From an uncultured Bacteroidota bacterium (GTDB lineage Bacteria; Bacteroidota; Bacteroidia; Flavobacteriales; Flavobacteriaceae): DNA of 56,773 nt. Of the stretch, positions 1 through 56,773 are shown piece by piece. Below the pieces are notes generated by a model. It saw nothing but the letters and a program-made list of their open reading frames with translations. It had not been told where the DNA came from and ran no database searches. Every line of letters begins with the position of its first letter. Positions within the stretch are counted from its first letter, which is position 1. The translations under genes and the position numbers were made by a program. The stretch lies in contig CACMUP010000009.1 in NCBI GenBank assembly GCA_902616905.1, forward strand, positions 1 to 56,773. Reading direction: 5' to 3'.

Positions 1-1
1 A

Positions 2-7
2 AGGAGA
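2..7 (+). promoter_or_regulatory. Shine-Dalgarno-like site of gcvP
   Basis: AAGGAG lies ten bases before the ATG at 18. Such sites are scarce in this window, as expected for Bacteroidota, where translation initiation usually does not depend on them. It supports the ATG at 18 as the gcvP start. The upstream promoter is outside the window. Confidence 0.5.
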
Positions 8-17
8 AATAAAAAAA

Positions 18-2801
18 ATGTTAAATAAGGTTGGAGTTGAATCTTTGTCTCAATTATTAAAAGAAACAATTCCTGAAACCATTCGTTTAAAACATCCTAT
101 AGATTTACCAGATGGTATTAGTGAATATGAGTTTACTAAACATATAAATTCACTAGGGAAAAAAAATAAACTATTCAAAACCTACATAGGTTTAGGTTAT
201 AATCAAACTATTACCCCTGCTGTAATTCAAAGAAATATTCTTGAAAACCCTGGTTGGTATACTGCATATACACCATATCAAGCCGAAATTGCACAAGGAC
301 GATTAGAAGCCTTATTTAACTTTCAAACGATTATATGTGATTTAACAGGAATGGAGCTGTCAAATGCATCACTGCTAGATGAAAGTACTGCAGCTGCAGA
401 AGCTATGACAATGCTGTACGGGTCAAGAAGTAAAGAACAAAAGACTAGTCAGGCAATAAATTTTCTTGTCGATGAAAATATTCTTCCTCAAACTCTATCT
501 TTACTTAAGACTAGAGCAAATCCACTTGGTATAAAAATAATTTTAAAAGATCCTGAGACATTTAAATTTAATAAATCTTTCTTTGGAGCTATTTTTCAAT
601 ATCCCGGTAAAAAAGGACAAATTCCTAATTTAAAAAAATTGATTCAGAAAGCTAAAAAATATGATGTAAGTACCGTAGTAGCTGCAGATATTATGAGTTT
701 GGTTCTATTAGAAAGTCCCGGTAAATTTGGTGCAGAAGTAGTTGTAGGAACAACTCAAAGGTTTGGGGTTCCCTTAGGATATGGGGGTCCACATGCAGCT
801 TTTTTTGCAACATCAATAAAATACAAGAGAAATATCCCTGGAAGAATTATCGGTCAAACCGTAGACTTGGATAATAACCCTGCTCTAAGAATGGCATTAC
901 AAACTCGTGAACAACACATTAAAAGAGATAGAGCAACTTCAAATATTTGTACTGCTCAAGTTTTACTAGCTGTAATGGCTAGTATGTATGCGGTTTATCA
1001 CGGCCCTAAAGGTTTAAAAAATATTGCTGAAAAAATTAATCAAAAAGCTAAAAAGCTAAATAAAAATATTTTGGCTTTAGGGTTTAAACAAAAAAACTCC
1101 TACTTCTTTGATACGCTTCAGATTTGTGCGAATGCATCTGAAATAAAAAATATTGCAGAAGATAAAGGAATTAATTTTTATTATCCCGATAATAATACAA
1201 TTTGTATCTCACTGAATGAAACCACAAATAATCAAGATATTGAAGAAATTACTTCAATCTTTGAAACTTTATCCAACAGAAATTTATCTCCAAAAGACCA
1301 ACTATTCAAAAGTCAACTTCCTGAAGAACTAAAGCGAAAAAGCTCTTTTATGACTCATAAAATTTTTAATAGTTATCATTCTGAAACATCCCTAATGAGA
1401 TATATTAAAAGTTTAGAAAGAAAAGATTTGGCCTTGAATCACTCTATGATTTCTTTAGGGTCTTGCACAATGAAATTAAATGCAGCTGTTGAAATGTTAC
1501 CATTAAGTGATTCAAATTGGGGAAGCCTTCATCCTTTCGTACCAATAGACCAAACTTCTGGTTATCAAAAAGTTCTTTCTGAATTGATAAAACAATTAAA
1601 TAAAATTACTGGTTTTTATTCAACCTCTATCCAACCAAATTCTGGAGCGCAAGGAGAATATGCTGGTTTGATGGTTATCCGTGCTTTTCATGAAAGTAAT
1701 AATGACACAAAAAGAAATGTTTGTCTGATTCCTTCTTCAGCACACGGTACCAACCCTGCTTCTGCAGTAATGGCTGGAATGAAAGTGGTTGTTACTGGAA
1801 CAGATAAACATGGTAATATTGACTGGAATGATTTAAATGAAAAAGCTCAGATGTATAAAGAAAATTTAGCTGCATTAATGATAACCTATCCTAGTACACA
1901 TGGAGTTTTTGAATCAAAAATTCAAGAAATTACCAACTTAATTCACGAGTGTGGAGGACAAGTTTATATGGATGGTGCTAATATGAATGCACAAGTTGGA
2001 CTCACAAGTCCTGCGAAAATTGGTGCAGATGTTTGCCATCTAAACTTACATAAAACTTTTGCTATCCCACATGGTGGCGGTGGTCCAGGCGTTGGACCAA
2101 TATGTGTTGCCGCTCACCTAGCTCCCTTTTTACCTGGAAATCCTATTATAAAAACTGGGGGTTCAAAAGCAATTTCTTCAATTTCTGCAGCTCCATTTGG
2201 ATCGGCCTTAGCATGCCTTATTTCATATGGATATATCAAAATGCTGGGTGGACAAGGACTTCAAAAAACTACAGAAATTGCAATCTTGAACGCTAACTAC
2301 ATACAAAAACGTTTAAGCGGAGCTTATGATATATTATATTTTGGGGAAAAAGGGCGTTCGGCACATGAACTTATTATAGATTGTAGAACATTTAAAGACA
2401 GAGGCATTGAGGTTGTCGATATTGCTAAAAGGTTAATGGACTATGGCTTTCATGCACCTACTGTATCATTCCCTGTGGCTGGAACTATGATGATCGAACC
2501 TACAGAAAGTGAAAATTTAAATGAGATAGATCGCTTTTGTGATGCTATGATTTCTATTAGATTAGAAATTGCGTCGGATAATAAAAATGATCATGCACTT
2601 TTAAAAAATGCCCCTCACACTTTGCAAATGATTACGTCAGATAAATGGGAATATCCATACACAAGGCAAAAAGCAGCATTTCCTCTAGAATTCGTTTCAA
2701 AAAACAAATTTTGGCCTACTGTTAGACGTGTAGATGAAGCCTATGGAGATCGTAATTTAGTATGTAGCTGTAATCCTATTGAATCATATGTAAACATTTG
2801 A
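18..2801 (+). CDS. gcvP: Glycine dehydrogenase (decarboxylating), P protein
   Basis: This is the PLP-dependent P protein of the glycine cleavage system. It decarboxylates glycine and passes the aminomethyl group to the lipoyl arm of GcvH in the cytoplasm. The 927-residue product is a single-chain GcvP, close to the usual 940-960, with both the N-terminal and C-terminal halves. The PLP lysine is Lys679 in the motif NLHKTFAIPHGGGGPGVGP, and the glycine-rich run follows directly. An AAGGAG site precedes the ATG. No gcvT or gcvH is adjacent, so the complex is encoded at scattered loci, which is common in Flavobacteriia. The gene stands alone, followed by 122 bp before the FabH-like gene. Confidence 0.97.
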   Translation: MLNKVGVESLSQLLKETIPETIRLKHPIDLPDGISEYEFTKHINSLGKKNKLFKTYIGLGYNQTITPAVIQRNILENPGWYTAYTPYQAEIAQGRLEALFNFQTIICDLTGMELSNASLLDESTAAAEAMTMLYGSRSKEQKTSQAINFLVDENILPQTLSLLKTRANPLGIKIILKDPETFKFNKSFFGAIFQYPGKKGQIPNLKKLIQKAKKYDVSTVVAADIMSLVLLESPGKFGAEVVVGTTQRFGVPLGYGGPHAAFFATSIKYKRNIPGRIIGQTVDLDNNPALRMALQTREQHIKRDRATSNICTAQVLLAVMASMYAVYHGPKGLKNIAEKINQKAKKLNKNILALGFKQKNSYFFDTLQICANASEIKNIAEDKGINFYYPDNNTICISLNETTNNQDIEEITSIFETLSNRNLSPKDQLFKSQLPEELKRKSSFMTHKIFNSYHSETSLMRYIKSLERKDLALNHSMISLGSCTMKLNAAVEMLPLSDSNWGSLHPFVPIDQTSGYQKVLSELIKQLNKITGFYSTSIQPNSGAQGEYAGLMVIRAFHESNNDTKRNVCLIPSSAHGTNPASAVMAGMKVVVTGTDKHGNIDWNDLNEKAQMYKENLAALMITYPSTHGVFESKIQEITNLIHECGGQVYMDGANMNAQVGLTSPAKIGADVCHLNLHKTFAIPHGGGGPGVGPICVAAHLAPFLPGNPIIKTGGSKAISSISAAPFGSALACLISYGYIKMLGGQGLQKTTEIAILNANYIQKRLSGAYDILYFGEKGRSAHELIIDCRTFKDRGIEVVDIAKRLMDYGFHAPTVSFPVAGTMMIEPTESENLNEIDRFCDAMISIRLEIASDNKNDHALLKNAPHTLQMITSDKWEYPYTRQKAAFPLEFVSKNKFWPTVRRVDEAYGDRNLVCSCNPIESYVNI

Positions 2802-2905
2802 TATCAAATTGCTTAACTATTTCTTAAATATTTAAAATCTTTGACTAAAGTAATTTAGACTTCGTATCATTTTTATAATTAAAAATAATGAATCCTATAT
2901 TAAAT

Positions 2906-2913
2906 TAACTTTG
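2906..2913 (+). promoter_or_regulatory. Candidate Bacteroidota -7 box (TAACTTTG)
   Basis: TAACTTTG matches the TAnnTTTG -7 element of Bacteroidota sigma-A promoters and ends ten bases before the ATG of the FabH-like gene. No clear TTTG -33 element is visible at the right distance, so this is a partial match. The identical octamer precedes the permease gene at 4028-4035. Confidence 0.4.
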
Positions 2914-2923
2914 GTCTTAGATC

Positions 2924-3979
2924 ATGAATATAAAAATAACTGGAACAGGAAGTTGTATTCCCAAAAAAACTAAACTTAACTCAGGCTTTTCTGAAAACTC
3001 ATTTTATGACTCAAATGGTGTTCATATAGAAAGTTCTAATTCAGAAATAATTGAAAAATTCAAAGCAATTACTGGTATTGAAAAAAGAAGATATATCAAT
3101 GATAATGAAACAGTAGCTGATATTGCGATAGAAGCTGCACTTGTTACCATTAAAGATTCAAAAGTTGATCCTGAAACAATAGATTATATAATAGTTGCCC
3201 ATAATGTGGGTGATATAACTTTAGATTCTCATCAAGTTAACACATTACCAAGTTTGGCATCTAAAGTAAAAGCAGGATTGAAAATTCAAAATCCAAATTG
3301 CATTGCATATGATATTTTATTTGGTTGTCCTGGCTGGGTTGAAGGAATTATTCAAGCAAAAGCTTTCATAAAAGCTGATATGGCCATAAAATGTTTAGTG
3401 ATAGGAGCAGACACGTTATCTAGAGTTTTAGATCAAAGTGATAGGGATTCTATGATATATGCTGACGGTGCCGGAGCAGCAATGGTAGAAAAAATAAATG
3501 AATCAGGAGGAATTTTGTCAAATAAAACTGTTACTTACACATCTAATGGTGAAGCAGAATTTATTTTTTATGGCCCTGCAAATGATAAACCAAAAGGAAC
3601 AAAGTATATAAAGATGTTTGGTAGGAAAGTATATGAATTTGCATTGAGTAAAGTTCCTTTGGCACTTCAATCGTGTTTAGAAGCTTCAGGAGAATCAATT
3701 AATAGTGTGAAGAAAATTTTCATTCATCAAGCCAATCAAAAAATGGACGATGCAATTATAAAACGTTTTTATAGACTTTATAAAAAAACAATGCCAGAAA
3801 ATGTTTTACCGATGAACATACATGAATTTGGAAATAGCTCTGTTGCTACTGTTCCTACTCTATTTGATCTTGTTTTAAAAGAAAACTATGGAGGGCATAG
3901 TTTAAAAAAGGGAGATCTTATACTTTTTGCTTCAGTTGGGGCAGGAATGAATATAAATGCTATCACTTACAGGATTTAG
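2924..3979 (+). CDS. 3-oxoacyl-ACP synthase III (FabH-like)
   Basis: This is a thiolase-fold ketoacyl synthase III that would condense an acyl-CoA with malonyl-ACP. The catalytic triad is visible: Cys135 in LFGCPGWVEG, His268 in FIHQANQ, and Asn in EFGNSSVATVP. At 351 residues it is about 30 longer than housekeeping FabH, and no fabD, fabG or acpP is next to it. It may therefore be one of the FabH paralogues common in Flavobacteriia rather than the primary initiating enzyme; substrate cannot be read from sequence. No signal peptide is present, so it is cytoplasmic. Confidence 0.85.
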   Translation: MNIKITGTGSCIPKKTKLNSGFSENSFYDSNGVHIESSNSEIIEKFKAITGIEKRRYINDNETVADIAIEAALVTIKDSKVDPETIDYIIVAHNVGDITLDSHQVNTLPSLASKVKAGLKIQNPNCIAYDILFGCPGWVEGIIQAKAFIKADMAIKCLVIGADTLSRVLDQSDRDSMIYADGAGAAMVEKINESGGILSNKTVTYTSNGEAEFIFYGPANDKPKGTKYIKMFGRKVYEFALSKVPLALQSCLEASGESINSVKKIFIHQANQKMDDAIIKRFYRLYKKTMPENVLPMNIHEFGNSSVATVPTLFDLVLKENYGGHSLKKGDLILFASVGAGMNINAITYRI

Positions 3980-4027
3980 GTTACAATAAATCGTTTTTCT
4001 ATTTCAAAAAACTTTACTTAAAATTGC

Positions 4028-4035
4028 TAACTTTG
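4028..4035 (+). promoter_or_regulatory. Candidate -7 box (TAACTTTG) before the ABC permease gene
   Basis: This TAnnTTTG match ends seven bases before the ATG at 4043, which would make the transcript almost leaderless, or favour the second in-frame ATG at 4049. No -33 TTTG is evident. It repeats exactly the octamer at 2906-2913. Confidence 0.4.
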
Positions 4036-4042
4036 ATCAGGT

Positions 4043-4780
4043 ATGAGGATGCTTTCAAACATCGGAAAATATTTTATTATGCTCCAAAGCGTGTTTGGAA
4101 AATTCACTAAATGGAGAATATTGAAACAGCTTATTTTTAAAGATATTGAATCTCTAATAATAGGATCACTTGGAATTGTTTCTTTTATATCGTTTTTTGT
4201 AGGAGGAGTAGTTTCAATTCAAACAGCATTAAATCTTGAAAACCCGCTACTTCCAAAAAACTTGATTGCTTTTGCAACTCGCCAATCAATAATTTTAGAA
4301 TTTGCACCAACATTTATTTCAATAATAATGGCTGGAAAAGTAGGTTCATATATTACTTCAAGTATTGGTACTATGAAAGTTACGGAACAGATTGATGCAT
4401 TAGAAGTTATGGGAATTAATACATACAATTATCTTATATTTCCAAAAATAATTGCTCTTTTACTTTATCCATTGGTAATTTGTATCTCAATGTTTTTAGG
4501 AATCTTAGGAGGCTATATTGCATGTGTTTATGGAGGATTTTCTACTAGTGGAGAATTCATTGAAGGCATTCAACTTGATTTTATACCATTCCATATAACT
4601 TATGCTTTTATTAAAACTTCATTTTTTGCTTTTATTCTTGCTACTATACCATCCTTTCATGGTTATTTCATGACTGGTGGTGCATTAGACGTTGGTAAAG
4701 CTAGTACTGTTTCTTTTGTTTGGACAAGTGTTGTTATTATACTTCTTAATTATTTTATAACTCAACTCTTATTAACTTAA
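4043..4780 (+). CDS. MlaE-type ABC transporter permease
   Basis: This is the membrane permease of a lipid-trafficking ABC transporter of the MlaE/TGD1 family, which moves phospholipids between the inner membrane and the outer leaflets or a partner. The 245 residues show several hydrophobic segments and the family core around GKVGSYITSSIGTMKVTEQIDALEVMGI (first part GKVGSYITSSIGTMKVTEQI), with the conserved glutamate and EQIDALEVMG signature. Its stop at 4780 directly abuts the ATG of the ATPase gene at 4781, so the pair is translationally coupled. No MCE-domain (MlaD) gene follows, so the substrate-binding partner must be encoded elsewhere. Confidence 0.9.
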   Translation: MRMLSNIGKYFIMLQSVFGKFTKWRILKQLIFKDIESLIIGSLGIVSFISFFVGGVVSIQTALNLENPLLPKNLIAFATRQSIILEFAPTFISIIMAGKVGSYITSSIGTMKVTEQIDALEVMGINTYNYLIFPKIIALLLYPLVICISMFLGILGGYIACVYGGFSTSGEFIEGIQLDFIPFHITYAFIKTSFFAFILATIPSFHGYFMTGGALDVGKASTVSFVWTSVVIILLNYFITQLLLT

Positions 4781-5542
4781 ATGATTAAGGTAGATAACAT
4801 TTCAAAGTCCTTTGAAGGTTCTGAAGTATTAAAAGGAATTTCAACAGTTTTTGAAAAGGGAAAAACCAATTTAATTATTGGACAGAGTGGTTCAGGAAAG
4901 ACAGTTTTCTTAAAGTGCCTTTTAGGACTTTTTGAAACAAATTCTGGACAAATTTTCTTTGAAAGGACACCAATTGACGAAATGAGTTTTAAAGAGCGCA
5001 CCATACTTCGTCAAGAAATTGGAATGGTATTTCAGGGAAGTGCACTTTTCGATTCAATGACAGTTGAGGAAAATATTATGTTTCCAATGCAAATGTTTAC
5101 CAAAAAAGAGAATGAAGAAATACGTGAAAGAGCTAACGAGGTAATTGAAAGGGTAAATTTGATAAATGCTAATGAAAAATATCCTGATGAAATTTCTGGA
5201 GGGATGAAAAAAAGAGTTGCTATTGCTCGGGCAATTGTTATGAACCCTAAATATTTATTTTGTGACGAGCCAAATTCTGGTTTAGACCCCAAAACAGCTA
5301 TCCTAATAGATAATTTGATAAATGAGATAACTGAAGAATACAATATTACAACAGTAATCAATACACATGATATGAATTCAGTAATGGAAATAGGTGAAAA
5401 AATAGTTTTCCTGCTAAATGGAAAAAAAGCTTGGGAAGGTACTAAAAAAGATATATTTAATACCGAAAATCAAGCCGTTTCAAACTTTGTGTACTCATCA
5501 GATCTTTTCAAAAAAGTACGAGAAATGTATTTAAAAAAATAA
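4781..5542 (+). CDS. MlaF-type ABC transporter ATP-binding protein
   Basis: This 253-residue cytoplasmic ATPase partners the permease just upstream. The motifs occur in order: Walker A GQSGSGKT near residue 34, the Q-loop in GMVFQGSALFDSMTVEEN, the signature SGGMKKRVAIARAI, Walker B LFCDEPNSGLD and a switch His in VINTHDM. The SALFDSMTVEEN stretch after the Q-loop is typical of the MlaF/Ttg2A family. The gene converges with the SprT-like gene, with only two bases between the two stops. Confidence 0.92.
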   Translation: MIKVDNISKSFEGSEVLKGISTVFEKGKTNLIIGQSGSGKTVFLKCLLGLFETNSGQIFFERTPIDEMSFKERTILRQEIGMVFQGSALFDSMTVEENIMFPMQMFTKKENEEIRERANEVIERVNLINANEKYPDEISGGMKKRVAIARAIVMNPKYLFCDEPNSGLDPKTAILIDNLINEITEEYNITTVINTHDMNSVMEIGEKIVFLLNGKKAWEGTKKDIFNTENQAVSNFVYSSDLFKKVREMYLKK

Positions 5543-5544
5543 TT

Positions 5545-6177
5545 TCAGATTAGAAAAACCTCTATTTGAGGGCTAAAAAGATATATTTTGCCTGAGTTTA
5601 GATCTTCACATTCATAATTTTTTCTACGTTTCGCTAATTTTTTAAATTTTCTTCCATTTCCAATTTGAAAAATTTGTCCACTATTTAATTCAAAAACTAC
5701 TTTTTTAAAGTTTTTCTCGTCATATTTTCTCAAAGCCATCACAAGATGAAAATCTCTGTCAGTACTGGCTTTAGGATTTATCATATGATTTGCTAATAAC
5801 CTGCATAAAGGTTCAGGAAAAATTTTAGTATTTAAAAAGGGTAAAAGAATATTTTTAAATGCAAATTTCCATTCTTCTCCATGAGGTTTTACATAATGGA
5901 CATATTTTCTATATACATCATAATGGGCTAATTCATGAAGTAGAGTTATTAGAAAACGGTAAGAATTAGAGGTTTTATTAATTGTAATCTGGAAAGTACC
6001 ATTGGGCTTTTTGATAAAATCTCCATGTTTAGTAGTTCTTTTTTTAGAAAGTTTTATATCTACATCACGAACAATTAATAACTCATTGACTTGTCTTTTG
6101 GCATTCTTCGGTAAAAATTGTAGAACAGATTCCAATGTTTTACGGAGTTGATAATGAAACAGGTAATATTTTTCCAT
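5545..6177 (-). CDS. SprT-like zinc metalloprotease domain protein
   Basis: The HELAHYDVYRKY segment provides a zinc HExxH-type site in the form HELAH, with a downstream His in the KPHGEEWKFAFKNIL stretch, as in SprT-like proteins of Bacteroidota. The product is cytoplasmic. I chose the ATG at 6177, giving 210 residues, because the longer open frame to 6204 would begin with TTG. With this start it still overlaps the 3' end of the SDR gene by 38 bases, so the two are probably co-transcribed. Substrate is unknown; a role in DNA-protein crosslink repair is only by analogy to the Spartan family. Confidence 0.8.
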   Translation of the reverse strand: MEKYYLFHYQLRKTLESVLQFLPKNAKRQVNELLIVRDVDIKLSKKRTTKHGDFIKKPNGTFQITINKTSNSYRFLITLLHELAHYDVYRKYVHYVKPHGEEWKFAFKNILLPFLNTKIFPEPLCRLLANHMINPKASTDRDFHLVMALRKYDEKNFKKVVFELNSGQIFQIGNGRKFKKLAKRRKNYECEDLNSGKIYLFSPQIEVFLI

Positions 6178-6820
6178 TAAAAAATTTATGTCCTGAGATT
6201 GCAAAATTCAAAATATATGATGCCATCTCTTTAGCATTTAGTGGAGCTTTCAATCCAGGAAAAGCTTCTTCTAGCATTTCAGTTTGAACTGCACCCAAAG
6301 CTAAAGCATTAAAAGCAGGACCTTTGTCTTTAAATTCTTCTGATAATAATTCAGTTAAAATATTTACTGCCCCTTTACTGCTGCTATATGCTGATAAACC
6401 TGGAAATTTACTGCTTCCATCTACTCCACCCATACTACTTATATTCAAAACATGTCCATTAGAAGCAATATATGGTAAAATTTTTCTAGTAATTGAAGCC
6501 AGTCCAAATACATTCACTTTATATATTTTTTCAAAATCCTCTTTTGAAGTTTCCAAAAAAGGACGATTTAAAAATGCTCCTGCATTATTAATTAATGCAT
6601 CAACTTTTACATTTTCACTTTTTAATAAAGCAGCAAATGAATCTAAGTCTTTTTCATCAGATAAATTAACTTTAAGGGGATGCATTAACCCAGTTTTAGG
6701 CAAAGATTTGATTTTTCTTGAAAGCGCGTATACTTTATAACCCTGCTTTACAGCAAGATGAACTATTGAATATCCAATTCCTCTGCTAGTACCAGTAACA
6801 ATTAAAGTTTTTGACATCAA
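6140..6820 (-). CDS. Short-chain dehydrogenase/reductase (SDR)
   Basis: This is a 226-residue classical SDR. The NAD(P)-binding motif TGTSRGIG covers residues 9-16, NNAG lies at 78-81, the catalytic Ser is near 128 in NISS, and Tyr145 and Lys149 sit in YSSSK. Arg at the third position after the first Gly hints at NADP(H) preference, which is inference. Its substrate cannot be assigned. The gene begins 29 bases after pdhC ends on the same strand and overlaps the SprT-like gene, so pdhA-pdhC-SDR-sprT-like reads as one operon. Confidence 0.88.
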   Translation of the reverse strand: MMSKTLIVTGTSRGIGYSIVHLAVKQGYKVYALSRKIKSLPKTGLMHPLKVNLSDEKDLDSFAALLKSENVKVDALINNAGAFLNRPFLETSKEDFEKIYKVNVFGLASITRKILPYIASNGHVLNISSMGGVDGSSKFPGLSAYSSSKGAVNILTELLSEEFKDKGPAFNALALGAVQTEMLEEAFPGLKAPLNAKEMASYILNFAISGHKFFNGKILPVSLSTP

Positions 6821-6849
6821 TTAAAGTTATAGAAAGTGAAGAATTAAAA

Positions 6850-8466
6850 TCATAAAACCATCTTCAATGGATTTTCTATATATTCACGGAGTGTTTTTAA
6901 AAATTGAGCTCCTGTTGCCCCATCTACTGTTCGATGGTCACAAGCTAATGTAAGATTCATCGTATTACCTATAACTATTCTTCCGTCTTTGATAATAGGT
7001 TTTTCAACAATAGCCCCGACAGATAATATTGCTCCGTTTGGTTGATTAATTATGGAAGTAAAATCTTGTATTCCAAACATCCCAAGGTTTGAAATAGTAA
7101 AAGTACTTCCATCCATTTCTTCGGGTTTTAAATTTTTACTCTTTGCACGAAGAGCATAATCTTTTACTTTTTTTCCTATTTGAGGAAGTGTTTGCTCGTT
7201 TGCAAATTTCAAAACAGGAACAACTAAACCATCTTCAACAGCAACGGCAACACCAATATGAACATGATTATGTTGTGTAATTTTATCCTCTTCCCATTTA
7301 GAATTCACTTCTGGGTGGTGTTTTAAAGACAAAGCAACAGCTTTAACTACTATGTCATTAAAAGATATTTTAATGTCAGGAATTGAATTATATTGTTTTC
7401 TAAACTCAATGGCATTGTCCATATTGAATTCTACGCCAAGATAGTAGTGAGGTGCTGAAAATTTAGAAGCTGATAATCGTTTTGCTATTGTTTTACGCAT
7501 TTGAGAATTCGCAATTTCAGTAACAGACTCTAAACCAATTGGAGTAAATGATTGTGTGTTTCTTCCATTTTGTGGATTGAAATTATCTATATCTCTTTTA
7601 ATTATTCGACCAGAATCTCCTGTCCCTTTTATATAATTTAGATCTATTCCCTTTTCAGTTGCAAGCTTTTTTGCTAATGGTGATGCTATTATTCGTCCAT
7701 TTGAATTTACATTTGTGGGTGATTTAGTTACTATTTCAGTTGTATTATTTTTTGATTCATCAATTACATCTGAATTGTCTTTTGAATTCTTTTCAGGTTT
7801 AACTTCATTTTTATTTTCAGAGTTATTATCTAATTTAGTATTCGAAATTAAAGACAGCGCTTCACTTACATCAGTACCTGGTTTACCTATTATAGCTAAT
7901 ATACTGTCAACAGGAGCTGACTCACCTTCTTTTAATCCGATATGCAATAATTCTCCACTATAAAAAGATTCAAATTCCATGGTAGCTTTATCAGTTTCTA
8001 TTTCTGCCAAAATATCTCCTTCTTTTACTAAGTCACCAATCTTTTTATTCCACTTAGCAACTGTACCTTCTTCCATAGTATCGCTTAATCTTGGCATGTT
8101 TATAATCTCAACTCCTTCAAGAATTGAATTAGGTTTTTTTTCATCTGATTCAATAATTTTTTCTTCTTTTAGATCTTCATTTGAAATTTTTGAATCTCCT
8201 TTATTTATTAAGTTAGAAATGTCCTCTCCTTTCTTGCCTATTATAGCCAATAATGTATCAACTGGTGCAGATCCGCCTTCTTCAATTCCAATATGAAGAA
8301 GTTCTCCTTCGTTGAAGGATTCAAACTCCATTGTAGCTTTATCAGTTTCAATTTCTGCTAAAATATCTCCTTCATTGACTTGATCCCCAACTTTTTTAAA
8401 CCATTTTGCAACAGTTCCTTCTTCCATTGTATCACTAAGCCTCGGCATATTAATTATTTCAGCCAT
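6850..8466 (-). CDS. pdhC: Pyruvate dehydrogenase E2, dihydrolipoamide acetyltransferase
   Basis: This is the core acetyltransferase of pyruvate dehydrogenase, which moves acetyl from lipoamide to CoA. Two tandem lipoyl domains are visible with lipoylated lysines at Lys43 and Lys160, each in ETDKATMEFESF. A low-complexity Asn/Ser/Lys linker follows, then the E1/E3-binding domain (ASPLAKKLATEKGIDLNYI, about 258-295) and the catalytic domain ending in the CDHRTVDG active site with His511 and Asp515. The 538 residues fit a two-lipoyl E2. It begins 3 bases after pdhA ends. The E1 beta gene is not next to it, a split arrangement that I recall as usual in Flavobacteriia. Confidence 0.96.
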   Translation of the reverse strand: MAEIINMPRLSDTMEEGTVAKWFKKVGDQVNEGDILAEIETDKATMEFESFNEGELLHIGIEEGGSAPVDTLLAIIGKKGEDISNLINKGDSKISNEDLKEEKIIESDEKKPNSILEGVEIINMPRLSDTMEEGTVAKWNKKIGDLVKEGDILAEIETDKATMEFESFYSGELLHIGLKEGESAPVDSILAIIGKPGTDVSEALSLISNTKLDNNSENKNEVKPEKNSKDNSDVIDESKNNTTEIVTKSPTNVNSNGRIIASPLAKKLATEKGIDLNYIKGTGDSGRIIKRDIDNFNPQNGRNTQSFTPIGLESVTEIANSQMRKTIAKRLSASKFSAPHYYLGVEFNMDNAIEFRKQYNSIPDIKISFNDIVVKAVALSLKHHPEVNSKWEEDKITQHNHVHIGVAVAVEDGLVVPVLKFANEQTLPQIGKKVKDYALRAKSKNLKPEEMDGSTFTISNLGMFGIQDFTSIINQPNGAILSVGAIVEKPIIKDGRIVIGNTMNLTLACDHRTVDGATGAQFLKTLREYIENPLKMVL

Positions 8467-8469
8467 TCT

Positions 8470-9468
8470 CTATAATTTATGTTTAATAAATGGATAATCA
8501 TTTTGTTCATATACTGCATTATACATCAAACTTGGATCTGGATATGGTGAATTTTCCGCAAAATCTTCACATTCCTTCACACGCTCTTTGACCGACAGAT
8601 CAATATTTTCTAATTCTTTTGTTGAAGCATATTTTTTTGACAAAATCACCTCCTTAACTTGAGTAATTGGATCTATTTTTCTATACTCTTCAACTTCTTC
8701 TTTAGTCCTATAGTGTTGAGCATCTGACATAGAATGACCTCTATATCGATATGTCTTCATTTCTATAAATGATGGCCCTTTTCCTGATCTAGCTAATTTA
8801 ATTGCCTTATCCATTTTTTTTGCGACTGCTACTGGATCCATACCATCACAAGGCTCGCAAGGCATGTCATATCCCAATCCTAATTTCCAAATTTCTTCAT
8901 GAGATGCTGTTCTAGCAACAGAAGTACCCATTGCATAACCATTATTTTCAACAACAAAAACAACAGGAAGTTTCCAAAGCATTGCTAAATTTAGTGTTTC
9001 ATGGAGAGATCCCTGACGAACAGCACCGTCTCCCATGAAACATAAAGTAACATTATCTCTTTCAAAATATTTATCCCCGAATGCCATTCCGGCTCCTAGT
9101 GGTATTTGACCACCAACAATTCCATGACCGCCATGAAAATTATATTCTTTAGAAAAAATATGCATAGATCCTCCAAGTCCTTGAGAGGTTCCAGTAGATT
9201 TACCGTATAATTCTGCCATGACCTTTTTTGGATCCACCCCCATTCCTATCGGTTGAACATGATTCCTATATGCAGTTATCATTCTATCTTTTCCAATTTC
9301 CATTACATGTAATGATCCAGCTAAAACTGCTTCTTGCCCATTATATAAATGCAAAAATCCACGCACTTTTTGTTGTATATAAACTGCTGCTAATTTGTCT
9401 TCAAACTTTCTCCAAAAAAGCATGTTTTCATACCAATTTAAGTATGTTTGCTTTGTAATTTTTTTCAT
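8470..9468 (-). CDS. pdhA: Pyruvate dehydrogenase E1 component, alpha subunit
   Basis: This thiamine-diphosphate enzyme subunit decarboxylates pyruvate and acetylates the lipoyl arm of E2. It has 332 residues. The ThDP motif runs from GDGAVRQGSLHETLNLAMLW to VVFVVENNG, and the YRYRGHSMSD loop matches the phosphorylation-loop region of alpha subunits. It needs a separate E1 beta, which is not in the window. It is followed at once by pdhC on the same strand. A TAATTTTG -7 element lies at 9502-9509 upstream. Confidence 0.96.
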   Translation of the reverse strand: MKKITKQTYLNWYENMLFWRKFEDKLAAVYIQQKVRGFLHLYNGQEAVLAGSLHVMEIGKDRMITAYRNHVQPIGMGVDPKKVMAELYGKSTGTSQGLGGSMHIFSKEYNFHGGHGIVGGQIPLGAGMAFGDKYFERDNVTLCFMGDGAVRQGSLHETLNLAMLWKLPVVFVVENNGYAMGTSVARTASHEEIWKLGLGYDMPCEPCDGMDPVAVAKKMDKAIKLARSGKGPSFIEMKTYRYRGHSMSDAQHYRTKEEVEEYRKIDPITQVKEVILSKKYASTKELENIDLSVKERVKECEDFAENSPYPDPSLMYNAVYEQNDYPFIKHKL

Positions 9469-9501
9469 AAAAACCTAATAATCAAATCCTACTTTGATAA
9501 A

Positions 9502-9509
9502 CAAAATTA
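9502..9509 (-). promoter_or_regulatory. Candidate -7 box of the pdhA-pdhC operon
   Basis: Read on the minus strand the octamer is TAATTTTG, matching TAnnTTTG. It lies 33 bases before the pdhA ATG, leaving a leader of about 27 bases. A clear TTTG -33 element is not visible, so the call rests on the -7 element and position. Confidence 0.45.
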
Positions 9510-9563
9510 CTCATTTCTGCTTTAACTAATAGCATGTATAAGTTTAATATTTAATTTCTTCAA

Positions 9564-10745
9564 TTACAAATTATTACCATTTTGGTTCTCATCTGGAATC
9601 TGGATTGATGTTTTGTCTAAATTAATTGATAGAGAAAATCTTATTGTATTTTCTAATGGATTTCTTACTCTTGATGTAGAAAATAGATATGATAAATCAA
9701 CATTTATAAAATTTATATTAAACCCTGTACCCATGGTTAAATATCTCCTTGAGCCTTTTTCCTGACTCTCATTAAAAAAACCTGTTCTTATTGAAAATGA
9801 ATCCTTTAAACTATATTCCAATCCCAAGGCAGCAGTTATCTCACTTAATTCCTCAGACAATCCGTCAGGCGCATCTGAAAATGAAATAAAAATACCATTT
9901 ATAAAATCAACATCTGGCTGTCTAAAGCCTTGAAAATTATTATTAGAATCGAAAACTGCAACAGGAGTAGGAACTAAAAGTTTACTAAACTCACTATATA
10001 TGCCTAGTGAACTTTCTTCTTCATATAATAATTCCAAACCAAAACCAATTCTTAAGTTAGTAGGAATAAAACTTTTTTGAGTTCCCATTTCATAGTTTAG
10101 TTTAGGTCCAATATTTGAAATATTTATACCAGTTCTAAAAATACCTGTGTTTGAATTTAATTTAAAAGATTGGCTTTGATAATAACCAGCAATATCAAAA
10201 CCTAAAGAACTTGCAGATGAAGTATCGGCATCAATAGCTATTTTTAAATCAGAATAAATAAAACGCCCAGCTATAGCCATAGAAAACACATTACTTAATT
10301 TTAATGAATAGGATAAATCTAAAGTCAATTCAGTAGGCCTTTGAAATCCTTGATCTACAATAGATCCTGAAATAAATTCATTAAATTGAATTTCACCTAG
10401 ACTAAAATATCTTAAACTGGTTGCCCAAGAACTCCTATCATCAATTTTTTTGAAATATGTAAAATTTCCTAAAAATATATCATCAACTATTTTGCTTAAA
10501 TATGGAGTATAACTTAAACCAAGGCCTTTTTTGTTTAAAGAAAAAGCATATTTAGCTGGATTCCATTGTTGTGAATATATATCTGCGGAAGTTGCTACTC
10601 CCAACTCTCCCATCCCCGCTGCTCGAGCATCAGAGGTGATTAAAAGAAATGGTACGCCAGTTGTGATAACACGATTAGAATTTTGAGAAAAACTAAAATG
10701 TATAAAAATTATAAAAATGAAAACAAAATAAATACGTAATATCAT
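9564..10745 (-). CDS. porV: Type IX secretion outer-membrane protein PorV (LptO)
   Basis: This 393-residue outer-membrane beta-barrel of the PorV/PorQ family is a shuttle and attachment component of the type IX secretion system in Bacteroidota. It has an N-terminal signal peptide ending near FSFSQ. The conserved start of the mature protein follows: ITSDARAAGMGELGVATSAD then a QQWNPAKYAF stretch, and alternating hydrophobic strands run to the end. It is transcribed away from gldJ, from which it is separated by 192 bp. In several Flavobacteriia, as I recall, porU sits between these two genes; here there is no room for it. Confidence 0.9.
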   Translation of the reverse strand: MILRIYFVFIFIIFIHFSFSQNSNRVITTGVPFLLITSDARAAGMGELGVATSADIYSQQWNPAKYAFSLNKKGLGLSYTPYLSKIVDDIFLGNFTYFKKIDDRSSWATSLRYFSLGEIQFNEFISGSIVDQGFQRPTELTLDLSYSLKLSNVFSMAIAGRFIYSDLKIAIDADTSSASSLGFDIAGYYQSQSFKLNSNTGIFRTGINISNIGPKLNYEMGTQKSFIPTNLRIGFGLELLYEEESSLGIYSEFSKLLVPTPVAVFDSNNNFQGFRQPDVDFINGIFISFSDAPDGLSEELSEITAALGLEYSLKDSFSIRTGFFNESQEKGSRRYLTMGTGFNINFINVDLSYLFSTSRVRNPLENTIRFSLSINLDKTSIQIPDENQNGNNL

Positions 10746-10937
10746 GTCTCTTAATTACATCTATTAAACGCATTTTTATTAATATTCTTGTATTTAAAAT
10801 AATTACATTATAATTAATTCTAGCGTACAATATTTTGATAAATCCTACGTTATTTAATATCATTAAGCATAATGGCTGAAAGATACTTTCAATTATTTGT
10901 ATATTGCATTATGTTTATGAGTTAATTTTTGAACCAT

Positions 10938-12608
10938 ATGAAAGTGACTAATTTAAAACTAATATCAATCACATTTCTTCTAATATTTACTCTAATTGGT
11001 TGTGGAGGAGGAAACACGTCTCGTGGAACAGGATGGGATATAAATTCAAAAAAAGGAGGTTTTCAATACAATATAGAATTTAATGATCAAGAAACTGGAC
11101 CAGGTTTAGTTTTTATCGAGGGGGGGACTTTTACTAAAGGTCAGGTTCAAGACGATGTAATGCATGATTGGAATAATACTCCAAATAAACAACACGTTAT
11201 GTCTTTCTACATTGACGAGACAGAGGTTACAAATTTAATGTATATGGAGTATTTAGATTGGTTAGAATATGTTTTCCCAACCCAAGAAAAAAGATATAGA
11301 CAAATCTATGAAGGTGCATTGCCAGATACACTAGTTTGGAGAAATCAACTAGGATATGTAGAAGAGTTGACATCAAATTATTTACGCCATCCTGCTTACG
11401 CTGAATACCCAGTTGTAGGTGTTAACTGGCTACAAGCTGTACAGTATGCTGAATGGAGGACAGATAGAGTTAATGAATATATTCTTGAGCGTGAATCATT
11501 CGTTCAAAAAGATGTGAGATATAATGAAGTTGAAACAAATAGTACTTTTAATACAAGTGCTTATCTCAAAAGGCCTGAAACTGCATATGCAGGAAAGATG
11601 GACAGTTTGGTTGGTAAAAGAGGAGAACAAAAAAAAGGAGATTCTATAGTAAAAGTATATGCTGGTGTAGAAAAAGGTGTTCTTCTTCCCTCATATAGGC
11701 TTCCAACTGAAACAGAATGGGAATATGCTGCGCTTGCACTAGTGGGTGACAGAGAGTATAATAATTATCGTGGTAAGAAAAAATATCCGTGGTCTGGAGA
11801 ATATACCAGATCTAGCGACAGAAGAACAGAAGGAGACCAATTAGCTAATTTTAAACTTGGCAAAGGAGATTATGGTGGAATTGCAGGATGGTCAGATGAC
11901 GGTGCTGATATAACTATTCAAGTAAAACAATACCCTCCAAATGATTTTGGAGTTTATGATATGGCTGGTAATGTTTCTGAATGGGTGTCAGATGTTTATC
12001 GTCCAATTGTCGATGATGAGGCAAATGATTTTAATTATTATCGTGGTAATGTATATACCAAATCTGTAATTGGAGAGGATGGTAAAGCAGAAATTATAGC
12101 TGCAGATCAACTAGTATTTGATACACTGCCAAATGGTAAAGTTTTATTGAAGAGGCTTCCTGGTGAATTAGATCGAATAGCCATTGATGAAAATGAAACT
12201 TTTTTACGACAAAATTTTTCTGAAAGCGATAATCGTAATTTTAGAGATGGAGATACTGAATCTTCTAGAAATTTTGCAGCTGGAAAACAAGAACCTGGAG
12301 AAAACCAAAGACCTGAAACTACACAAATGTATGATGCTCCTACACCTGCAAAAGTAATTGCTAATGAAAATGGTGATTTAATTCGTGAATTTGATAAAAA
12401 TTCCAATAGAACTACATTAATTACAGACGAGGTTCGTGTATATAAGGGAGGTTCATGGAAAGACAGAGCATATTGGCTAGATCCAGCACAAAGGCGTTAC
12501 CTTCCTCAATATATTGCAACCGACTACATAGGTTTTAGATGTGCTATGTCTCGTCTTGGATCTAAAAGTCAAGCTAAAAAAAGAGCACGTCACAAAAGAA
12601 AAGGATAA
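10938..12608 (+). CDS. gldJ: Gliding motility lipoprotein GldJ
   Basis: GldJ is an outer-membrane-associated lipoprotein needed for gliding and linked to type IX secretion. The N-terminus has a hydrophobic run ending in the lipobox LIGCGGG, so Cys is lipidated. The body has the SUMF1/FGE-like fold: FIEGGTFTKGQVQDD, FYIDETEVTN, PTETEWEYAALAL, VYDMAGNVSEWVSDVY and YKGGSWKDRAYW. The Cys pair of true formylglycine-generating enzymes is absent (GGSWKDRAYW), so it is not expected to activate sulfatases. I used the ATG at 10938, giving 556 residues, not the upstream in-frame TTG at 10929. It ends in a strong terminator at 12622-12651. Confidence 0.95.
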   Translation: MKVTNLKLISITFLLIFTLIGCGGGNTSRGTGWDINSKKGGFQYNIEFNDQETGPGLVFIEGGTFTKGQVQDDVMHDWNNTPNKQHVMSFYIDETEVTNLMYMEYLDWLEYVFPTQEKRYRQIYEGALPDTLVWRNQLGYVEELTSNYLRHPAYAEYPVVGVNWLQAVQYAEWRTDRVNEYILERESFVQKDVRYNEVETNSTFNTSAYLKRPETAYAGKMDSLVGKRGEQKKGDSIVKVYAGVEKGVLLPSYRLPTETEWEYAALALVGDREYNNYRGKKKYPWSGEYTRSSDRRTEGDQLANFKLGKGDYGGIAGWSDDGADITIQVKQYPPNDFGVYDMAGNVSEWVSDVYRPIVDDEANDFNYYRGNVYTKSVIGEDGKAEIIAADQLVFDTLPNGKVLLKRLPGELDRIAIDENETFLRQNFSESDNRNFRDGDTESSRNFAAGKQEPGENQRPETTQMYDAPTPAKVIANENGDLIREFDKNSNRTTLITDEVRVYKGGSWKDRAYWLDPAQRRYLPQYIATDYIGFRCAMSRLGSKSQAKKRARHKRKG

Positions 12609-12621
12609 TTTTAATTACACA

Positions 12622-12651
12622 AAGCATCTTTAATAAAGATGCTTTTTTTTT
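12622..12651 (+). terminator. Rho-independent terminator after gldJ
   Basis: AAGCATCTT (12622-12630) pairs perfectly with AAGATGCTT (12636-12644) around a five-base TAATA, followed by a run of Ts to 12651. The U tract ends only 3 bases before the murF ATG. Confidence 0.9.
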
Positions 12652-12654
12652 ACA

Positions 12655-13962
12655 ATGAAAAAAATAGAAACCCTTTATTCCGCATATCTTAAAACATCGG
12701 GAGTTTCAATTGATAGTCGTAAACTCATTAAAGGATCACTATTTTTTGGATTGAAAGGACCTAATTTTAATGGAAATAAATTTGCCCAATCTGCATTAGA
12801 TAATGGAGCAAAATACGTTGTTGTTGACAATGAAAAATATGTAAGAAAAAATGATAAAGTATTTTTAGTTAAAGATACTATTTTGGCACTCCAAAACTTA
12901 GCAACTTATCATCGAAAAAAACTTAACCTTACTATCATTGGAATAACTGGAAGTAATGGTAAGACTACTACAAAAGAATTGATACATAAAGTTCTTAGTA
13001 AAAAATATAATACCCATTCTACAAAAGATAATTTCAATAATCATATTGGTGTGCCATTAACTCTTCTTAAGCTTACCAAAAAACATGAAATTGGAATAAT
13101 TGAAATGGGTGCTAATCACTTAAATGAGATTGAAAGACTTTGTTCAATAAGTCTTCCGAACTGGGGTTACATTACTAATTTTGGTAAAGCACATATTGAA
13201 GGTTTTGGAAGTGAAGAAGGAGTAATCAAAGGAAAATCCGAATTATATAATTATTTAAAAGATTATGATGGAAAAATTCTAGTAAATGCAAATGATAGAA
13301 AGCAATTGTCACTATCAAAAAATTCCAACAGATTTCTTTTTGGGACTGACTTAAATGTTAATTTCAGAATAAAATATTTAAATACAGAAAAAGAGGAACT
13401 TAGGATTAATTATAATAATAAATTATTTAAATCACCATTACACGGAGAATATAATCTGGTTAATATTGCGGCTGCAATTTCATTTGGTTTATTATTTGAT
13501 GTGCCAATAAAATTTATTCAAAAATCTATTTTAGATTATCAATCTAAGAATAATCGATCGCAAAAATTGATGATTAATAAAACTCAATTTATAATGGATG
13601 CCTATAATGCAAATCCTACTAGTATGGAAGCTGCACTAAATGCATATGCAGGTTGTAAGTTTTTAAAAAAATTAGTTGTTCTAGGAGATATGTTCGAATT
13701 AGGAAGTCAATCTAAGGAAGAGCATGATAACATACTAAAACTCTGTATGAAACTTAATATAGACAAAATATGTACTATTGGTCTTAATTTTAAAAAAACT
13801 TCAATAGACAATAAGTCAATTTATAAATATGAAAACCTGGAGTCATTTATCCAAAAGTTTGATGACAAAAGTTCAATTTTTAATGGGGTTTTAATTAAAG
13901 GATCTCGTGCGATGCAATTAGAAAATTTAATTCCTTTTTTTAAAAAATTATGGGATACTTAA
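12655..13962 (+). CDS. murF: UDP-N-acetylmuramoyl-tripeptide--D-alanyl-D-alanine ligase
   Basis: MurF adds D-Ala-D-Ala to the UDP-MurNAc-tripeptide, the last cytoplasmic step of muropeptide synthesis. The 435-residue protein has the Mur ligase P-loop GITGSNGKTTTKELI near residue 104, the IIEMGANHLNEI motif, and the C-terminal DAYNANPTSMEAAL segment typical of MurF. The MurE/F-like N-terminal stretch VSIDSRKLIKGSLFFGLKG confirms the ATG at 12655. It lies directly after the gldJ terminator with no room for a promoter between, so expression depends on read-through or on a promoter inside gldJ. It overlaps the next gene by 13 bases. Confidence 0.96.
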   Translation: MKKIETLYSAYLKTSGVSIDSRKLIKGSLFFGLKGPNFNGNKFAQSALDNGAKYVVVDNEKYVRKNDKVFLVKDTILALQNLATYHRKKLNLTIIGITGSNGKTTTKELIHKVLSKKYNTHSTKDNFNNHIGVPLTLLKLTKKHEIGIIEMGANHLNEIERLCSISLPNWGYITNFGKAHIEGFGSEEGVIKGKSELYNYLKDYDGKILVNANDRKQLSLSKNSNRFLFGTDLNVNFRIKYLNTEKEELRINYNNKLFKSPLHGEYNLVNIAAAISFGLLFDVPIKFIQKSILDYQSKNNRSQKLMINKTQFIMDAYNANPTSMEAALNAYAGCKFLKKLVVLGDMFELGSQSKEEHDNILKLCMKLNIDKICTIGLNFKKTSIDNKSIYKYENLESFIQKFDDKSSIFNGVLIKGSRAMQLENLIPFFKKLWDT

Positions 13963-14207
13963 AAAGATTATTATTAATTATTTTAATTTTTGGGTGTCAA
14001 AATAATGATGACCGTTGTGGAACTATAATTCAAAAAGTAGAAATTAACCTTAATTACTATTTTGTATTACAAACAGATGAATATATAAATTATTTAAACA
14101 ATCCTTCTCAAACAAACCTCCCAGATGATGGCGTTCGACAAGGTAAAGTATCAGAGGAAATATATAATAATTATGAAGTTGGTGATATTTACTGTTCTCA
14201 AATTTAA
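13950..14207 (+). CDS. Small lipoprotein of unknown function
   Basis: This 85-residue product has a basic N-terminus, a hydrophobic run LLLIILI and a lipobox ending IFGC, so it is predicted to be lipidated. The mature part has two further Cys residues (in DDRCG and near the end in IYCSQI), which might form a disulfide. It overlaps murF by 13 bases in another frame and is presumably co-transcribed. I do not recognise the family. It converges with acs, with two bases between the stops. Confidence 0.7.
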   Translation: MGYLKRLLLIILIFGCQNNDDRCGTIIQKVEINLNYYFVLQTDEYINYLNNPSQTNLPDDGVRQGKVSEEIYNNYEVGDIYCSQI

Positions 14208-14209
14208 TT

Positions 14210-16111
14210 TTATATTTTCGAGGACCCTGTTATAATTTGGTCCACAATATCTGGATTAAGTAGAGTTGAAATATCTCCTAAGTTAGAAATATCTTTACTT
14301 GCTATTTTTCTTAAAATTCTTCTCATTATTTTTCCTGATCTAGTTTTTGGTAAGCCAGGTACAATTTGAATTTTATCGGGTTTTGCAATTGGACCAATAA
14401 TATTTCTAACGGTCTCTTTTATTTCATGAGTTAAATTGGCTTGACTATATTTATCTATATCACAAATCACATAAGCATAAATTCCTTGCCCTTTAATTTC
14501 GTGAGGGAAACCTACAACAGCTGATTCGATTACTTTTGGATGTTCATTAATAGCATTTTCTACTTCAGCTGTGCCCATCCGATGTCCAGAAACATTCATT
14601 ACATCGTCAACACGGCCTAAAATTCTCAAATAACCATCATGGTCTCTTTTTACTCCATCTCCTGTGAAATACATTCCTGGATAAGTTGAAAAATATGTTT
14701 CTTTACATCTTTTGTGATCCCCATAGGTTGTTCTTATTATTGAAGGCCAAGGAAATTTTATACAAAGATTTCCCTCTACATTATTACCAATAAGTTCGTT
14801 TCCATCAGCATCAACAATTGTAGGTTGAATTCCAGGTAAAGGAAGTGTTGCATGAGCCGGTTTATTAGGAGTAATACCTGCTAATGGTGATATCATTATA
14901 CCTCCCGTTTCAGTTTGCCACCATGTATCTACTATTGGACATTTTCCTTTTCCTATATTATCATGATACCAATGCCAAGCTTCTTCATTAATTGGCTCTC
15001 CAACAGATCCAATTACTTTTAGGGAATCTAAATTATATGGTTGAATATGCTCAATTCCTTGTGCTTGTAAAGCGCGGATAGCAGTTGGTGCAGTATAAAA
15101 TTGATTCACTTTATATTTATCAACTATATCCCAAAATCGCCCTGGATTAGGATAGGTAGGAACCCCTTCAAACATGAGAGTTGTAGCACCACTCAAAAGG
15201 GGACCATAAATAATATAAGAGTGTCCCGTAATCCATCCTATGTCAGCAGTACACCAATAAATATCATTATTTTCATATTGAAAAACATTTTGAAATGAGT
15301 ATTGTGAGTAAATCATATATCCTCCAATTGTATGAACTACTCCTTTTGGTTTTCCAGTTGAGCCAGACGTATAAAGAATAAACAATAAATCTTCTGAATC
15401 TAAAATAGTAGCTTTATTTTCTGAACTTTTGCCCTTAATAACTTCGTGCCACCAAAAATCTCTTCCAGATTTCATATTTACTTCTGCTTTGGTTCGTTTA
15501 CAAACGATAACTTTTTCTATTGTTTTTGTTTTTTCAAGCGCTCTATCAACAACAGCTTTTACTTCAATATTTTTTTTTCCTCTAAAATTTCCATCTGATG
15601 TAATCACCATTTTAGCTTGACAATCATTTATCCTATCTGCAAGAGCTGAGGATGAAAATCCTGCAAATACTACAGAATGAATAGCACCTACCCTTGCACA
15701 TGCTAACATCGCTATTGCTGCTTCAGGGATCATTGGCATATATATTATGACTCTATCTCCTTCTGAAATTCCTTTGTCTTGCAAAACATTTGAAAATTGG
15801 CATGTCTTTTGAAATAATTCATTGTAGGTTATTTGAAGAGATTTTTCATTTGGATCATTTGGCTCCCAAATTATTGCAGTTTTATTCCCAAATTTTTCGA
15901 TATTTCTTTCAAAAATATTTTCTGTGATGTTTAGCTTGGCATTTAAGAACCATTTTAAATCCGGACCATTAAAATTCCATGACAAAACTTTATCCCAAGG
16001 TTTTTGCCATTTAAAGGTTTCTGCAATATCAGACCAAAATTTTTCGGGCTGATCAATACTTTTTTGATATTCTACAAAATATTCTGATAGTGATGATATT
16101 TTAAAAGACAT
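14210..16111 (-). CDS. acs: Acetyl-CoA synthetase (acetate--CoA ligase)
   Basis: This AMP-forming ligase turns acetate, ATP and CoA into acetyl-CoA. The 633-residue length is typical. Visible motifs are the P-loop LYTSGSTGKPKGVVH, the acetate/adenylate pocket DTWWQTETGG, YFTGDGVKRDHDGYLRILGR near the hinge, and the C-terminal lysine in TRSGKIMRR that is the usual acetylation-controlled residue. The gene is the last of a three-gene minus-strand unit with the symporter (12 bases upstream) and DUF4212, so uptake and activation of acetate are encoded together. Confidence 0.96.
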   Translation of the reverse strand: MSFKISSLSEYFVEYQKSIDQPEKFWSDIAETFKWQKPWDKVLSWNFNGPDLKWFLNAKLNITENIFERNIEKFGNKTAIIWEPNDPNEKSLQITYNELFQKTCQFSNVLQDKGISEGDRVIIYMPMIPEAAIAMLACARVGAIHSVVFAGFSSSALADRINDCQAKMVITSDGNFRGKKNIEVKAVVDRALEKTKTIEKVIVCKRTKAEVNMKSGRDFWWHEVIKGKSSENKATILDSEDLLFILYTSGSTGKPKGVVHTIGGYMIYSQYSFQNVFQYENNDIYWCTADIGWITGHSYIIYGPLLSGATTLMFEGVPTYPNPGRFWDIVDKYKVNQFYTAPTAIRALQAQGIEHIQPYNLDSLKVIGSVGEPINEEAWHWYHDNIGKGKCPIVDTWWQTETGGIMISPLAGITPNKPAHATLPLPGIQPTIVDADGNELIGNNVEGNLCIKFPWPSIIRTTYGDHKRCKETYFSTYPGMYFTGDGVKRDHDGYLRILGRVDDVMNVSGHRMGTAEVENAINEHPKVIESAVVGFPHEIKGQGIYAYVICDIDKYSQANLTHEIKETVRNIIGPIAKPDKIQIVPGLPKTRSGKIMRRILRKIASKDISNLGDISTLLNPDIVDQIITGSSKI

Positions 16112-16123
16112 GTTCTAATAAAT

Positions 16124-17821
16124 TTAATGCAAAGATGTTTTAATTTTTTTGGAGTCCCTAGGTGTACGAATACTTTCAGTTAATTCTATGATATTTCCAG
16201 GAGGAGCTAATGTAATTCTTGATACAATTATAGAAATAACAAAATTAATTAGCATTCCTAAAGTCCCTATACCCTCAGGAGAAATTCCAAACCAAAAGTC
16301 TTCAGTTTCCCCAGTACCACCTAATTGAGGTTTAAAATGAATGATGTATGAAGCTGTAAAAACAATACCAACAATCATTCCTGTTATAGCTCCTTCACGA
16401 TTCATACGTTTATCAAAAATCCCTAAAATTATCGCAGGAAAAAAAGAAGATGCTGCTAAACCAAATGCTAATGCTACCACTTGAGCAACAAATCCTGGTG
16501 GATTCATGCCAGCCAACCCGGCAGCCACAACAGCTACTGCAATCGCTATTCTTGCTGAATAGAGTTCTCCCTTTTCACTAATATTAGGGCGTAAATAATT
16601 TTTTAACAGATCATGTGAAATTGATGTTGAAATTACAAGTAGTAATCCAGCTGCTGTTGATAGAGCAGCTGCTAAACCACCAGCAACTACAAGTCCTATT
16701 ACCCATGGTGGAAGGTCTGCTATTTCAGGATTAGCAAGAACTATTATGTCTTGATCCACTTCTAATTCATTAATTCGATTATCAGCTACATACTGAATTT
16801 TTCCATCGTTATTTTTATCTTCGAAAGTTAATAAGCCTGTTTTTTCCCAATTAGTAAACCAATCTGGAACATCTTTATATGAAGTATTTGATAAAGTATT
16901 AATTAGGTTAGTTCTTGCAAAAACAGCGACAGCAGGAGCTGTAGTATAAAGAATTGATATAAATAGTAAAGCCCAACCTGCTGAAATACGAGCATCTTTA
17001 ACTCTTGGTACAGTAAAAAATCTAACAATTACATGAGGTAATCCAGCTGTCCCAAACATTAGCGCACCAGTTATGAAAAACATATTTACAAGATTTTCCT
17101 TTCTTATCGAAGTATATTTTTCAAATCCTAAGTCTTTGGATAAAATATCCAGTTTTTCCAATAAATAAATTCCATCACTCCCTTTAGAACCAAATCCTAT
17201 TTGTGGTATTGGATTTCCTGTCATTTGTAAGGATATGAATATAGCGGGAACTGTGAAAGCAAAAATTAAAACACAAAATTGAGCGACTTGAGTGTAAGTA
17301 ATTCCTTTCATACCTCCCAGAACAGCATAAAAAAAAACAATCCCGATACCAATTAAGACACCGGTATCAAACGGTACATTCAAAAATCGAGCAAATGCAA
17401 CGCCAACCCCCTTCATTTGACCCACAACATATGTAAACGATACAAATAATGCACAAATTAATGCTACTAAACGAGCATTTTTTGAGTAATATCTTTCCCC
17501 TATAAAGTCAGGAACTGTAAATTTACCGAACTTTCGAAGATAAGGGGCGAGTAAAAGGGCCAAAAGAACATAACCTCCTGTCCATCCCATTAAATATTGA
17601 CCGCCAGAAAAACCCATAAAAGCAATTAACCCTGCCATTGATAAAAAAGAAGCAGCTGACATCCAGTCTGCAGCAGTAGCCATACCATTAGCAACTGGAT
17701 TTACACCTCCACCAGCAACATAGAATTCATTTGTAGAACCAGCTCTAGAAACAATTGCAATAATTATATAAATCAGGAATGTTAAACCTACTAAAATATA
17801 GGTCCATAATTGAGCATTCAT
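16124..17821 (-). CDS. Sodium:solute symporter, VC_2705 type (acetate symporter-like)
   Basis: This is a 565-residue multi-span inner-membrane symporter of the SSS family, probably for acetate or another short organic acid. It opens with an N-terminal helix and the core motif EFYVAGGGVNPVANGMATAA (residues about 31-50), with GLAAALSTAAGLLLVISTSI later. It carries an extracytoplasmic insert with DKNNDGKI, an EF-hand-like calcium loop. The combination with a DUF4212 small subunit 15 bases upstream is diagnostic of the VC_2705 subfamily rather than classic ActP. The neighbouring acs makes acetate the likely substrate; that is inference from context. Confidence 0.92.
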   Translation of the reverse strand: MNAQLWTYILVGLTFLIYIIIAIVSRAGSTNEFYVAGGGVNPVANGMATAADWMSAASFLSMAGLIAFMGFSGGQYLMGWTGGYVLLALLLAPYLRKFGKFTVPDFIGERYYSKNARLVALICALFVSFTYVVGQMKGVGVAFARFLNVPFDTGVLIGIGIVFFYAVLGGMKGITYTQVAQFCVLIFAFTVPAIFISLQMTGNPIPQIGFGSKGSDGIYLLEKLDILSKDLGFEKYTSIRKENLVNMFFITGALMFGTAGLPHVIVRFFTVPRVKDARISAGWALLFISILYTTAPAVAVFARTNLINTLSNTSYKDVPDWFTNWEKTGLLTFEDKNNDGKIQYVADNRINELEVDQDIIVLANPEIADLPPWVIGLVVAGGLAAALSTAAGLLLVISTSISHDLLKNYLRPNISEKGELYSARIAIAVAVVAAGLAGMNPPGFVAQVVALAFGLAASSFFPAIILGIFDKRMNREGAITGMIVGIVFTASYIIHFKPQLGGTGETEDFWFGISPEGIGTLGMLINFVISIIVSRITLAPPGNIIELTESIRTPRDSKKIKTSLH

Positions 17822-17836
17822 AACAAAGTAGAAAAT

Positions 17837-18091
17837 TTAATTTTCATCGACATCAAATTTTTTATCAAGTTTATTCATTAGAATGACATAAATAAAAATT
17901 AATATAACAAAAGTGTATATTGAACCCTGGTGAGCAAACCAGAATCCCAATGGAAATCCAGCTAACTTAAATTGATTAAGACTTTCAGCAAAAACAATTC
18001 CAAATAGAAAGGAAACGATAAACCATATAGAAAGCAATACTCCAAGATATTTAAGATTTGACTTCCAATAACCATCATGTTTATTGCTCAT
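17837..18091 (-). CDS. DUF4212 symporter small subunit
   Basis: This 84-residue protein has two hydrophobic segments (LGVLLSIWFIVSFLFGIVF and SIYTFVILIFIYVILMN) separated by the family segment LAGFPLGFWFAHQGS. It matches the DUF4212 small subunit of VC_2705-type sodium:solute symporters and lies 15 bases upstream of that gene. It is an inner-membrane partner that may stabilise or tune the symporter; its exact role is not known to me. Confidence 0.92.
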   Translation of the reverse strand: MSNKHDGYWKSNLKYLGVLLSIWFIVSFLFGIVFAESLNQFKLAGFPLGFWFAHQGSIYTFVILIFIYVILMNKLDKKFDVDEN

Positions 18092-18152
18092 GAAATAAAT
18101 ATAGTTATAATTTATAAGGTAAAATATGTATTAATTTGACTGCGAAAGTTTT

Positions 18153-18530
18153 TCAATCTTTGTAAGGAAAATTAGAACGAAAAGACCTGTTAAACCAATT
18201 ATATGATTGTTTCATAAATCTTTCTTTTGAGGCAACTGAATTATATGGATTTTTTGAAACTAAATAATTTATTGGAAAAACAGCCCCACTTAAATTTTTG
18301 ATTATTATTGTAAATTTCTGATCTTTTAAAAGATTTTTTCTTTTATCAATTACTTCAGCTATATCATTGATAATATTTCGAATTAAAACTGTTGATTCTA
18401 GATGATAATACTCAGATTCATTTAGAGTTTGAAATGGGATATCTGATGTGTAATTCAAAAAGATTGTGTCCTGAGAAAAAATATTATTTGCTATAAAAAG
18501 GATAATGAAAATTGTAAAAAATTTTTTCAT
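18153..18530 (-). CDS. Secreted protein of unknown function
   Basis: This 125-residue product has a clear signal peptide (MKKFFTIFIILFIANNIFSQ, cleavage after Ser or Gln) and a short mature domain without Cys. I recognise no domain. It ends 61 bases before the DUF4212 gene begins, on the same strand, so it could be a distal-upstream member of the acetate operon or independent. Confidence 0.6.
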   Translation of the reverse strand: MKKFFTIFIILFIANNIFSQDTIFLNYTSDIPFQTLNESEYYHLESTVLIRNIINDIAEVIDKRKNLLKDQKFTIIIKNLSGAVFPINYLVSKNPYNSVASKERFMKQSYNWFNRSFRSNFPYKD

Positions 18531-18580
18531 GTCTGTATACTGATTTAAACTAAATTAAAAAATCCATTAATATAAATAAT

Positions 18581-18613
18581 AAAAAAACTCCCAATAATAT
18601 TGAGAGTTTTAAA
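18581..18613 (-). terminator. Terminator after the 40-residue Cys-rich gene
   Basis: On the minus strand ACTCTCAAT pairs with ATTGGGAGT (one G-U) around a three-base loop and is followed by a run of Ts. It sits about 60 bases past the stop of the small gene at 18673 and before the secreted protein gene, so it separates the two minus-strand units. Confidence 0.75.
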
Positions 18614-18672
18614 ATTTTAATATTTACAAGTTTAGAAATAGATACTTAAAAGGAGTTTATTTCTGTCCCAAG

Positions 18673-18795
18673 TCATATAGTTGTAAAGGTGTCACATGTG
18701 TTAGCTGGGGAAACTTCTACATGATGAATAGAACATTTATTTTCCTCAAGGTTTACACAGTTAATACATGAGTTACTTAGCGATATATTTTCCAT
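18673..18795 (-). CDS. Cys-rich 40-residue protein (metal-binding-like)
   Basis: This is a short gene from the ATG at 18795 to TGA at 18673. The residues Cys10, Cys13, Cys21, His24/His25 and Cys34 fall in the pattern C-x2-C-x7-C-x2-H-H-x8-C-D-x-F, which looks like a zinc or iron-sulfur site, and there is no signal peptide. A well-formed terminator follows about 60 bases on. I recall similar short Cys-rich proteins ending in T-C-D-x-F in Flavobacteriia, but not a function. The spacing of ligands and the terminator make a real gene likely in spite of the size. Confidence 0.7.
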   Translation of the reverse strand: MENISLSNSCINCVNLEENKCSIHHVEVSPANTCDTFTTI

Positions 18796-18815
18796 TTTTA
18801 TTATTTTAAACAAAT

Positions 18816-19028
18816 TTATAAAAATTTGATATGTAAATCATTGTAATACAGTAATTTAAATTTAGATTGATTTAAAATAACATTTATTAAATCTAAATTC
18901 CCATACAACAAAATATGAATACTTTTTTGAAAAATATGATTATTTTTTAATAATGATGGAATCCAATTTTCATGAAAAAACAGAGAAACATTTATTTCGA
19001 TTTCAGCATAATTTAAAAACATTACCAA
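18816..19028 (-). CDS. Doubtful 70-residue open frame
   Basis: An ATG-started open frame of 70 codons ends 20 bases before the Cys-rich small gene on the same strand. The composition (Ile, Leu, Asn, Lys, Phe) is what AT-rich non-coding DNA also gives, there is no signal peptide or motif, and I do not recognise it. I list it only because its position would suit a partner gene or the leader of the Cys-rich gene. Confidence 0.2.
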   Translation of the reverse strand: MVMFLNYAEIEINVSLFFHENWIPSLLKNNHIFQKSIHILLYGNLDLINVILNQSKFKLLYYNDLHIKFL

Positions 19029-19262
19029 GCAATTGTCACTCTCTAAAGAAGTTTTTCCCTTTTTTTGGGTAAAAGCATTTCCAACTTAATTTGTAATCCA
19101 ACAAAATTTTAATTAAAGATAAACGAAAAAGAAACCGCTTAAGATGAAAACCTTAGTTCATGGTTGATTAAAACATAAAATATTTTTTGAAGTATAAATG
19201 CAGTATGTAAATTTTATTCTTAAATAAAAAAAAATATAATTTTAACTAAAATAAATTTTATT
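19029..19262. other. Intergenic region without a recognised gene
   Basis: AT-rich DNA that presumably holds the promoter for the minus-strand Cys-rich gene and for the small plus-strand peptide at 19263. I see no RNA gene or strong hairpin. TTTGGGTAAAAGCATTT near 19060 is the only patch less AT-rich than its surroundings. Confidence 0.4.
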
Positions 19263-19355
19263 ATGACTTTTCAGAGTATTTTAAAAAGTATAGCCATTTT
19301 AATGATTTTAGGAGGTATAGGAATTATTTGGTTTGGCTTAAATATGATTAAGTAA
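19263..19355 (+). CDS. Candidate 30-residue membrane peptide
   Basis: ATG at 19263 to TAA at 19353 encodes a peptide with one membrane span (SIAILMILGGIGIIWFGLN) between short polar ends. Glycines spaced through the helix and the absence of unusual codons make it look like a genuine small membrane protein. No homologue is known to me and no terminator is visible. It precedes the M14 peptidase gene by 116 bp. Confidence 0.4.
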   Translation: MTFQSILKSIAILMILGGIGIIWFGLNMIK

Positions 19356-19471
19356 TTCATTGACTTGATTTAAATGATCATACTTTAAATTAAGTATTAA
19401 AATTTAATAGCTTAAATGGTAATAAATTGTGGTAAAACCCTTTTTGTATATCTCTTTTACAATAAATTAAC

Positions 19472-20683
19472 ATGAAATATTTTATCAAGTGTTTTTCTTT
19501 TTTCTTATTTCTAGGTTGTGGTCCTAAAAAAATAAAATTTGAAAGACCAGTAGACACAAGGTCAAGACCTATCGAATTTCAAATAAAAAGAAGTTATGAA
19601 TTTCCTCGAAAAGAAATTAGCTTCAACAACAAATTTGATGGAGCTAGAATAAATGGAGTATCTCAAATAAATGATTCCATATTTAAAATAATTATAAAAC
19701 CTGAGAATACACCAATAAATAATAGTGCATACTTCTCTTTTGAAGTAAGTAGTCAAAGTACTCAAACTATTTACTTACAATTTGACTATCCTCAAGGATA
19801 TTCTCACAGATATATTCCAAAACAAAATTGGGGTGAAGGATGGAAAATTACAGAAAAAAAAGATCTAAATCTTTTAAATGATAAAACATTATTACGCTTA
19901 CAAAATGTGTATGGAAAAGGGCTAATAAGTGCTCAAGAAATTCAAAATAGTAATGATGTAAAAAATTGGATAAATATGATTTTAAAAAATAAATCATATA
20001 TAAAATGGGTAACTATTGGAGAAACTAATCTAGGAAGACCGATATGGGTTTTAGATATAACAAAAGGATCACCAACTGATAAACCTCTTTTATTATTTTT
20101 TACTAGACAACATCCACCAGAAGTAACCGGTTATTTTGCATTTAAATCATTTGTTGAAGAATTGGTTAACAATAACCCAGTTGCTGAATTATTTTTAGAT
20201 AAATATAGAGTTTTAGCATTCCCACTAGTCAATCCTGATGGTGTAGATTTAGGTCATTGGAGACATAATGCGGGAGGTATTGATACTAACCGTGATTGGG
20301 GCCATTACAGACAACCAGAAATTAGATCAATTGTAAATTTTATAAATAAAACTAAAAGAAAATATAATAACAAAATTGTGATGGGTCTTGATTTTCATTC
20401 TACTTACTATGATGTTTTTTATACTAATGTTGAAAGAGAATCAACCCCTTATCCAAAATTTTTGGATCACTGGTTTGAGGGTATGGAAAAAAATATACCA
20501 AATTACAAAGTTAATGAGAAAGCAAGTAATTCAACTCAACCAGTTTCTAAGGGTTGGTTGCTTTATGCTAATAAAGCTATCGGTGTGACATACGAAATTG
20601 GAGATGAAACTTCTCGCGAAAAAATTGATTTGATAGGCAAAACTTCTGCAAAAGTTTTAATGAAATTATTGACAGATTATTAA
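19472..20683 (+). CDS. M14-family zinc carboxypeptidase, lipoprotein
   Basis: This 403-residue zinc peptidase has a lipoprotein signal (FFLFLGCGPKK), so it is exported and membrane anchored. After a beta-rich N-terminal domain of about 150 residues comes the M14 catalytic domain: zinc ligands His214 and Glu217 (RQHPPEVTG) and His309 (GLDFHSTYYD), substrate-binding Arg in NTNRDWGHYRQPE context, and the catalytic Glu375 in GVTYEIGDE. All key residues are therefore present. Likely substrates are C-terminal amino acids of peptides or muropeptides; which one cannot be read here. The methyltransferase gene follows after 44 bases. Confidence 0.88.
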   Translation: MKYFIKCFSFFLFLGCGPKKIKFERPVDTRSRPIEFQIKRSYEFPRKEISFNNKFDGARINGVSQINDSIFKIIIKPENTPINNSAYFSFEVSSQSTQTIYLQFDYPQGYSHRYIPKQNWGEGWKITEKKDLNLLNDKTLLRLQNVYGKGLISAQEIQNSNDVKNWINMILKNKSYIKWVTIGETNLGRPIWVLDITKGSPTDKPLLLFFTRQHPPEVTGYFAFKSFVEELVNNNPVAELFLDKYRVLAFPLVNPDGVDLGHWRHNAGGIDTNRDWGHYRQPEIRSIVNFINKTKRKYNNKIVMGLDFHSTYYDVFYTNVERESTPYPKFLDHWFEGMEKNIPNYKVNEKASNSTQPVSKGWLLYANKAIGVTYEIGDETSREKIDLIGKTSAKVLMKLLTDY

Positions 20684-20727
20684 TTTTATATAGTTTGAAA
20701 TAAATTTTGATCAACACTTTTGATACA

Positions 20728-21450
20728 ATGAAAAAAATAATACACTTCTATTCTTTTTTATTTGTGATCTTATATACATATGATTCTAAAGCTCAAAATT
20801 CTAATATTTTAAATCAATATACATTTAAGAAAGGAGATTATAATGGTATAGGAAAGTGGTACATGGGAAGAGAAATTGCTCATGTAATGGGATACCAAGG
20901 AATTGATTGGCTTCAAAGATCTGAAAGAGAAAAGGAGGAAAATGTGTCAAAGCTAATTGAAAACTTAAAAATTAATTCAAGCGATATAATTGCAGATATT
21001 GGAGCTGGTTCTGGTTATCATGTATTTAAGATGGCTCCATTAGCCAAAAATGGATTTGTCTATGCGGTGGATATTCAGGTTGAAATGTTAATGGTAATAG
21101 ATAAAATGAAAAAATCAACAAAATTTAAAAATATTAAAACAGTTCTTGGTACAGAAAAAAGTATTGAACTACCAAAAAATTCTATTGATAAAGTTTTAAT
21201 GGTTGATGTTTATCATGAATTTGCTTTCCCAGTTGAGATGATTACATCTATAAAAAAAGCAATGAAACCAGATGGTGAATTATTTTTAATTGAATATAGA
21301 GGAGAAGATTCTTTCGTCCCAATAAAAAAAATTCATAAAATGACTCAAAAACAGGCAGTTAAGGAATTTGAAGCTGCTGGCCTAATTTTAAAAGAAAACA
21401 TAAAAAATCTTCCTTGGCAACATTGCATGATATTTGTAAAAAAATCATAA
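20728..21450 (+). CDS. SAM-dependent methyltransferase with an export signal
   Basis: The class I methyltransferase core is clear: DIGAGSGYHVFKMAPLA is motif I, YAVDIQVEML carries the acidic residue that binds the SAM ribose, and KVLMVDVYHEFAFP follows. The ATG at 20728 gives 240 residues (an upstream in-frame TTG at 20707 is less likely). It starts with a basic stretch and hydrophobic run ending YDSKAQ, which looks like a Sec signal peptide. Export of a SAM-dependent enzyme is odd because SAM is cytoplasmic. It sits 44 bases after the M14 peptidase and converges with DUF2237. Confidence 0.82.
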   Translation: MKKIIHFYSFLFVILYTYDSKAQNSNILNQYTFKKGDYNGIGKWYMGREIAHVMGYQGIDWLQRSEREKEENVSKLIENLKINSSDIIADIGAGSGYHVFKMAPLAKNGFVYAVDIQVEMLMVIDKMKKSTKFKNIKTVLGTEKSIELPKNSIDKVLMVDVYHEFAFPVEMITSIKKAMKPDGELFLIEYRGEDSFVPIKKIHKMTQKQAVKEFEAAGLILKENIKNLPWQHCMIFVKKS

Positions 21451-21466
21451 CAGATAAGATTTAATT

Positions 21467-21838
21467 TTATTCTTGAGATTTGTTAAATGCATACTTAACT
21501 AGTAAATCTAGGGGTACGTATTCTAAGGTTTTTTCATGCGTTGCTTCAAGAATTAATTTAGGTGCTTTCCCAACTCTTTGGGCTTCAATCCATCTGGACA
21601 CACATAAACACCACTTGTCTCCTTCTTTCAATCCAGGAAATTTGTAATATGGTAATGGTGAAATTAAATCATTACCCTTTGAAGCAGAAAATTCTAAAAA
21701 CTCTTCTGTCATTACAGCACAAACAGTATGAGTCCCAGTATCTTGATTTATAGTTCTGCAAAATCCATCTCTAAAATAACCAGTAGTAGGAATTATAGAA
21801 CAAATAATTAGAGGTTCACCAAAAATATTTTTTTCCAT
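21467..21838 (-). CDS. DUF2237 family protein
   Basis: This 123-residue cytoplasmic protein carries the full DUF2237 pattern: an N-terminal NIFGEPL, GFYRDGFC-like GYFRDGFCRT, DTGTHTVCAVMTEEFL, then GDKWCLCVSRWIEA and APKLILEATHEKTL. The conserved Cys residues are in place. Function in this family is not established. It converges with the methyltransferase gene with 16 bases between stops. Confidence 0.9.
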   Translation of the reverse strand: MEKNIFGEPLIICSIIPTTGYFRDGFCRTINQDTGTHTVCAVMTEEFLEFSASKGNDLISPLPYYKFPGLKEGDKWCLCVSRWIEAQRVGKAPKLILEATHEKTLEYVPLDLLVKYAFNKSQE

Positions 21839-21947
21839 CTTTTAAAATTACAAAAACATTAAAAGAATTCGTAAAATATAAAAAACCAAGTATAATTTTA
21901 CTAAGTATAATTGGTAAATATTTCTATATTATTTTTCAACTTGAAAT

Positions 21948-22124
21948 ATGAAAAATTTTTTTGAAAACTTTAAAAGAAATTTGTCTGATATACCAAGAAA
22001 AGTAGAGCAAACTAGTAAAGGTGAGTTTATTTTTCTTTTAGGTGTCTTATTTCTTCTTCCTGGAGGATCTTTCTTATGTATAGCTGCTATTTACGTAAAG
22101 TTTAGAAATTATATCAAATTTTGA
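21948..22124 (+). CDS. Small membrane protein, 58 residues
   Basis: ATG at 21948 to TGA at 22122 encodes a polar, basic N-terminal part (ENFKRNLSDIPRKVEQTSKG) followed by one long hydrophobic segment (FIFLLGVLFLLPGGSFLCIA) and a basic end. The positive-outside/inside pattern and lack of rare codons support a real single-span protein. I do not recognise the family. Confidence 0.5.
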   Translation: MKNFFENFKRNLSDIPRKVEQTSKGEFIFLLGVLFLLPGGSFLCIAAIYVKFRNYIKF

Positions 22125-22141
22125 ATTTGAATTTGAATTTT

Positions 22142-22246
22142 TCAAAATTTTAAATTACCAGTGAAGAGTTTGTATAAGATTAATACAACTATAATAAGAA
22201 TTAATTGCAGAAGAATCTGGCTAGGAGTGTTCCAATTTTTTCTCAT
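22142..22246 (-). CDS. Candidate 34-residue membrane peptide
   Basis: From the ATG at 22246 to TGA at 22142, this reads as a short basic start (MRKNWNTPSQ) then a single span (ILLQLILIIVVLILYKL). It converges with the 58-residue membrane protein gene, 17 bases apart. It is a plausible single-span peptide, but hydrophobic runs arise easily in AT-rich DNA, so confidence is low to moderate. Confidence 0.35.
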   Translation of the reverse strand: MRKNWNTPSQILLQLILIIVVLILYKLFTGNLKF

Positions 22247-22818
22247 GTTTTTTTCTGATATAAAGTTTTAAGCAAATCTTATTTACATTTAATGCATAGT
22301 CTTGAGAATTCTCTGTTGTTGTAAATACCGCAATACAAAATAAAATCAATTTCACTTAAACAACTCTCACATTGTCTTTTATTTAAAGAATTTCAATCAT
22401 TAATTAGTTCATGATTAGAAATAGTATGAAATTTTTTTGAATTAGCTTTTCTCTGTCAATTAATACATAAAGCAGTATTGGATTAGTTGTTTGTCAAATT
22501 TAAATTTTTAAAATTGTCAAAAAATGATAATATAAAAATCAAATTGTTCTGCTAGTGCGTCTCTCAACATTATCTTATTTCACCCTAAAAAATGTCTCAA
22601 TATTTCTTTTTGTTTCAAATTCCATGACTTTCCATTTATCATTAAAAAATTTTGCCAATGTTATTAATAAAATTGATAATAAAAATAAAAATATAGGAAT
22701 GGATATTCAAAAATAGAAATACAAATCACATTTAAAGTAGATTATAAATACAGAACCAATACAAATCATAATGATCACAAAAAGCTAAAGAAATGTTTTA
22801 ATAAAAAATATTATCGAG
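22247..22818. other. Long gap with a possible decayed small gene
   Basis: No intact gene is visible. On the minus strand, 22706 down to 22575 stays open for 43 codons and reads like a small membrane protein: a hydrophobic start (IPIFLFLLSILLITLAKFF) followed by a charged tail ending FFRVK. It has no ATG, GTG or TTG start, and an in-frame stop lies immediately upstream, so it is probably a remnant. The rest (22247-22574, 22707-22818) is AT-rich and shows nothing I can name. Confidence 0.4.
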
Positions 22819-23205
22819 CTAAATGATTTTAATTATCCCAACCATATTTTTGTGTTTGCCACACTGGTAATAGAAAGTTCCTTTTTCAGCGGGAATCCAA
22901 TTAATTACGCCCTCTGTTGTTCCATTATTATCAACATCTTGGATTAGATTTTTTTTACCAATCCCACGTTTTACTTTTAAGTAAAACGGATGGCCCGGGG
23001 CATTGATTTGAAATTTTATTTCAGTTCCTAATTGAAATGTGATCTCAGGATCCATTCCCCCGACATTTCCATTAACGTCAGTACCTGATAAAATATAGTC
23101 ATTTCTGTTTTCAGCAATTACACTTATTTTATGTCTAATTGAAGAATAATCATTAATTAGAATATAACTAGGTAACGTAACAAGCATTAAAAGAAAAATT
23201 TTCAT
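22819..23205 (-). CDS. Cupredoxin-like exported copper protein
   Basis: With the ATG at 23205 the product has 128 residues and begins with a signal peptide (MKIFLLMLVTLPSYILI). A longer open frame reaches 23295 but would overlap the DUF423 gene and bury the signal. The C-terminal segment YYQCGKHKNMVGI supplies Cys, His and Met of a type 1 copper site, and NAPGHPFYLKV supplies the first His. That is the blue-copper arrangement of plastocyanin-like domains, implying a small periplasmic electron carrier. Its redox partner is not apparent in the neighbourhood. Confidence 0.75.
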   Translation of the reverse strand: MKIFLLMLVTLPSYILINDYSSIRHKISVIAENRNDYILSGTDVNGNVGGMDPEITFQLGTEIKFQINAPGHPFYLKVKRGIGKKNLIQDVDNNGTTEGVINWIPAEKGTFYYQCGKHKNMVGIIKII

Positions 23206-23251
23206 AGTTTTTTTTAATAAAAATACAAAAATCCAAAAGATTAATAGATAT

Positions 23252-23623
23252 TCATTTTTCTCTAATAAGTTTATATAAAAGTAAAATCCAACCAATAATT
23301 AGTAATGAGCCCCCAATTGGAGTAACAGGACCTAACCAACTAAAATTTATATTTAATTTTGACTTAAACGATAAAATTAAAATGCTAAAAGAAAAAAGTA
23401 TAGTCCCTACTATAAAAAAATTTGAAATATATTTTTTTTCTTTCAAGGGTAAAAAAGAAATAATTAATAAGCCGAGTCCATGATACATCATGTATCTTAT
23501 GCTAACCTCTATTGAATCAATAGCTGTTTCAGGTAATATTTTTTTTAAAGCATGACTGCTTAGAGCACCAATAATAACAGACATTAATGCAAATAATACA
23601 CCAAAAATTTTGGCTTTTTTCAC
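23252..23623 (-). CDS. DUF423 family membrane protein
   Basis: This 123-residue protein has four hydrophobic segments and the DUF423 hallmarks: GALSSHALKKIL near residue 19, the YMMYHGLGLLII helix with His, and WLGPVTPIGGSLLIIGW near the end. It is an inner-membrane protein of unknown function. It lies just upstream of the cupredoxin gene on the same strand (46 bases), so the two may be co-transcribed. Confidence 0.92.
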   Translation of the reverse strand: MKKAKIFGVLFALMSVIIGALSSHALKKILPETAIDSIEVSIRYMMYHGLGLLIISFLPLKEKKYISNFFIVGTILFSFSILILSFKSKLNINFSWLGPVTPIGGSLLIIGWILLLYKLIREK

Positions 23624-23640
23624 AACATAAAACTACAAAA

Positions 23641-23667
23641 AACTCTCCTAGGAAAACTAAGAGAGTT
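23641..23667 (-). terminator. Terminator after the CDGSH gene
   Basis: On the minus strand AACTCTCTTAG pairs with CTAGGAGAGTT (one G-U pair) around five bases and is followed by a short run of Ts. It lies 22 bases past the stop of the CDGSH gene and just before the DUF423 start, so it separates those units. Confidence 0.8.
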
Positions 23668-23688
23668 TAATTTGAATAAACAAAGTGC

Positions 23689-23775
23689 TTAAGAGTTCTT
23701 TGAATGTGAGCCATCGCAAAAGCCATTCGGATTCTGAGTATTACCACAACCACACATCGGTTTTTTCTTTTTCAT
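23689..23775 (-). CDS. 28-residue CDGSH-type iron-sulfur peptide
   Basis: The ATG at 23775 and TAA at 23689 encode a lysine-rich start and then CGCGNTQNPNGFCDGSH, which is a CDGSH iron-sulfur motif. The four ligands are Cys8, Cys10, Cys20 and His24, the three-Cys one-His set that binds a [2Fe-2S] cluster in mitoNEET-type proteins. Spacing between the second and third Cys is one residue longer than the textbook consensus. It is among the shortest possible forms of the domain and is followed by its own terminator. Function is presumably redox or cluster transfer; inference only. Confidence 0.75.
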   Translation of the reverse strand: MKKKKPMCGCGNTQNPNGFCDGSHSKNS

Positions 23776-24143
23776 AACAATAACTTGTTTAACATCGATA
23801 ACAAATGTATAAACAATATTTGTATATACAAATAATTTTCATACTTTTTTATTCTGTTTAACAAATCCCCCTTTGATTAAAGGAAGATTTTGGCTAGAAA
23901 CTTTTAGGCTTTTAATTATATTTTATTTTATAGCATTATATGAACTAAGAGTATCATTATTAGCATCAATAACTACTGTTTTTCACATCATAATTTACTT
24001 CAAAATAATACCAAAATTACAGGATATAGAATAGTTCGTCTAATGAGATTTGATATTTAAACTAATCTTTATATATTGAATTTTTACTTGATTTGATTGA
24101 ATATTAAATTCTTAATCTGATTAATTCGCTTTTTACAAACAAA
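23776..24143. other. Intergenic region with a possible gene remnant
   Basis: No intact gene is visible. On the minus strand, 24000 down to 23923 reads as protein-like sequence in two frames: FWYYFEVNYDV, then after a shift at a run of As, VVIDANNDTLSSYNAIK before a stop at 23923. This could be the decayed end of a gene, or chance. The remainder probably holds the promoters of the CDGSH gene and the fusion gene. Confidence 0.3.
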
Positions 24144-25514
24144 ATGCAGTTTAAAAATCAAATAATAGCTTTTTATGAGAAAATATGTGCAATGAATTTC
24201 ATTTCATTTGAGGATGCTCGAAAAAAAGCTGCATTACTAGGAAAACATCTATTCAGTATGAAAGAATTTGATTTAAGAGGAACTGAAAATTTACCTCCTG
24301 AATCTGGCATCATATTTATTTACAACCATATTTCAAATAATCCAATCTACACCTTAAAAGATGATTTTCAAATCACTCTTGATAGCCATTTTATAAGTAG
24401 TATAATTTCACAAAACTATTATAAAAAACCTGGCATTAGAGTTATTAGACATAGCCTTGATAATGAAAAAATACATTTAGATTACTATAATTTATTTAAT
24501 TACATTAGGGTGTATTCAAAAGACTTTATCCCAAATAGTGTAAGCCAAAGAGATCTGGATAACTCTAAAAAAAAATTTTATGACTCATGTCGTTCGGTTC
24601 TATTAAAAAAGGAGAACCTAATTATTAATCCTGAAGGAAAGTCGTCAACTACAAAAAATTCTCCATCAGATTTCAAGGTTGGTATTTTTAAAATGATTTT
24701 AAAATCTAAATTAAATCCTCTTATAGTACCCTTGGTAATGGTAAATTTTGACTATCTCCATTCAGAAACTACTTACCGATGTGAAATTAAAAAACCATTT
24801 AAATTGTCCGAAAAAATAAATGATTTTGAAAACAAAAAGGAATTAAATGATTTTGTCATTTCATTTCAAAAAGAATATTCTCAGTGGATTGATACTTTAC
24901 GAAAAGCAACCTCTAGCCATGATGCTGAGATAAAATTATTAATTGAAAAGAAGAAAAAACACTTACAGAAAGAAAATTTAATTATTTTTTATGGAAGTTC
25001 AACCTTCAGATTATGGGAAAATATTGAAAATGATTTTAGTCCTTTTAATATATTGAATTTTGGGTTTGGAGGTGCGAAAATTGAAGATTGCCTTAAATAT
25101 TTCGATTCATTATTTAATGACATAAATCCTAATGGGGTAGTTCTCTATGTTGGAGGAAATGATTTTTCGTTGAATTATACACCCAAAAAAATATTTAACT
25201 TTATCGAAAAACTAACCGTAAAATTTCAAAAAAAACTACCTGAATGTAAATTATTTATTGTTTCTATTAAACCGAGCTATCACAGGTTTAAAAAGTTGAA
25301 AGAAATCACCACCCTAAACCAAATGATAAAAAATTACTCTGAAAAATGCAACAAGATATTTTATATAAATATTTATGATTTATTTATTGATCCCAAAAAA
25401 AAAATTATAAAAAAGTATTTTTTAATTGATAATTTACACTTAAGTGAAGAAGGATACGCTGTTTGGAAAAAAGAAATCTACAAATCAATTTTTAAAGTAT
25501 TTAATTATTTTTGA
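24144..25514 (+). CDS. Acyltransferase-like domain fused to SGNH hydrolase
   Basis: The 456-residue product has two parts. Residues about 1-240 resemble PlsC/LPLAT acyltransferases: IIFIYNHISNN stands where NHxxxxD is expected, and LIINPEGKSSTT resembles the EG block. The expected Asp of HxxxxD is replaced (H-I-S-N-N-P), so catalysis is uncertain. Residues about 270-456 are an SGNH/GDSL-like hydrolase: block I FYGSSTFRLW (nucleophile Ser), block II GFGGAKIED, block III VGGNDF and block V DNLHLSEEGY with the catalytic Asp and His. There is no signal peptide, so it looks cytoplasmic. An acyl-group transfer or editing role is inference from the domain pair. Confidence 0.7.
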   Translation: MQFKNQIIAFYEKICAMNFISFEDARKKAALLGKHLFSMKEFDLRGTENLPPESGIIFIYNHISNNPIYTLKDDFQITLDSHFISSIISQNYYKKPGIRVIRHSLDNEKIHLDYYNLFNYIRVYSKDFIPNSVSQRDLDNSKKKFYDSCRSVLLKKENLIINPEGKSSTTKNSPSDFKVGIFKMILKSKLNPLIVPLVMVNFDYLHSETTYRCEIKKPFKLSEKINDFENKKELNDFVISFQKEYSQWIDTLRKATSSHDAEIKLLIEKKKKHLQKENLIIFYGSSTFRLWENIENDFSPFNILNFGFGGAKIEDCLKYFDSLFNDINPNGVVLYVGGNDFSLNYTPKKIFNFIEKLTVKFQKKLPECKLFIVSIKPSYHRFKKLKEITTLNQMIKNYSEKCNKIFYINIYDLFIDPKKKIIKKYFLIDNLHLSEEGYAVWKKEIYKSIFKVFNYF

Positions 25515-25623
25515 TATGTAAATCATTCTACTTCAAAATACTTTTTTTAAATCACCGGAATCTCTTCTAAGTTAAGTTCAGTGAGATATTGTATATTAGA
25601 TATAATAAAATAAATCAATTAAA

Positions 25624-26637
25624 ATGAAAAAAATATTTTTGTTTTTTAGTTTTTTATTTTTCTCTTTCTGTGACTCTGATAAGAAACAACCAAATTCTAA
25701 AATTGAAATCTTTGACAATTCTGTAGAATCAATAATTGATATTTCAGCAAATATTGAAATAATCGCTGATTCTATTGTCTTACCAGAAGGACCCGTTTGG
25801 GATGAAAAATCAAAATCACTTTATTTTAGTGATGTAATAAGCAATAAGATTTTCAAATGGAATGAAGTAAATGGAACATCGGAATTTATTGCCCCAAGTG
25901 GAAATACAGGATACGCCCCAAACTTAGGGGAAGGAATTTTAGGAGCTAATGGTCTTGCTTTAGATATGGAAGGTAATCTCATTTTATGCCAACATGGAGA
26001 TAGAAGATTGGCTATATTGAAAAATATGGAATCCGATGTTCCTGAATTTGAGACAGTAGTTGACAATTTTGAAGGAAAAACTTTTAACAGCCCTAATGAT
26101 ATAACTTTATCTAGAGATGGGACTATATATTTTACTGATCCGCCATTTGCTTTTTTTGATGTAGAAACTTTTTCTTTTGTAGAAACAGAAATGAGAAAGT
26201 TGAACTTTAATGGTGTATTTAAATTCAACCCTAATGATAATAGCACTAAATTAATTACTAAAGATATAGATGTCCCAAATGGTATAGCTCTTTCAGAAGA
26301 CGAAAAATCGCTATACGTCAACAAAATGGGTATTTTAGATGATAGTCCAGCCATTAAAAAAATCAATTTAGAGACAAATGAAGTAGAAACTTTTTTTGAT
26401 GGTAGTGGCCTTTTTGGTAAAGTGGAAGGAAACTTTGATGGCATGAAAGTTCATTCAAGTGGACATGTTTTTACATCAGGACCAGGAGGTTTACTCGTTA
26501 TTTCTCCGTCAGGAAAGCTAAAAGCAAAAATTGATTTTGGACATATTACAAATTGTGCATTTGATAATAATGAAAAATATCTTTACGCCACTGGATTTTT
26601 GTCAAACCCAAAAGTTTATAGAATTAAACTTAGATAA
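25624..26637 (+). CDS. SMP-30/gluconolactonase-like lipoprotein
   Basis: This 337-residue beta-propeller protein of the SMP-30/gluconolactonase/LRE family is lipidated at the Cys in SFLFFSFCDSD. Family stretches are LPEGPVWDEKSKSLYFSD near residue 57, NSPNDITLSRDGTIYFTDPP (metal-binding Asn and Asp), VPNGIALSEDEKSLYV and the FDGMKVHSSGHVF block that carries the catalytic Asp. It would hydrolyse sugar lactones in the periplasm. It borders the sulfatase locus and converges with its first gene, so it may process an oxidised sugar from that locus; that link is inference. Confidence 0.85.
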   Translation: MKKIFLFFSFLFFSFCDSDKKQPNSKIEIFDNSVESIIDISANIEIIADSIVLPEGPVWDEKSKSLYFSDVISNKIFKWNEVNGTSEFIAPSGNTGYAPNLGEGILGANGLALDMEGNLILCQHGDRRLAILKNMESDVPEFETVVDNFEGKTFNSPNDITLSRDGTIYFTDPPFAFFDVETFSFVETEMRKLNFNGVFKFNPNDNSTKLITKDIDVPNGIALSEDEKSLYVNKMGILDDSPAIKKINLETNEVETFFDGSGLFGKVEGNFDGMKVHSSGHVFTSGPGGLLVISPSGKLKAKIDFGHITNCAFDNNEKYLYATGFLSNPKVYRIKLR

Positions 26638-26946
26638 TTTTGTGCAAAGAATTATACCCTCTCGAGTGGAAGGTTTTTTCTTTTAAATCTATGGCCACAA
26701 TTAAAATCCACTCCTATTCGCTATAAATTTATTTCTTAATAAATGTTTCTTGACAAATTTTTAGGAAGCATTCGTTTGGGATTTGTGTTAGTAAGTGTTG
26801 AATTTTTAATTATAGCGTAAAGAAAAATTTATCAATATGAAAATTTATTTTTTATTAAGAAATTTATTAATTATAGAATAAAATTTAAATACAGCTCTGA
26901 TTTAATTTTTATTGATAATTAAAAATAAATCTACTAAAAAAATAAT
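26638..26946. other. Intergenic region with imperfect inverted repeats
   Basis: This gap separates two convergent genes. ATTTCTTAATAAA at 26731-26743 is the exact reverse complement of TTTATTAAGAAAT at 26851-26863, and CGCTATAA near 26719-26726 is matched by TTATAGCG at 26810-26817. The arms enclose about 100 bp. It could be a large weak hairpin between convergent units or the relic of a small inverted-repeat element. No coding frame is evident. Confidence 0.4.
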
Positions 26947-28752
26947 CTAAGATCTTTTCAACATTAAAAGTCTAAAGTCCATCAATTCTTTTCCAGTTTT
27001 TTTAATGCCCTTTAATCTTAGTGTGCCCTTCCCTTTTTTAAGTTTTATTCTTCCAACATCTAGGGGTAAAAAATCTTTAACATAAGATTCAATTCTAGGA
27101 GAGCGATCTCGAAATTCACCATATTCCTCTGGGTCATAAAACTTTTTAATTTCTCCTATAACTTTAGAATCTCCAAAAGTCAATTCAAATTGAGACCCAA
27201 TTGCGTCTTCTGCACAAGTAAAATAGATAATTACTTCGAAATCACCATCTTCAGCTACTTCAACATCCCAAGTAATCGAATCTTTTACATCAATCCAATT
27301 TGTCATAAAACTACAATTTGGATAATAGTTTGATCTCTTAATTTCACCGTTAGGGGTTGCGTCTCTAGCTGGAATTTGAGTATTTTGCATTTTAGGGTGA
27401 CCGATTATAAAAGGTCTTTTGTCTTTTTTTGGGAGTTCAGATAATACATTTTGCTTCCATTTTATTTTTTCATTTTTCATGGATTCAAAAATTTCAGGGT
27501 GTATATTCGATACATCCTCAAACTGATTTGGATCATTCTCCATATCAAAAAGCTGATTTTTATGGTCAAGTCTAAATTTTTGACTTCTAAGGCTCAATCT
27601 TCCTCTCCAATAACTAAAAATAGTTCTGTCTTCCCAATTTACATTCTCACCATAAATTAACTCTTTAAGGCTTAATCCATCTAATTTATTTTTTGGGACA
27701 TCCCTAATATTAACTAAATCTTTTAGAGTTGGGAGTAAATCTATTCCAGCACCTATTTCTTTTACAATTTTCCCTTTAGGTAAGTTTCCCTCCCATTTAA
27801 TAATAAGTGGTGATCTAATCCCTCCTTCATTTGTTGATCCTTTTCTACCTTTCATTCCGGCATTCCATCGATTGCCATTTGGACCATTATCAGAAAGAAA
27901 TACTATAATTGTATTTTCCAAAATCCCCAATTCTTTTAATTTTTTATTAATTTTTCCTACGTTCCAATCAATATTCTCACACATTGCAAGTGCAGCTCTT
28001 GTATGATTCAAATTTTGTATTGAGTCAACACCAGAATCTTTGGAATAAATATAATCTCTTGTATCTCCCTTTTGGATTATATTTTTAGTTTCAAATTTAT
28101 TCCAAAATTTATCAGGAACCTGCATGGGACTATGAGGAGTATTGAAGGGTAAATAAAGAAAAAAAGGATTCTTTTGATTCTGCTCAATAAACTTTAATCC
28201 TCGATTAGTAAAATCATCAATTATAAATCCTTCCCCTCTAACAAGTTCACCATTATGTTCTAAAAGTGGATTAAAATAATTTCCCCAATGACCAGAACAA
28301 AATCCATAAAAATCATCAAACCCTCTTGTATTTGGATGATAGGGCGCTTGCATTCCATTATGCCATTTTCCATATACAGCAGTCTTATACCCATTATTTT
28401 TTAAAACCTCTGAAATAATTTCTTCATCTAAATCAACTCTCTCTCCTCCTTTTGAAACATCATAAACTCCAGTTCTTACGTGATGTCTTCCAGTAAGAAT
28501 TTCAGCACGCGTTGGTGAACACACTGGGCTAACATAAAACCGATCAAAACGAACCCCATTGATAGCTAACTGATCTATGTTTGGAGTTAATAAATTTTTA
28601 TTACCATTAATACTTAAATCACCCCATCCTTGATCGTCTGTTAAAATCAAAATTATATTCGGAGGATCAATAATTGTTTTAGAATTACAACTTAAAAAGA
28701 GGAATGTTAAAATCAATACAAACAAAGATTTAACACCTTTAAATTTTTTCAT
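26947..28752 (-). CDS. S1-type sulfatase 1, lipoprotein, with C-terminal domain
   Basis: The 601-residue sulfatase has a lipobox ending LFLSCNS and the N-terminal metal motif ILTDDQGWGD. The formylglycine motif is C-S-P-T-R at Cys78 followed by LTGRHHVRTGVY, and the second metal site is FLSDNGPNGNRW. About 120 extra residues at the C-terminus (from about 480, with DGDFEVIIYFTC) look like a beta-rich domain often attached to arylsulfatases. It needs FGE modification, available from the gene at 35467. It starts the locus on its left and lies 257 bases downstream of sulfatase 2, same strand. Confidence 0.93.
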   Translation of the reverse strand: MKKFKGVKSLFVLILTFLFLSCNSKTIIDPPNIILILTDDQGWGDLSINGNKNLLTPNIDQLAINGVRFDRFYVSPVCSPTRAEILTGRHHVRTGVYDVSKGGERVDLDEEIISEVLKNNGYKTAVYGKWHNGMQAPYHPNTRGFDDFYGFCSGHWGNYFNPLLEHNGELVRGEGFIIDDFTNRGLKFIEQNQKNPFFLYLPFNTPHSPMQVPDKFWNKFETKNIIQKGDTRDYIYSKDSGVDSIQNLNHTRAALAMCENIDWNVGKINKKLKELGILENTIIVFLSDNGPNGNRWNAGMKGRKGSTNEGGIRSPLIIKWEGNLPKGKIVKEIGAGIDLLPTLKDLVNIRDVPKNKLDGLSLKELIYGENVNWEDRTIFSYWRGRLSLRSQKFRLDHKNQLFDMENDPNQFEDVSNIHPEIFESMKNEKIKWKQNVLSELPKKDKRPFIIGHPKMQNTQIPARDATPNGEIKRSNYYPNCSFMTNWIDVKDSITWDVEVAEDGDFEVIIYFTCAEDAIGSQFELTFGDSKVIGEIKKFYDPEEYGEFRDRSPRIESYVKDFLPLDVGRIKLKKGKGTLRLKGIKKTGKELMDFRLLMLKRS

Positions 28753-29009
28753 TATTCCTTTTCTTTAAATATAAAAATAAATCATACTCAATATTCTGTC
28801 TTGAGATTTCTTTTTTTATACAAATAAGTTCAATCTAGATTTTATTTATTCTTAGTATATCAAATTTTTACTAAGATTTCTTGGTGCTATTTTTAGATGG
28901 TAATTTTTGGAGTTTGTGTATAAATGTTGGGTTTTAGTTTTTTAAAAAAACATTCATAATTTATAAAAAAATGAGAAAATTATATTAGGATAAAATATTT
29001 AAGATAAGA

Positions 29010-30398
29010 TTAGTTCAATGGTTGTTCTAATTGATATTCCTTGTCATACAAATCCAATTGATTTCGTTTCCATCTTGCACCTTCCAAGAATAGTATATGA
29101 GGTGTAGAAACATCCCAATCTCCTAATTCTTTTAGCATTGATTTTACCAAATCCATATTTTCTAAAGCAATATTATTTTGCTCTGAGGGATCATTATTTA
29201 AATTGAATAATAATGGTATTCTATCAGGTAAACGAACTAACTTCCAATTTCCTTTTCTTATACCTGCACTAATAGTAAAACGCCACATCATTGTTTGATG
29301 TGGTACACCTTGAATTTCATTGGTTAAATATGGAAAAATATTTACCCCGTCAAGCTTATCTTTATCAGTGATTTTTCCTCCTGCTAATTCAACAAAAGTT
29401 GGCATTAAATCTAAAGAAGTGATGGGATTCTTGTAAATTCCTTCTTTTAATTTTTCAGGATAAGAGATAACAAATGGGATGCGAATCCCACCCTCTAATA
29501 AAATCCCTTTACTACCATTTAAGGGAGCATTTATAGAGCCATTATTTCCGGTTGGCCCACCGTTGTCACTAAAGAAAACCACAATAGTTTTTTCATAGAT
29601 CTCTTGTTTTTTTAATTCTTTTACCATTCTACCCACGTTTAAGTCTAAACGATGAATCATTGCCGCATAAGTTCTTCTTTTTTTATCCTTTATATGACTA
29701 TAAATCTTCAAATCTTGATCAGTGGCTTGCATAGGGGTGTGTGGTGCATTGAAAGAAGCATATAAAAAGAAAGCTTCATCTTTATGCCTTATTATAAAAT
29801 CTACGCACTCATCCCCTTTATCGTCTGTTAAATATGTTATGGCTTGAGGTTTTTTATAGTTAGAAATAATCGGTCTGTCATATTTTTTTCCATTATATTC
29901 TGATGGAAAATAGTTATGTCCTCCTCCTAAGTAACCCCAAAACTCGTCAAATCCTCTATTAGTAGGATAGAATTGTTCCTTTTCTCCCAAATGCCATTTA
30001 CCAACTATACCAGTTACGTAGCCTAACTCAGAAAGTCTATCAGCAATTGTTTTTTCAGAAACTGGAAGTCCTGAAAATTGAGGATTAAATTGTGGGAGTG
30101 CGTCAGTTAGATTATTGTCGTATCCAAAATTGACTTGATTTCTCCCTGTAATTAAACCTGCCCGAGATGGGGCACATACTGGAGCAGAAACATACGCTTG
30201 TGTGAATATTACACCAGAATTCGCCAAAGCGTCAATATGTGGTGTTTTGATTTGTGTACTTCCGGTAAATCCTAAGTCTCCATAGCCTAAATCATCTGCT
30301 AAAATAATGATGAAATTTGGTCTTGTTTTATTATTTTGCTGGGCTTTAACCAAACCACTTAATACAAGTAAAACTATTAATATACTTCTAATTTTCAT
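29010..30398 (-). CDS. S1-type sulfatase 2, secreted
   Basis: This 462-residue sulfatase has a Sec signal peptide ending GLVKAQ, not a lipobox, so it is probably soluble in the periplasm. Landmarks are IILADDLGYGDLG, the formylglycine motif C-A-P-S-R at Cys75 followed by LITGRNQVNFGYDNN, KWHLGEKEQFYPTNRGFDEF and VVFFSDNGGPTGNNGS. All fit the S1 alkaline-phosphatase fold. A 9-bp inverted repeat at 30437-30456 lies just upstream and could be an operator. Sulfate position and sugar are not readable from sequence. Confidence 0.93.
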   Translation of the reverse strand: MKIRSILIVLLVLSGLVKAQQNNKTRPNFIIILADDLGYGDLGFTGSTQIKTPHIDALANSGVIFTQAYVSAPVCAPSRAGLITGRNQVNFGYDNNLTDALPQFNPQFSGLPVSEKTIADRLSELGYVTGIVGKWHLGEKEQFYPTNRGFDEFWGYLGGGHNYFPSEYNGKKYDRPIISNYKKPQAITYLTDDKGDECVDFIIRHKDEAFFLYASFNAPHTPMQATDQDLKIYSHIKDKKRRTYAAMIHRLDLNVGRMVKELKKQEIYEKTIVVFFSDNGGPTGNNGSINAPLNGSKGILLEGGIRIPFVISYPEKLKEGIYKNPITSLDLMPTFVELAGGKITDKDKLDGVNIFPYLTNEIQGVPHQTMMWRFTISAGIRKGNWKLVRLPDRIPLLFNLNNDPSEQNNIALENMDLVKSMLKELGDWDVSTPHILFLEGARWKRNQLDLYDKEYQLEQPLN

Positions 30399-30436
30399 TT
30401 TTTTAATTTCTATGGAATTATAACAAATACTTTTTT

Positions 30437-30456
30437 ATCACAAAATTTTTTGTGAT
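30437..30456. promoter_or_regulatory. Inverted repeat upstream of sulfatase 2
   Basis: ATCACAAAA and TTTTGTGAT form 9-bp arms separated by two bases, 39 bases upstream of the sulfatase 2 ATG. The symmetry is operator-like and it lies where a promoter is needed. It might be a chance AT-rich match. Confidence 0.35.
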
Positions 30457-30480
30457 CGATTAAAAATTTTCAAAATAAAA

Positions 30481-30603
30481 CTAAACTTTGTATTTGTAAT
30501 AGACAACTTTTCGTATACCACCAGTCCGCAGGTATTTCATACTTAGGTCAATTTTTATTTCACTTTTGACTATTTGTTCCCCAGGTTCGTGAGATAAAGC
30601 CAT
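30481..30603 (-). CDS. Unrecognised 40-residue open frame
   Basis: The ATG at 30603 and TAG at 30481 give a short polypeptide beginning ALSHEPGEQIVKSEIKIDLS and continuing with a basic, beta-prone segment (YLRTGGIRKVVYYKYKV). The mixed codon use (CTG, CGG, GGT, CCT) is unlike the AT-rich surroundings and looks like coding sequence. No signal peptide or known domain is visible. It lies 82 bases upstream of the sulfatase 2 ATG on the same strand. It may be a small protein of the locus or the surviving end of a lost gene. Confidence 0.4.
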   Translation of the reverse strand: MALSHEPGEQIVKSEIKIDLSMKYLRTGGIRKVVYYKYKV

Positions 30604-30689
30604 AATTTTTTTATCAATTTATAATTCACCAACTTAGTTTATTTCTGTTTACCTACTTGTTTACAGAAAATAAAGAAGAATTTCATTAC

Positions 30690-30772
30690 TCAAGAAACCC
30701 AAATGGCTATTCTGTCTCTGTAATTTTTTCAAAAAGAATCATAACCTCAGAAGATTTTTTTAGTTTTAGTGG
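30690..30772 (+). repeat. Leader repeat, copy A (before sulfatase 3)
   Basis: The segment containing CCAAATGG, CTCTG and AATCATAACCTCAGAAGA followed by seven Ts, then ATG, matches the leader at 32412-32510. The last 24 bases differ from copy B at only two positions. Both copies end directly before a start codon, which suggests shared regulation or a duplicated leader. Confidence 0.5.
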
Positions 30773-32323
30773 ATGAAAAAACTATTACTATTTTTAATTT
30801 CTGTGCTATACTTAGGATGCAAATCCTTTGACTCATCCCCCCCAAATATATTATTTGTCATTTCTGACGACCAGTCCTATCCACACACAAGTATTTATGG
30901 TACGAGGTGGATAAAAACACCCGGATTTGATCGTGTTGCAAGGGAGGGCTTATTATTCAAACATGCATACACAACTAATGCAAAGTGCTCTCCTTCAAGA
31001 TCTTCCATTTTAACAGGAAGGGATAGCTGGCTTCTCGAAGAAGCGGCAAATCACGTTCCTTTTTTCCCTGAAAAATTCTTAACATTCCCTGAGGTTTTAA
31101 AGAAAAATGGTTACAAAACAGGAAAAACCGGCAAAGGATGGGCTCCTGGTGTTGCACTGAAAAATGGAAAGCAAAGAGACTTAATAGGTGAAGATTATAG
31201 TAGCGTAAAAGTTGATCCTCCAACAAAGTTCATTAGTAATATTGATTATTTCGAAAATTTTAAAAATTTTCTTGATGAAAAACAAAATAATCAACCATTT
31301 TTTTTCTGGGTTGGGGGTTTAGAACCTCATCGTCGCTATGAGTACAATTCAGGAATAAAATATGGAAATAAAGAAGTTAAAGAAATCGAAAAAATCCCAA
31401 GTTATTGGCCCGAATCTAACAATATTAAAACAGATATGCTAGATTATGCATTCGAAATTGAATATTTTGATAGTCACTTGGAGCGTATCATTCATGAATT
31501 GGAGAAAAGAGATTTATTAGAAAATACCATCATAGTTGTAACGTCAGATAATGGTATGCCCTTTCCTAGAGTTAAAGGACAGGTATTCCCTTTTGATAAC
31601 AGACTCCCTTTGGCAGTAAGTTGGGGGGAGGGAATTAAAAACCCAGGCAGAATTATAAATGACTATGTAAGCTTTTCAGATTTTGCACCTACCTTTTTAG
31701 ATCTTGCTGGAATTAAAATAGAAAACCACGATATGGAAGATTTTTCGGGTGTAAGTTGGAAAGATATTTTCAATGATGATTCAATTTTAAAAAAAAGAGA
31801 TTACATAATTATTGGAAAAGAACGTCACGATGTAGGCAGAAAAAATGATAAAGGCTATCCCGTACGTGGAATTATAGCAGGGGATTATTTCTTTAGCATA
31901 AATTTTAATCCTGAGCGTTGGCCAGCAGGAAATCCAGAAACTGGTTATCTTAATACAGATGGAAGTCCGACCAAAACAGAAATATTAAACCTAAAAAGAG
32001 AAGGTAAGACAGAGCTTTATTGGCAATATGCATTCGGAAAAAGACCTAGAGAAACTTTATATGATATTAAAAATGATCCTAACTGTATTAATAATATTGA
32101 AGAATACGATAAATACATTCCTCTAAAGGATAGCTTAAAGAAGATCTTAATCAAGGATTTAACAAAAAACAAAGACCCAAGGATCCTAGGAAAAGGAGAA
32201 GTGTTTGATAATTATCCCTATGCAGACATGAAAACAAAAAACTTTTACGATCGCTATATGGGTGGAGAATTATTAGAATCAAACTGGGTCAACCCTTCAG
32301 ATTTTGAATCTAATTTTGAATAG
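30773..32323 (+). CDS. S1-type sulfatase 3, lipoprotein, sulfamidase-like
   Basis: This 516-residue sulfatase has a lipobox ending VLYLGCKS. The N-terminal FVISDDQSYPHTSIYG is the form seen in the N-sulfoglucosamine sulfohydrolase-like branch (S1_8) rather than in arylsulfatases with GYG. The formylglycine motif is C-S-P-S-R at Cys72, followed by LTGRDSWLLEEAANH, and a later motif is VVTSDNGMPFPRVKGQ. The N-sulfatase-like assignment is inference; O-sulfatases also occur in that branch. It is preceded by leader repeat A and followed at once by leader repeat B and the secreted protein gene. Confidence 0.92.
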   Translation: MKKLLLFLISVLYLGCKSFDSSPPNILFVISDDQSYPHTSIYGTRWIKTPGFDRVAREGLLFKHAYTTNAKCSPSRSSILTGRDSWLLEEAANHVPFFPEKFLTFPEVLKKNGYKTGKTGKGWAPGVALKNGKQRDLIGEDYSSVKVDPPTKFISNIDYFENFKNFLDEKQNNQPFFFWVGGLEPHRRYEYNSGIKYGNKEVKEIEKIPSYWPESNNIKTDMLDYAFEIEYFDSHLERIIHELEKRDLLENTIIVVTSDNGMPFPRVKGQVFPFDNRLPLAVSWGEGIKNPGRIINDYVSFSDFAPTFLDLAGIKIENHDMEDFSGVSWKDIFNDDSILKKRDYIIIGKERHDVGRKNDKGYPVRGIIAGDYFFSINFNPERWPAGNPETGYLNTDGSPTKTEILNLKREGKTELYWQYAFGKRPRETLYDIKNDPNCINNIEEYDKYIPLKDSLKKILIKDLTKNKDPRILGKGEVFDNYPYADMKTKNFYDRYMGGELLESNWVNPSDFESNFE

Positions 32324-32411
32324 GTTGCTTAACAATACAGATATATTCACTCCGGTTTACTAATGGACCACTGACCTGTTAAATGAAAAACAAAAAAAGG
32401 GATTAAGAGTC

Positions 32412-32510
32412 AATGTTACTCTGGAGCTCCAAATGGTTTTTTCTCGCTCTATTTTCGATGCATATTGATCTGAAAAATCATATCCTCAAAAGATTTTTTA
32501 TTTTTATGGT
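32412..32510 (+). repeat. Leader repeat, copy B (before the secreted protein)
   Basis: This segment shares CCAAATGG, CTCTATTTT and AATCATATCCTCAAAAGA followed by six Ts with copy A at 30690-30772. Just before it, 32358 to about 32458 reads partly as protein-like sequence broken by a TAA, so copy B may overlie remains of an older gene end. Confidence 0.5.
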
Positions 32511-33161
32511 ATGAAGTATTTTGTTTTCTTATTTCTAATTTCTGTTTTTTCTTATTCTCAATGGAAAATAGTTGACATTGTGAACGATTTTGGTGAAAAA
32601 ACCGGAGAAAAAAGAGAAATATTTGAAGGTAAAGGAACCTTTAAAAATATTGAAAATATAAACTACCCCATGACGGTCAAGTTAAGACTTTCTAAAAATG
32701 ATGAAGATGGAGATAAGTATAAAAGTTACGAGTCTTATTATTTTTGGACTGACAGTTTAATTATGGCAAATGACCCCACACAAAGGAATAAAATTCTAAG
32801 AAAAAAATTTTTAAAACGAGATTATGAAAAACAGAAATTTCTTTATGAAAATAGACTAGGACAATTATGGTTTACTATCTATGACAACTATAATAAAGCT
32901 ATTACATTTAATTCATCAAACAGAATAATCATAACACTAAAATCACATAATGGTACAGAGATTTATTGGTTAGATGATATAAAACTTTCTACCAATAGGT
33001 ATTGGACATTTTTTGGTAAAAAAAACTCTCAATCTGCCAAAATATATTTGGCTATAACTGACCCTAACCCTGTGGATGTTGAAATTTCTCATGCTGGATC
33101 AAAATATTATTTTAAAATTGATGGATATGATATGGATTTAAAGCAGAGAATAAAAGAATGA
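32511..33161 (+). CDS. Secreted protein of unknown function
   Basis: This 216-residue product has a signal peptide (MKYFVFLFLISVFSYSQ) and a mature part with many aromatic and charged residues and no Cys. I recognise no domain. Its leader copies that of sulfatase 3, from which it is separated by 187 bases, which suggests that both respond to the same signal. It may serve the sulfated-glycan locus or have moved in next to it. Confidence 0.65.
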   Translation: MKYFVFLFLISVFSYSQWKIVDIVNDFGEKTGEKREIFEGKGTFKNIENINYPMTVKLRLSKNDEDGDKYKSYESYYFWTDSLIMANDPTQRNKILRKKFLKRDYEKQKFLYENRLGQLWFTIYDNYNKAITFNSSNRIIITLKSHNGTEIYWLDDIKLSTNRYWTFFGKKNSQSAKIYLAITDPNPVDVEISHAGSKYYFKIDGYDMDLKQRIKE

Positions 33162-33178
33162 TTGAAGTTTCCCCTCTA

Positions 33179-33373
33179 TCATTTATTTTTATTTTTATCT
33201 GCTATTAAAAGGCCATTCCAAGCAATTAATGTTAACAAAAATAACACTGGGATTATAAAGTAAATTGTATCTGGAATCAAATTTATTATTTCAAATTCAT
33301 GTAAGCCATGAATTAGACCGATAAGAAAGTTTAAATATAAAATTATTGCAGTTCTATTTGTATATTTTTCCAT
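33179..33373 (-). CDS. Small membrane protein, 64 residues
   Basis: The product has two hydrophobic segments (AIILYLNFLIGLIHGL and IYFIIPVLFLLTLIAWNGLL) and a basic tail. It lies 78 bases downstream of the CAP-domain gene on the same strand and converges with the secreted protein gene. The family is not known to me. Confidence 0.5.
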   Translation of the reverse strand: MEKYTNRTAIILYLNFLIGLIHGLHEFEIINLIPDTIYFIIPVLFLLTLIAWNGLLIADKNKNK

Positions 33374-33451
33374 TTAGTAAAAATACAAAAAAGGTCTGGG
33401 ATAAAACCATACAAACAAAACCCTGTAAGTAGTTCTGGTAAAAAAAGATTT

Positions 33452-34006
33452 TTAATAGGGATATTCCCCGATAAAATTCCCTGCTGGACTATATCTGGCA
33501 GCAACATATGTCTTCCCTGTGCTTGACACAGCCATGGCCATTCCAACCTCTGTTGTTGAATTCCATACCATTTGAGTATAATGTCCTATTTCAGAAAAAT
33601 TATTTTGGCCTGACATGATAGGTGAATATGTATACAATTCAATTTCATTATACCAAAGCCGAGATGCATTTCTTGCAGGAGTCAAAGAATCTGTTGCTGT
33701 TGTGTAAAATAAGTTTTCACCTTGTCCTGGCCGAGAATCATTTTCAGAATGATACATTCTATCATCTTTAGCCATTTGTTTGGCCCATTTTGAAGCATCT
33801 CTGGATAATTCTTCTGACCAATTTAAATTAGAAACCCCTACATCTTTTCTAGCATTATTATGAATTTGTAAAGCTTCATTAATATCTTCTTGGGTTAACC
33901 CATACAGCTCATCGGGAGCCTCAAAATCTTCTTCCTCATTTGAACAGTTTAAGACTGATACAATTGTCAAAAAAACAATTGTTATTAGATAGATCGAACG
34001 ACGCAT
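33452..34006 (-). CDS. CAP-domain (SCP/PR-1-like) lipoprotein
   Basis: This 184-residue protein has a lipobox ending SVLNCSN, an acidic linker, and a CAP domain. Typical CAP stretches are IHNNARKDVGVSNLNWSEEL (first His), AKQMAKDDRMYHSEN (second His), GENLFYTT, and GHYTQMVWNSTTEVGMAMAV (the GHYTQxVW signature), ending in NFIGEYPY. The His and Glu of the proposed site are present. The activity of bacterial CAP proteins is mostly unknown. Confidence 0.88.
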   Translation of the reverse strand: MRRSIYLITIVFLTIVSVLNCSNEEEDFEAPDELYGLTQEDINEALQIHNNARKDVGVSNLNWSEELSRDASKWAKQMAKDDRMYHSENDSRPGQGENLFYTTATDSLTPARNASRLWYNEIELYTYSPIMSGQNNFSEIGHYTQMVWNSTTEVGMAMAVSSTGKTYVAARYSPAGNFIGEYPY

Positions 34007-34288
34007 TGTTTTTAATTTGTTACAAAAGTAAAAATATAGTTGTAATTAGTTTTTTCATTTTTATTGATTTATGATTAGTGAGTTATAAATCTACAAATTA
34101 GTTCCTAAACTCAATGAAGAGGATATTGATATCATATAGTACCCTAGATATAGTAAACATATAATTCTATCTAATGTTTATATAAGAATTATCCATAAGT
34201 TTATAGAAATTGTAATTTAATCATAAATAACTTTATAGATTAAGTGAAAGTTGTTCTAGATTACATGTTAAAAATTAAAATTTTGATT

Positions 34289-35077
34289 ATGAAAGTAAAG
34301 TATTTCATTGTTTTGGTAATTTCTCAAATAATAATCAGTTGTGCTGTAATTAGGCCAGGTGAAGTTGGAATAAAGCAAAAGTTAGGTAAATTTTCAGACA
34401 AGGTTATCAAAGAAGGAACTGTTATTTACAATCCCATAATAAGTAAAGTTGTTAAGGAATCAACTCAAACACAGAATATTAAATTAATATTGAGTCTTCC
34501 AAGTAAAGAAGGGTTAAGTGTAGAATCAGAAATATCAATCTTATACAGACTTGAAGAAGATAAAGTTGCTTCTGTTTTGGAAAATTTAGGTAAAAATTAT
34601 GAGTCAATTGTTACTAGCGTCTTCAGATCTGCGGCATCTGATGTTTGTGCACAGTTTTTTGCAAAAGATATGCATTCAGGTGTTAGATCAAAAATTGAAG
34701 GTGAAATTTTGTCAAAAATGAAAATAAATTTAGAAAAGCAGGCTAATGGTGTTGATTTGATTGCTGTTTTAATGAAACAAATTCGACTACCCCGAGGTTT
34801 AGCTAGCTCAATTGAAAGAAAATTACAGGCAGAACAGGACGCAATGAGAATGGAGTTTGTATTAAATCAAGAGAAAAAAGAAGCAGAGAGAAAAATTATC
34901 AGTGCTAAGGGAGAAAGAGATGCACAAATAATCATATCCGAAGGACTGACGGAAAACGTCCTAAAAAACAAAGCAATTGAAGTATTTAAAGAATTGTCTG
35001 CTTCTAATAATTCAAAAATAATTATTACAAATGGGGAGACCCCTTTGATGATTTCAAATATTGCAGATAAAAAATAG
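34289..35077 (+). CDS. SPFH/prohibitin-domain lipoprotein
   Basis: With the ATG at 34289 the 262-residue product has a lipoprotein signal (VLVISQIIISCAV). The longer open frame starts with GTG at 34244 or ATG at 34265 and would displace that signal. An SPFH-like domain follows: RPGEVGIKQKLGKFSDKVI, SVESEISILYRLE and YESIVTSVFRSAASDVCAQF, with a charged helix QDAMRMEFVLNQEKKEAERK, as in prohibitin and HflK/HflC relatives. Proteins of this type form membrane-associated oligomers; lipid anchoring in place of a transmembrane helix is unusual. No adjacent protease is present. Confidence 0.8.
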   Translation: MKVKYFIVLVISQIIISCAVIRPGEVGIKQKLGKFSDKVIKEGTVIYNPIISKVVKESTQTQNIKLILSLPSKEGLSVESEISILYRLEEDKVASVLENLGKNYESIVTSVFRSAASDVCAQFFAKDMHSGVRSKIEGEILSKMKINLEKQANGVDLIAVLMKQIRLPRGLASSIERKLQAEQDAMRMEFVLNQEKKEAERKIISAKGERDAQIIISEGLTENVLKNKAIEVFKELSASNNSKIIITNGETPLMISNIADKK

Positions 35078-35466
35078 GACTTTTATGATAAAATATATAC
35101 AAATAATATAAGTATATATGTGAAAACTAGTCCCTGGATCTAGTGAAGTTGCTATTTTGTCTTATCGATATTGTCAATTTTTAACTTTAGCCATTTCGGC
35201 TTAAAATATTAGAAGTCCTCTGGTTTTTATGTTTGGAAAGACCAAACCGATAATAAAATATTAAGTTCTCAATCAATATTTGATATCAAGAAGCTTGATG
35301 TGATTATGGCTTTAGGGTCTACACATTAAGTTCTAAAAAAAACCTAATTCAAAAATGATAGGGGGTTTTTTTCTAGTACATTTCAGGACAAAAGTATGGG
35401 GATTGGATTTATTAAAAACAGCCAATTTCAACATTCTCAAAAAAGTGTTTTTAAAACATTTTTATA
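35078..35466. other. Intergenic region with a possible broken gene and terminator
   Basis: On the plus strand two protein-like stretches lie in different frames: 35125-35205 (VPGSSEVAILSYRYCQFLTL, then stop) and 35213-35329 (SSGFYVWKDQTDNKILSSQS onwards, then stop). Neither has a start codon in frame. About ten bases after the second stop a hairpin followed by Ts lies at 35336-35373. The arrangement resembles the decayed remains of one gene with its terminator; it could also be chance. Confidence 0.35.
35336..35373 (+). terminator. Candidate terminator
   Basis: AAAAAACCTA is followed 12 bases later by TAGGGGGTTTTTTT; the arms pair imperfectly through AAAAACC with GGTTTTT, and the hairpin ends in a T run. 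It might end the SPFH transcript or a lost gene. Confidence 0.4.
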
Positions 35467-36540
35467 TTAAAATTCTACTGACCGTACTAGTCTAAAACCT
35501 GTGTGTTGAAGGCCTGTATCTGGAGAAGACTTCATTCTTGAAGCCACTCTATATCCAGAGCAATATAAATCATTGCAAAGGAAAGATCCCCCACGCATAA
35601 CCTTTTGACTCAAATAAGGTTGATAAGGGTCATATGAAACTTTAGGTCCTTGAGGATTAGTTCCTTTTTGACTTTTAAATGATTCATAGTAAGTGTAATC
35701 ATACCAATCTGAACACCATTCCCAAACATTTCCAGCCATATCGTAAAGTCCGAATGAATTTGGTTTGAAGGAACCAACTGGAGCCGTGTAAAAAAACTGG
35801 TCTTTCAATGTATTTTCAAAAGGAAAACTACCTTCCCATGAATTGGCTTTAGGGACGCCCTTGGTTATAGCTTCATTTCCCCAAGGATACTTTGCATTTA
35901 CACCACCACTTGCAGCCCATTCCCATTCTGCTTCTGTGGGTAAACGCTTCCCTGACCATTTAGCATATGCCTGAGCATCATACCAAGATATATGAACAAC
36001 TGGGTGGTCCATTTTATCTTCTATCGAACTTCCTTTTCCTTTAGGATTACGCCAACTAGCTTCTGATTTCCATTGCCACCATGCTCCATAATCATTTAAA
36101 TTTACGGGTCCGTCGGTTTTTTCAAAAACTAATGAAGCTGCTTTTAGTAGTGAATCATTTGGTTTTGCTGTGCCTGGTGGAAGTTCCTTTTTCAATTCTT
36201 CCCAGTTGGGTTTTTTCTCAGCAGTAGTAATATATCCAGTGGCATCAACAAACTCTTTAAATTGAAAATTAGTTACCTCAGTTTGATCCATCCAAAAAGC
36301 ATCAACATGTACAGGATGAATTGGAGATTCGTCCTCCCGAGCTTCTTTATCTGTACTCCCCATCATAAAATCTCCTGAAGGAATCATTACCATTCCGTCT
36401 TTTAATATAATTGAAGGAATTTTTCCTCGACTATTATTACAATTAATAAAAAGTGAAAAAATAAATATCCCAATTAATAAATGAACGTGATTATCTTTTA
36501 AATTTTCCGTTTTTATAATGTTAATAATATTTATTTTCAT
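35467..36540 (-). CDS. Formylglycine-generating enzyme (FGE), lipoprotein
   Basis: This 357-residue enzyme would oxidise the Cys of C-x-P-x-R motifs in sulfatases to formylglycine with oxygen and copper. The active-site pair Cys322 and Cys327 is present in MRGGSFLCNDLYCSGYRVAS, matching the arrangement in characterised FGEs. Other SUMF1-fold stretches are MVMIPSGDFMMGSTD, FWMDQTEVTN, RLPTEAEWEWAASGG and GLYDMAGNVWEWCSDWYD. The N-terminus has a signal ending LFINCNN, which suggests lipidation and activity outside the cytoplasm. It lies directly downstream of sulfatase 4 (128-base gap, same strand) in a locus of eleven Cys-type sulfatases, a clear functional fit. Confidence 0.92.
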   Translation of the reverse strand: MKINIINIIKTENLKDNHVHLLIGIFIFSLFINCNNSRGKIPSIILKDGMVMIPSGDFMMGSTDKEAREDESPIHPVHVDAFWMDQTEVTNFQFKEFVDATGYITTAEKKPNWEELKKELPPGTAKPNDSLLKAASLVFEKTDGPVNLNDYGAWWQWKSEASWRNPKGKGSSIEDKMDHPVVHISWYDAQAYAKWSGKRLPTEAEWEWAASGGVNAKYPWGNEAITKGVPKANSWEGSFPFENTLKDQFFYTAPVGSFKPNSFGLYDMAGNVWEWCSDWYDYTYYESFKSQKGTNPQGPKVSYDPYQPYLSQKVMRGGSFLCNDLYCSGYRVASRMKSSPDTGLQHTGFRLVRSVEF

Positions 36541-36668
36541 TTAATTAGGATTTTCAATAAATCCAATACTATCTCAAAATTAGATATTGGTTATTAATTT
36601 AATTAAAATTTAAAGATTTATTTTTAATAACTATAAAAAAAACAGACCATAAAGTGATATTTTTAAAT

Positions 36669-38000
36669 TTAATTATCTGGAAGTTGGGGAAATTTTTTTA
36701 ATTCAAAAGCTAATTTAGCTTTAATGATTTTTTCTTTAGAAGTAAGACTTTTTTCATTTAAAGGTTTTGTTTCTAAAATGTCTTCTTCAATATTATAAAA
36801 ATCACCATTTTGATATAATTTATATTTTTGATTTTGAGAAAAAACATTCCTTAACTTCGATGTTACAGGATTAAATGAAACAGGATCGTAATATATGGAA
36901 GCTACATCACGTTGTTCAATTTCCTTATCTAAAAAAACATTTACTAAAGATTTCCCATCACTTTGATCATCAACTTGTAAAATATCAGAAAAAGTCGCAT
37001 AAAAATCATTAAAATCTACAAAGCCTGTATAAGTTTTATGATTTTTAATCTTTGATGGCCAACTTGCAATCATCGGGACACTTACTCCATGAGTTATCGT
37101 ATTTCCTTTACCACCTCTAATTAAACCATTTTTTGTTTTAGAAATTATATTAACATTTGTTCCATTATCACCAACAAATAGTAAAAGGGTATTTTCTGCT
37201 AATCCTTGATCTTTTAATTCATCTACAATTTTACCAACAATTTTATCCATATAATTTACCATGTCTACAAAATATTTACTATTTCTTTCGGATCTTGTAT
37301 CTAATGATTTCCATTCAGGTGAATCTGGAGTTGGTACAAAAGGACTATGAACTAAGAGCATGGGATAATATATAAAAAATGGATTATCCTTATTCCTTTT
37401 AATAAAATTTACAGCATATTCTGAAACAATATCAGGCCCATACGCTTTTTCATCTCGTGGCAAAAATCTTCCATTTTGTTCGATTAATGGGTTAGCAAAT
37501 CTTTCTCCTTGCTCTTTTGTTTTAGTAAGTTGCCATAAACAATATTCATCAAACCCAAATTTATAGGGCCGCTGATTATCCTGAGATATCTTGTTGCTAA
37601 TAGATTTTACTTTTATTCCGTTAAGTTGCCATTTACCGATTATGGCTGTTTTATATCCATTTTCTCTAAATAAGTTTGCGAACGTTTTTTGATTTGAATT
37701 TAGATAGGTAAAATATTCATAATTTCTAAAATTATACTTGCCTGTCATTATTTTTACTCTAGAAGGTGTACATAGAGGCTGCGAAATTACTTTTGTGAAA
37801 TTTATTCCATTTTTAGCAAGAGAATCAAGAATTGGAGTCTTGTATGATTTGCTTCCATTTATACTTAAACATTCAAAACCAATGTCATCTGCCATAATTA
37901 AAATTACATTTGGTTTTTGATTTATTTCGTTTTTATTTTGACAATTTATAACAATAAATAAAATGATAATTAGTGATTTTAGAATAAGATATTTTTTCAT
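36669..38000 (-). CDS. S1-type sulfatase 4, lipoprotein
   Basis: This 443-residue sulfatase has a lipobox ending FIVINCQN. The motifs are LIMADDIGFECLSING, the formylglycine site C-T-P-S-R at Cys77, KIMTGKYNFRNYEYF, and LLFVGDNGTNVNIISK. It is the shortest complete sulfatase here. It is divergent from susC across 156 bp that contain a 20-bp palindrome, so its expression is probably tied to that of the transporter. The FGE gene follows on the same strand. Confidence 0.93.
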   Translation of the reverse strand: MKKYLILKSLIIILFIVINCQNKNEINQKPNVILIMADDIGFECLSINGSKSYKTPILDSLAKNGINFTKVISQPLCTPSRVKIMTGKYNFRNYEYFTYLNSNQKTFANLFRENGYKTAIIGKWQLNGIKVKSISNKISQDNQRPYKFGFDEYCLWQLTKTKEQGERFANPLIEQNGRFLPRDEKAYGPDIVSEYAVNFIKRNKDNPFFIYYPMLLVHSPFVPTPDSPEWKSLDTRSERNSKYFVDMVNYMDKIVGKIVDELKDQGLAENTLLLFVGDNGTNVNIISKTKNGLIRGGKGNTITHGVSVPMIASWPSKIKNHKTYTGFVDFNDFYATFSDILQVDDQSDGKSLVNVFLDKEIEQRDVASIYYDPVSFNPVTSKLRNVFSQNQKYKLYQNGDFYNIEEDILETKPLNEKSLTSKEKIIKAKLAFELKKFPQLPDN

Positions 38001-38102
38001 AAAAAATTATATAAGATTTTTACTAAAAATTTTACATACACCAAATATCAAATAAATCCAGGATAATTCAGAATTTTATATTAATTTGTTAAGATTTTAA
38101 TA

Positions 38103-38122
38103 ATTTGATAAAATTTTATCAA
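38103..38122. promoter_or_regulatory. Perfect 20-bp palindrome upstream of susC
   Basis: TTTGATAAAATTTTATCAAA is its own reverse complement. It lies 34 bases before the susC ATG and about 100 bases before the start of divergent sulfatase 4, exactly where an operator for both would be expected. A run of As follows, so in neither direction does it look like a terminator. The sequence is AT-rich, so a chance match cannot be excluded. Confidence 0.5.
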
Positions 38123-38156
38123 AAAAAAAACATATAATACATTAACATAATAAAAA

Positions 38157-41100
38157 ATGAATATATCAAAGAAAAGGTTAAGCGACTATAAGTTGAACCT
38201 AACAAAATATCTTGGCATAATAGTATTATTTTTTATTTCTACAATTCAATTATTTTCTCAGGAAATAACTATTTCTGGAGTCATATCTGATGATGAAGCA
38301 AACCCATTACCGGGAGTTAACATATTTATTAAAGGAACTAAAACAGGAACAGCAACAGACTTTGACGGTAATTATACGATTTCGGCAAATTCTGGAGATA
38401 TTTTAGAAATATCTTTTGTTGGATTTGAGACTCAGGAAATTGAAGTAGGAAATGATAGTAGTATTGACGTTACAATGGTCACTGATTATGCAAATTTGGA
38501 AGAAGTTGTGATAACTGGATATGGAGTTACTAAGAAAAAAGATTTAGTTTCTTCTATATCTCAGATCAAAGGAGATGCATTAGTAAATCAACCAGTAGCA
38601 AGAGTTGATAATATGCTTCAGGGACGTGCTGCAGGGGTGAACGTAGTATCATCTAGTGGAGAACCAGGAGCAGCTGCTGTTATAAGAATTCGTGGAATGA
38701 GTTCAATTAATGGTAATAATAAACCTTTGTTCGTAATTGATGGATTTATTGTTGGAACAGACTTTAATTTATCAAATCTTAACACCAATGATATTGAATC
38801 AATTGAAGTTTTGAAAGATGCAAGCTCGCTTGCTATTTATGGAACAAGAGGCGCTGCTGGTGTCATACTTATTACTACCAAAAGTGGATTGTCTACTCAA
38901 GAGGGAAAGGTAGACGTATCTATAAATCACTATTCCTCTTTTGATCAAGTTTATAATTATCCTGAAATGGCTGATATTGGTACATGGGCTGAATACTGGA
39001 ATGAGGGTGTAACTTTAGTCGCTGGTCCTGATGGATACGGATTTAATGATCCCACAATAGAAGCCGTCCATGCGCCTAATTGGCAAAGTATTACGCCAAC
39101 AATATGGTCAGATTTAATTACTAGGCAGGGTAGAATTGATAATACAGATGTTAATCTCAGCGGAAATTCAGGGAATGCCAATTATTTTATATCCTATAAT
39201 AGATTTGATCAAGAGGGTGTGATTGAAGGGTCAGGATTAACTAGAAACTCAATAAGAGTTAATTTTGATTTGAACGTAAGTGATAGAATAAGAACTGGAG
39301 TTAGACTAGGAGTTACTGACCGAAAACAAGAGAATAACAAAGTGAACTGGAATGATGTATATTTTAATCTAATTCCAACAATGCAAGTATACAACGAAGA
39401 TGGCACTTACAATGGTTTAAATCCTGTTTCAGGAAGTTTTGAAAATAACCCCGTTGCTGATATTAATGAATTAATTGACCACAATTTGGTTACAAATTTA
39501 CTAGCTAATGCATATGCAGAATATGATCTTGTACCAAATCTTACTTTGAGAAGTTCAGTTGGATCAAATCTAACAACTAATAGAGGTAATTATTACAAAT
39601 CAAACTTAGAACCAAGAATTGCGGCTCAAGGTACGGGTGGTGAAGCAGAAATTGGTTTTTCAAGAACAACAGGTTTTCTTAATGAAAATACTCTAACATA
39701 TACTAATGATTTTGGAGATCACTCACTCAAAGTACTTGCAGGTTATACAAGACAAAAGGATGTTTTTACTGATGTTGAAGCGGCTGGAGCTGGATACGCA
39801 AACGATGTTGTTACTTTTAACAACCTTTCATTGGGTTCAGATGCCACAAGAAATGTTATAGGCTCAGATTTTTCACAAAGAACATTTGAATCTATTTTGG
39901 CAAGAATAAATTATGCATACAAAGACAAATATCTACTTACTTTGGTCGGAAGAAGAGACGGATCTTCAGTTTTCGAACAAGGTAATAAGTATGCTTTTTT
40001 TCCATCTGCAGGGGCTGCTTGGAAAATAAGTGAGGAGGATTTTATGCAAGATGTTGAGACTATAAGTAATTTAAAACTTAGAGCAAGTTATGGGGTAGTT
40101 GGTGAACAGGGAGTTAACCCCTATAATTCTCTTGCAAAATATAACTCAAGAAATATCTTTTTTAATCAATCAATTTCACCAGCAGTAATACTTGCATCTC
40201 TTCCAAGCACAGGTTTAGAATGGGAAAAAACATATCAAACTGACATAGGTTTAGAAATTGGATTTCAGAACAACAGATTTTCCATTGAAATAGATTATTA
40301 TAATAAACAAACGAAAGATTTACTTTTAGCAAGACCACTGCCAGGAACCGCTGGTGACACAAGACTTGAAAATGTTGGAGAGGTTGAAAATAAAGGATTT
40401 GAATTTTCTATTAATTCTGTTAATATAGAAAAGCCAGATTTTTTGTGGAGCTCAAACTTACAAATATCTGCCAATCGAAATTCAGTTGTTAGTCTTGGAG
40501 ATGCACCTTTTATTAATTTAGATGAAGGAGTAGATATACTTCATAGGCAAGCGGGTCCAGCAATTAGACTAATTCCTGGAGAAGTTATGCCTACATTTGT
40601 TGGTGCTACTTATGAAGGTACTTATAAGTCTGCTGCAGAAATTGATGCTGATCAAAGGACAGGGATAGATTTTATTGGAGCTCCAAATTATGTTGATGTA
40701 AATCAAGATGGTAATATTAACGAGCTAGATTTTATACCTTTGGGCAGCCCACAACCAGACTTTTATTATGGCTTTAGAAATACCTTATCTTACAAGAACT
40801 GGACTCTAGATATTTTTATTCAGGGCATGCAAGGTAATGAGGTACTGGATGCATCAGTTTACGAAGAATATTATGGTAGAGGACCAGAAACTAATATTCT
40901 ACCAATTCTTGCTGATAGGTGGACAGTTGATAATCCGACATCAGATATTCCAAGAGCCGGTACTTCAGCTGGAGGATATAGACCAATGAGTAGTCTAAAT
41001 GTTGTTGACGGCTCATACTTAAGATTAAAAAATATATCTTTAAATTATGATTTTGATTTACCATTTGCTGATTCAGCAAGTGTGTATTTGACTGCAAATA

Positions 41101-41240
41101 ATCTACTTTTATTAACTGAATATCAGTGGGGAGATCCTGAAGTAAGTAAAAGTGGTAATGGCTCACTTGCACAGGGTATATCTGATAATCCATATCCTTA
41201 CTCCACCTCATTAGCGGTTGGTTTTAGGCTGAACTTATAA
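38157..41240 (+). CDS. SusC/RagA TonB-linked outer-membrane transporter
   Basis: This 1027-residue outer-membrane protein imports oligosaccharides with its SusD lid. After a signal peptide ending QLFSQ comes a carboxypeptidase-regulatory-like domain (ITISGVISDDEANPLPGVNI, DFDGNYTISA), the TonB-box region LEEVVITGYGVTKKKDLVSS, the plug (VIRIRGMSSINGNNKPLFVI, IESIEVLKDASSLAIYGTRG) and a long beta-barrel. A loop with DVNQDGNINELDF resembles a calcium site. It is the only SusC in the window, followed by susD after 11 bases. The 20-bp palindrome upstream is a candidate control site. Confidence 0.97.
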   Translation: MNISKKRLSDYKLNLTKYLGIIVLFFISTIQLFSQEITISGVISDDEANPLPGVNIFIKGTKTGTATDFDGNYTISANSGDILEISFVGFETQEIEVGNDSSIDVTMVTDYANLEEVVITGYGVTKKKDLVSSISQIKGDALVNQPVARVDNMLQGRAAGVNVVSSSGEPGAAAVIRIRGMSSINGNNKPLFVIDGFIVGTDFNLSNLNTNDIESIEVLKDASSLAIYGTRGAAGVILITTKSGLSTQEGKVDVSINHYSSFDQVYNYPEMADIGTWAEYWNEGVTLVAGPDGYGFNDPTIEAVHAPNWQSITPTIWSDLITRQGRIDNTDVNLSGNSGNANYFISYNRFDQEGVIEGSGLTRNSIRVNFDLNVSDRIRTGVRLGVTDRKQENNKVNWNDVYFNLIPTMQVYNEDGTYNGLNPVSGSFENNPVADINELIDHNLVTNLLANAYAEYDLVPNLTLRSSVGSNLTTNRGNYYKSNLEPRIAAQGTGGEAEIGFSRTTGFLNENTLTYTNDFGDHSLKVLAGYTRQKDVFTDVEAAGAGYANDVVTFNNLSLGSDATRNVIGSDFSQRTFESILARINYAYKDKYLLTLVGRRDGSSVFEQGNKYAFFPSAGAAWKISEEDFMQDVETISNLKLRASYGVVGEQGVNPYNSLAKYNSRNIFFNQSISPAVILASLPSTGLEWEKTYQTDIGLEIGFQNNRFSIEIDYYNKQTKDLLLARPLPGTAGDTRLENVGEVENKGFEFSINSVNIEKPDFLWSSNLQISANRNSVVSLGDAPFINLDEGVDILHRQAGPAIRLIPGEVMPTFVGATYEGTYKSAAEIDADQRTGIDFIGAPNYVDVNQDGNINELDFIPLGSPQPDFYYGFRNTLSYKNWTLDIFIQGMQGNEVLDASVYEEYYGRGPETNILPILADRWTVDNPTSDIPRAGTSAGGYRPMSSLNVVDGSYLRLKNISLNYDFDLPFADSASVYLTANNLLLLTEYQWGDPEVSKSGNGSLAQGISDNPYPYSTSLAVGFRLNL

Positions 41241-41251
41241 AAAAATTCAAA

Positions 41252-42811
41252 ATGAAAAATATTAAAACAAATTTTACAAAAATAACGATGTTGATGTCTT
41301 TATTGTTCATCACATCAGCTTGCGAAGAATACTTAGATGAAGAATTTAAAAGTGGGTTATCTCCTGCAAACTTCTACAATAGCGACTCTGAAGCACAAAT
41401 TGCAGTTGATGGCGCTTATTCAATATTAACCGATGCTGGATGGTTTAAACATAGAGATAGGAAGGCTTGGTGGCAAATAGCTGCTGATGAAATCAGTTCT
41501 ACTCGAAATATCTTTAGGGAGGCACATAATATTACCTACGCCGAAGGGGTAGCAGATGGTGAACGATATTGGAATACTCTTTATGAGGCTGTAAGAAATA
41601 CAAGTGATGCAATTTCAAATATTGAAGGGAACGAAAACTTATCACAAAAAGCAATTGAAGAATCCTTGGGACAACTTTACGTGATAAGAGCTTTGGCTTA
41701 TTATGACCTTACAGTTGTCTGGGGAAATGTTCCATTTTTCACTGAAATTCTATCACCTGAAGAATTGTCATCTCTCGAAAGAACACCAGTTAAGACAATT
41801 AGAGATGCTATGATTCTAGATCTTCAAAAAGCTTTCCAATATTTACCTGATTCTTGGAGTGGAGCTGATTCAGGAAGAATGAGTAAATGGGCTGCTAAAG
41901 CCTTGGAAGCTAAAATTCATATGTTTGAAAAAAATTGGCAAGGTATGTTGGCGGCCTGTGTTGATATTATTAATAATTCTCCACATACTTTAATGGAAAA
42001 TTTCGGTGACGTCTATGACTGGAGTAATTCAGGTTATACAGGAAAAGTAAAACCAGAACACATTTTATGGATTGATTTTACTGGCTTACCTGCAAAAGGT
42101 TTAGGCACAAACAATGAAGATAACTATCAAAGTGGTCACGACTATGTCCCAAGACTTAGAGACGAACCTAAGGACAAATCACAAAAGTCTGCATTAGTAG
42201 CAGCTCTAAATGCAAATGGACACGAATTTGGTGGATATGGAGGTGCTTCACCACTTCCAGTGGCAGCTGATAGATCATCATGGGATGAAGGAGATTTAAG
42301 ATATGATGAAACTATAACTAACGAATACGAAGGCATTACTTTGAAGTTTTATTACACTAAAAAGTTGTGGAATCTCAGTTCAACATACTCTCCAAGACTT
42401 AATAAATCTGAAAATATGGTTATGATTAGACTTGCGGATATTTATTTAATGGCAGCAGAGGCTGAAAATGAACTTAATGGACCTTCAAATGCATATCAAT
42501 ATGTTAATAAAGTTCGTGAGAGAGCATTTGAACCAGACCAACCGTGGAGCGGAATGACCCAACAGGAATTCAGGGAAGAAATGTATGAGGAGAGAATGCA
42601 TGAGCTTTTTGGGGAGAATCATAGAAGGCCTGATCTCATCAGATGGGGGATTTATGTTGAAACGATTAGAAATACTCAATTCCAGAAGCACAACATGCAA
42701 GCTAGAGATAATGTCCAAGAAAGACATAATCTAGCCCCAATACCATTGGCCGAAATTCAATTAAATCCAAATTTGCTAAATACGGATCCAACAAATAATG
42801 GGTATAGATAA
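41252..42811 (+). CDS. SusD/RagB glycan-binding lipoprotein
   Basis: This 519-residue surface lipoprotein is lipidated at the Cys in FITSACEEYLDE. The family stretches SGLSPANFYNSDSEAQIAVD, LYEAVRNTSDAISNIE and the C-terminal RLADIYLMAAEAENEL with VNKVRERAF are all present. It forms the lid on SusC and binds the glycan chain. It ends at 42811 and is followed by a strong terminator, so susC-susD can be expressed above the downstream sulfatases. Confidence 0.96.
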   Translation: MKNIKTNFTKITMLMSLLFITSACEEYLDEEFKSGLSPANFYNSDSEAQIAVDGAYSILTDAGWFKHRDRKAWWQIAADEISSTRNIFREAHNITYAEGVADGERYWNTLYEAVRNTSDAISNIEGNENLSQKAIEESLGQLYVIRALAYYDLTVVWGNVPFFTEILSPEELSSLERTPVKTIRDAMILDLQKAFQYLPDSWSGADSGRMSKWAAKALEAKIHMFEKNWQGMLAACVDIINNSPHTLMENFGDVYDWSNSGYTGKVKPEHILWIDFTGLPAKGLGTNNEDNYQSGHDYVPRLRDEPKDKSQKSALVAALNANGHEFGGYGGASPLPVAADRSSWDEGDLRYDETITNEYEGITLKFYYTKKLWNLSSTYSPRLNKSENMVMIRLADIYLMAAEAENELNGPSNAYQYVNKVRERAFEPDQPWSGMTQQEFREEMYEERMHELFGENHRRPDLIRWGIYVETIRNTQFQKHNMQARDNVQERHNLAPIPLAEIQLNPNLLNTDPTNNGYR

Positions 42812-42828
42812 AATTTAATTCTTTTTTT

Positions 42829-42862
42829 AAAACCAGTGTTTTAATTACACTGGTTTTTTTTT
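42829..42862 (+). terminator. Rho-independent terminator after susD
   Basis: AAAACCAGTGT pairs with ACACTGGTTT around a short loop, followed by Ts. It lies 18 bases past the susD stop and 27 bases before the sulfatase 5 ATG, so downstream genes rely on read-through or a promoter in the spacer. Confidence 0.9.
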
Positions 42863-42888
42863 AAATTATAATTTAAAATTAAATTTTT

Positions 42889-44307
42889 ATGATCCGTCTT
42901 TTCATATTTATTAATATTTTTCAATTATGTATTTGTTGCTCTAAAAAAACATCTTTTGAGGGACTACCTAATATTATTTTTATAAACATCGATGATATGG
43001 GATGGAATGATGTTGGCTTTATGGGCAGTAAGTATTATGATACTCCAAATATTGATTTACTTTCAAAAGAAGGAATGGTTTTTACTCAAGGATATGCTGC
43101 TGCTGCAAATTGTGCGCCAAGTAGAGCTTCAATAAACACAGGCAAATGGACTACAAGGCATCAAATATATACTGTTTCTAATTCGGATAGAGGAGAATCT
43201 AGGGATAGAAAATTAATACCGATTAAAAATACAATTACCCTAGATAAAAAATTCACTGTTATTGCTCAGAAGCTAAAAGAATCAGGATACACAACATGTC
43301 ATTCTGGTAAATGGCATTTAAGTGACAATCCTCTAGATTATGGTTTTGATGAAAATATTGCAGGGAATCATAGTGGAGGTCCTGGTAGCTATTATTCTCC
43401 ATATGGTAAAGAGAAAGAGAATAATAAGGTAAATATAGACTCTAATTCTGAGAAATATTTGACAGATCAAATAATGGAAAAGACACTATTTTTTTTGGAT
43501 AAAATAGAAAAACCCTTTTTTCTTCATTATACTCCTTATGCTGTTCACACTCCAATTCAAAAAGTTGACTCATTAATGTTTAAATATAAAGATAAACAAC
43601 CCTTTAAAGGACAAAAAAATCCTGAGTATGCAACTATGATAAATAATTTAGACAGGAACATTGGAAATCTCATAGATAAACTCAAAGAAAAAAATATCTT
43701 TAAAAATACTTTTATAATATTCACTTCGGATAACGGTGGACATTATGGCAAAATTACCATGCAAAGGCCACTAAGAGCTGGAAAGGGAAGCTATTATGAA
43801 GGTGGAATAAGAGTCCCTTTTTTCTTTTATTGGAAAGACAAAATTAAAAGTGGTGTGAATACTAAAACATACATTTCACATCTTGATATTTTCCCAACAA
43901 TTATGGATGCTATTGGGGATAACTCAATGAATGAAGAGTTTGACGGTAAATCACTACTACAGCACTTAACAAATGGAGTAGAAATAAACAAAAGATCTTT
44001 GTTTTGGCATTTCCCCATATATCTTCAGGGTTACAACATTAATGATAATGAAAACAGAGATTCTCTATTTAGAACTCGACCTGGTTCAGTCATAAGAAAA
44101 GGCGATTGGAAATTGCACTACTACTTCGAAGACAAGGAAGTTGAATTATATAATTTGAAAGATGACGTAGGCGAAAAAAAAGACCTCTCGAAGATAAATG
44201 AATCGAAAGCTAGAAATTTGCTAGCTGAGTTGCAAAATTGGTGGGAAATTACAAATGCTCCCATACCTACTAAACTTAATCCAGAATTTTTACCTGCTAA
44301 AAATTAA
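42889..44307 (+). CDS. S1-type sulfatase 5, lipoprotein
   Basis: This 472-residue sulfatase has a short hydrophobic start and a lipobox ending LCICCSKK. Landmarks are FINIDDMGWNDVGFMGS, the formylglycine site C-A-P-S-R at Cys75, INTGKWTTRHQIYTVSN, and IIFTSDNGGHYGKITM. It ends at 44307 and sulfatase 6 starts 6 bases later, so the two are co-transcribed on the plus strand after susD. Confidence 0.93.
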   Translation: MIRLFIFINIFQLCICCSKKTSFEGLPNIIFINIDDMGWNDVGFMGSKYYDTPNIDLLSKEGMVFTQGYAAAANCAPSRASINTGKWTTRHQIYTVSNSDRGESRDRKLIPIKNTITLDKKFTVIAQKLKESGYTTCHSGKWHLSDNPLDYGFDENIAGNHSGGPGSYYSPYGKEKENNKVNIDSNSEKYLTDQIMEKTLFFLDKIEKPFFLHYTPYAVHTPIQKVDSLMFKYKDKQPFKGQKNPEYATMINNLDRNIGNLIDKLKEKNIFKNTFIIFTSDNGGHYGKITMQRPLRAGKGSYYEGGIRVPFFFYWKDKIKSGVNTKTYISHLDIFPTIMDAIGDNSMNEEFDGKSLLQHLTNGVEINKRSLFWHFPIYLQGYNINDNENRDSLFRTRPGSVIRKGDWKLHYYFEDKEVELYNLKDDVGEKKDLSKINESKARNLLAELQNWWEITNAPIPTKLNPEFLPAKN

Positions 44308-44313
44308 TTGAAT

Positions 44314-45732
44314 ATGCGTAATAAGAATATTTTTAAGTCATTTATTCTGACTTTGTTTGTCTCATTTTTTGGTGCGTGTTATTTAAGTAAAAAGGAAAAT
44401 AATAAACCAAATATTTTATTTATAGCCATAGATGATTTGAATGATTGGGTAGGATATTTAGGTGGTCATCCTCAAGCTGAAACCCCAAACATTGATAGAC
44501 TTATAAAAAAGGGTATAGGATTTAGCAGAGCGTATACAGTTGCGCCTCTTTGCAATCCATCAAGGGTTGCACTATTGACGGGCCTTTATCCGTCGACTTC
44601 AGGTATTTACGGTAATCGAGACAATTTTAGAAAAAACCTTCCAAATCAAATTACTTTATTGCAACATTTCAGGGCCAATGGATATTTGACTAAGGGCGGA
44701 GGAAAAATATTTCATGGAAACAACAGGCCTAATGATTCCTTGTCATGGGATTATTATTTTATTTCAAAAGGGGTTACAAAAAAAAGCGGAAGAGACCCAA
44801 ATTTACCAGAGGTTTCCACTGGAAAAGGTTGGTTTAATTGGGGTCCTTTAAACGTAGAGGATGACCAGATGCAGGATTTTAAAGTAGTTGAATGGGTTAA
44901 ATCTGAATTAAAAAAATCTCATGAAAAGCCATTTTTTATAGCCTGCGGGTTTTATAGGCCACATTTACCATGGTATGTGCCAAAAAAATATTTTGATAAA
45001 TATCCTATAGAAGAAATAATTCTTCCAGAAACAAAAATAAACGATCGTAATGACCTTCCTGAATTTGGGAAAATATTTGCGAGTCAAAGATATTCTGCCT
45101 CTTTGGGAACTGATCTTAATGAAGGTATTCAGGATCATGACTTAGTCCTTGAATATGATCAATGGGAAAAGGGCGTACAAGCATATTTAGCGTCTATAAG
45201 TTTTGTTGATAATTATGTTGGTGAGCTAATAGACGAGCTTGAGAATAGTAAATATGAAGAAAATACAATTATTGTTTTATGGGGAGATCATGGATGGCAT
45301 CTTGGTGAAAAACAACATTGGCGAAAACAAGCACTTTGGGAAGACACCACACATGTTCCATTCATAATATCTTACCCAAAAAAAATCCAAAAAAATAAAA
45401 TCTGCCGAGCACCTGTTAGTTTAATTGATATTTATCCAACTTTAGTTGATCTTGCTGGGATTTCAAAAAAAGAAGATTTAGATGGAGAAAGCTTATTAGA
45501 CTTACTTAAAAATCCATCAATGAAATGGGATAGATCCGTTTTATCTACGTATGGGAAAGGTAATCATGCTGTTAGATCTGAAAACTGGCGATATATCCAA
45601 TATAGGGATGGTTCAAATGAATTATATAATCATGATAATGACCCAAATGAATGGTACAATTTATCAGAAAATTCTAATTATAAGGATGTTATTGAGCGTC
45701 TAAAAAAAATTATTCCTCTTCATGAAAAATAA
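44314..45732 (+). CDS. S1-type sulfatase 6, iduronate-2-sulfatase-like, lipoprotein
   Basis: I chose the ATG at 44314 (472 residues); an in-frame TTG lies at 44308. A lipobox ends FFGACYL. LFIAIDDLNDWVGYLGGHP and VLWGDHGWHLGEKQHW are characteristic of the S1_7 branch that includes iduronate-2-sulfatase. The formylglycine motif is C-N-P-S-R at Cys80 with LLTGLYPSTSGIYGN. A preference for 2-O-sulfate would be inference from the branch. Sulfatase 10 belongs to the same branch. Confidence 0.93.
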   Translation: MRNKNIFKSFILTLFVSFFGACYLSKKENNKPNILFIAIDDLNDWVGYLGGHPQAETPNIDRLIKKGIGFSRAYTVAPLCNPSRVALLTGLYPSTSGIYGNRDNFRKNLPNQITLLQHFRANGYLTKGGGKIFHGNNRPNDSLSWDYYFISKGVTKKSGRDPNLPEVSTGKGWFNWGPLNVEDDQMQDFKVVEWVKSELKKSHEKPFFIACGFYRPHLPWYVPKKYFDKYPIEEIILPETKINDRNDLPEFGKIFASQRYSASLGTDLNEGIQDHDLVLEYDQWEKGVQAYLASISFVDNYVGELIDELENSKYEENTIIVLWGDHGWHLGEKQHWRKQALWEDTTHVPFIISYPKKIQKNKICRAPVSLIDIYPTLVDLAGISKKEDLDGESLLDLLKNPSMKWDRSVLSTYGKGNHAVRSENWRYIQYRDGSNELYNHDNDPNEWYNLSENSNYKDVIERLKKIIPLHEK

Positions 45733-45772
45733 ACCCTAAATCCTGTAATTGATTACGTAATTCTTTAATTAT

Positions 45773-47326
45773 TCATTTTAATTCTAGTTGTTCAATATTT
45801 GTATTTTCTTTTCCACGTATAGTTTCGAAGTCCGTAATCAATTCTTTTAGTTTTTTGGAATTAGTTTTTGCCAAATTTTTTTGCTGTTTAATATCTTCTT
45901 TTAGGTTATATAATTGATAAATTTCACTGTTCCCTAATTCAATATTTACTAACCTATTAACTTCAGGGCCTTGATATGGTGGAATCATTACCCAATCTCC
46001 TTTTCGAAAAGCAGTTCTAGAAGTAGCTTCGATTACCATTTCATTTCTCCCATTTTTACTTTTACCCATTAAAAGGTCAATAAGCTGCTCACTATCTTCA
46101 GCCCTTTCTTTACTATTAACTAGTGCTGCAATTGATGAAAATAAATCTAATTGTGAAATCATAGCATCAGAAACACCGGGTTTAATAATATCCTTCCAAT
46201 AAGAGAAAAATGGGACACGAGTTCCAGCCTCAAATAAGCTATACTTTCCGCCCCTTAAAACTCCAGAGGGTTTGTGATTCCCAAGCTTCTCTTCAGAATC
46301 ATCATAGTACCCATCATTAACTACTGGCCCATTATCACTTGAAAATATAATTAACGTTTTTGATAATAATCCCTCAGATTTTAAAGTCTCAATAAGTTGC
46401 CCTATCATCCAATCAGCCTCTACTATAACATCACCGCGAGGCCCTAAATTTGTTGAACCTACAAAACGAGAATTTGGAGTTCTTGGGACATGTGGCTGTT
46501 GTAAAGAATAATATAAGAAAAATGATTCATCTTTATGCCTTTTTATATATCCTTGAGCTTCATTTAAAAAGTAATCTGCCATATCTTCGTCTACCCATTT
46601 TGCGGACTCTCCACCTCTCATAAATCCAATTCTAGGGATTCCATTTACTATACTGTTGTTATGACCGTGATGCCATTTCATTTTTAACAATTCTGGATTT
46701 TTTAAGCCAGTAGGTTCTCCATCAAAATTTTTATTATAGTCTACTTCAATTGGATCATTTGGGTCTAGATTTACAACGTACCCATTTTTAATATAAACTG
46801 TTGGTACCCTATCTTGAGTAGCAGCTAATATATTACTGTAGTCAAATCCAACCTCATTTGGGCCTGGTGTTATATGATTGTTCCAATCTACATTACCACT
46901 TCCAAGTCCTAGATGCCATTTCCCAACGATACCGGTATGGTACCCTTGCTTTTTTAACATTTTAGGAATAGTAGTTAGAGTTGTATCAATTATTAGAGGT
47001 GCTGTTCCTGGAAGTATTTTAGCTTTTTTATTTCTCCAAGGATATATTCCTGTTAGTAAAGCATACCTGCTTGGTGTGCAAGTAGCTGACGAAGAATATC
47101 CATTTGTAAATCGCATACCACCATTTGCAAGTTTATCTAAATTAGGAGTTTTAATTTCTGTCGCACCATAAGAACCTAATTCACCATAACCTAGATCATC
47201 GGCATAGATAATTATTATGTTTGGATTATTTAATTGTTTTTTGTCCCCTAACGATTTATTACTTTTTTTACAGCATATAAAAAGTAATAAAAAGCCAATT
47301 GCTAAATAAAAGTGTTTGTTATTCAT
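45773..47326 (-). CDS. S1-type sulfatase 7, lipoprotein
   Basis: This 517-residue sulfatase has a lipobox ending LLLFICCKK. Landmarks are IIYADDLGYGELGSYG, the formylglycine site C-T-P-S-R at Cys83, LLTGIYPWRNKKAKILPG and IIFSSDNGPVVNDGYYD. It is the last gene of the four-gene minus-strand unit that starts with sulfatase 9, with 47 bases after GH43. It converges with sulfatase 6, whose stop is 40 bases away. Confidence 0.93.
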   Translation of the reverse strand: MNNKHFYLAIGFLLLFICCKKSNKSLGDKKQLNNPNIIIIYADDLGYGELGSYGATEIKTPNLDKLANGGMRFTNGYSSSATCTPSRYALLTGIYPWRNKKAKILPGTAPLIIDTTLTTIPKMLKKQGYHTGIVGKWHLGLGSGNVDWNNHITPGPNEVGFDYSNILAATQDRVPTVYIKNGYVVNLDPNDPIEVDYNKNFDGEPTGLKNPELLKMKWHHGHNNSIVNGIPRIGFMRGGESAKWVDEDMADYFLNEAQGYIKRHKDESFFLYYSLQQPHVPRTPNSRFVGSTNLGPRGDVIVEADWMIGQLIETLKSEGLLSKTLIIFSSDNGPVVNDGYYDDSEEKLGNHKPSGVLRGGKYSLFEAGTRVPFFSYWKDIIKPGVSDAMISQLDLFSSIAALVNSKERAEDSEQLIDLLMGKSKNGRNEMVIEATSRTAFRKGDWVMIPPYQGPEVNRLVNIELGNSEIYQLYNLKEDIKQQKNLAKTNSKKLKELITDFETIRGKENTNIEQLELK

Positions 47327-47373
47327 ACTTTATTTTTTTAGTTTCATTATTCTGAAAACTATAATTTTTAAAA

Positions 47374-48369
47374 TTATTTTTTGTTAACCTTAAAAAATTT
47401 GAAGCTTTCATTTTTTAAACTTATTGTTTTAGATTCATTATCTATTATTAGATCAAGAATCCCTGTTTTTCTTGGTCTCAATTTATCAATAGAATTATGT
47501 GTATGTAATACATATTTTATATAATTTTTAGTTTCATTAAAAAAAACATCACCATGTCCCGGTCCGCTTTGATTTATATTACTAAAATTTATTAAAGGAT
47601 TTTTTTTTGACTTATTCCAAGGTCCTAAAGGACTTGAACTTGTTGCGTATCCTACAGCATAATTTGAACTTTTGAAATTATTTGCTGAATAAAGCATATA
47701 ATAAGTGCTATCTATTTTAAAAACACTCGGCCCCTGGACATTTTTAAAATCAATATTATCTTCATTCTCCCACGGACATTCTGATGATAGACACTTGGTC
47801 AATGTTTCTTCATTTATTTCCCTTAAGCCCTTTTCTAGTTCAGCTACAAAAATTTCATTATCATTAATTACTTTTTTCACATGATACAAGTAAAATTTAT
47901 TGTTGTCAAAGAAAACGAATGGATCAATTTGTCTATGCTTTGCTTTAAAATAGTTTCTATTTTTTTCTTTAAATGGACCAAGAGGGCTTTCAGAAAAAGC
48001 AATAGCAATTTTTTCGTTTACTGTATAAAACATATAATATAAATTATCTCTCTTAAAAATTTGAGGAGCCCAAAAACCTTTGTCTCCAAAAGCATTTCCC
48101 TTTTTTAAAGCATAACCTTTATATTCCCATTTCACTAAATCATTTGAAAGATATACTTTTATTCCATTATTAGTGCTATCTACACCACCAGCAGTAGTCC
48201 CATATAAATAATATATACAACCATCTTTAAAGATTGTAGGATCGGCTAAATAAATATTTTGTTTAAAGGACTTAAAAATATCACAGTTTGTTATGAAAAT
48301 AAATAAAAAAAACACCCCTAAGGGAATAAGTTTTTTCACAGAAGTTCTATTTTTTTGATCGAATTTCAT
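47374..48369 (-). CDS. GH43-like glycoside hydrolase, lipoprotein, altered acid residue
   Basis: The 331-residue protein fits the five-bladed GH43 fold: Asp43 in YLADPTIFKDG is the usual general base, Asp149 in RQIDPFVFF is the usual pKa modulator, and WEYKGYALKKG with FWAPQIFKRDN is typical. Where GH43 has the acid Glu in an EGP motif, here VQGPSVFK gives Gln212 (codon CAG). Activity may be lost or changed, or a different residue may supply the acid. The lipobox ends FIFITNCD. It overlaps the end of sulfatase 8 by 23 bases, so translation may be coupled. A role in side-chain removal such as arabinose or xylose is inference. Confidence 0.8.
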   Translation of the reverse strand: MKFDQKNRTSVKKLIPLGVFFLFIFITNCDIFKSFKQNIYLADPTIFKDGCIYYLYGTTAGGVDSTNNGIKVYLSNDLVKWEYKGYALKKGNAFGDKGFWAPQIFKRDNLYYMFYTVNEKIAIAFSESPLGPFKEKNRNYFKAKHRQIDPFVFFDNNKFYLYHVKKVINDNEIFVAELEKGLREINEETLTKCLSSECPWENEDNIDFKNVQGPSVFKIDSTYYMLYSANNFKSSNYAVGYATSSSPLGPWNKSKKNPLINFSNINQSGPGHGDVFFNETKNYIKYVLHTHNSIDKLRPRKTGILDLIIDNESKTISLKNESFKFFKVNKK

Positions 48370-49981
48370 TTATTTTATCCCAAGATAATACTTTGGTCTT
48401 AGTTGCCCACTCATTATACATTTCTTTCATATTGTTTGCAATATCAGGGAACTCACCTATTATATTATTCTGCTCAGTTCTGTCATTAGAAATATTATAA
48501 AGTTCCCAATTATCGTTATTGTTTTTTTCCCAGTCTAATACAAGTTTGTAATCACCATGGCGAACAGCTTTATTCCCTTCATGCTCCCAGAATATTGGTT
48601 CTTCATGGATTTCTTTAGTAGAGCCTAAGAAAATTGGGATTAAACTTTTCCCTGAGTGTTTTTTTATTTTATTACCATTAAATATCTCAGGTTGAACAGT
48701 ATTGGCCAAATCTAAACATGTAGCCATAATATCTGGTAAAAAACCATATTGATTGTTTGTTGATCCTCTAAGATTTTTGGATATCCCATTTGGCCAATTC
48801 ACAATGAAAGGAGTTCCAATACCCCCTTCATGTGTCCAATGTTTATAAGATCTATATGGAGTATTTGAAGCATTTGCCCATGCCTTACCATATGAAAGTA
48901 AGTAACCTTCCTTAGTTTCCAATTGTTCTTTAGGACCACTACCAAGCATATCATTCTCTGCACAGGCTCCATTATCATTTAGAAACATTATAATTGTGTT
49001 ATTGTACAGTTTCTTTGTTTTTAAATTATCTATCAGTTTTCCAATATTTTGATCCATTCTATCAATCATTGCTGCGTATATTGCCATTCTAAGATCCATT
49101 TCTTCTCTTTTTTGAATAGTTAGCGAGTCCCACGAAATAATATCATCATAGCTTAATTCCCAAGAAGAGTCTACAAGGCCCATTTCAATCATTCTGTTAT
49201 AACGCTCCTTTCTAAGTATTTCCCAACCATTGGAATATTTTCCTCTATATTTATCAATATCCTTTTTAGGAGCCTGTAGAGGCCAGTGTGGAGCATTGTA
49301 AGATAAGTATAGAAAAAATGGATTCTCTTGATTCTCCAATTTAGCTTTATCAATGTACTCAATTGCTTTATCTGTAAAGGCGTCTGTTGTGTAATAATCT
49401 TCATCATTAATTTCGATTTTTTCATTCCCTTCAAAAATGAACCTGGGGCCTTCAGGTTTAAAATAATTTCCAGCACCTGAAATGAAGCCATAAAATTTAT
49501 CAAAACCCCTTTGCAGGGGCCACTGATTTTTATCAAAGAAACTTAAATGCCATTTTCCACTAATTAATGTTGAATAACCAGTCTTTTTAAGAACTTCCGC
49601 AATTGTAACAACATTAGAACTTAATTTACCTTGGTATTCTGGCGTACCGTAATTATGGCCCTTAGGGTCTTTTGGTGGATTAGTCATATGGCCTACTCCT
49701 GCTTCATGTGGATAATTCCCAGTTAATAATGAAGCTCTTGTGGGACAGCATCTAGCAGCATTATAGAATTGAGTAAACTTTATACCGTTTTTTGCTAAAT
49801 ATGAAAGGTTTGGAGTATCAATTTCTCCTCCATAAGGTGCTATATCAGAATAACCCATATCGTCTGACATAATTAGAATTATATTGGGGCGATCAATTTT
49901 TAAATCATTTCTTTTTGATTCACAAGAATTAAATAAAAACCAGGTTGAAATAATTAAAAGTGATTTTTTAATTTTTGGCAT
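48347..49981 (-). CDS. S1-type sulfatase 8, lipoprotein, arylsulfatase-like
   Basis: This 544-residue sulfatase is the second longest here. The lipobox ends FLFNSCES. Motifs are LIMSDDMGYSDIAPYGGEI, the formylglycine site C-C-P-T-R at Cys78-Cys79, LLTGNYPHEAGVGHM and IMFLNDNGACAEND. A double Cys at this site is a known variant of the motif (S1_4-like), with Cys78 the residue to be modified. It is 34 bases downstream of sulfatase 9 and overlaps the GH43 gene. Confidence 0.93.
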   Translation of the reverse strand: MPKIKKSLLIISTWFLFNSCESKRNDLKIDRPNIILIMSDDMGYSDIAPYGGEIDTPNLSYLAKNGIKFTQFYNAARCCPTRASLLTGNYPHEAGVGHMTNPPKDPKGHNYGTPEYQGKLSSNVVTIAEVLKKTGYSTLISGKWHLSFFDKNQWPLQRGFDKFYGFISGAGNYFKPEGPRFIFEGNEKIEINDEDYYTTDAFTDKAIEYIDKAKLENQENPFFLYLSYNAPHWPLQAPKKDIDKYRGKYSNGWEILRKERYNRMIEMGLVDSSWELSYDDIISWDSLTIQKREEMDLRMAIYAAMIDRMDQNIGKLIDNLKTKKLYNNTIIMFLNDNGACAENDMLGSGPKEQLETKEGYLLSYGKAWANASNTPYRSYKHWTHEGGIGTPFIVNWPNGISKNLRGSTNNQYGFLPDIMATCLDLANTVQPEIFNGNKIKKHSGKSLIPIFLGSTKEIHEEPIFWEHEGNKAVRHGDYKLVLDWEKNNNDNWELYNISNDRTEQNNIIGEFPDIANNMKEMYNEWATKTKVLSWDKINEIRSKK

Positions 49982-50015
49982 AATCTATATTTGCAATTAT
50001 TTAATATTTATAAAT

Positions 50016-51500
50016 CTAACCTTTTGAGTTTATTTTTTGTTCAAAGGGAAACCATTCTCCTTTTCCATCTCGATTTTGACGACTTATAGCCTTCATTTCC
50101 GTTTCAATACCAAGGTCCCCTTGCTGTTTCATCCAGTCCTTAAGTTTGATTGCTAGATCATTTTTAATATCAAAATATTCAGGTTTTTCGGCAATATTGG
50201 TTTTCTCAAAGGGATCATTTTCTAAATCATATAATTCCTCAAAAGGGCGATTTTTATAACTTTTAACCCTATTTAATTCTTCTTCATTTTTAGCATATTT
50301 TAACCATGACTTGTAAATTAAATAACCTGTGCGTGTCGTGTCTTCTGCCGTTAGGATATTGTAAAAGATTTCATTGTGACTCAAATTTTGAATGTACTTA
50401 TATTTTTTTGTACGAATAGAACGGATCGGATAAGATTTTGGACCATTTATTACACCTCGTGAAGTTTGAACGCCGTAAGAAAAATCTCTGTGATTGTTTG
50501 TTTTTCCAATCATTGAATAAAAAAAACTTTTCCCATCAAAACCTGTATTCCCATTTGGATCTGAAATACCTACATTAATTTCATTTGGATTTTCACCTAT
50601 TGCGTCAAGTAATGTTGGAATTATATCAACATATTGTGTCATTGCTTTATTTCTTGTGTTGGGCTTTATTATGCCTGGCCATTTAGCTATAAATGCAGTT
50701 TTAAGACCCAGATCATAACACGTCCATTTCCCAAATGGAAATGAAAATCCTTGCTCACTAGTAAAAATAGAAATTGTATTTTTAGTTTTGTTTGCTTTAC
50801 TAATATAATCAAGGGTCTTGCCAAGAAGGCTATCCATGTAAGTTATTTCGGTATAATAGGAACTTAATTCTTTCCGAGTTATAGGTGTATCTACCATATA
50901 ATCTGGTATTATTAAATCTTCATCTTTATATTTATTTGAATCTCCTCTGTTCCACGGAGTATGGGGTTGATTTTGAGCAATTATTAAAAAGAAAGGCTTA
51001 TCCCCAGTAACTATGGGATTAATTTTACTTAGGTTGATATCTTTTCCTCCGAATCCAGTATCGTGCTGTAAACCTCCAAGATAATTAATTGGGAAAGAAT
51101 CTTGAGGCCCGTAGTGTTTTTTCCCGATTAATGCAACCTCGTAACCAAGTTCTCCAAAATGGTGAACAAAACTTTTAACCCCATCATAAACTTCAGAGTG
51201 ATTTGGATAAGCTCCACTTCTTACTGGATATAACCCGGTCATTAGTTGTTGGCGAGTTGGTGCGCACATAGCGGTTGAGGTGAACATATTATCAAAACTA
51301 ATGCCCTCGTTTGCTAATTTCTGAATATTAGGAGTTTTAACTACTTTACTTCCATAAGGTTCACAATCGTTCCATGACATGTCATCCCCTATAAAAATTA
51401 AAATGTTGGGTAATTTTTTTGTTTGCTCTTTTAGGTCCGTATTTTTTAAATTACAAGACATCAATAAAATGCAAATAACTAACTGAATTATTAATCTCAT
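50016..51500 (-). CDS. S1-type sulfatase 9, lipoprotein, sulfamidase-like
   Basis: This 494-residue sulfatase has a lipobox ending ILLMSCNLK. IFIGDDMSWNDCEPYG and the formylglycine site C-A-P-T-R at Cys79, followed by QLMTGLYPVRSGAYPNHS, resemble the N-sulfoglucosamine sulfohydrolase-like branch, as in sulfatase 3. FTSEQGFSFPFGKWTCYD replaces the usual DNG block with EQG, a change found in that branch. It is the first gene of the four-gene minus-strand unit, divergent from GH2. Confidence 0.92.
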   Translation of the reverse strand: MRLIIQLVICILLMSCNLKNTDLKEQTKKLPNILIFIGDDMSWNDCEPYGSKVVKTPNIQKLANEGISFDNMFTSTAMCAPTRQQLMTGLYPVRSGAYPNHSEVYDGVKSFVHHFGELGYEVALIGKKHYGPQDSFPINYLGGLQHDTGFGGKDINLSKINPIVTGDKPFFLIIAQNQPHTPWNRGDSNKYKDEDLIIPDYMVDTPITRKELSSYYTEITYMDSLLGKTLDYISKANKTKNTISIFTSEQGFSFPFGKWTCYDLGLKTAFIAKWPGIIKPNTRNKAMTQYVDIIPTLLDAIGENPNEINVGISDPNGNTGFDGKSFFYSMIGKTNNHRDFSYGVQTSRGVINGPKSYPIRSIRTKKYKYIQNLSHNEIFYNILTAEDTTRTGYLIYKSWLKYAKNEEELNRVKSYKNRPFEELYDLENDPFEKTNIAEKPEYFDIKNDLAIKLKDWMKQQGDLGIETEMKAISRQNRDGKGEWFPFEQKINSKG

Positions 51501-51588
51501 TCTTTTAATTTTATGTGTATTAAATTCATTATGTAAATCTATTTAAATATCTTTTAACATTTAATTTCTATATTATAAATCTTATTTA
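51501..51588. promoter_or_regulatory. Divergent promoter region, GH2 and sulfatase 9 units
   Basis: These 88 bp separate divergent start codons, so they must hold the promoters for both units: the four-gene minus-strand operon and the GH2 operon. The DNA is AT-rich; no TAnnTTTG box or long palindrome stands out. Confidence 0.5.
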
Positions 51589-53859
51589 ATGAAAAATTTA
51601 ATTTTTGTTATTCTAATAATCATTTTTTTTCCATGTTGCAACAAATTATCCAAATTAAATCAAAATAATAAAATTGAATGGACCCCAGCGGGGAATAAAA
51701 TTAAGACTGAGTGGGCATCTCAAATTACAACAGAAAATGTGTGGCAAAACTACCCTCGACCACAAATGGTGAGATCGAAATGGAAAAACCTTAACGGCCT
51801 TTGGGATTATACGGTATTAAATAGAATGCCCAGAGAAAAATTAGTCCCTATAACTTATAAAGAACAAATACTTGTCCCTTTTTCAATTGAATCAAGTTTA
51901 TCAGGTGTAGGTGAAGAGTTATCTCCTGTTGAAGTTTTGTGGTATAGAACCAATTTTGATGTATCAGATTGGAAGGAAAAAGAAATCCTAATTCATTTTG
52001 GTGCTGTTGATTACAAATCTACTTTATACATTAATGGGATTAATGTTGGAACTCATATAGGAGGGAACGACCCTTTTTCATATAATATCACACCCTTTAT
52101 CGATAATAATCGAAAAACTCAAGAATTAGAACTTTCAGTATGGGATCCAACTGACACAGACACACAGCCTAGAGGAAAACAAACACTTAGACCTAGAGGA
52201 ATTTGGTATTCTGCAGTTTCTGGAATTTGGCAAACAGTTTGGCTAGAACCAGTTGAAAAAACACATATTAATAATATTAATATTATCTCAGATATTGATA
52301 CGGAAAAAATTAATATTCTAATTGATCTTAGAAATTCGGAGGGAAATGAGAGATATTTAGTTAAAGTTTTTGAAAGTGATACATTGTTAGTAGATCAAGC
52401 ATTTAAATCAATAGACGAAATAAAAATAGATCTAATAAACCCTAAATTATGGTCCCCAAAAAATCCCCAATTATATGATATTGAAATTGAAGTTTTTAGA
52501 GACAGTATTATGCTTGATAAAATCACCTCTTACTTTGCAATGAGAAAAATAAGTATTGGTAAAGATAAACACGGCTTTACTAAATTGTATTTAAACAATG
52601 AAGAGCTATTTCATTGGGGGACTCTAGATCAAGGATGGTGGCCTGATGGTCTTTTAACACCACCCTCTGTTGAAGCTATGGTTTATGATATGAATGTATT
52701 AAAAAGCTTAGGTTTTAATGCCATTCGTAAACATATTAAGGTTGAACCGGCAATTTATTATCACAAGGCAGATAAGTTAGGCTTTTTAATATGGCAAGAT
52801 ATGCCATCTGGCTTTTTACATAATCATCATCCTGAACAACACGTAATGTGGGGAAATAAAAAAGATTGGGATAGACCTGAAGAATCAGCCATTTTATTTA
52901 AAAAAGAATGGAAAAATATAATTGATCATCTTAAGTTTTTCTCAAGTATTGTTGTTTGGATTCCATTTAACGAGGGGTGGGGTCAGTTTGAAAGTAAAGA
53001 GATAACTAAATGGACAATGAATTATGATATTACCAGATTAACAAATGGAATAAGTGGATGGGATGATAGAAAGGTCGGTCATTTTATTGATCTTCATCAA
53101 TACCCTGGACCAGGGATGGAACCTCCATCACAGAACGAAGGAAGAGCTGTTGTATTAGGAGAATTTGGAGGTTACGGTTACCCAGTTAAGAACCATCTAT
53201 GGAACGAAACAAACGAAAATTGGGGTTATCGAGTATCGAAAAATATTGAAAGTTATTTAAAAGATTATAATGATGTAATATTTAATCTCCATGGAGAAAG
53301 GTCTAGGGGTTTAGCGGCAGCTTTCTATACCCAAACAACTGATGTAGAAATTGAGGTAAATGGTCTATTGACCTATGACAGAAGAGTTACAAAATTACCA
53401 ATCAATTCGACAAAAAAAATTCATAAGAAATTATTTAATGAGTTTGGAAGAGCTGAATTTTTAATTAAAGATTCAGAAATTTTAGTTGAAAGTAAGAAAT
53501 TCACAAATGAAAGATTACCATCCAATTGGGAAAAAAATCCAAAAAATAATAACCAATTTAAGTTAATAGAATTTCCTGCCAATCTTGAAATTGGACACTC
53601 AGTGTTTTCTTTTGAGGAATTCAAAATAAAGAAAATTCCCAATAATTTAGCTTTAAAGTTCTATGGAAATGGCGATGTAATTATTTATATTAATGGAGAA
53701 AAAGTTTTGGAAAAATATTTAAGGACAAAACGTCATTATGACGATATTAACTTGAGTAATCACATAAACAAGTTAAAAAAAGGATTAAATAAAATTGCTA
53801 TTGAAATTAATAATCCAAATGAAAATGGTCAATTTGATTATGGTTTGTATGTCTTCTAA
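51589..53859 (+). CDS. GH2-family glycoside hydrolase, lipoprotein
   Basis: This 756-residue protein has a lipobox ending FFPCCNK and the GH2 layout: a sugar-binding jelly roll (NLNGLWDYTVL, VPFSIESSLSGVGEELSPVE, WYRTNFDV), an Ig-like domain and a TIM barrel. The acid/base Glu462 lies in VVWIPFNEGWGQF and the nucleophile Glu525 in VVLGEFGGYGY, so it should be active. About 190 extra residues at the C-terminus form a beta-rich domain. Typical GH2 activities are beta-galactosidase, beta-glucuronidase or beta-mannosidase; NLNGLWDYTV-type proteins in Bacteroidota are usually beta-galactosidase-like, but the specificity is open. It starts the plus-strand operon with two sulfatases. Confidence 0.92.
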   Translation: MKNLIFVILIIIFFPCCNKLSKLNQNNKIEWTPAGNKIKTEWASQITTENVWQNYPRPQMVRSKWKNLNGLWDYTVLNRMPREKLVPITYKEQILVPFSIESSLSGVGEELSPVEVLWYRTNFDVSDWKEKEILIHFGAVDYKSTLYINGINVGTHIGGNDPFSYNITPFIDNNRKTQELELSVWDPTDTDTQPRGKQTLRPRGIWYSAVSGIWQTVWLEPVEKTHINNINIISDIDTEKINILIDLRNSEGNERYLVKVFESDTLLVDQAFKSIDEIKIDLINPKLWSPKNPQLYDIEIEVFRDSIMLDKITSYFAMRKISIGKDKHGFTKLYLNNEELFHWGTLDQGWWPDGLLTPPSVEAMVYDMNVLKSLGFNAIRKHIKVEPAIYYHKADKLGFLIWQDMPSGFLHNHHPEQHVMWGNKKDWDRPEESAILFKKEWKNIIDHLKFFSSIVVWIPFNEGWGQFESKEITKWTMNYDITRLTNGISGWDDRKVGHFIDLHQYPGPGMEPPSQNEGRAVVLGEFGGYGYPVKNHLWNETNENWGYRVSKNIESYLKDYNDVIFNLHGERSRGLAAAFYTQTTDVEIEVNGLLTYDRRVTKLPINSTKKIHKKLFNEFGRAEFLIKDSEILVESKKFTNERLPSNWEKNPKNNNQFKLIEFPANLEIGHSVFSFEEFKIKKIPNNLALKFYGNGDVIIYINGEKVLEKYLRTKRHYDDINLSNHINKLKKGLNKIAIEINNPNENGQFDYGLYVF

Positions 53860-55375
53860 TTTTAAGACTTTTTTAAGGTTATCTAAATTATTTTTAGTAA
53901 GCTTTCTTTTTGAAGGAATTTATGGTCAAGTAAATTTCGCAGATCAAAACAAGCTTAATGTAATTCTGATTTTGGTGGATGACCTTAAGCCTACTTTAGG
54001 GATTTATGGAGATTCCTTTTCAAAAAGTCCTAATATCGACCGCCTTGCTGCGGAGGGACTTAGATTTAACTTGGCATATGCAAATCAGGCCGTTTGTGCT
54101 CCTTCTAGATATAATCTGATGTTAGGGAAAAGGTCAACCTCAACAGGTTTATACAGATTTGGAGTAAACTTTAGGGATGTTTACCCAGAAATTGAAACCT
54201 TACCTCAAATATTTAAAAATAATGGATATCATACTGAGTCAATAGGTAAGGTTTATCATATTGGTCATGGAAACATAAATGACGAGCAATCATGGAGTGT
54301 TCCTCACCGTAGTGATAAGGTTATAGAATATATTCTTCCAAAAAGTAATAATTATGAACTAACAAGAGAGGAAGCATATTTTGAAAATTATAATCTGTAT
54401 TCTAAAGAAAAAATTGATATAAATAAATTATCAAGGGGTGCTGCATGGGAGTCGCCAGATGTTTTGGATGAAGCCTATGCAGACGGCAGAATTGCAAGAC
54501 ACGCTATTAATAGATTAAGATACTTAAGTCAAAGTAAAAACCAACCCTTTTTTCTTGCGATTGGATTTGTTAGACCGCACCTTCCGTTTAGTGTGCCAAA
54601 AAAATATTGGGATTTATATCAAAAAGACAAACTCCCACAACCACAATTTGAAAGACCTCCAAAGGATGCACCAAAATACGCTGTAAAAAGGGGAGGTGAA
54701 ATAAATAATTTTAGACCCATAGATCCATCAAAGACATTGCTAAGTAAAGAACTTAAACAAAATTTAATTCACGGTTATTATGCAAGTGTTAGCTATATGG
54801 ATGAGCAAATGGGTCGAGTAATGAAAGAGGTTAAAAGACTTAAACTTGATAAAAATACAATAATAATTTTGTGGGGGGATCATGGTTGGCATTTAGGTGA
54901 TCACGGGATATGGACAAAGCACACTAATTATGAACAAGCAACAAGGATACCTTTGATTATAAAAGCACCTGGTTACACATCAAAAAATACTCAATGTAAT
55001 CAGACAGTTGAGACTGTTGATCTTTACCCAACTTTAACCGATTTAGCAAATTTGAAAAGAAAATCGCCAATTCATAAACTTGACGGAAAAAGTTTGGTTC
55101 CAATAATTAAAGATTCGCTAATTGATCTAAAAGATCATATTTATCATTCATATATTAGAAAAGGAAACCTTGGAGAAGCAATAAGAGGCATTAGGTACAG
55201 AATGGTCCGTTGGACTAATTTAACAAATAAAAATAAAATCGAATATGAATTATATGATTACAAAGAAGATCCTAGCGAAAGAATTAATATTGCTAAAGAA
55301 AGAAAAAAAATTTTAAATTTTTTTTTAGAAAAATTAAATTCTTATCCAGCTGCTAAAAAACCCATTTTAAAGTAA
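53849..55375 (+). CDS. S1-type sulfatase 10, iduronate-2-sulfatase-like, secreted
   Basis: I chose the ATG at 53849, giving 508 residues; further in-frame ATGs at 53840 and upstream lie inside GH2. It overlaps the GH2 end by 11 bases, which suggests translational coupling. A signal peptide ends near FEGIYGQ. LVDDLKPTLGIYGDSF and WGDHGWHLGDHGIWTKH are the S1_7 (iduronate-2-sulfatase-like) pattern, and the formylglycine site is C-A-P-S-R at Cys83. It is the only one apart from sulfatase 2 without a lipobox. Confidence 0.92.
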   Translation: MSSNFKTFLRLSKLFLVSFLFEGIYGQVNFADQNKLNVILILVDDLKPTLGIYGDSFSKSPNIDRLAAEGLRFNLAYANQAVCAPSRYNLMLGKRSTSTGLYRFGVNFRDVYPEIETLPQIFKNNGYHTESIGKVYHIGHGNINDEQSWSVPHRSDKVIEYILPKSNNYELTREEAYFENYNLYSKEKIDINKLSRGAAWESPDVLDEAYADGRIARHAINRLRYLSQSKNQPFFLAIGFVRPHLPFSVPKKYWDLYQKDKLPQPQFERPPKDAPKYAVKRGGEINNFRPIDPSKTLLSKELKQNLIHGYYASVSYMDEQMGRVMKEVKRLKLDKNTIIILWGDHGWHLGDHGIWTKHTNYEQATRIPLIIKAPGYTSKNTQCNQTVETVDLYPTLTDLANLKRKSPIHKLDGKSLVPIIKDSLIDLKDHIYHSYIRKGNLGEAIRGIRYRMVRWTNLTNKNKIEYELYDYKEDPSERINIAKERKKILNFFLEKLNSYPAAKKPILK

Positions 55376-55395
55376 AACAAAATACACTTATTAAT

Positions 55396-56773
55396 ATGAA
55401 AAATTTTTTACATTTTGCAATCATTTGCTTTTTAATTTCGTGCTCTAAAAAAAATAATGTAAAATCCGACCATCCAAATTTTATATTCATTTTAGCCGAT
55501 GATCTTGGTTATGGTGAATTAGGGGTTTTAGGACAAAAAATAATTGAAACACCAAATATTGATCAATTAGCAAAAGATGGAATGATTTTAACCAATCATT
55601 ATTCTGGTTCTCCAGTATGTGCTCCAGCTCGAGCTGTTTTATTAACTGGTTTGCATACTGGAAATAATCCAATTAGAGGAAATGATGAATGGAAAGAACG
55701 TGGGGATGTTTGGAGTTTTGAAGAGATGTTTAAAAACTCTGAGCTTGAAGGTCAGCGTCCCTTACCAGATTCAACAATTACTGTTGCTAGTTATTTAAAA
55801 TCAAACGGTTACAAAACTGGAATGGTTGGTAAATGGGGTCTCGGCGCACCAAATACAAGTAGTATTCCAAATAACATGGGTTTTGATTTTTTTTATGGAT
55901 ATAATTGTCAGAGACAAGCTCATACACTTTACCCAACCCATTTATGGAAAAATAAAGAAAGAGATATCTTAAAAAATATTGTGGTTGACAAAGGGAAACT
56001 CAAGGAAGGTCTTGATCCATATAATTCTGAAAGCTATAAGCTTTATAATCAGAATGATTATGCTCCGACCTTGATGCATAAACAAGCATTAAAATTCCTT
56101 GATAAAAATAAAGATGATAAATTTTTTCTTTATTATGCGAGCCCACTACCACATCTTCCTCTTCAAGCTCCAAAAAAATGGGTTGATTATTACAGAAAGA
56201 AAATAGGAGAAGAAAACCCATATATTGGGGATAGCGGATATTATCCTAACCAATTCCCAAAGGCTACATATGCGGGAATGATATCATATTTAGATGAACA
56301 AGTGGGTGAAATTGTTTCAAAACTAAAAGAAATTGGAAAATATGACAATACAATAATTATTTTTACAAGTGATAATGGTCCAACTCATGTAGAGCAAGTT
56401 GATATTAATTTTTTTAATAGTGCTGGAATTTTTGTTAACTCAAAAAAAACTGTAAAAGGTAGTGTTAATGAGGGTGGAATTAGAGTTCCTACTATTGTAA
56501 CATGGCCTAAGAAAATAAAGAGTGGAACAAAATCGGACCACCCATCTACCTTTTATGATTTCTTTGCAACAGTTTCTGATATCGTAGGAAATCCTCTTTA
56601 CAATAAAACAGACGGTCTTTCTTATTTACCAAGTTTGATAGGTAAAGATCAAAAGGAGCATGACTATCTTTATTGGGAATTTACTGGTTATGGAGGCCAA
56701 CAGGCGATCCGAATTAATCAATGGAAGGGTATTAAACGAGATTTATTTAAAGGCCCTTCTAATCTAGAATTAT
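55396..56773 (+). CDS. S1-type sulfatase 11, lipoprotein (cut by window end)
   Basis: From the ATG at 55396 the frame is open for 459 codons to the end of the window, so the 3' end is missing. The lipobox ends CFLISCSKK. Motifs are FILADDLGYGELGVLG, the formylglycine site C-A-P-A-R at Cys75 (with Ala, not Ser or Thr, in the fourth position), LLTGLHTGNNPIRGN, and IIFTSDNGPTHVEQVD. The long insert after HTGNNPIRGN (DEWKERGDVWSFEEM, then EGQRPLPDSTITVASYL) is typical of arylsulfatases of this type. It lies 20 bases after sulfatase 10 in the GH2 operon. Confidence 0.92.
   Translation, partial: MKNFLHFAIICFLISCSKKNNVKSDHPNFIFILADDLGYGELGVLGQKIIETPNIDQLAKDGMILTNHYSGSPVCAPARAVLLTGLHTGNNPIRGNDEWKERGDVWSFEEMFKNSELEGQRPLPDSTITVASYLKSNGYKTGMVGKWGLGAPNTSSIPNNMGFDFFYGYNCQRQAHTLYPTHLWKNKERDILKNIVVDKGKLKEGLDPYNSESYKLYNQNDYAPTLMHKQALKFLDKNKDDKFFLYYASPLPHLPLQAPKKWVDYYRKKIGEENPYIGDSGYYPNQFPKATYAGMISYLDEQVGEIVSKLKEIGKYDNTIIIFTSDNGPTHVEQVDINFFNSAGIFVNSKKTVKGSVNEGGIRVPTIVTWPKKIKSGTKSDHPSTFYDFFATVSDIVGNPLYNKTDGLSYLPSLIGKDQKEHDYLYWEFTGYGGQQAIRINQWKGIKRDLFKGPSNLEL

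Follow-up and report, generated by a model that had tools for sequence, protein, structure and literature searches.

A sulfatase-dominated SusC/SusD locus in an uncultured flavobacterium and its possible role in desulfating a galactose-rich glycan

Gene content of the locus

The window analysed here, a stretch of 56,773 nucleotides from an uncultured member of the Flavobacteriaceae, is the entire contig C9. Profile searches, covering all 19 of its open reading frames of at least 120 aa, identified at 26947-56773 eleven S1-type sulfatases, one SusC/SusD pair, a formylglycine-generating enzyme (FGE), a GH43-family protein and a GH2 protein, the set that a sequence-only reading of the same DNA had described.

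26947..28752, minus strand: sulfatase 1, 601 aa (PF00884, CSPTR; lipoprotein-like start)
29010..30398, minus strand: sulfatase 2, 462 aa (PF00884, CAPSR)
30773..32323, plus strand: sulfatase 3, 516 aa (PF00884; 75% identity to the L035 sulfatase adjoining SusC)
35467..36540, minus strand: FGE, 357 aa (PF03781, C-x4-C motif)
36669..38000, minus strand: sulfatase 4, 443 aa (PF00884)
38157..41240, plus strand: SusC-type TonB-dependent transporter, 1027 aa (TIGR04056)
41252..42811, plus strand: SusD-type lipoprotein, 519 aa (PF07980, PF14322)
42889..44307, plus strand: sulfatase 5, 472 aa (PF00884; closest solved relative an S1_16 kappa-carrageenan sulfatase)
44308..45732, plus strand: sulfatase 6, 474 aa from TTG (PF00884; first ATG at 44314)
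45773..47326, minus strand: sulfatase 7, 517 aa (PF00884; closest solved relative BT3109, S1_15, 6S-Gal)
47374..48369, minus strand: GH43-family protein, 331 aa (PF04616; Gln212 for the catalytic-acid Glu)
48347..49981, minus strand: sulfatase 8, 544 aa (PF00884; closest solved relative BT4683, S1_4, 3S-Gal)
50016..51500, minus strand: sulfatase 9, 494 aa (PF00884; 67-69% identity to one in G249)
51589..53859, plus strand: GH2 protein, 756 aa (PF00703/PF02837/PF02836)
53795..55375, plus strand: sulfatase 10, 526 aa as listed from TTG (PF00884; probable ATG start at 53849)
55396..56773, plus strand: sulfatase 11, 459 aa, cut by the contig end (PF00884; closest solved relative BT1622, S1_20)

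Each sulfatase gene is an open frame whose product exceeds the Pfam cut-off for PF00884 and carries the catalytic motif C-x-P-x-R-x5-G (in listed order CSPTR, CAPSR, CSPSR, CTPSR, CAPSR, CNPSR, CTPSR, CCPTR, CAPTR, CAPSR and CAPAR), as had been claimed. The eleven proteins are predicted S1 sulfatases, the PF00884 domain and the C-x-P/A-x-R motif being present in every one; the possibility that most of them would fall outside S1 was not borne out. They represent 11 of the 14 over-cut-off sulfatases of the genome (counting once two pieces of a single 631-aa frame on contig C1), and random placement would put that many in the window with a binomial probability of about 4e-17. A compact core at 35467-56773 holds eight of them, and sulfatases 1-3 (26947-32323) are set apart from it by three genes whose Pfam assignments (none, CAP and Band 7) indicate no glycan role. 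Sulfatases 1 and 2 are singletons, with no orthologue at 38% identity or more among the loci read; the L035 orthologue of sulfatase 3 adjoins SusC, although the window copy lies outside the core. Contig C32 was considered as a continuation of the locus but was not upheld; adjacency is possible, and the contig carries one sulfatase (gene start at base 63) followed, on inspection by eye, by a 6-phosphogluconate-dehydrogenase-like gene and others with no evident glycan role.

The adjacent SusC and SusD genes expected of a PUL lie at 38157-42811. SusC scores 806.5 bits against a TIGR04056 cut-off of 368.25, and SusD sits in a fully supported tree clade with small-genome and uncultured marine relatives. 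The FGE contains GGSFLCNDLYCSGYR, in which we take C-x4-C to be the active-site pair; it is 82% identical to the FGE in the G300 locus and 53% identical to those in the G065 and G281 loci, and none was found in the spans read of G249 and AG-325-E04. The GH43 protein keeps D43 (ADP) and D149 (IDP), presumably base and modulator, but the Asp, Asp, Glu triad is incomplete: Gln212 (codon CAG) occupies the position of the presumed acid, which is Glu in all 13 homologue loci, and because of this replacement the protein may not be a working hydrolase. In the GH2 protein both Glu residues that we take to be catalytic are present, E462 and E525 in the NEG and GEFG motifs (closest solved relatives: 7sf2, beta-D-galactofuranosidase 2), and its scores lie far under every NCBIfam cut-off, the best being that for beta-glucuronidase (99 of 544 bits). 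One published PUL-calling rule, in the excerpted text of its source, needs at least two GH/PL enzymes (PMC6794258); the window has the GH43 and GH2 families, yet its GH43 is without the catalytic-acid Glu.

Diversity of the sulfatases and their nearest solved relatives

Pairwise identity among the eleven sulfatases is 22-42%, with higher values over short stretches, and this, together with their separate orthologue groups, rules out recent gene duplication as their source, as the view that they are not simple duplicates had it. That they represent several branches also held: the closest solved relatives of sulfatases 8, 7, 5 and 11 belong to S1_4, S1_15, S1_16 and S1_20, these calls denoting closest solved relatives rather than SulfAtlas models and covering four of the eleven, out of six that were compared with solved structures. 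Sulfatase 7 is closest to BT3109 (7ozc, E 7e-195), its DR pair and HHGH being invariant in four of four, sulfatase 11 to BT1622 (7ana, E 3e-144) and sulfatase 8 to BT4683 (7all, E 9e-109). In the excerpts of the characterizing papers, BT3109 is an S1_15 enzyme for 6S-Gal, BT4683 an S1_4 enzyme for 3S-Gal, and BT1622 an S1_20 enzyme that favours 3S-GalNAc over 3S-Gal (PMC10154620, PMC10154612). For sulfatase 5 the best match is 9fo1, the S1_16 kappa-carrageenan enzyme (E 9e-88), and the next are chains named GalNAc-6-sulfatase (E 6e-66 and 2e-64), which outrank the S1_16 enzymes of B. theta; according to the excerpts, no more than 37% of S1_16 members have the Trp that is key to this subfamily (PMC10154612). 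All four of these closest solved relatives are enzymes for galactose or GalNAc sulfated at position 3, 4 or 6, which would point to a galactose-rich substrate.

The family of sulfatase 5 forms the largest orthologue group (14 sequences), followed by that of sulfatase 11 (13), and both draw their members from loci in large as well as small genomes; neither family is present in the G249 locus. Three orthologues of sulfatase 11 exceed it in length by 46-49 residues. Sulfatase 4 has no close solved relative, and its family occurs in four other loci at 42-74% identity; sulfatase 6 has no solved relative at E<=1e-60.

Homologous loci and alternative readings

Five other loci of the same SusD clade carry 5-10 sulfatases each, and in the spans read four of the five have no conventional hydrolase and one has a single GH51. 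Because these loci are likewise poor in hydrolases, the skew towards sulfatases is probably not an artefact of contig truncation. At AG-325-E04, GH51 and arabinose genes (araA, an araD-type aldolase and an FGGY kinase) follow the locus, and at G249 a GHMP kinase with the galactokinase galactose-binding signature does so. The suggestion that removal of sulfate is the main task gains support, in that homologous loci with flanks read show no hidden hydrolase or lyase set, nor the full complement of a PUL already described.

It is unlikely, in our judgement, that the locus is an ordinary PUL for a described sulfated glycan (ulvan, carrageenan, fucoidan or glucuronomannan) with its lyases and hydrolases encoded beyond the end of the contig. 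The contig does stop inside sulfatase 11, and large-genome relatives have GH30, LacZ-type GH2 or weak GH43 matches near a similar SusC/D, but the G281, G300 and G249 spans contain no conventional glycoside hydrolase or lyase, and neither do the flanking genes scanned, with one exception. By profile scan, five genes in the 12 kb before the G281 locus belong to a type I restriction system or encode an integrase and a repeat protein; the exception, among five genes scanned in the 16 kb after the G300 locus, is a GH3/beta-lactamase fusion about 6 kb past the last sulfatase, which adjoins a penicillin amidase. Polysaccharide lyases, GH92, GH29 and GH16 are all absent from the 19 window frames. The ulvan, carrageenan and fucoidan PULs of marine flavobacteria have, like the window, many S1 sulfatases beside SusC/D, but they are defined by lyases or endo-hydrolases, and these cognate enzymes are missing from the window frames up to the contig end inside sulfatase 11. 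The glucuronomannan PULs of Polaribacter and Formosa (PMC6298971, PMC6794258, PMC9723552) likewise come from marine Flavobacteriaceae and, as far as the excerpts go, combine SusC/D with several S1 sulfatases and possibly GH2 and GH43; the several GH92 enzymes that characterize them (three to four, with at most six sulfatases; PMC6794258) contrast with eleven sulfatases and no GH92 here. PUL 7 of Maribacter sp. MAR_2009_72, another marine flavobacterium for which a galactan-type substrate is proposed, is induced by arabinogalactan and galactose, but its excerpted description gives three SusC/D pairs, 13 CAZymes and one sulfatase (PMC11036162). Among the matches listed in open-licence PubMed Central (titles and abstract openings) there was no sulfatase-only SusC/D locus, a weak negative, and wording for sulfatase-rich or sulfatase-only PULs led to GH92 PULs only.

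The homologous loci of large genomes share the SusD family (44-49% identical) and, in six of six read (G129 and G212 left out), the families of sulfatases 5 and 11, but differ in having hydrolases inside the locus and a hybrid two-component regulator (shown in G229 and G236). GH30 lies near SusD in G229, G236, G011, G129 and G212, and a LacZ-like GH2 near SusC/D in G229, G162, G207 and G235. The GH30 was not upheld as a proven endo-beta-1,6-galactanase, the solved matches being undecisive: that of G229 best matches an uncharacterised protein, and its match to endo-beta-1,6-galactanase is no better than E 2e-10.

We regard it as quite unlikely that the locus serves sulfated glycans of animal or mucin-like glycoproteins. 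ECF/FecR control is common in host-glycan PULs, and ECF-sigma and FecR genes occur in G281, G300 and G249, and FecR in G065, but the window frames include no ECF-sigma or FecR gene; a subtilase at the G300 locus edge would lend this reading weak support. The mucin-desulfating set of B. theta comprises S1_4, S1_11, S1_15, S1_16 and S1_20 (PMC10154612, in excerpt), so that four of its five subfamilies contain the closest solved relatives of window sulfatases, and the preference of BT1622 for 3S-GalNAc points the same way. In B. theta, however, the set is distributed among four or more PULs that also encode mucin hydrolases, whereas the window has one locus, and among its 19 frames no hexosaminidase, sialidase, fucosidase (or other amino-sugar or fucose hydrolase) or protease family was found; the arabinose genes beside one relative's locus also argue against mucin.

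Cleavage of the desulfated backbone by a 3-keto route (glycoside 3-dehydrogenase and 3-keto-disaccharide hydrolase), rather than by classical hydrolases, appears highly improbable as the main route, and we keep it as a rival. A GFO/IDH/MocA oxidoreductase is paired with a PF06439 protein at the G281 and G065 locus edges, PF06439 directly follows the G300 locus, and an oxidoreductase in G249 shows similarity, far under the cut-off, to the model for the BT_2158 glycoside 3-dehydrogenase (169.8 bits against 750), but G065 and G281 are of one genus and hence represent a single event, the window has no PF06439, and the family is common in every genome searched (11 of 11, with 4-12 matches each, including genomes without the locus). 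That these sulfatases accumulated simply for scavenging sulfate, or have small aryl or lipid sulfates as their substrates, is very hard to credit: several loci do have sulfatases without hydrolases, but sulfate is abundant in sea water, the locus is centred on SusC/SusD, and the closest solved relatives of four sulfatases are carbohydrate-active.

A proposed role in desulfating a galactose-rich glycan

We put at about even the chance that this is a SusC/SusD uptake locus specialised in desulfating a galactose-rich glycan, most probably pieces of a sulfated galactan or arabinogalactan with beta linkages. We infer the substrate, the localisation and the order of the steps. Sulfated oligosaccharides would be bound and imported through SusC/SusD; the FGE would turn the motif cysteine into formylglycine and so activate the sulfatases, and these divergent S1 enzymes would strip 3-, 4- and 6-O-sulfates and others. 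The desulfated galactosides could then be trimmed from their ends by a LacZ-type GH2 encoded elsewhere, and perhaps also by the window GH2, while internal cutting of the polymer, for which the locus holds no known enzyme, would possibly be left to other organisms. Green seaweeds, according to the excerpted source, contain 3-linked beta-galactans that bear sulfate at C-4 and/or C-6, as well as sulfated arabinans and side chains of Galf (PMC7550628).

A LacZ-type beta-galactosidase is indeed encoded on a different contig (G000:C3:14971-18129), scoring 1055.5 bits against an NCBI curated cut-off of 999, and it has a counterpart of 55% identity inside the G229 locus; this enzyme lends support to the first half of the earlier proposal, in which most backbone cleavage takes place elsewhere or beyond the window end. 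Orthologues 66-67% identical occur in the locus carriers G300, G065 and G281, and the closest copies in G162, G207 and G236 (57-58%) lie outside the locus. The locus carriers G249 and G299 have no LacZ at E<=1e-60, and G313 and G314 have LacZ without SusD. LacZ as a strict partner of SusD was upheld only in part: among 23 same-genus genomes (including G137; more may exist), LacZ was found in four and SusD in two, its absence meaning no match at E<=1e-130 (1e-30 for G137), and both SusD-bearing genomes are within the four with LacZ (chance 0.024, uncorrected). AraA as a constant partner was rejected, the family search finding it in one of 11 genomes (G249, on another contig); it is also present at the AG-325-E04 locus, and was not found in the window's genome, which is 68% complete.

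Several observations count against the galactan reading. The seaweeds in which sulfated galactans are known do not belong to the plankton; the G249 locus is without the sulfatase 5 and 11 families, and the LacZ-SusD pairing is incomplete; the window GH2 falls below cut-offs, the GH30 is not tied to galactanase, and AraA was not found.

The persistence of algal glycans is commonly attributed to their sulfate esters, and the organisms that remove these in the open ocean are poorly known. We tentatively propose, as something short of an even prospect, an unnamed class of almost sulfatase-only SusC/D loci, passed among small-genomed marine flavobacterial genera that import sulfated galactan fragments made by others and live by desulfation. 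If the class is real, PUL callers demanding two GH/PL genes would drop such loci (at least one published rule, as excerpted, would overlook them; PMC6794258), and a step in ocean carbon cycling would so far have been undercounted. The recurrence of a nearly sulfatase-only SusC/D locus suggests that labour is divided, with small-genomed bacteria desulfating and consuming fragments and leaving attack on the polymer to others, and the sulfatases together make a small set that could be tested as tools for reading how marine galactans are sulfated.

Gene content of the locus

The source genome (1.56 Mb, completeness 68%) carries the locus on contig C9, which is the whole window of 56,773 bases. Between 26947 and the contig end there are 19 genes, counting frames of at least 120 codons, and all 19 were covered by the Pfam scan. 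Eleven of them are sulfatases, having both a PF00884 match over the cut-off and a C-x-P-x-R motif, and are numbered here along the window, the eleventh being cut by the contig end. The remaining eight are SusC, SusD, FGE, GH43 and GH2, together with three genes that separate sulfatase 3 from the FGE and for which Pfam returned no family, CAP and Band 7, respectively.

35467–36540, minus strand, FGE
38157–41240, plus strand, SusC
41252–42811, plus strand, SusD
47374–48369, GH43

Across the genome as a whole, 14 sulfatases pass the Pfam cut-off (a frame broken into two pieces being counted once), and the clustering of 11 of these in one locus has P ~ 4e-17 under random placement. The residue preceding the motif arginine is Ser or Thr in ten of the eleven and Ala in the other (CAPAR), and the pairwise identity among them is 22–42%. 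A loose lipoprotein-signal pattern, applied by script, was matched by eight sulfatases and by the FGE, SusD, GH43 and GH2, all of which may be periplasmic or surface-located; sulfatase 3 has LGC, as read by eye, and sulfatases 2 and 10 gave no match to the scripted pattern. The listed start of sulfatase 10 (53795–55375) is a TTG within the GH2 gene; if translation begins instead at the ATG at 53849, the protein opens with a signal-peptide-like stretch and its gene overlaps GH2 by a short distance. Immediately ahead of the sulfatases, an SMP-30/gluconolactonase-type protein (25624–26637) could be part of the locus or stand outside it. Another match to PF03781, the FGE-fold family, lies at 10929–12608 and is probably the gliding lipoprotein GldJ rather than a sulfatase activator.

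Sulfatase specificities and the two window hydrolases

Sulfatases 4, 5, 6, 7, 8 and 11 were compared with the PDB, using a table in PMC10154620 to convert PDB codes to B. theta names. The nearest solved relatives were BT3109 (S1_15) for sulfatase 7, BT1622 (S1_20) for sulfatase 11, BT4683 (S1_4) for sulfatase 8 and a kappa-carrageenan S1_16 enzyme for sulfatase 5. According to PMC10154612, BT3109 acts on 6S-Gal, BT1622 prefers 3S-GalNAc tenfold to 3S-Gal, BT4683 is endo-acting on 3S-Gal, and two S1_16 enzymes act on 4S-Gal/GalNAc. The call for sulfatase 5 is the weakest of the four, because chains named GalNAc-6-sulfatase rank ahead of the B. theta S1_16 enzymes among its matches. Sulfatase 4 had no close solved relative in this comparison (best E 3e-43), and sulfatase 6 had none at E ≤ 1e-60. 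In the sulfatase 7 group, the DR of DRVP and an HHGH stretch are invariant in all four sequences, which would fit the described S1_15 His and Asp/Arg triad.

Aligned with the solved enzymes 3kst and 4qqs, the window GH43 keeps D43 (ADP) and D149 (IDP) but reads Q-G-P where both have E-G-P. The substituted residue is Gln212 (codon CAG), at the position that we take to be the catalytic general acid. At E ≤ 1e-30, 12 of 397 family genomes searched, among them the window's own, had a GH43 match; the homologues are 39–52% identical to it, and all 13 homologue loci of the 11 other genomes have Glu at this position. Either the general acid has been lost or the assembled base is wrong. Because of this Gln for Glu, the GH2, in which both Glu motifs are present, is apparently the sole intact hydrolase of the locus.

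Related loci in small and large genomes

Of 299 family genomes, 38, including the window's own, had a SusD match at E ≤ 1e-30. Four loci came from a scan of named genomes, and three of these are close (78–80%): L033, from an uncultured Flavobacteriaceae; L034, from a record named Balneolaceae UBA2956; and L035, from AG-325-E04. In a tree of 28 SusD sequences, in which the G300 row is a fragment, one clade (100/100) unites these three with the window and the small-genome relatives G249, G300, G065 and G281, and the large-genome relatives fall outside it. G300 belongs to the window's genus, yet its SusD joins G065 and G281 (100/100); the window and G300 sequences sit in different subclades, each beside another genus. 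Because these same-genus sequences group apart, the tree suggests that the locus has probably moved horizontally between genera. The L034 SusD is nearly identical to that of AG-325-E04 (branches 0.003 and 0.015), and L034 is likely to be a mis-binned contig or to carry the wrong name.

Within the clade, five more loci were read, the short L033 and L034 being left out. They encode five (G249), nine (G065), ten (G281), eight (G300, one split in two frames) and six (AG-325-E04) sulfatases. No conventional glycoside hydrolase lies within the spans of G249, G065, G281 or G300 (for G300, excluding one 106-aa frame), and AG-325-E04 has one, a GH51 preceded by araA, an araD-type aldolase and an FGGY kinase; the G065 contig starts at FecR and the AG-325-E04 stretch ends at the GH51. 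The loci of G065, G281 and G300 encode an FGE and have PF06439 proteins at their edges; ECF sigma and FecR occur in G249, G281 and G300, FecR in G065, an oxidoreductase in G249, G065 and G281, a beta-lactamase-family protein in G281, and a GHMP kinase and nucleotidyltransferase in G249.

In the flanks, none of the six G249 genes scanned was a glycoside hydrolase or lyase. Five genes scanned downstream in G300 comprised one GH3/beta-lactamase fusion, ~6 kb past the last sulfatase, and penicillin amidase, glycosyltransferase, ferredoxin-type and LptD-type genes. The five scanned upstream in G281 belong to a type I restriction system or encode a phage-type integrase or a repeat protein; the restriction system and the integrase lie immediately ahead of the sulfatase locus (L096, G281:C2:17000-28999), a neighbourhood that would fit arrival by mobile element. 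The AG-325-E04 L-arabinose isomerase (L035, 16115–17543), beside the araD-/araB-type genes and GH51, is split in two ORFs, by a frameshift or as a decayed gene. In G300, SusD and one sulfatase (L059/L060; C2:248991-250608 and C2:263718-264974) are each broken into two ORFs, through either sequencing error or decay. G249 also has a 1208-aa DUF1592/1588-type gene.

Among 21 genomes searched, GH30 (PF14587) was over the cut-off in five (G011, G129, G212, G229 and G236), each time no more than 7 kb from the homologous SusD, and in none of the 11 small genomes, the match in AG-325-E04 (G299) being below the cut-off. Near its SusC/D, G229 encodes two GH2 proteins, one of them LacZ-type, and a weak GH43 match, and hybrid two-component regulators adjoin SusC in G229 and G236. 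One transporter family is thus accompanied by hydrolases in large genomes, and in small genomes has almost none beside it.

Hydrolases elsewhere and proposed function

The sequence-only reading had suggested that most backbone cleavage takes place elsewhere or past the end of the window. Contig C3 of the source genome encodes a LacZ-type beta-galactosidase (NF052611, 1055.5 bits against a cut-off of 999), and C11 one more GH2. A LacZ search of 40 genomes gave matches in 13 at E ≤ 1e-60, with identity above 60% in the source genome, G314, G313, G300, G065 and G281, and none in G249 or G299. The closest copy lies inside the locus only in G229 (55%) and outside it in G162, G207 and G236; the loci of G162, G207 and G235 themselves have a 41–42% copy. 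G249 and G299 each have a GH2 43–44% identical to that of the window, and the adjoining gene is 45–48% identical to a C11 gene scanning as aldose 1-epimerase. These findings support, as a putative pathway, backbone cutting encoded at other genome sites. Contig C3 also carries a DUF1501 gene (L066, 8222–9715), and C32 (L002) a further sulfatase with a CSASR motif and genes, judged by eye, of a kind that we take to be common in Planctomycetes.

Sulfatases, FGE and SusCD thus occur together, in an arrangement that recurs in relatives, with hydrolases few or absent. SusCD would import sulfated galacto-oligosaccharides, FGE-matured sulfatases would remove 3-, 4- and 6-sulfates, and exo-acting galactosidases could then release galactose. 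Candidate substrates that fit are sulfated beta-galactans and arabinogalactans, although the locus may instead serve a mucin-like glycan. Green-algal examples of these galactans, described in PMC7550628, include Galf side chains, noteworthy because the second solved relative of the window GH2 is named beta-D-galactofuranosidase 2.

Sulfatase-rich flavobacterial PULs are already known (PMC6298971, PMC6794258, PMC9723552) but those considered here have hydrolases alongside, such as GH92, fucosidases or xylan enzymes. PMC6794258 counts a locus as a PUL from two GH or PL genes upwards, a number that, counting conventional families, none of the five relatives' spans reaches.
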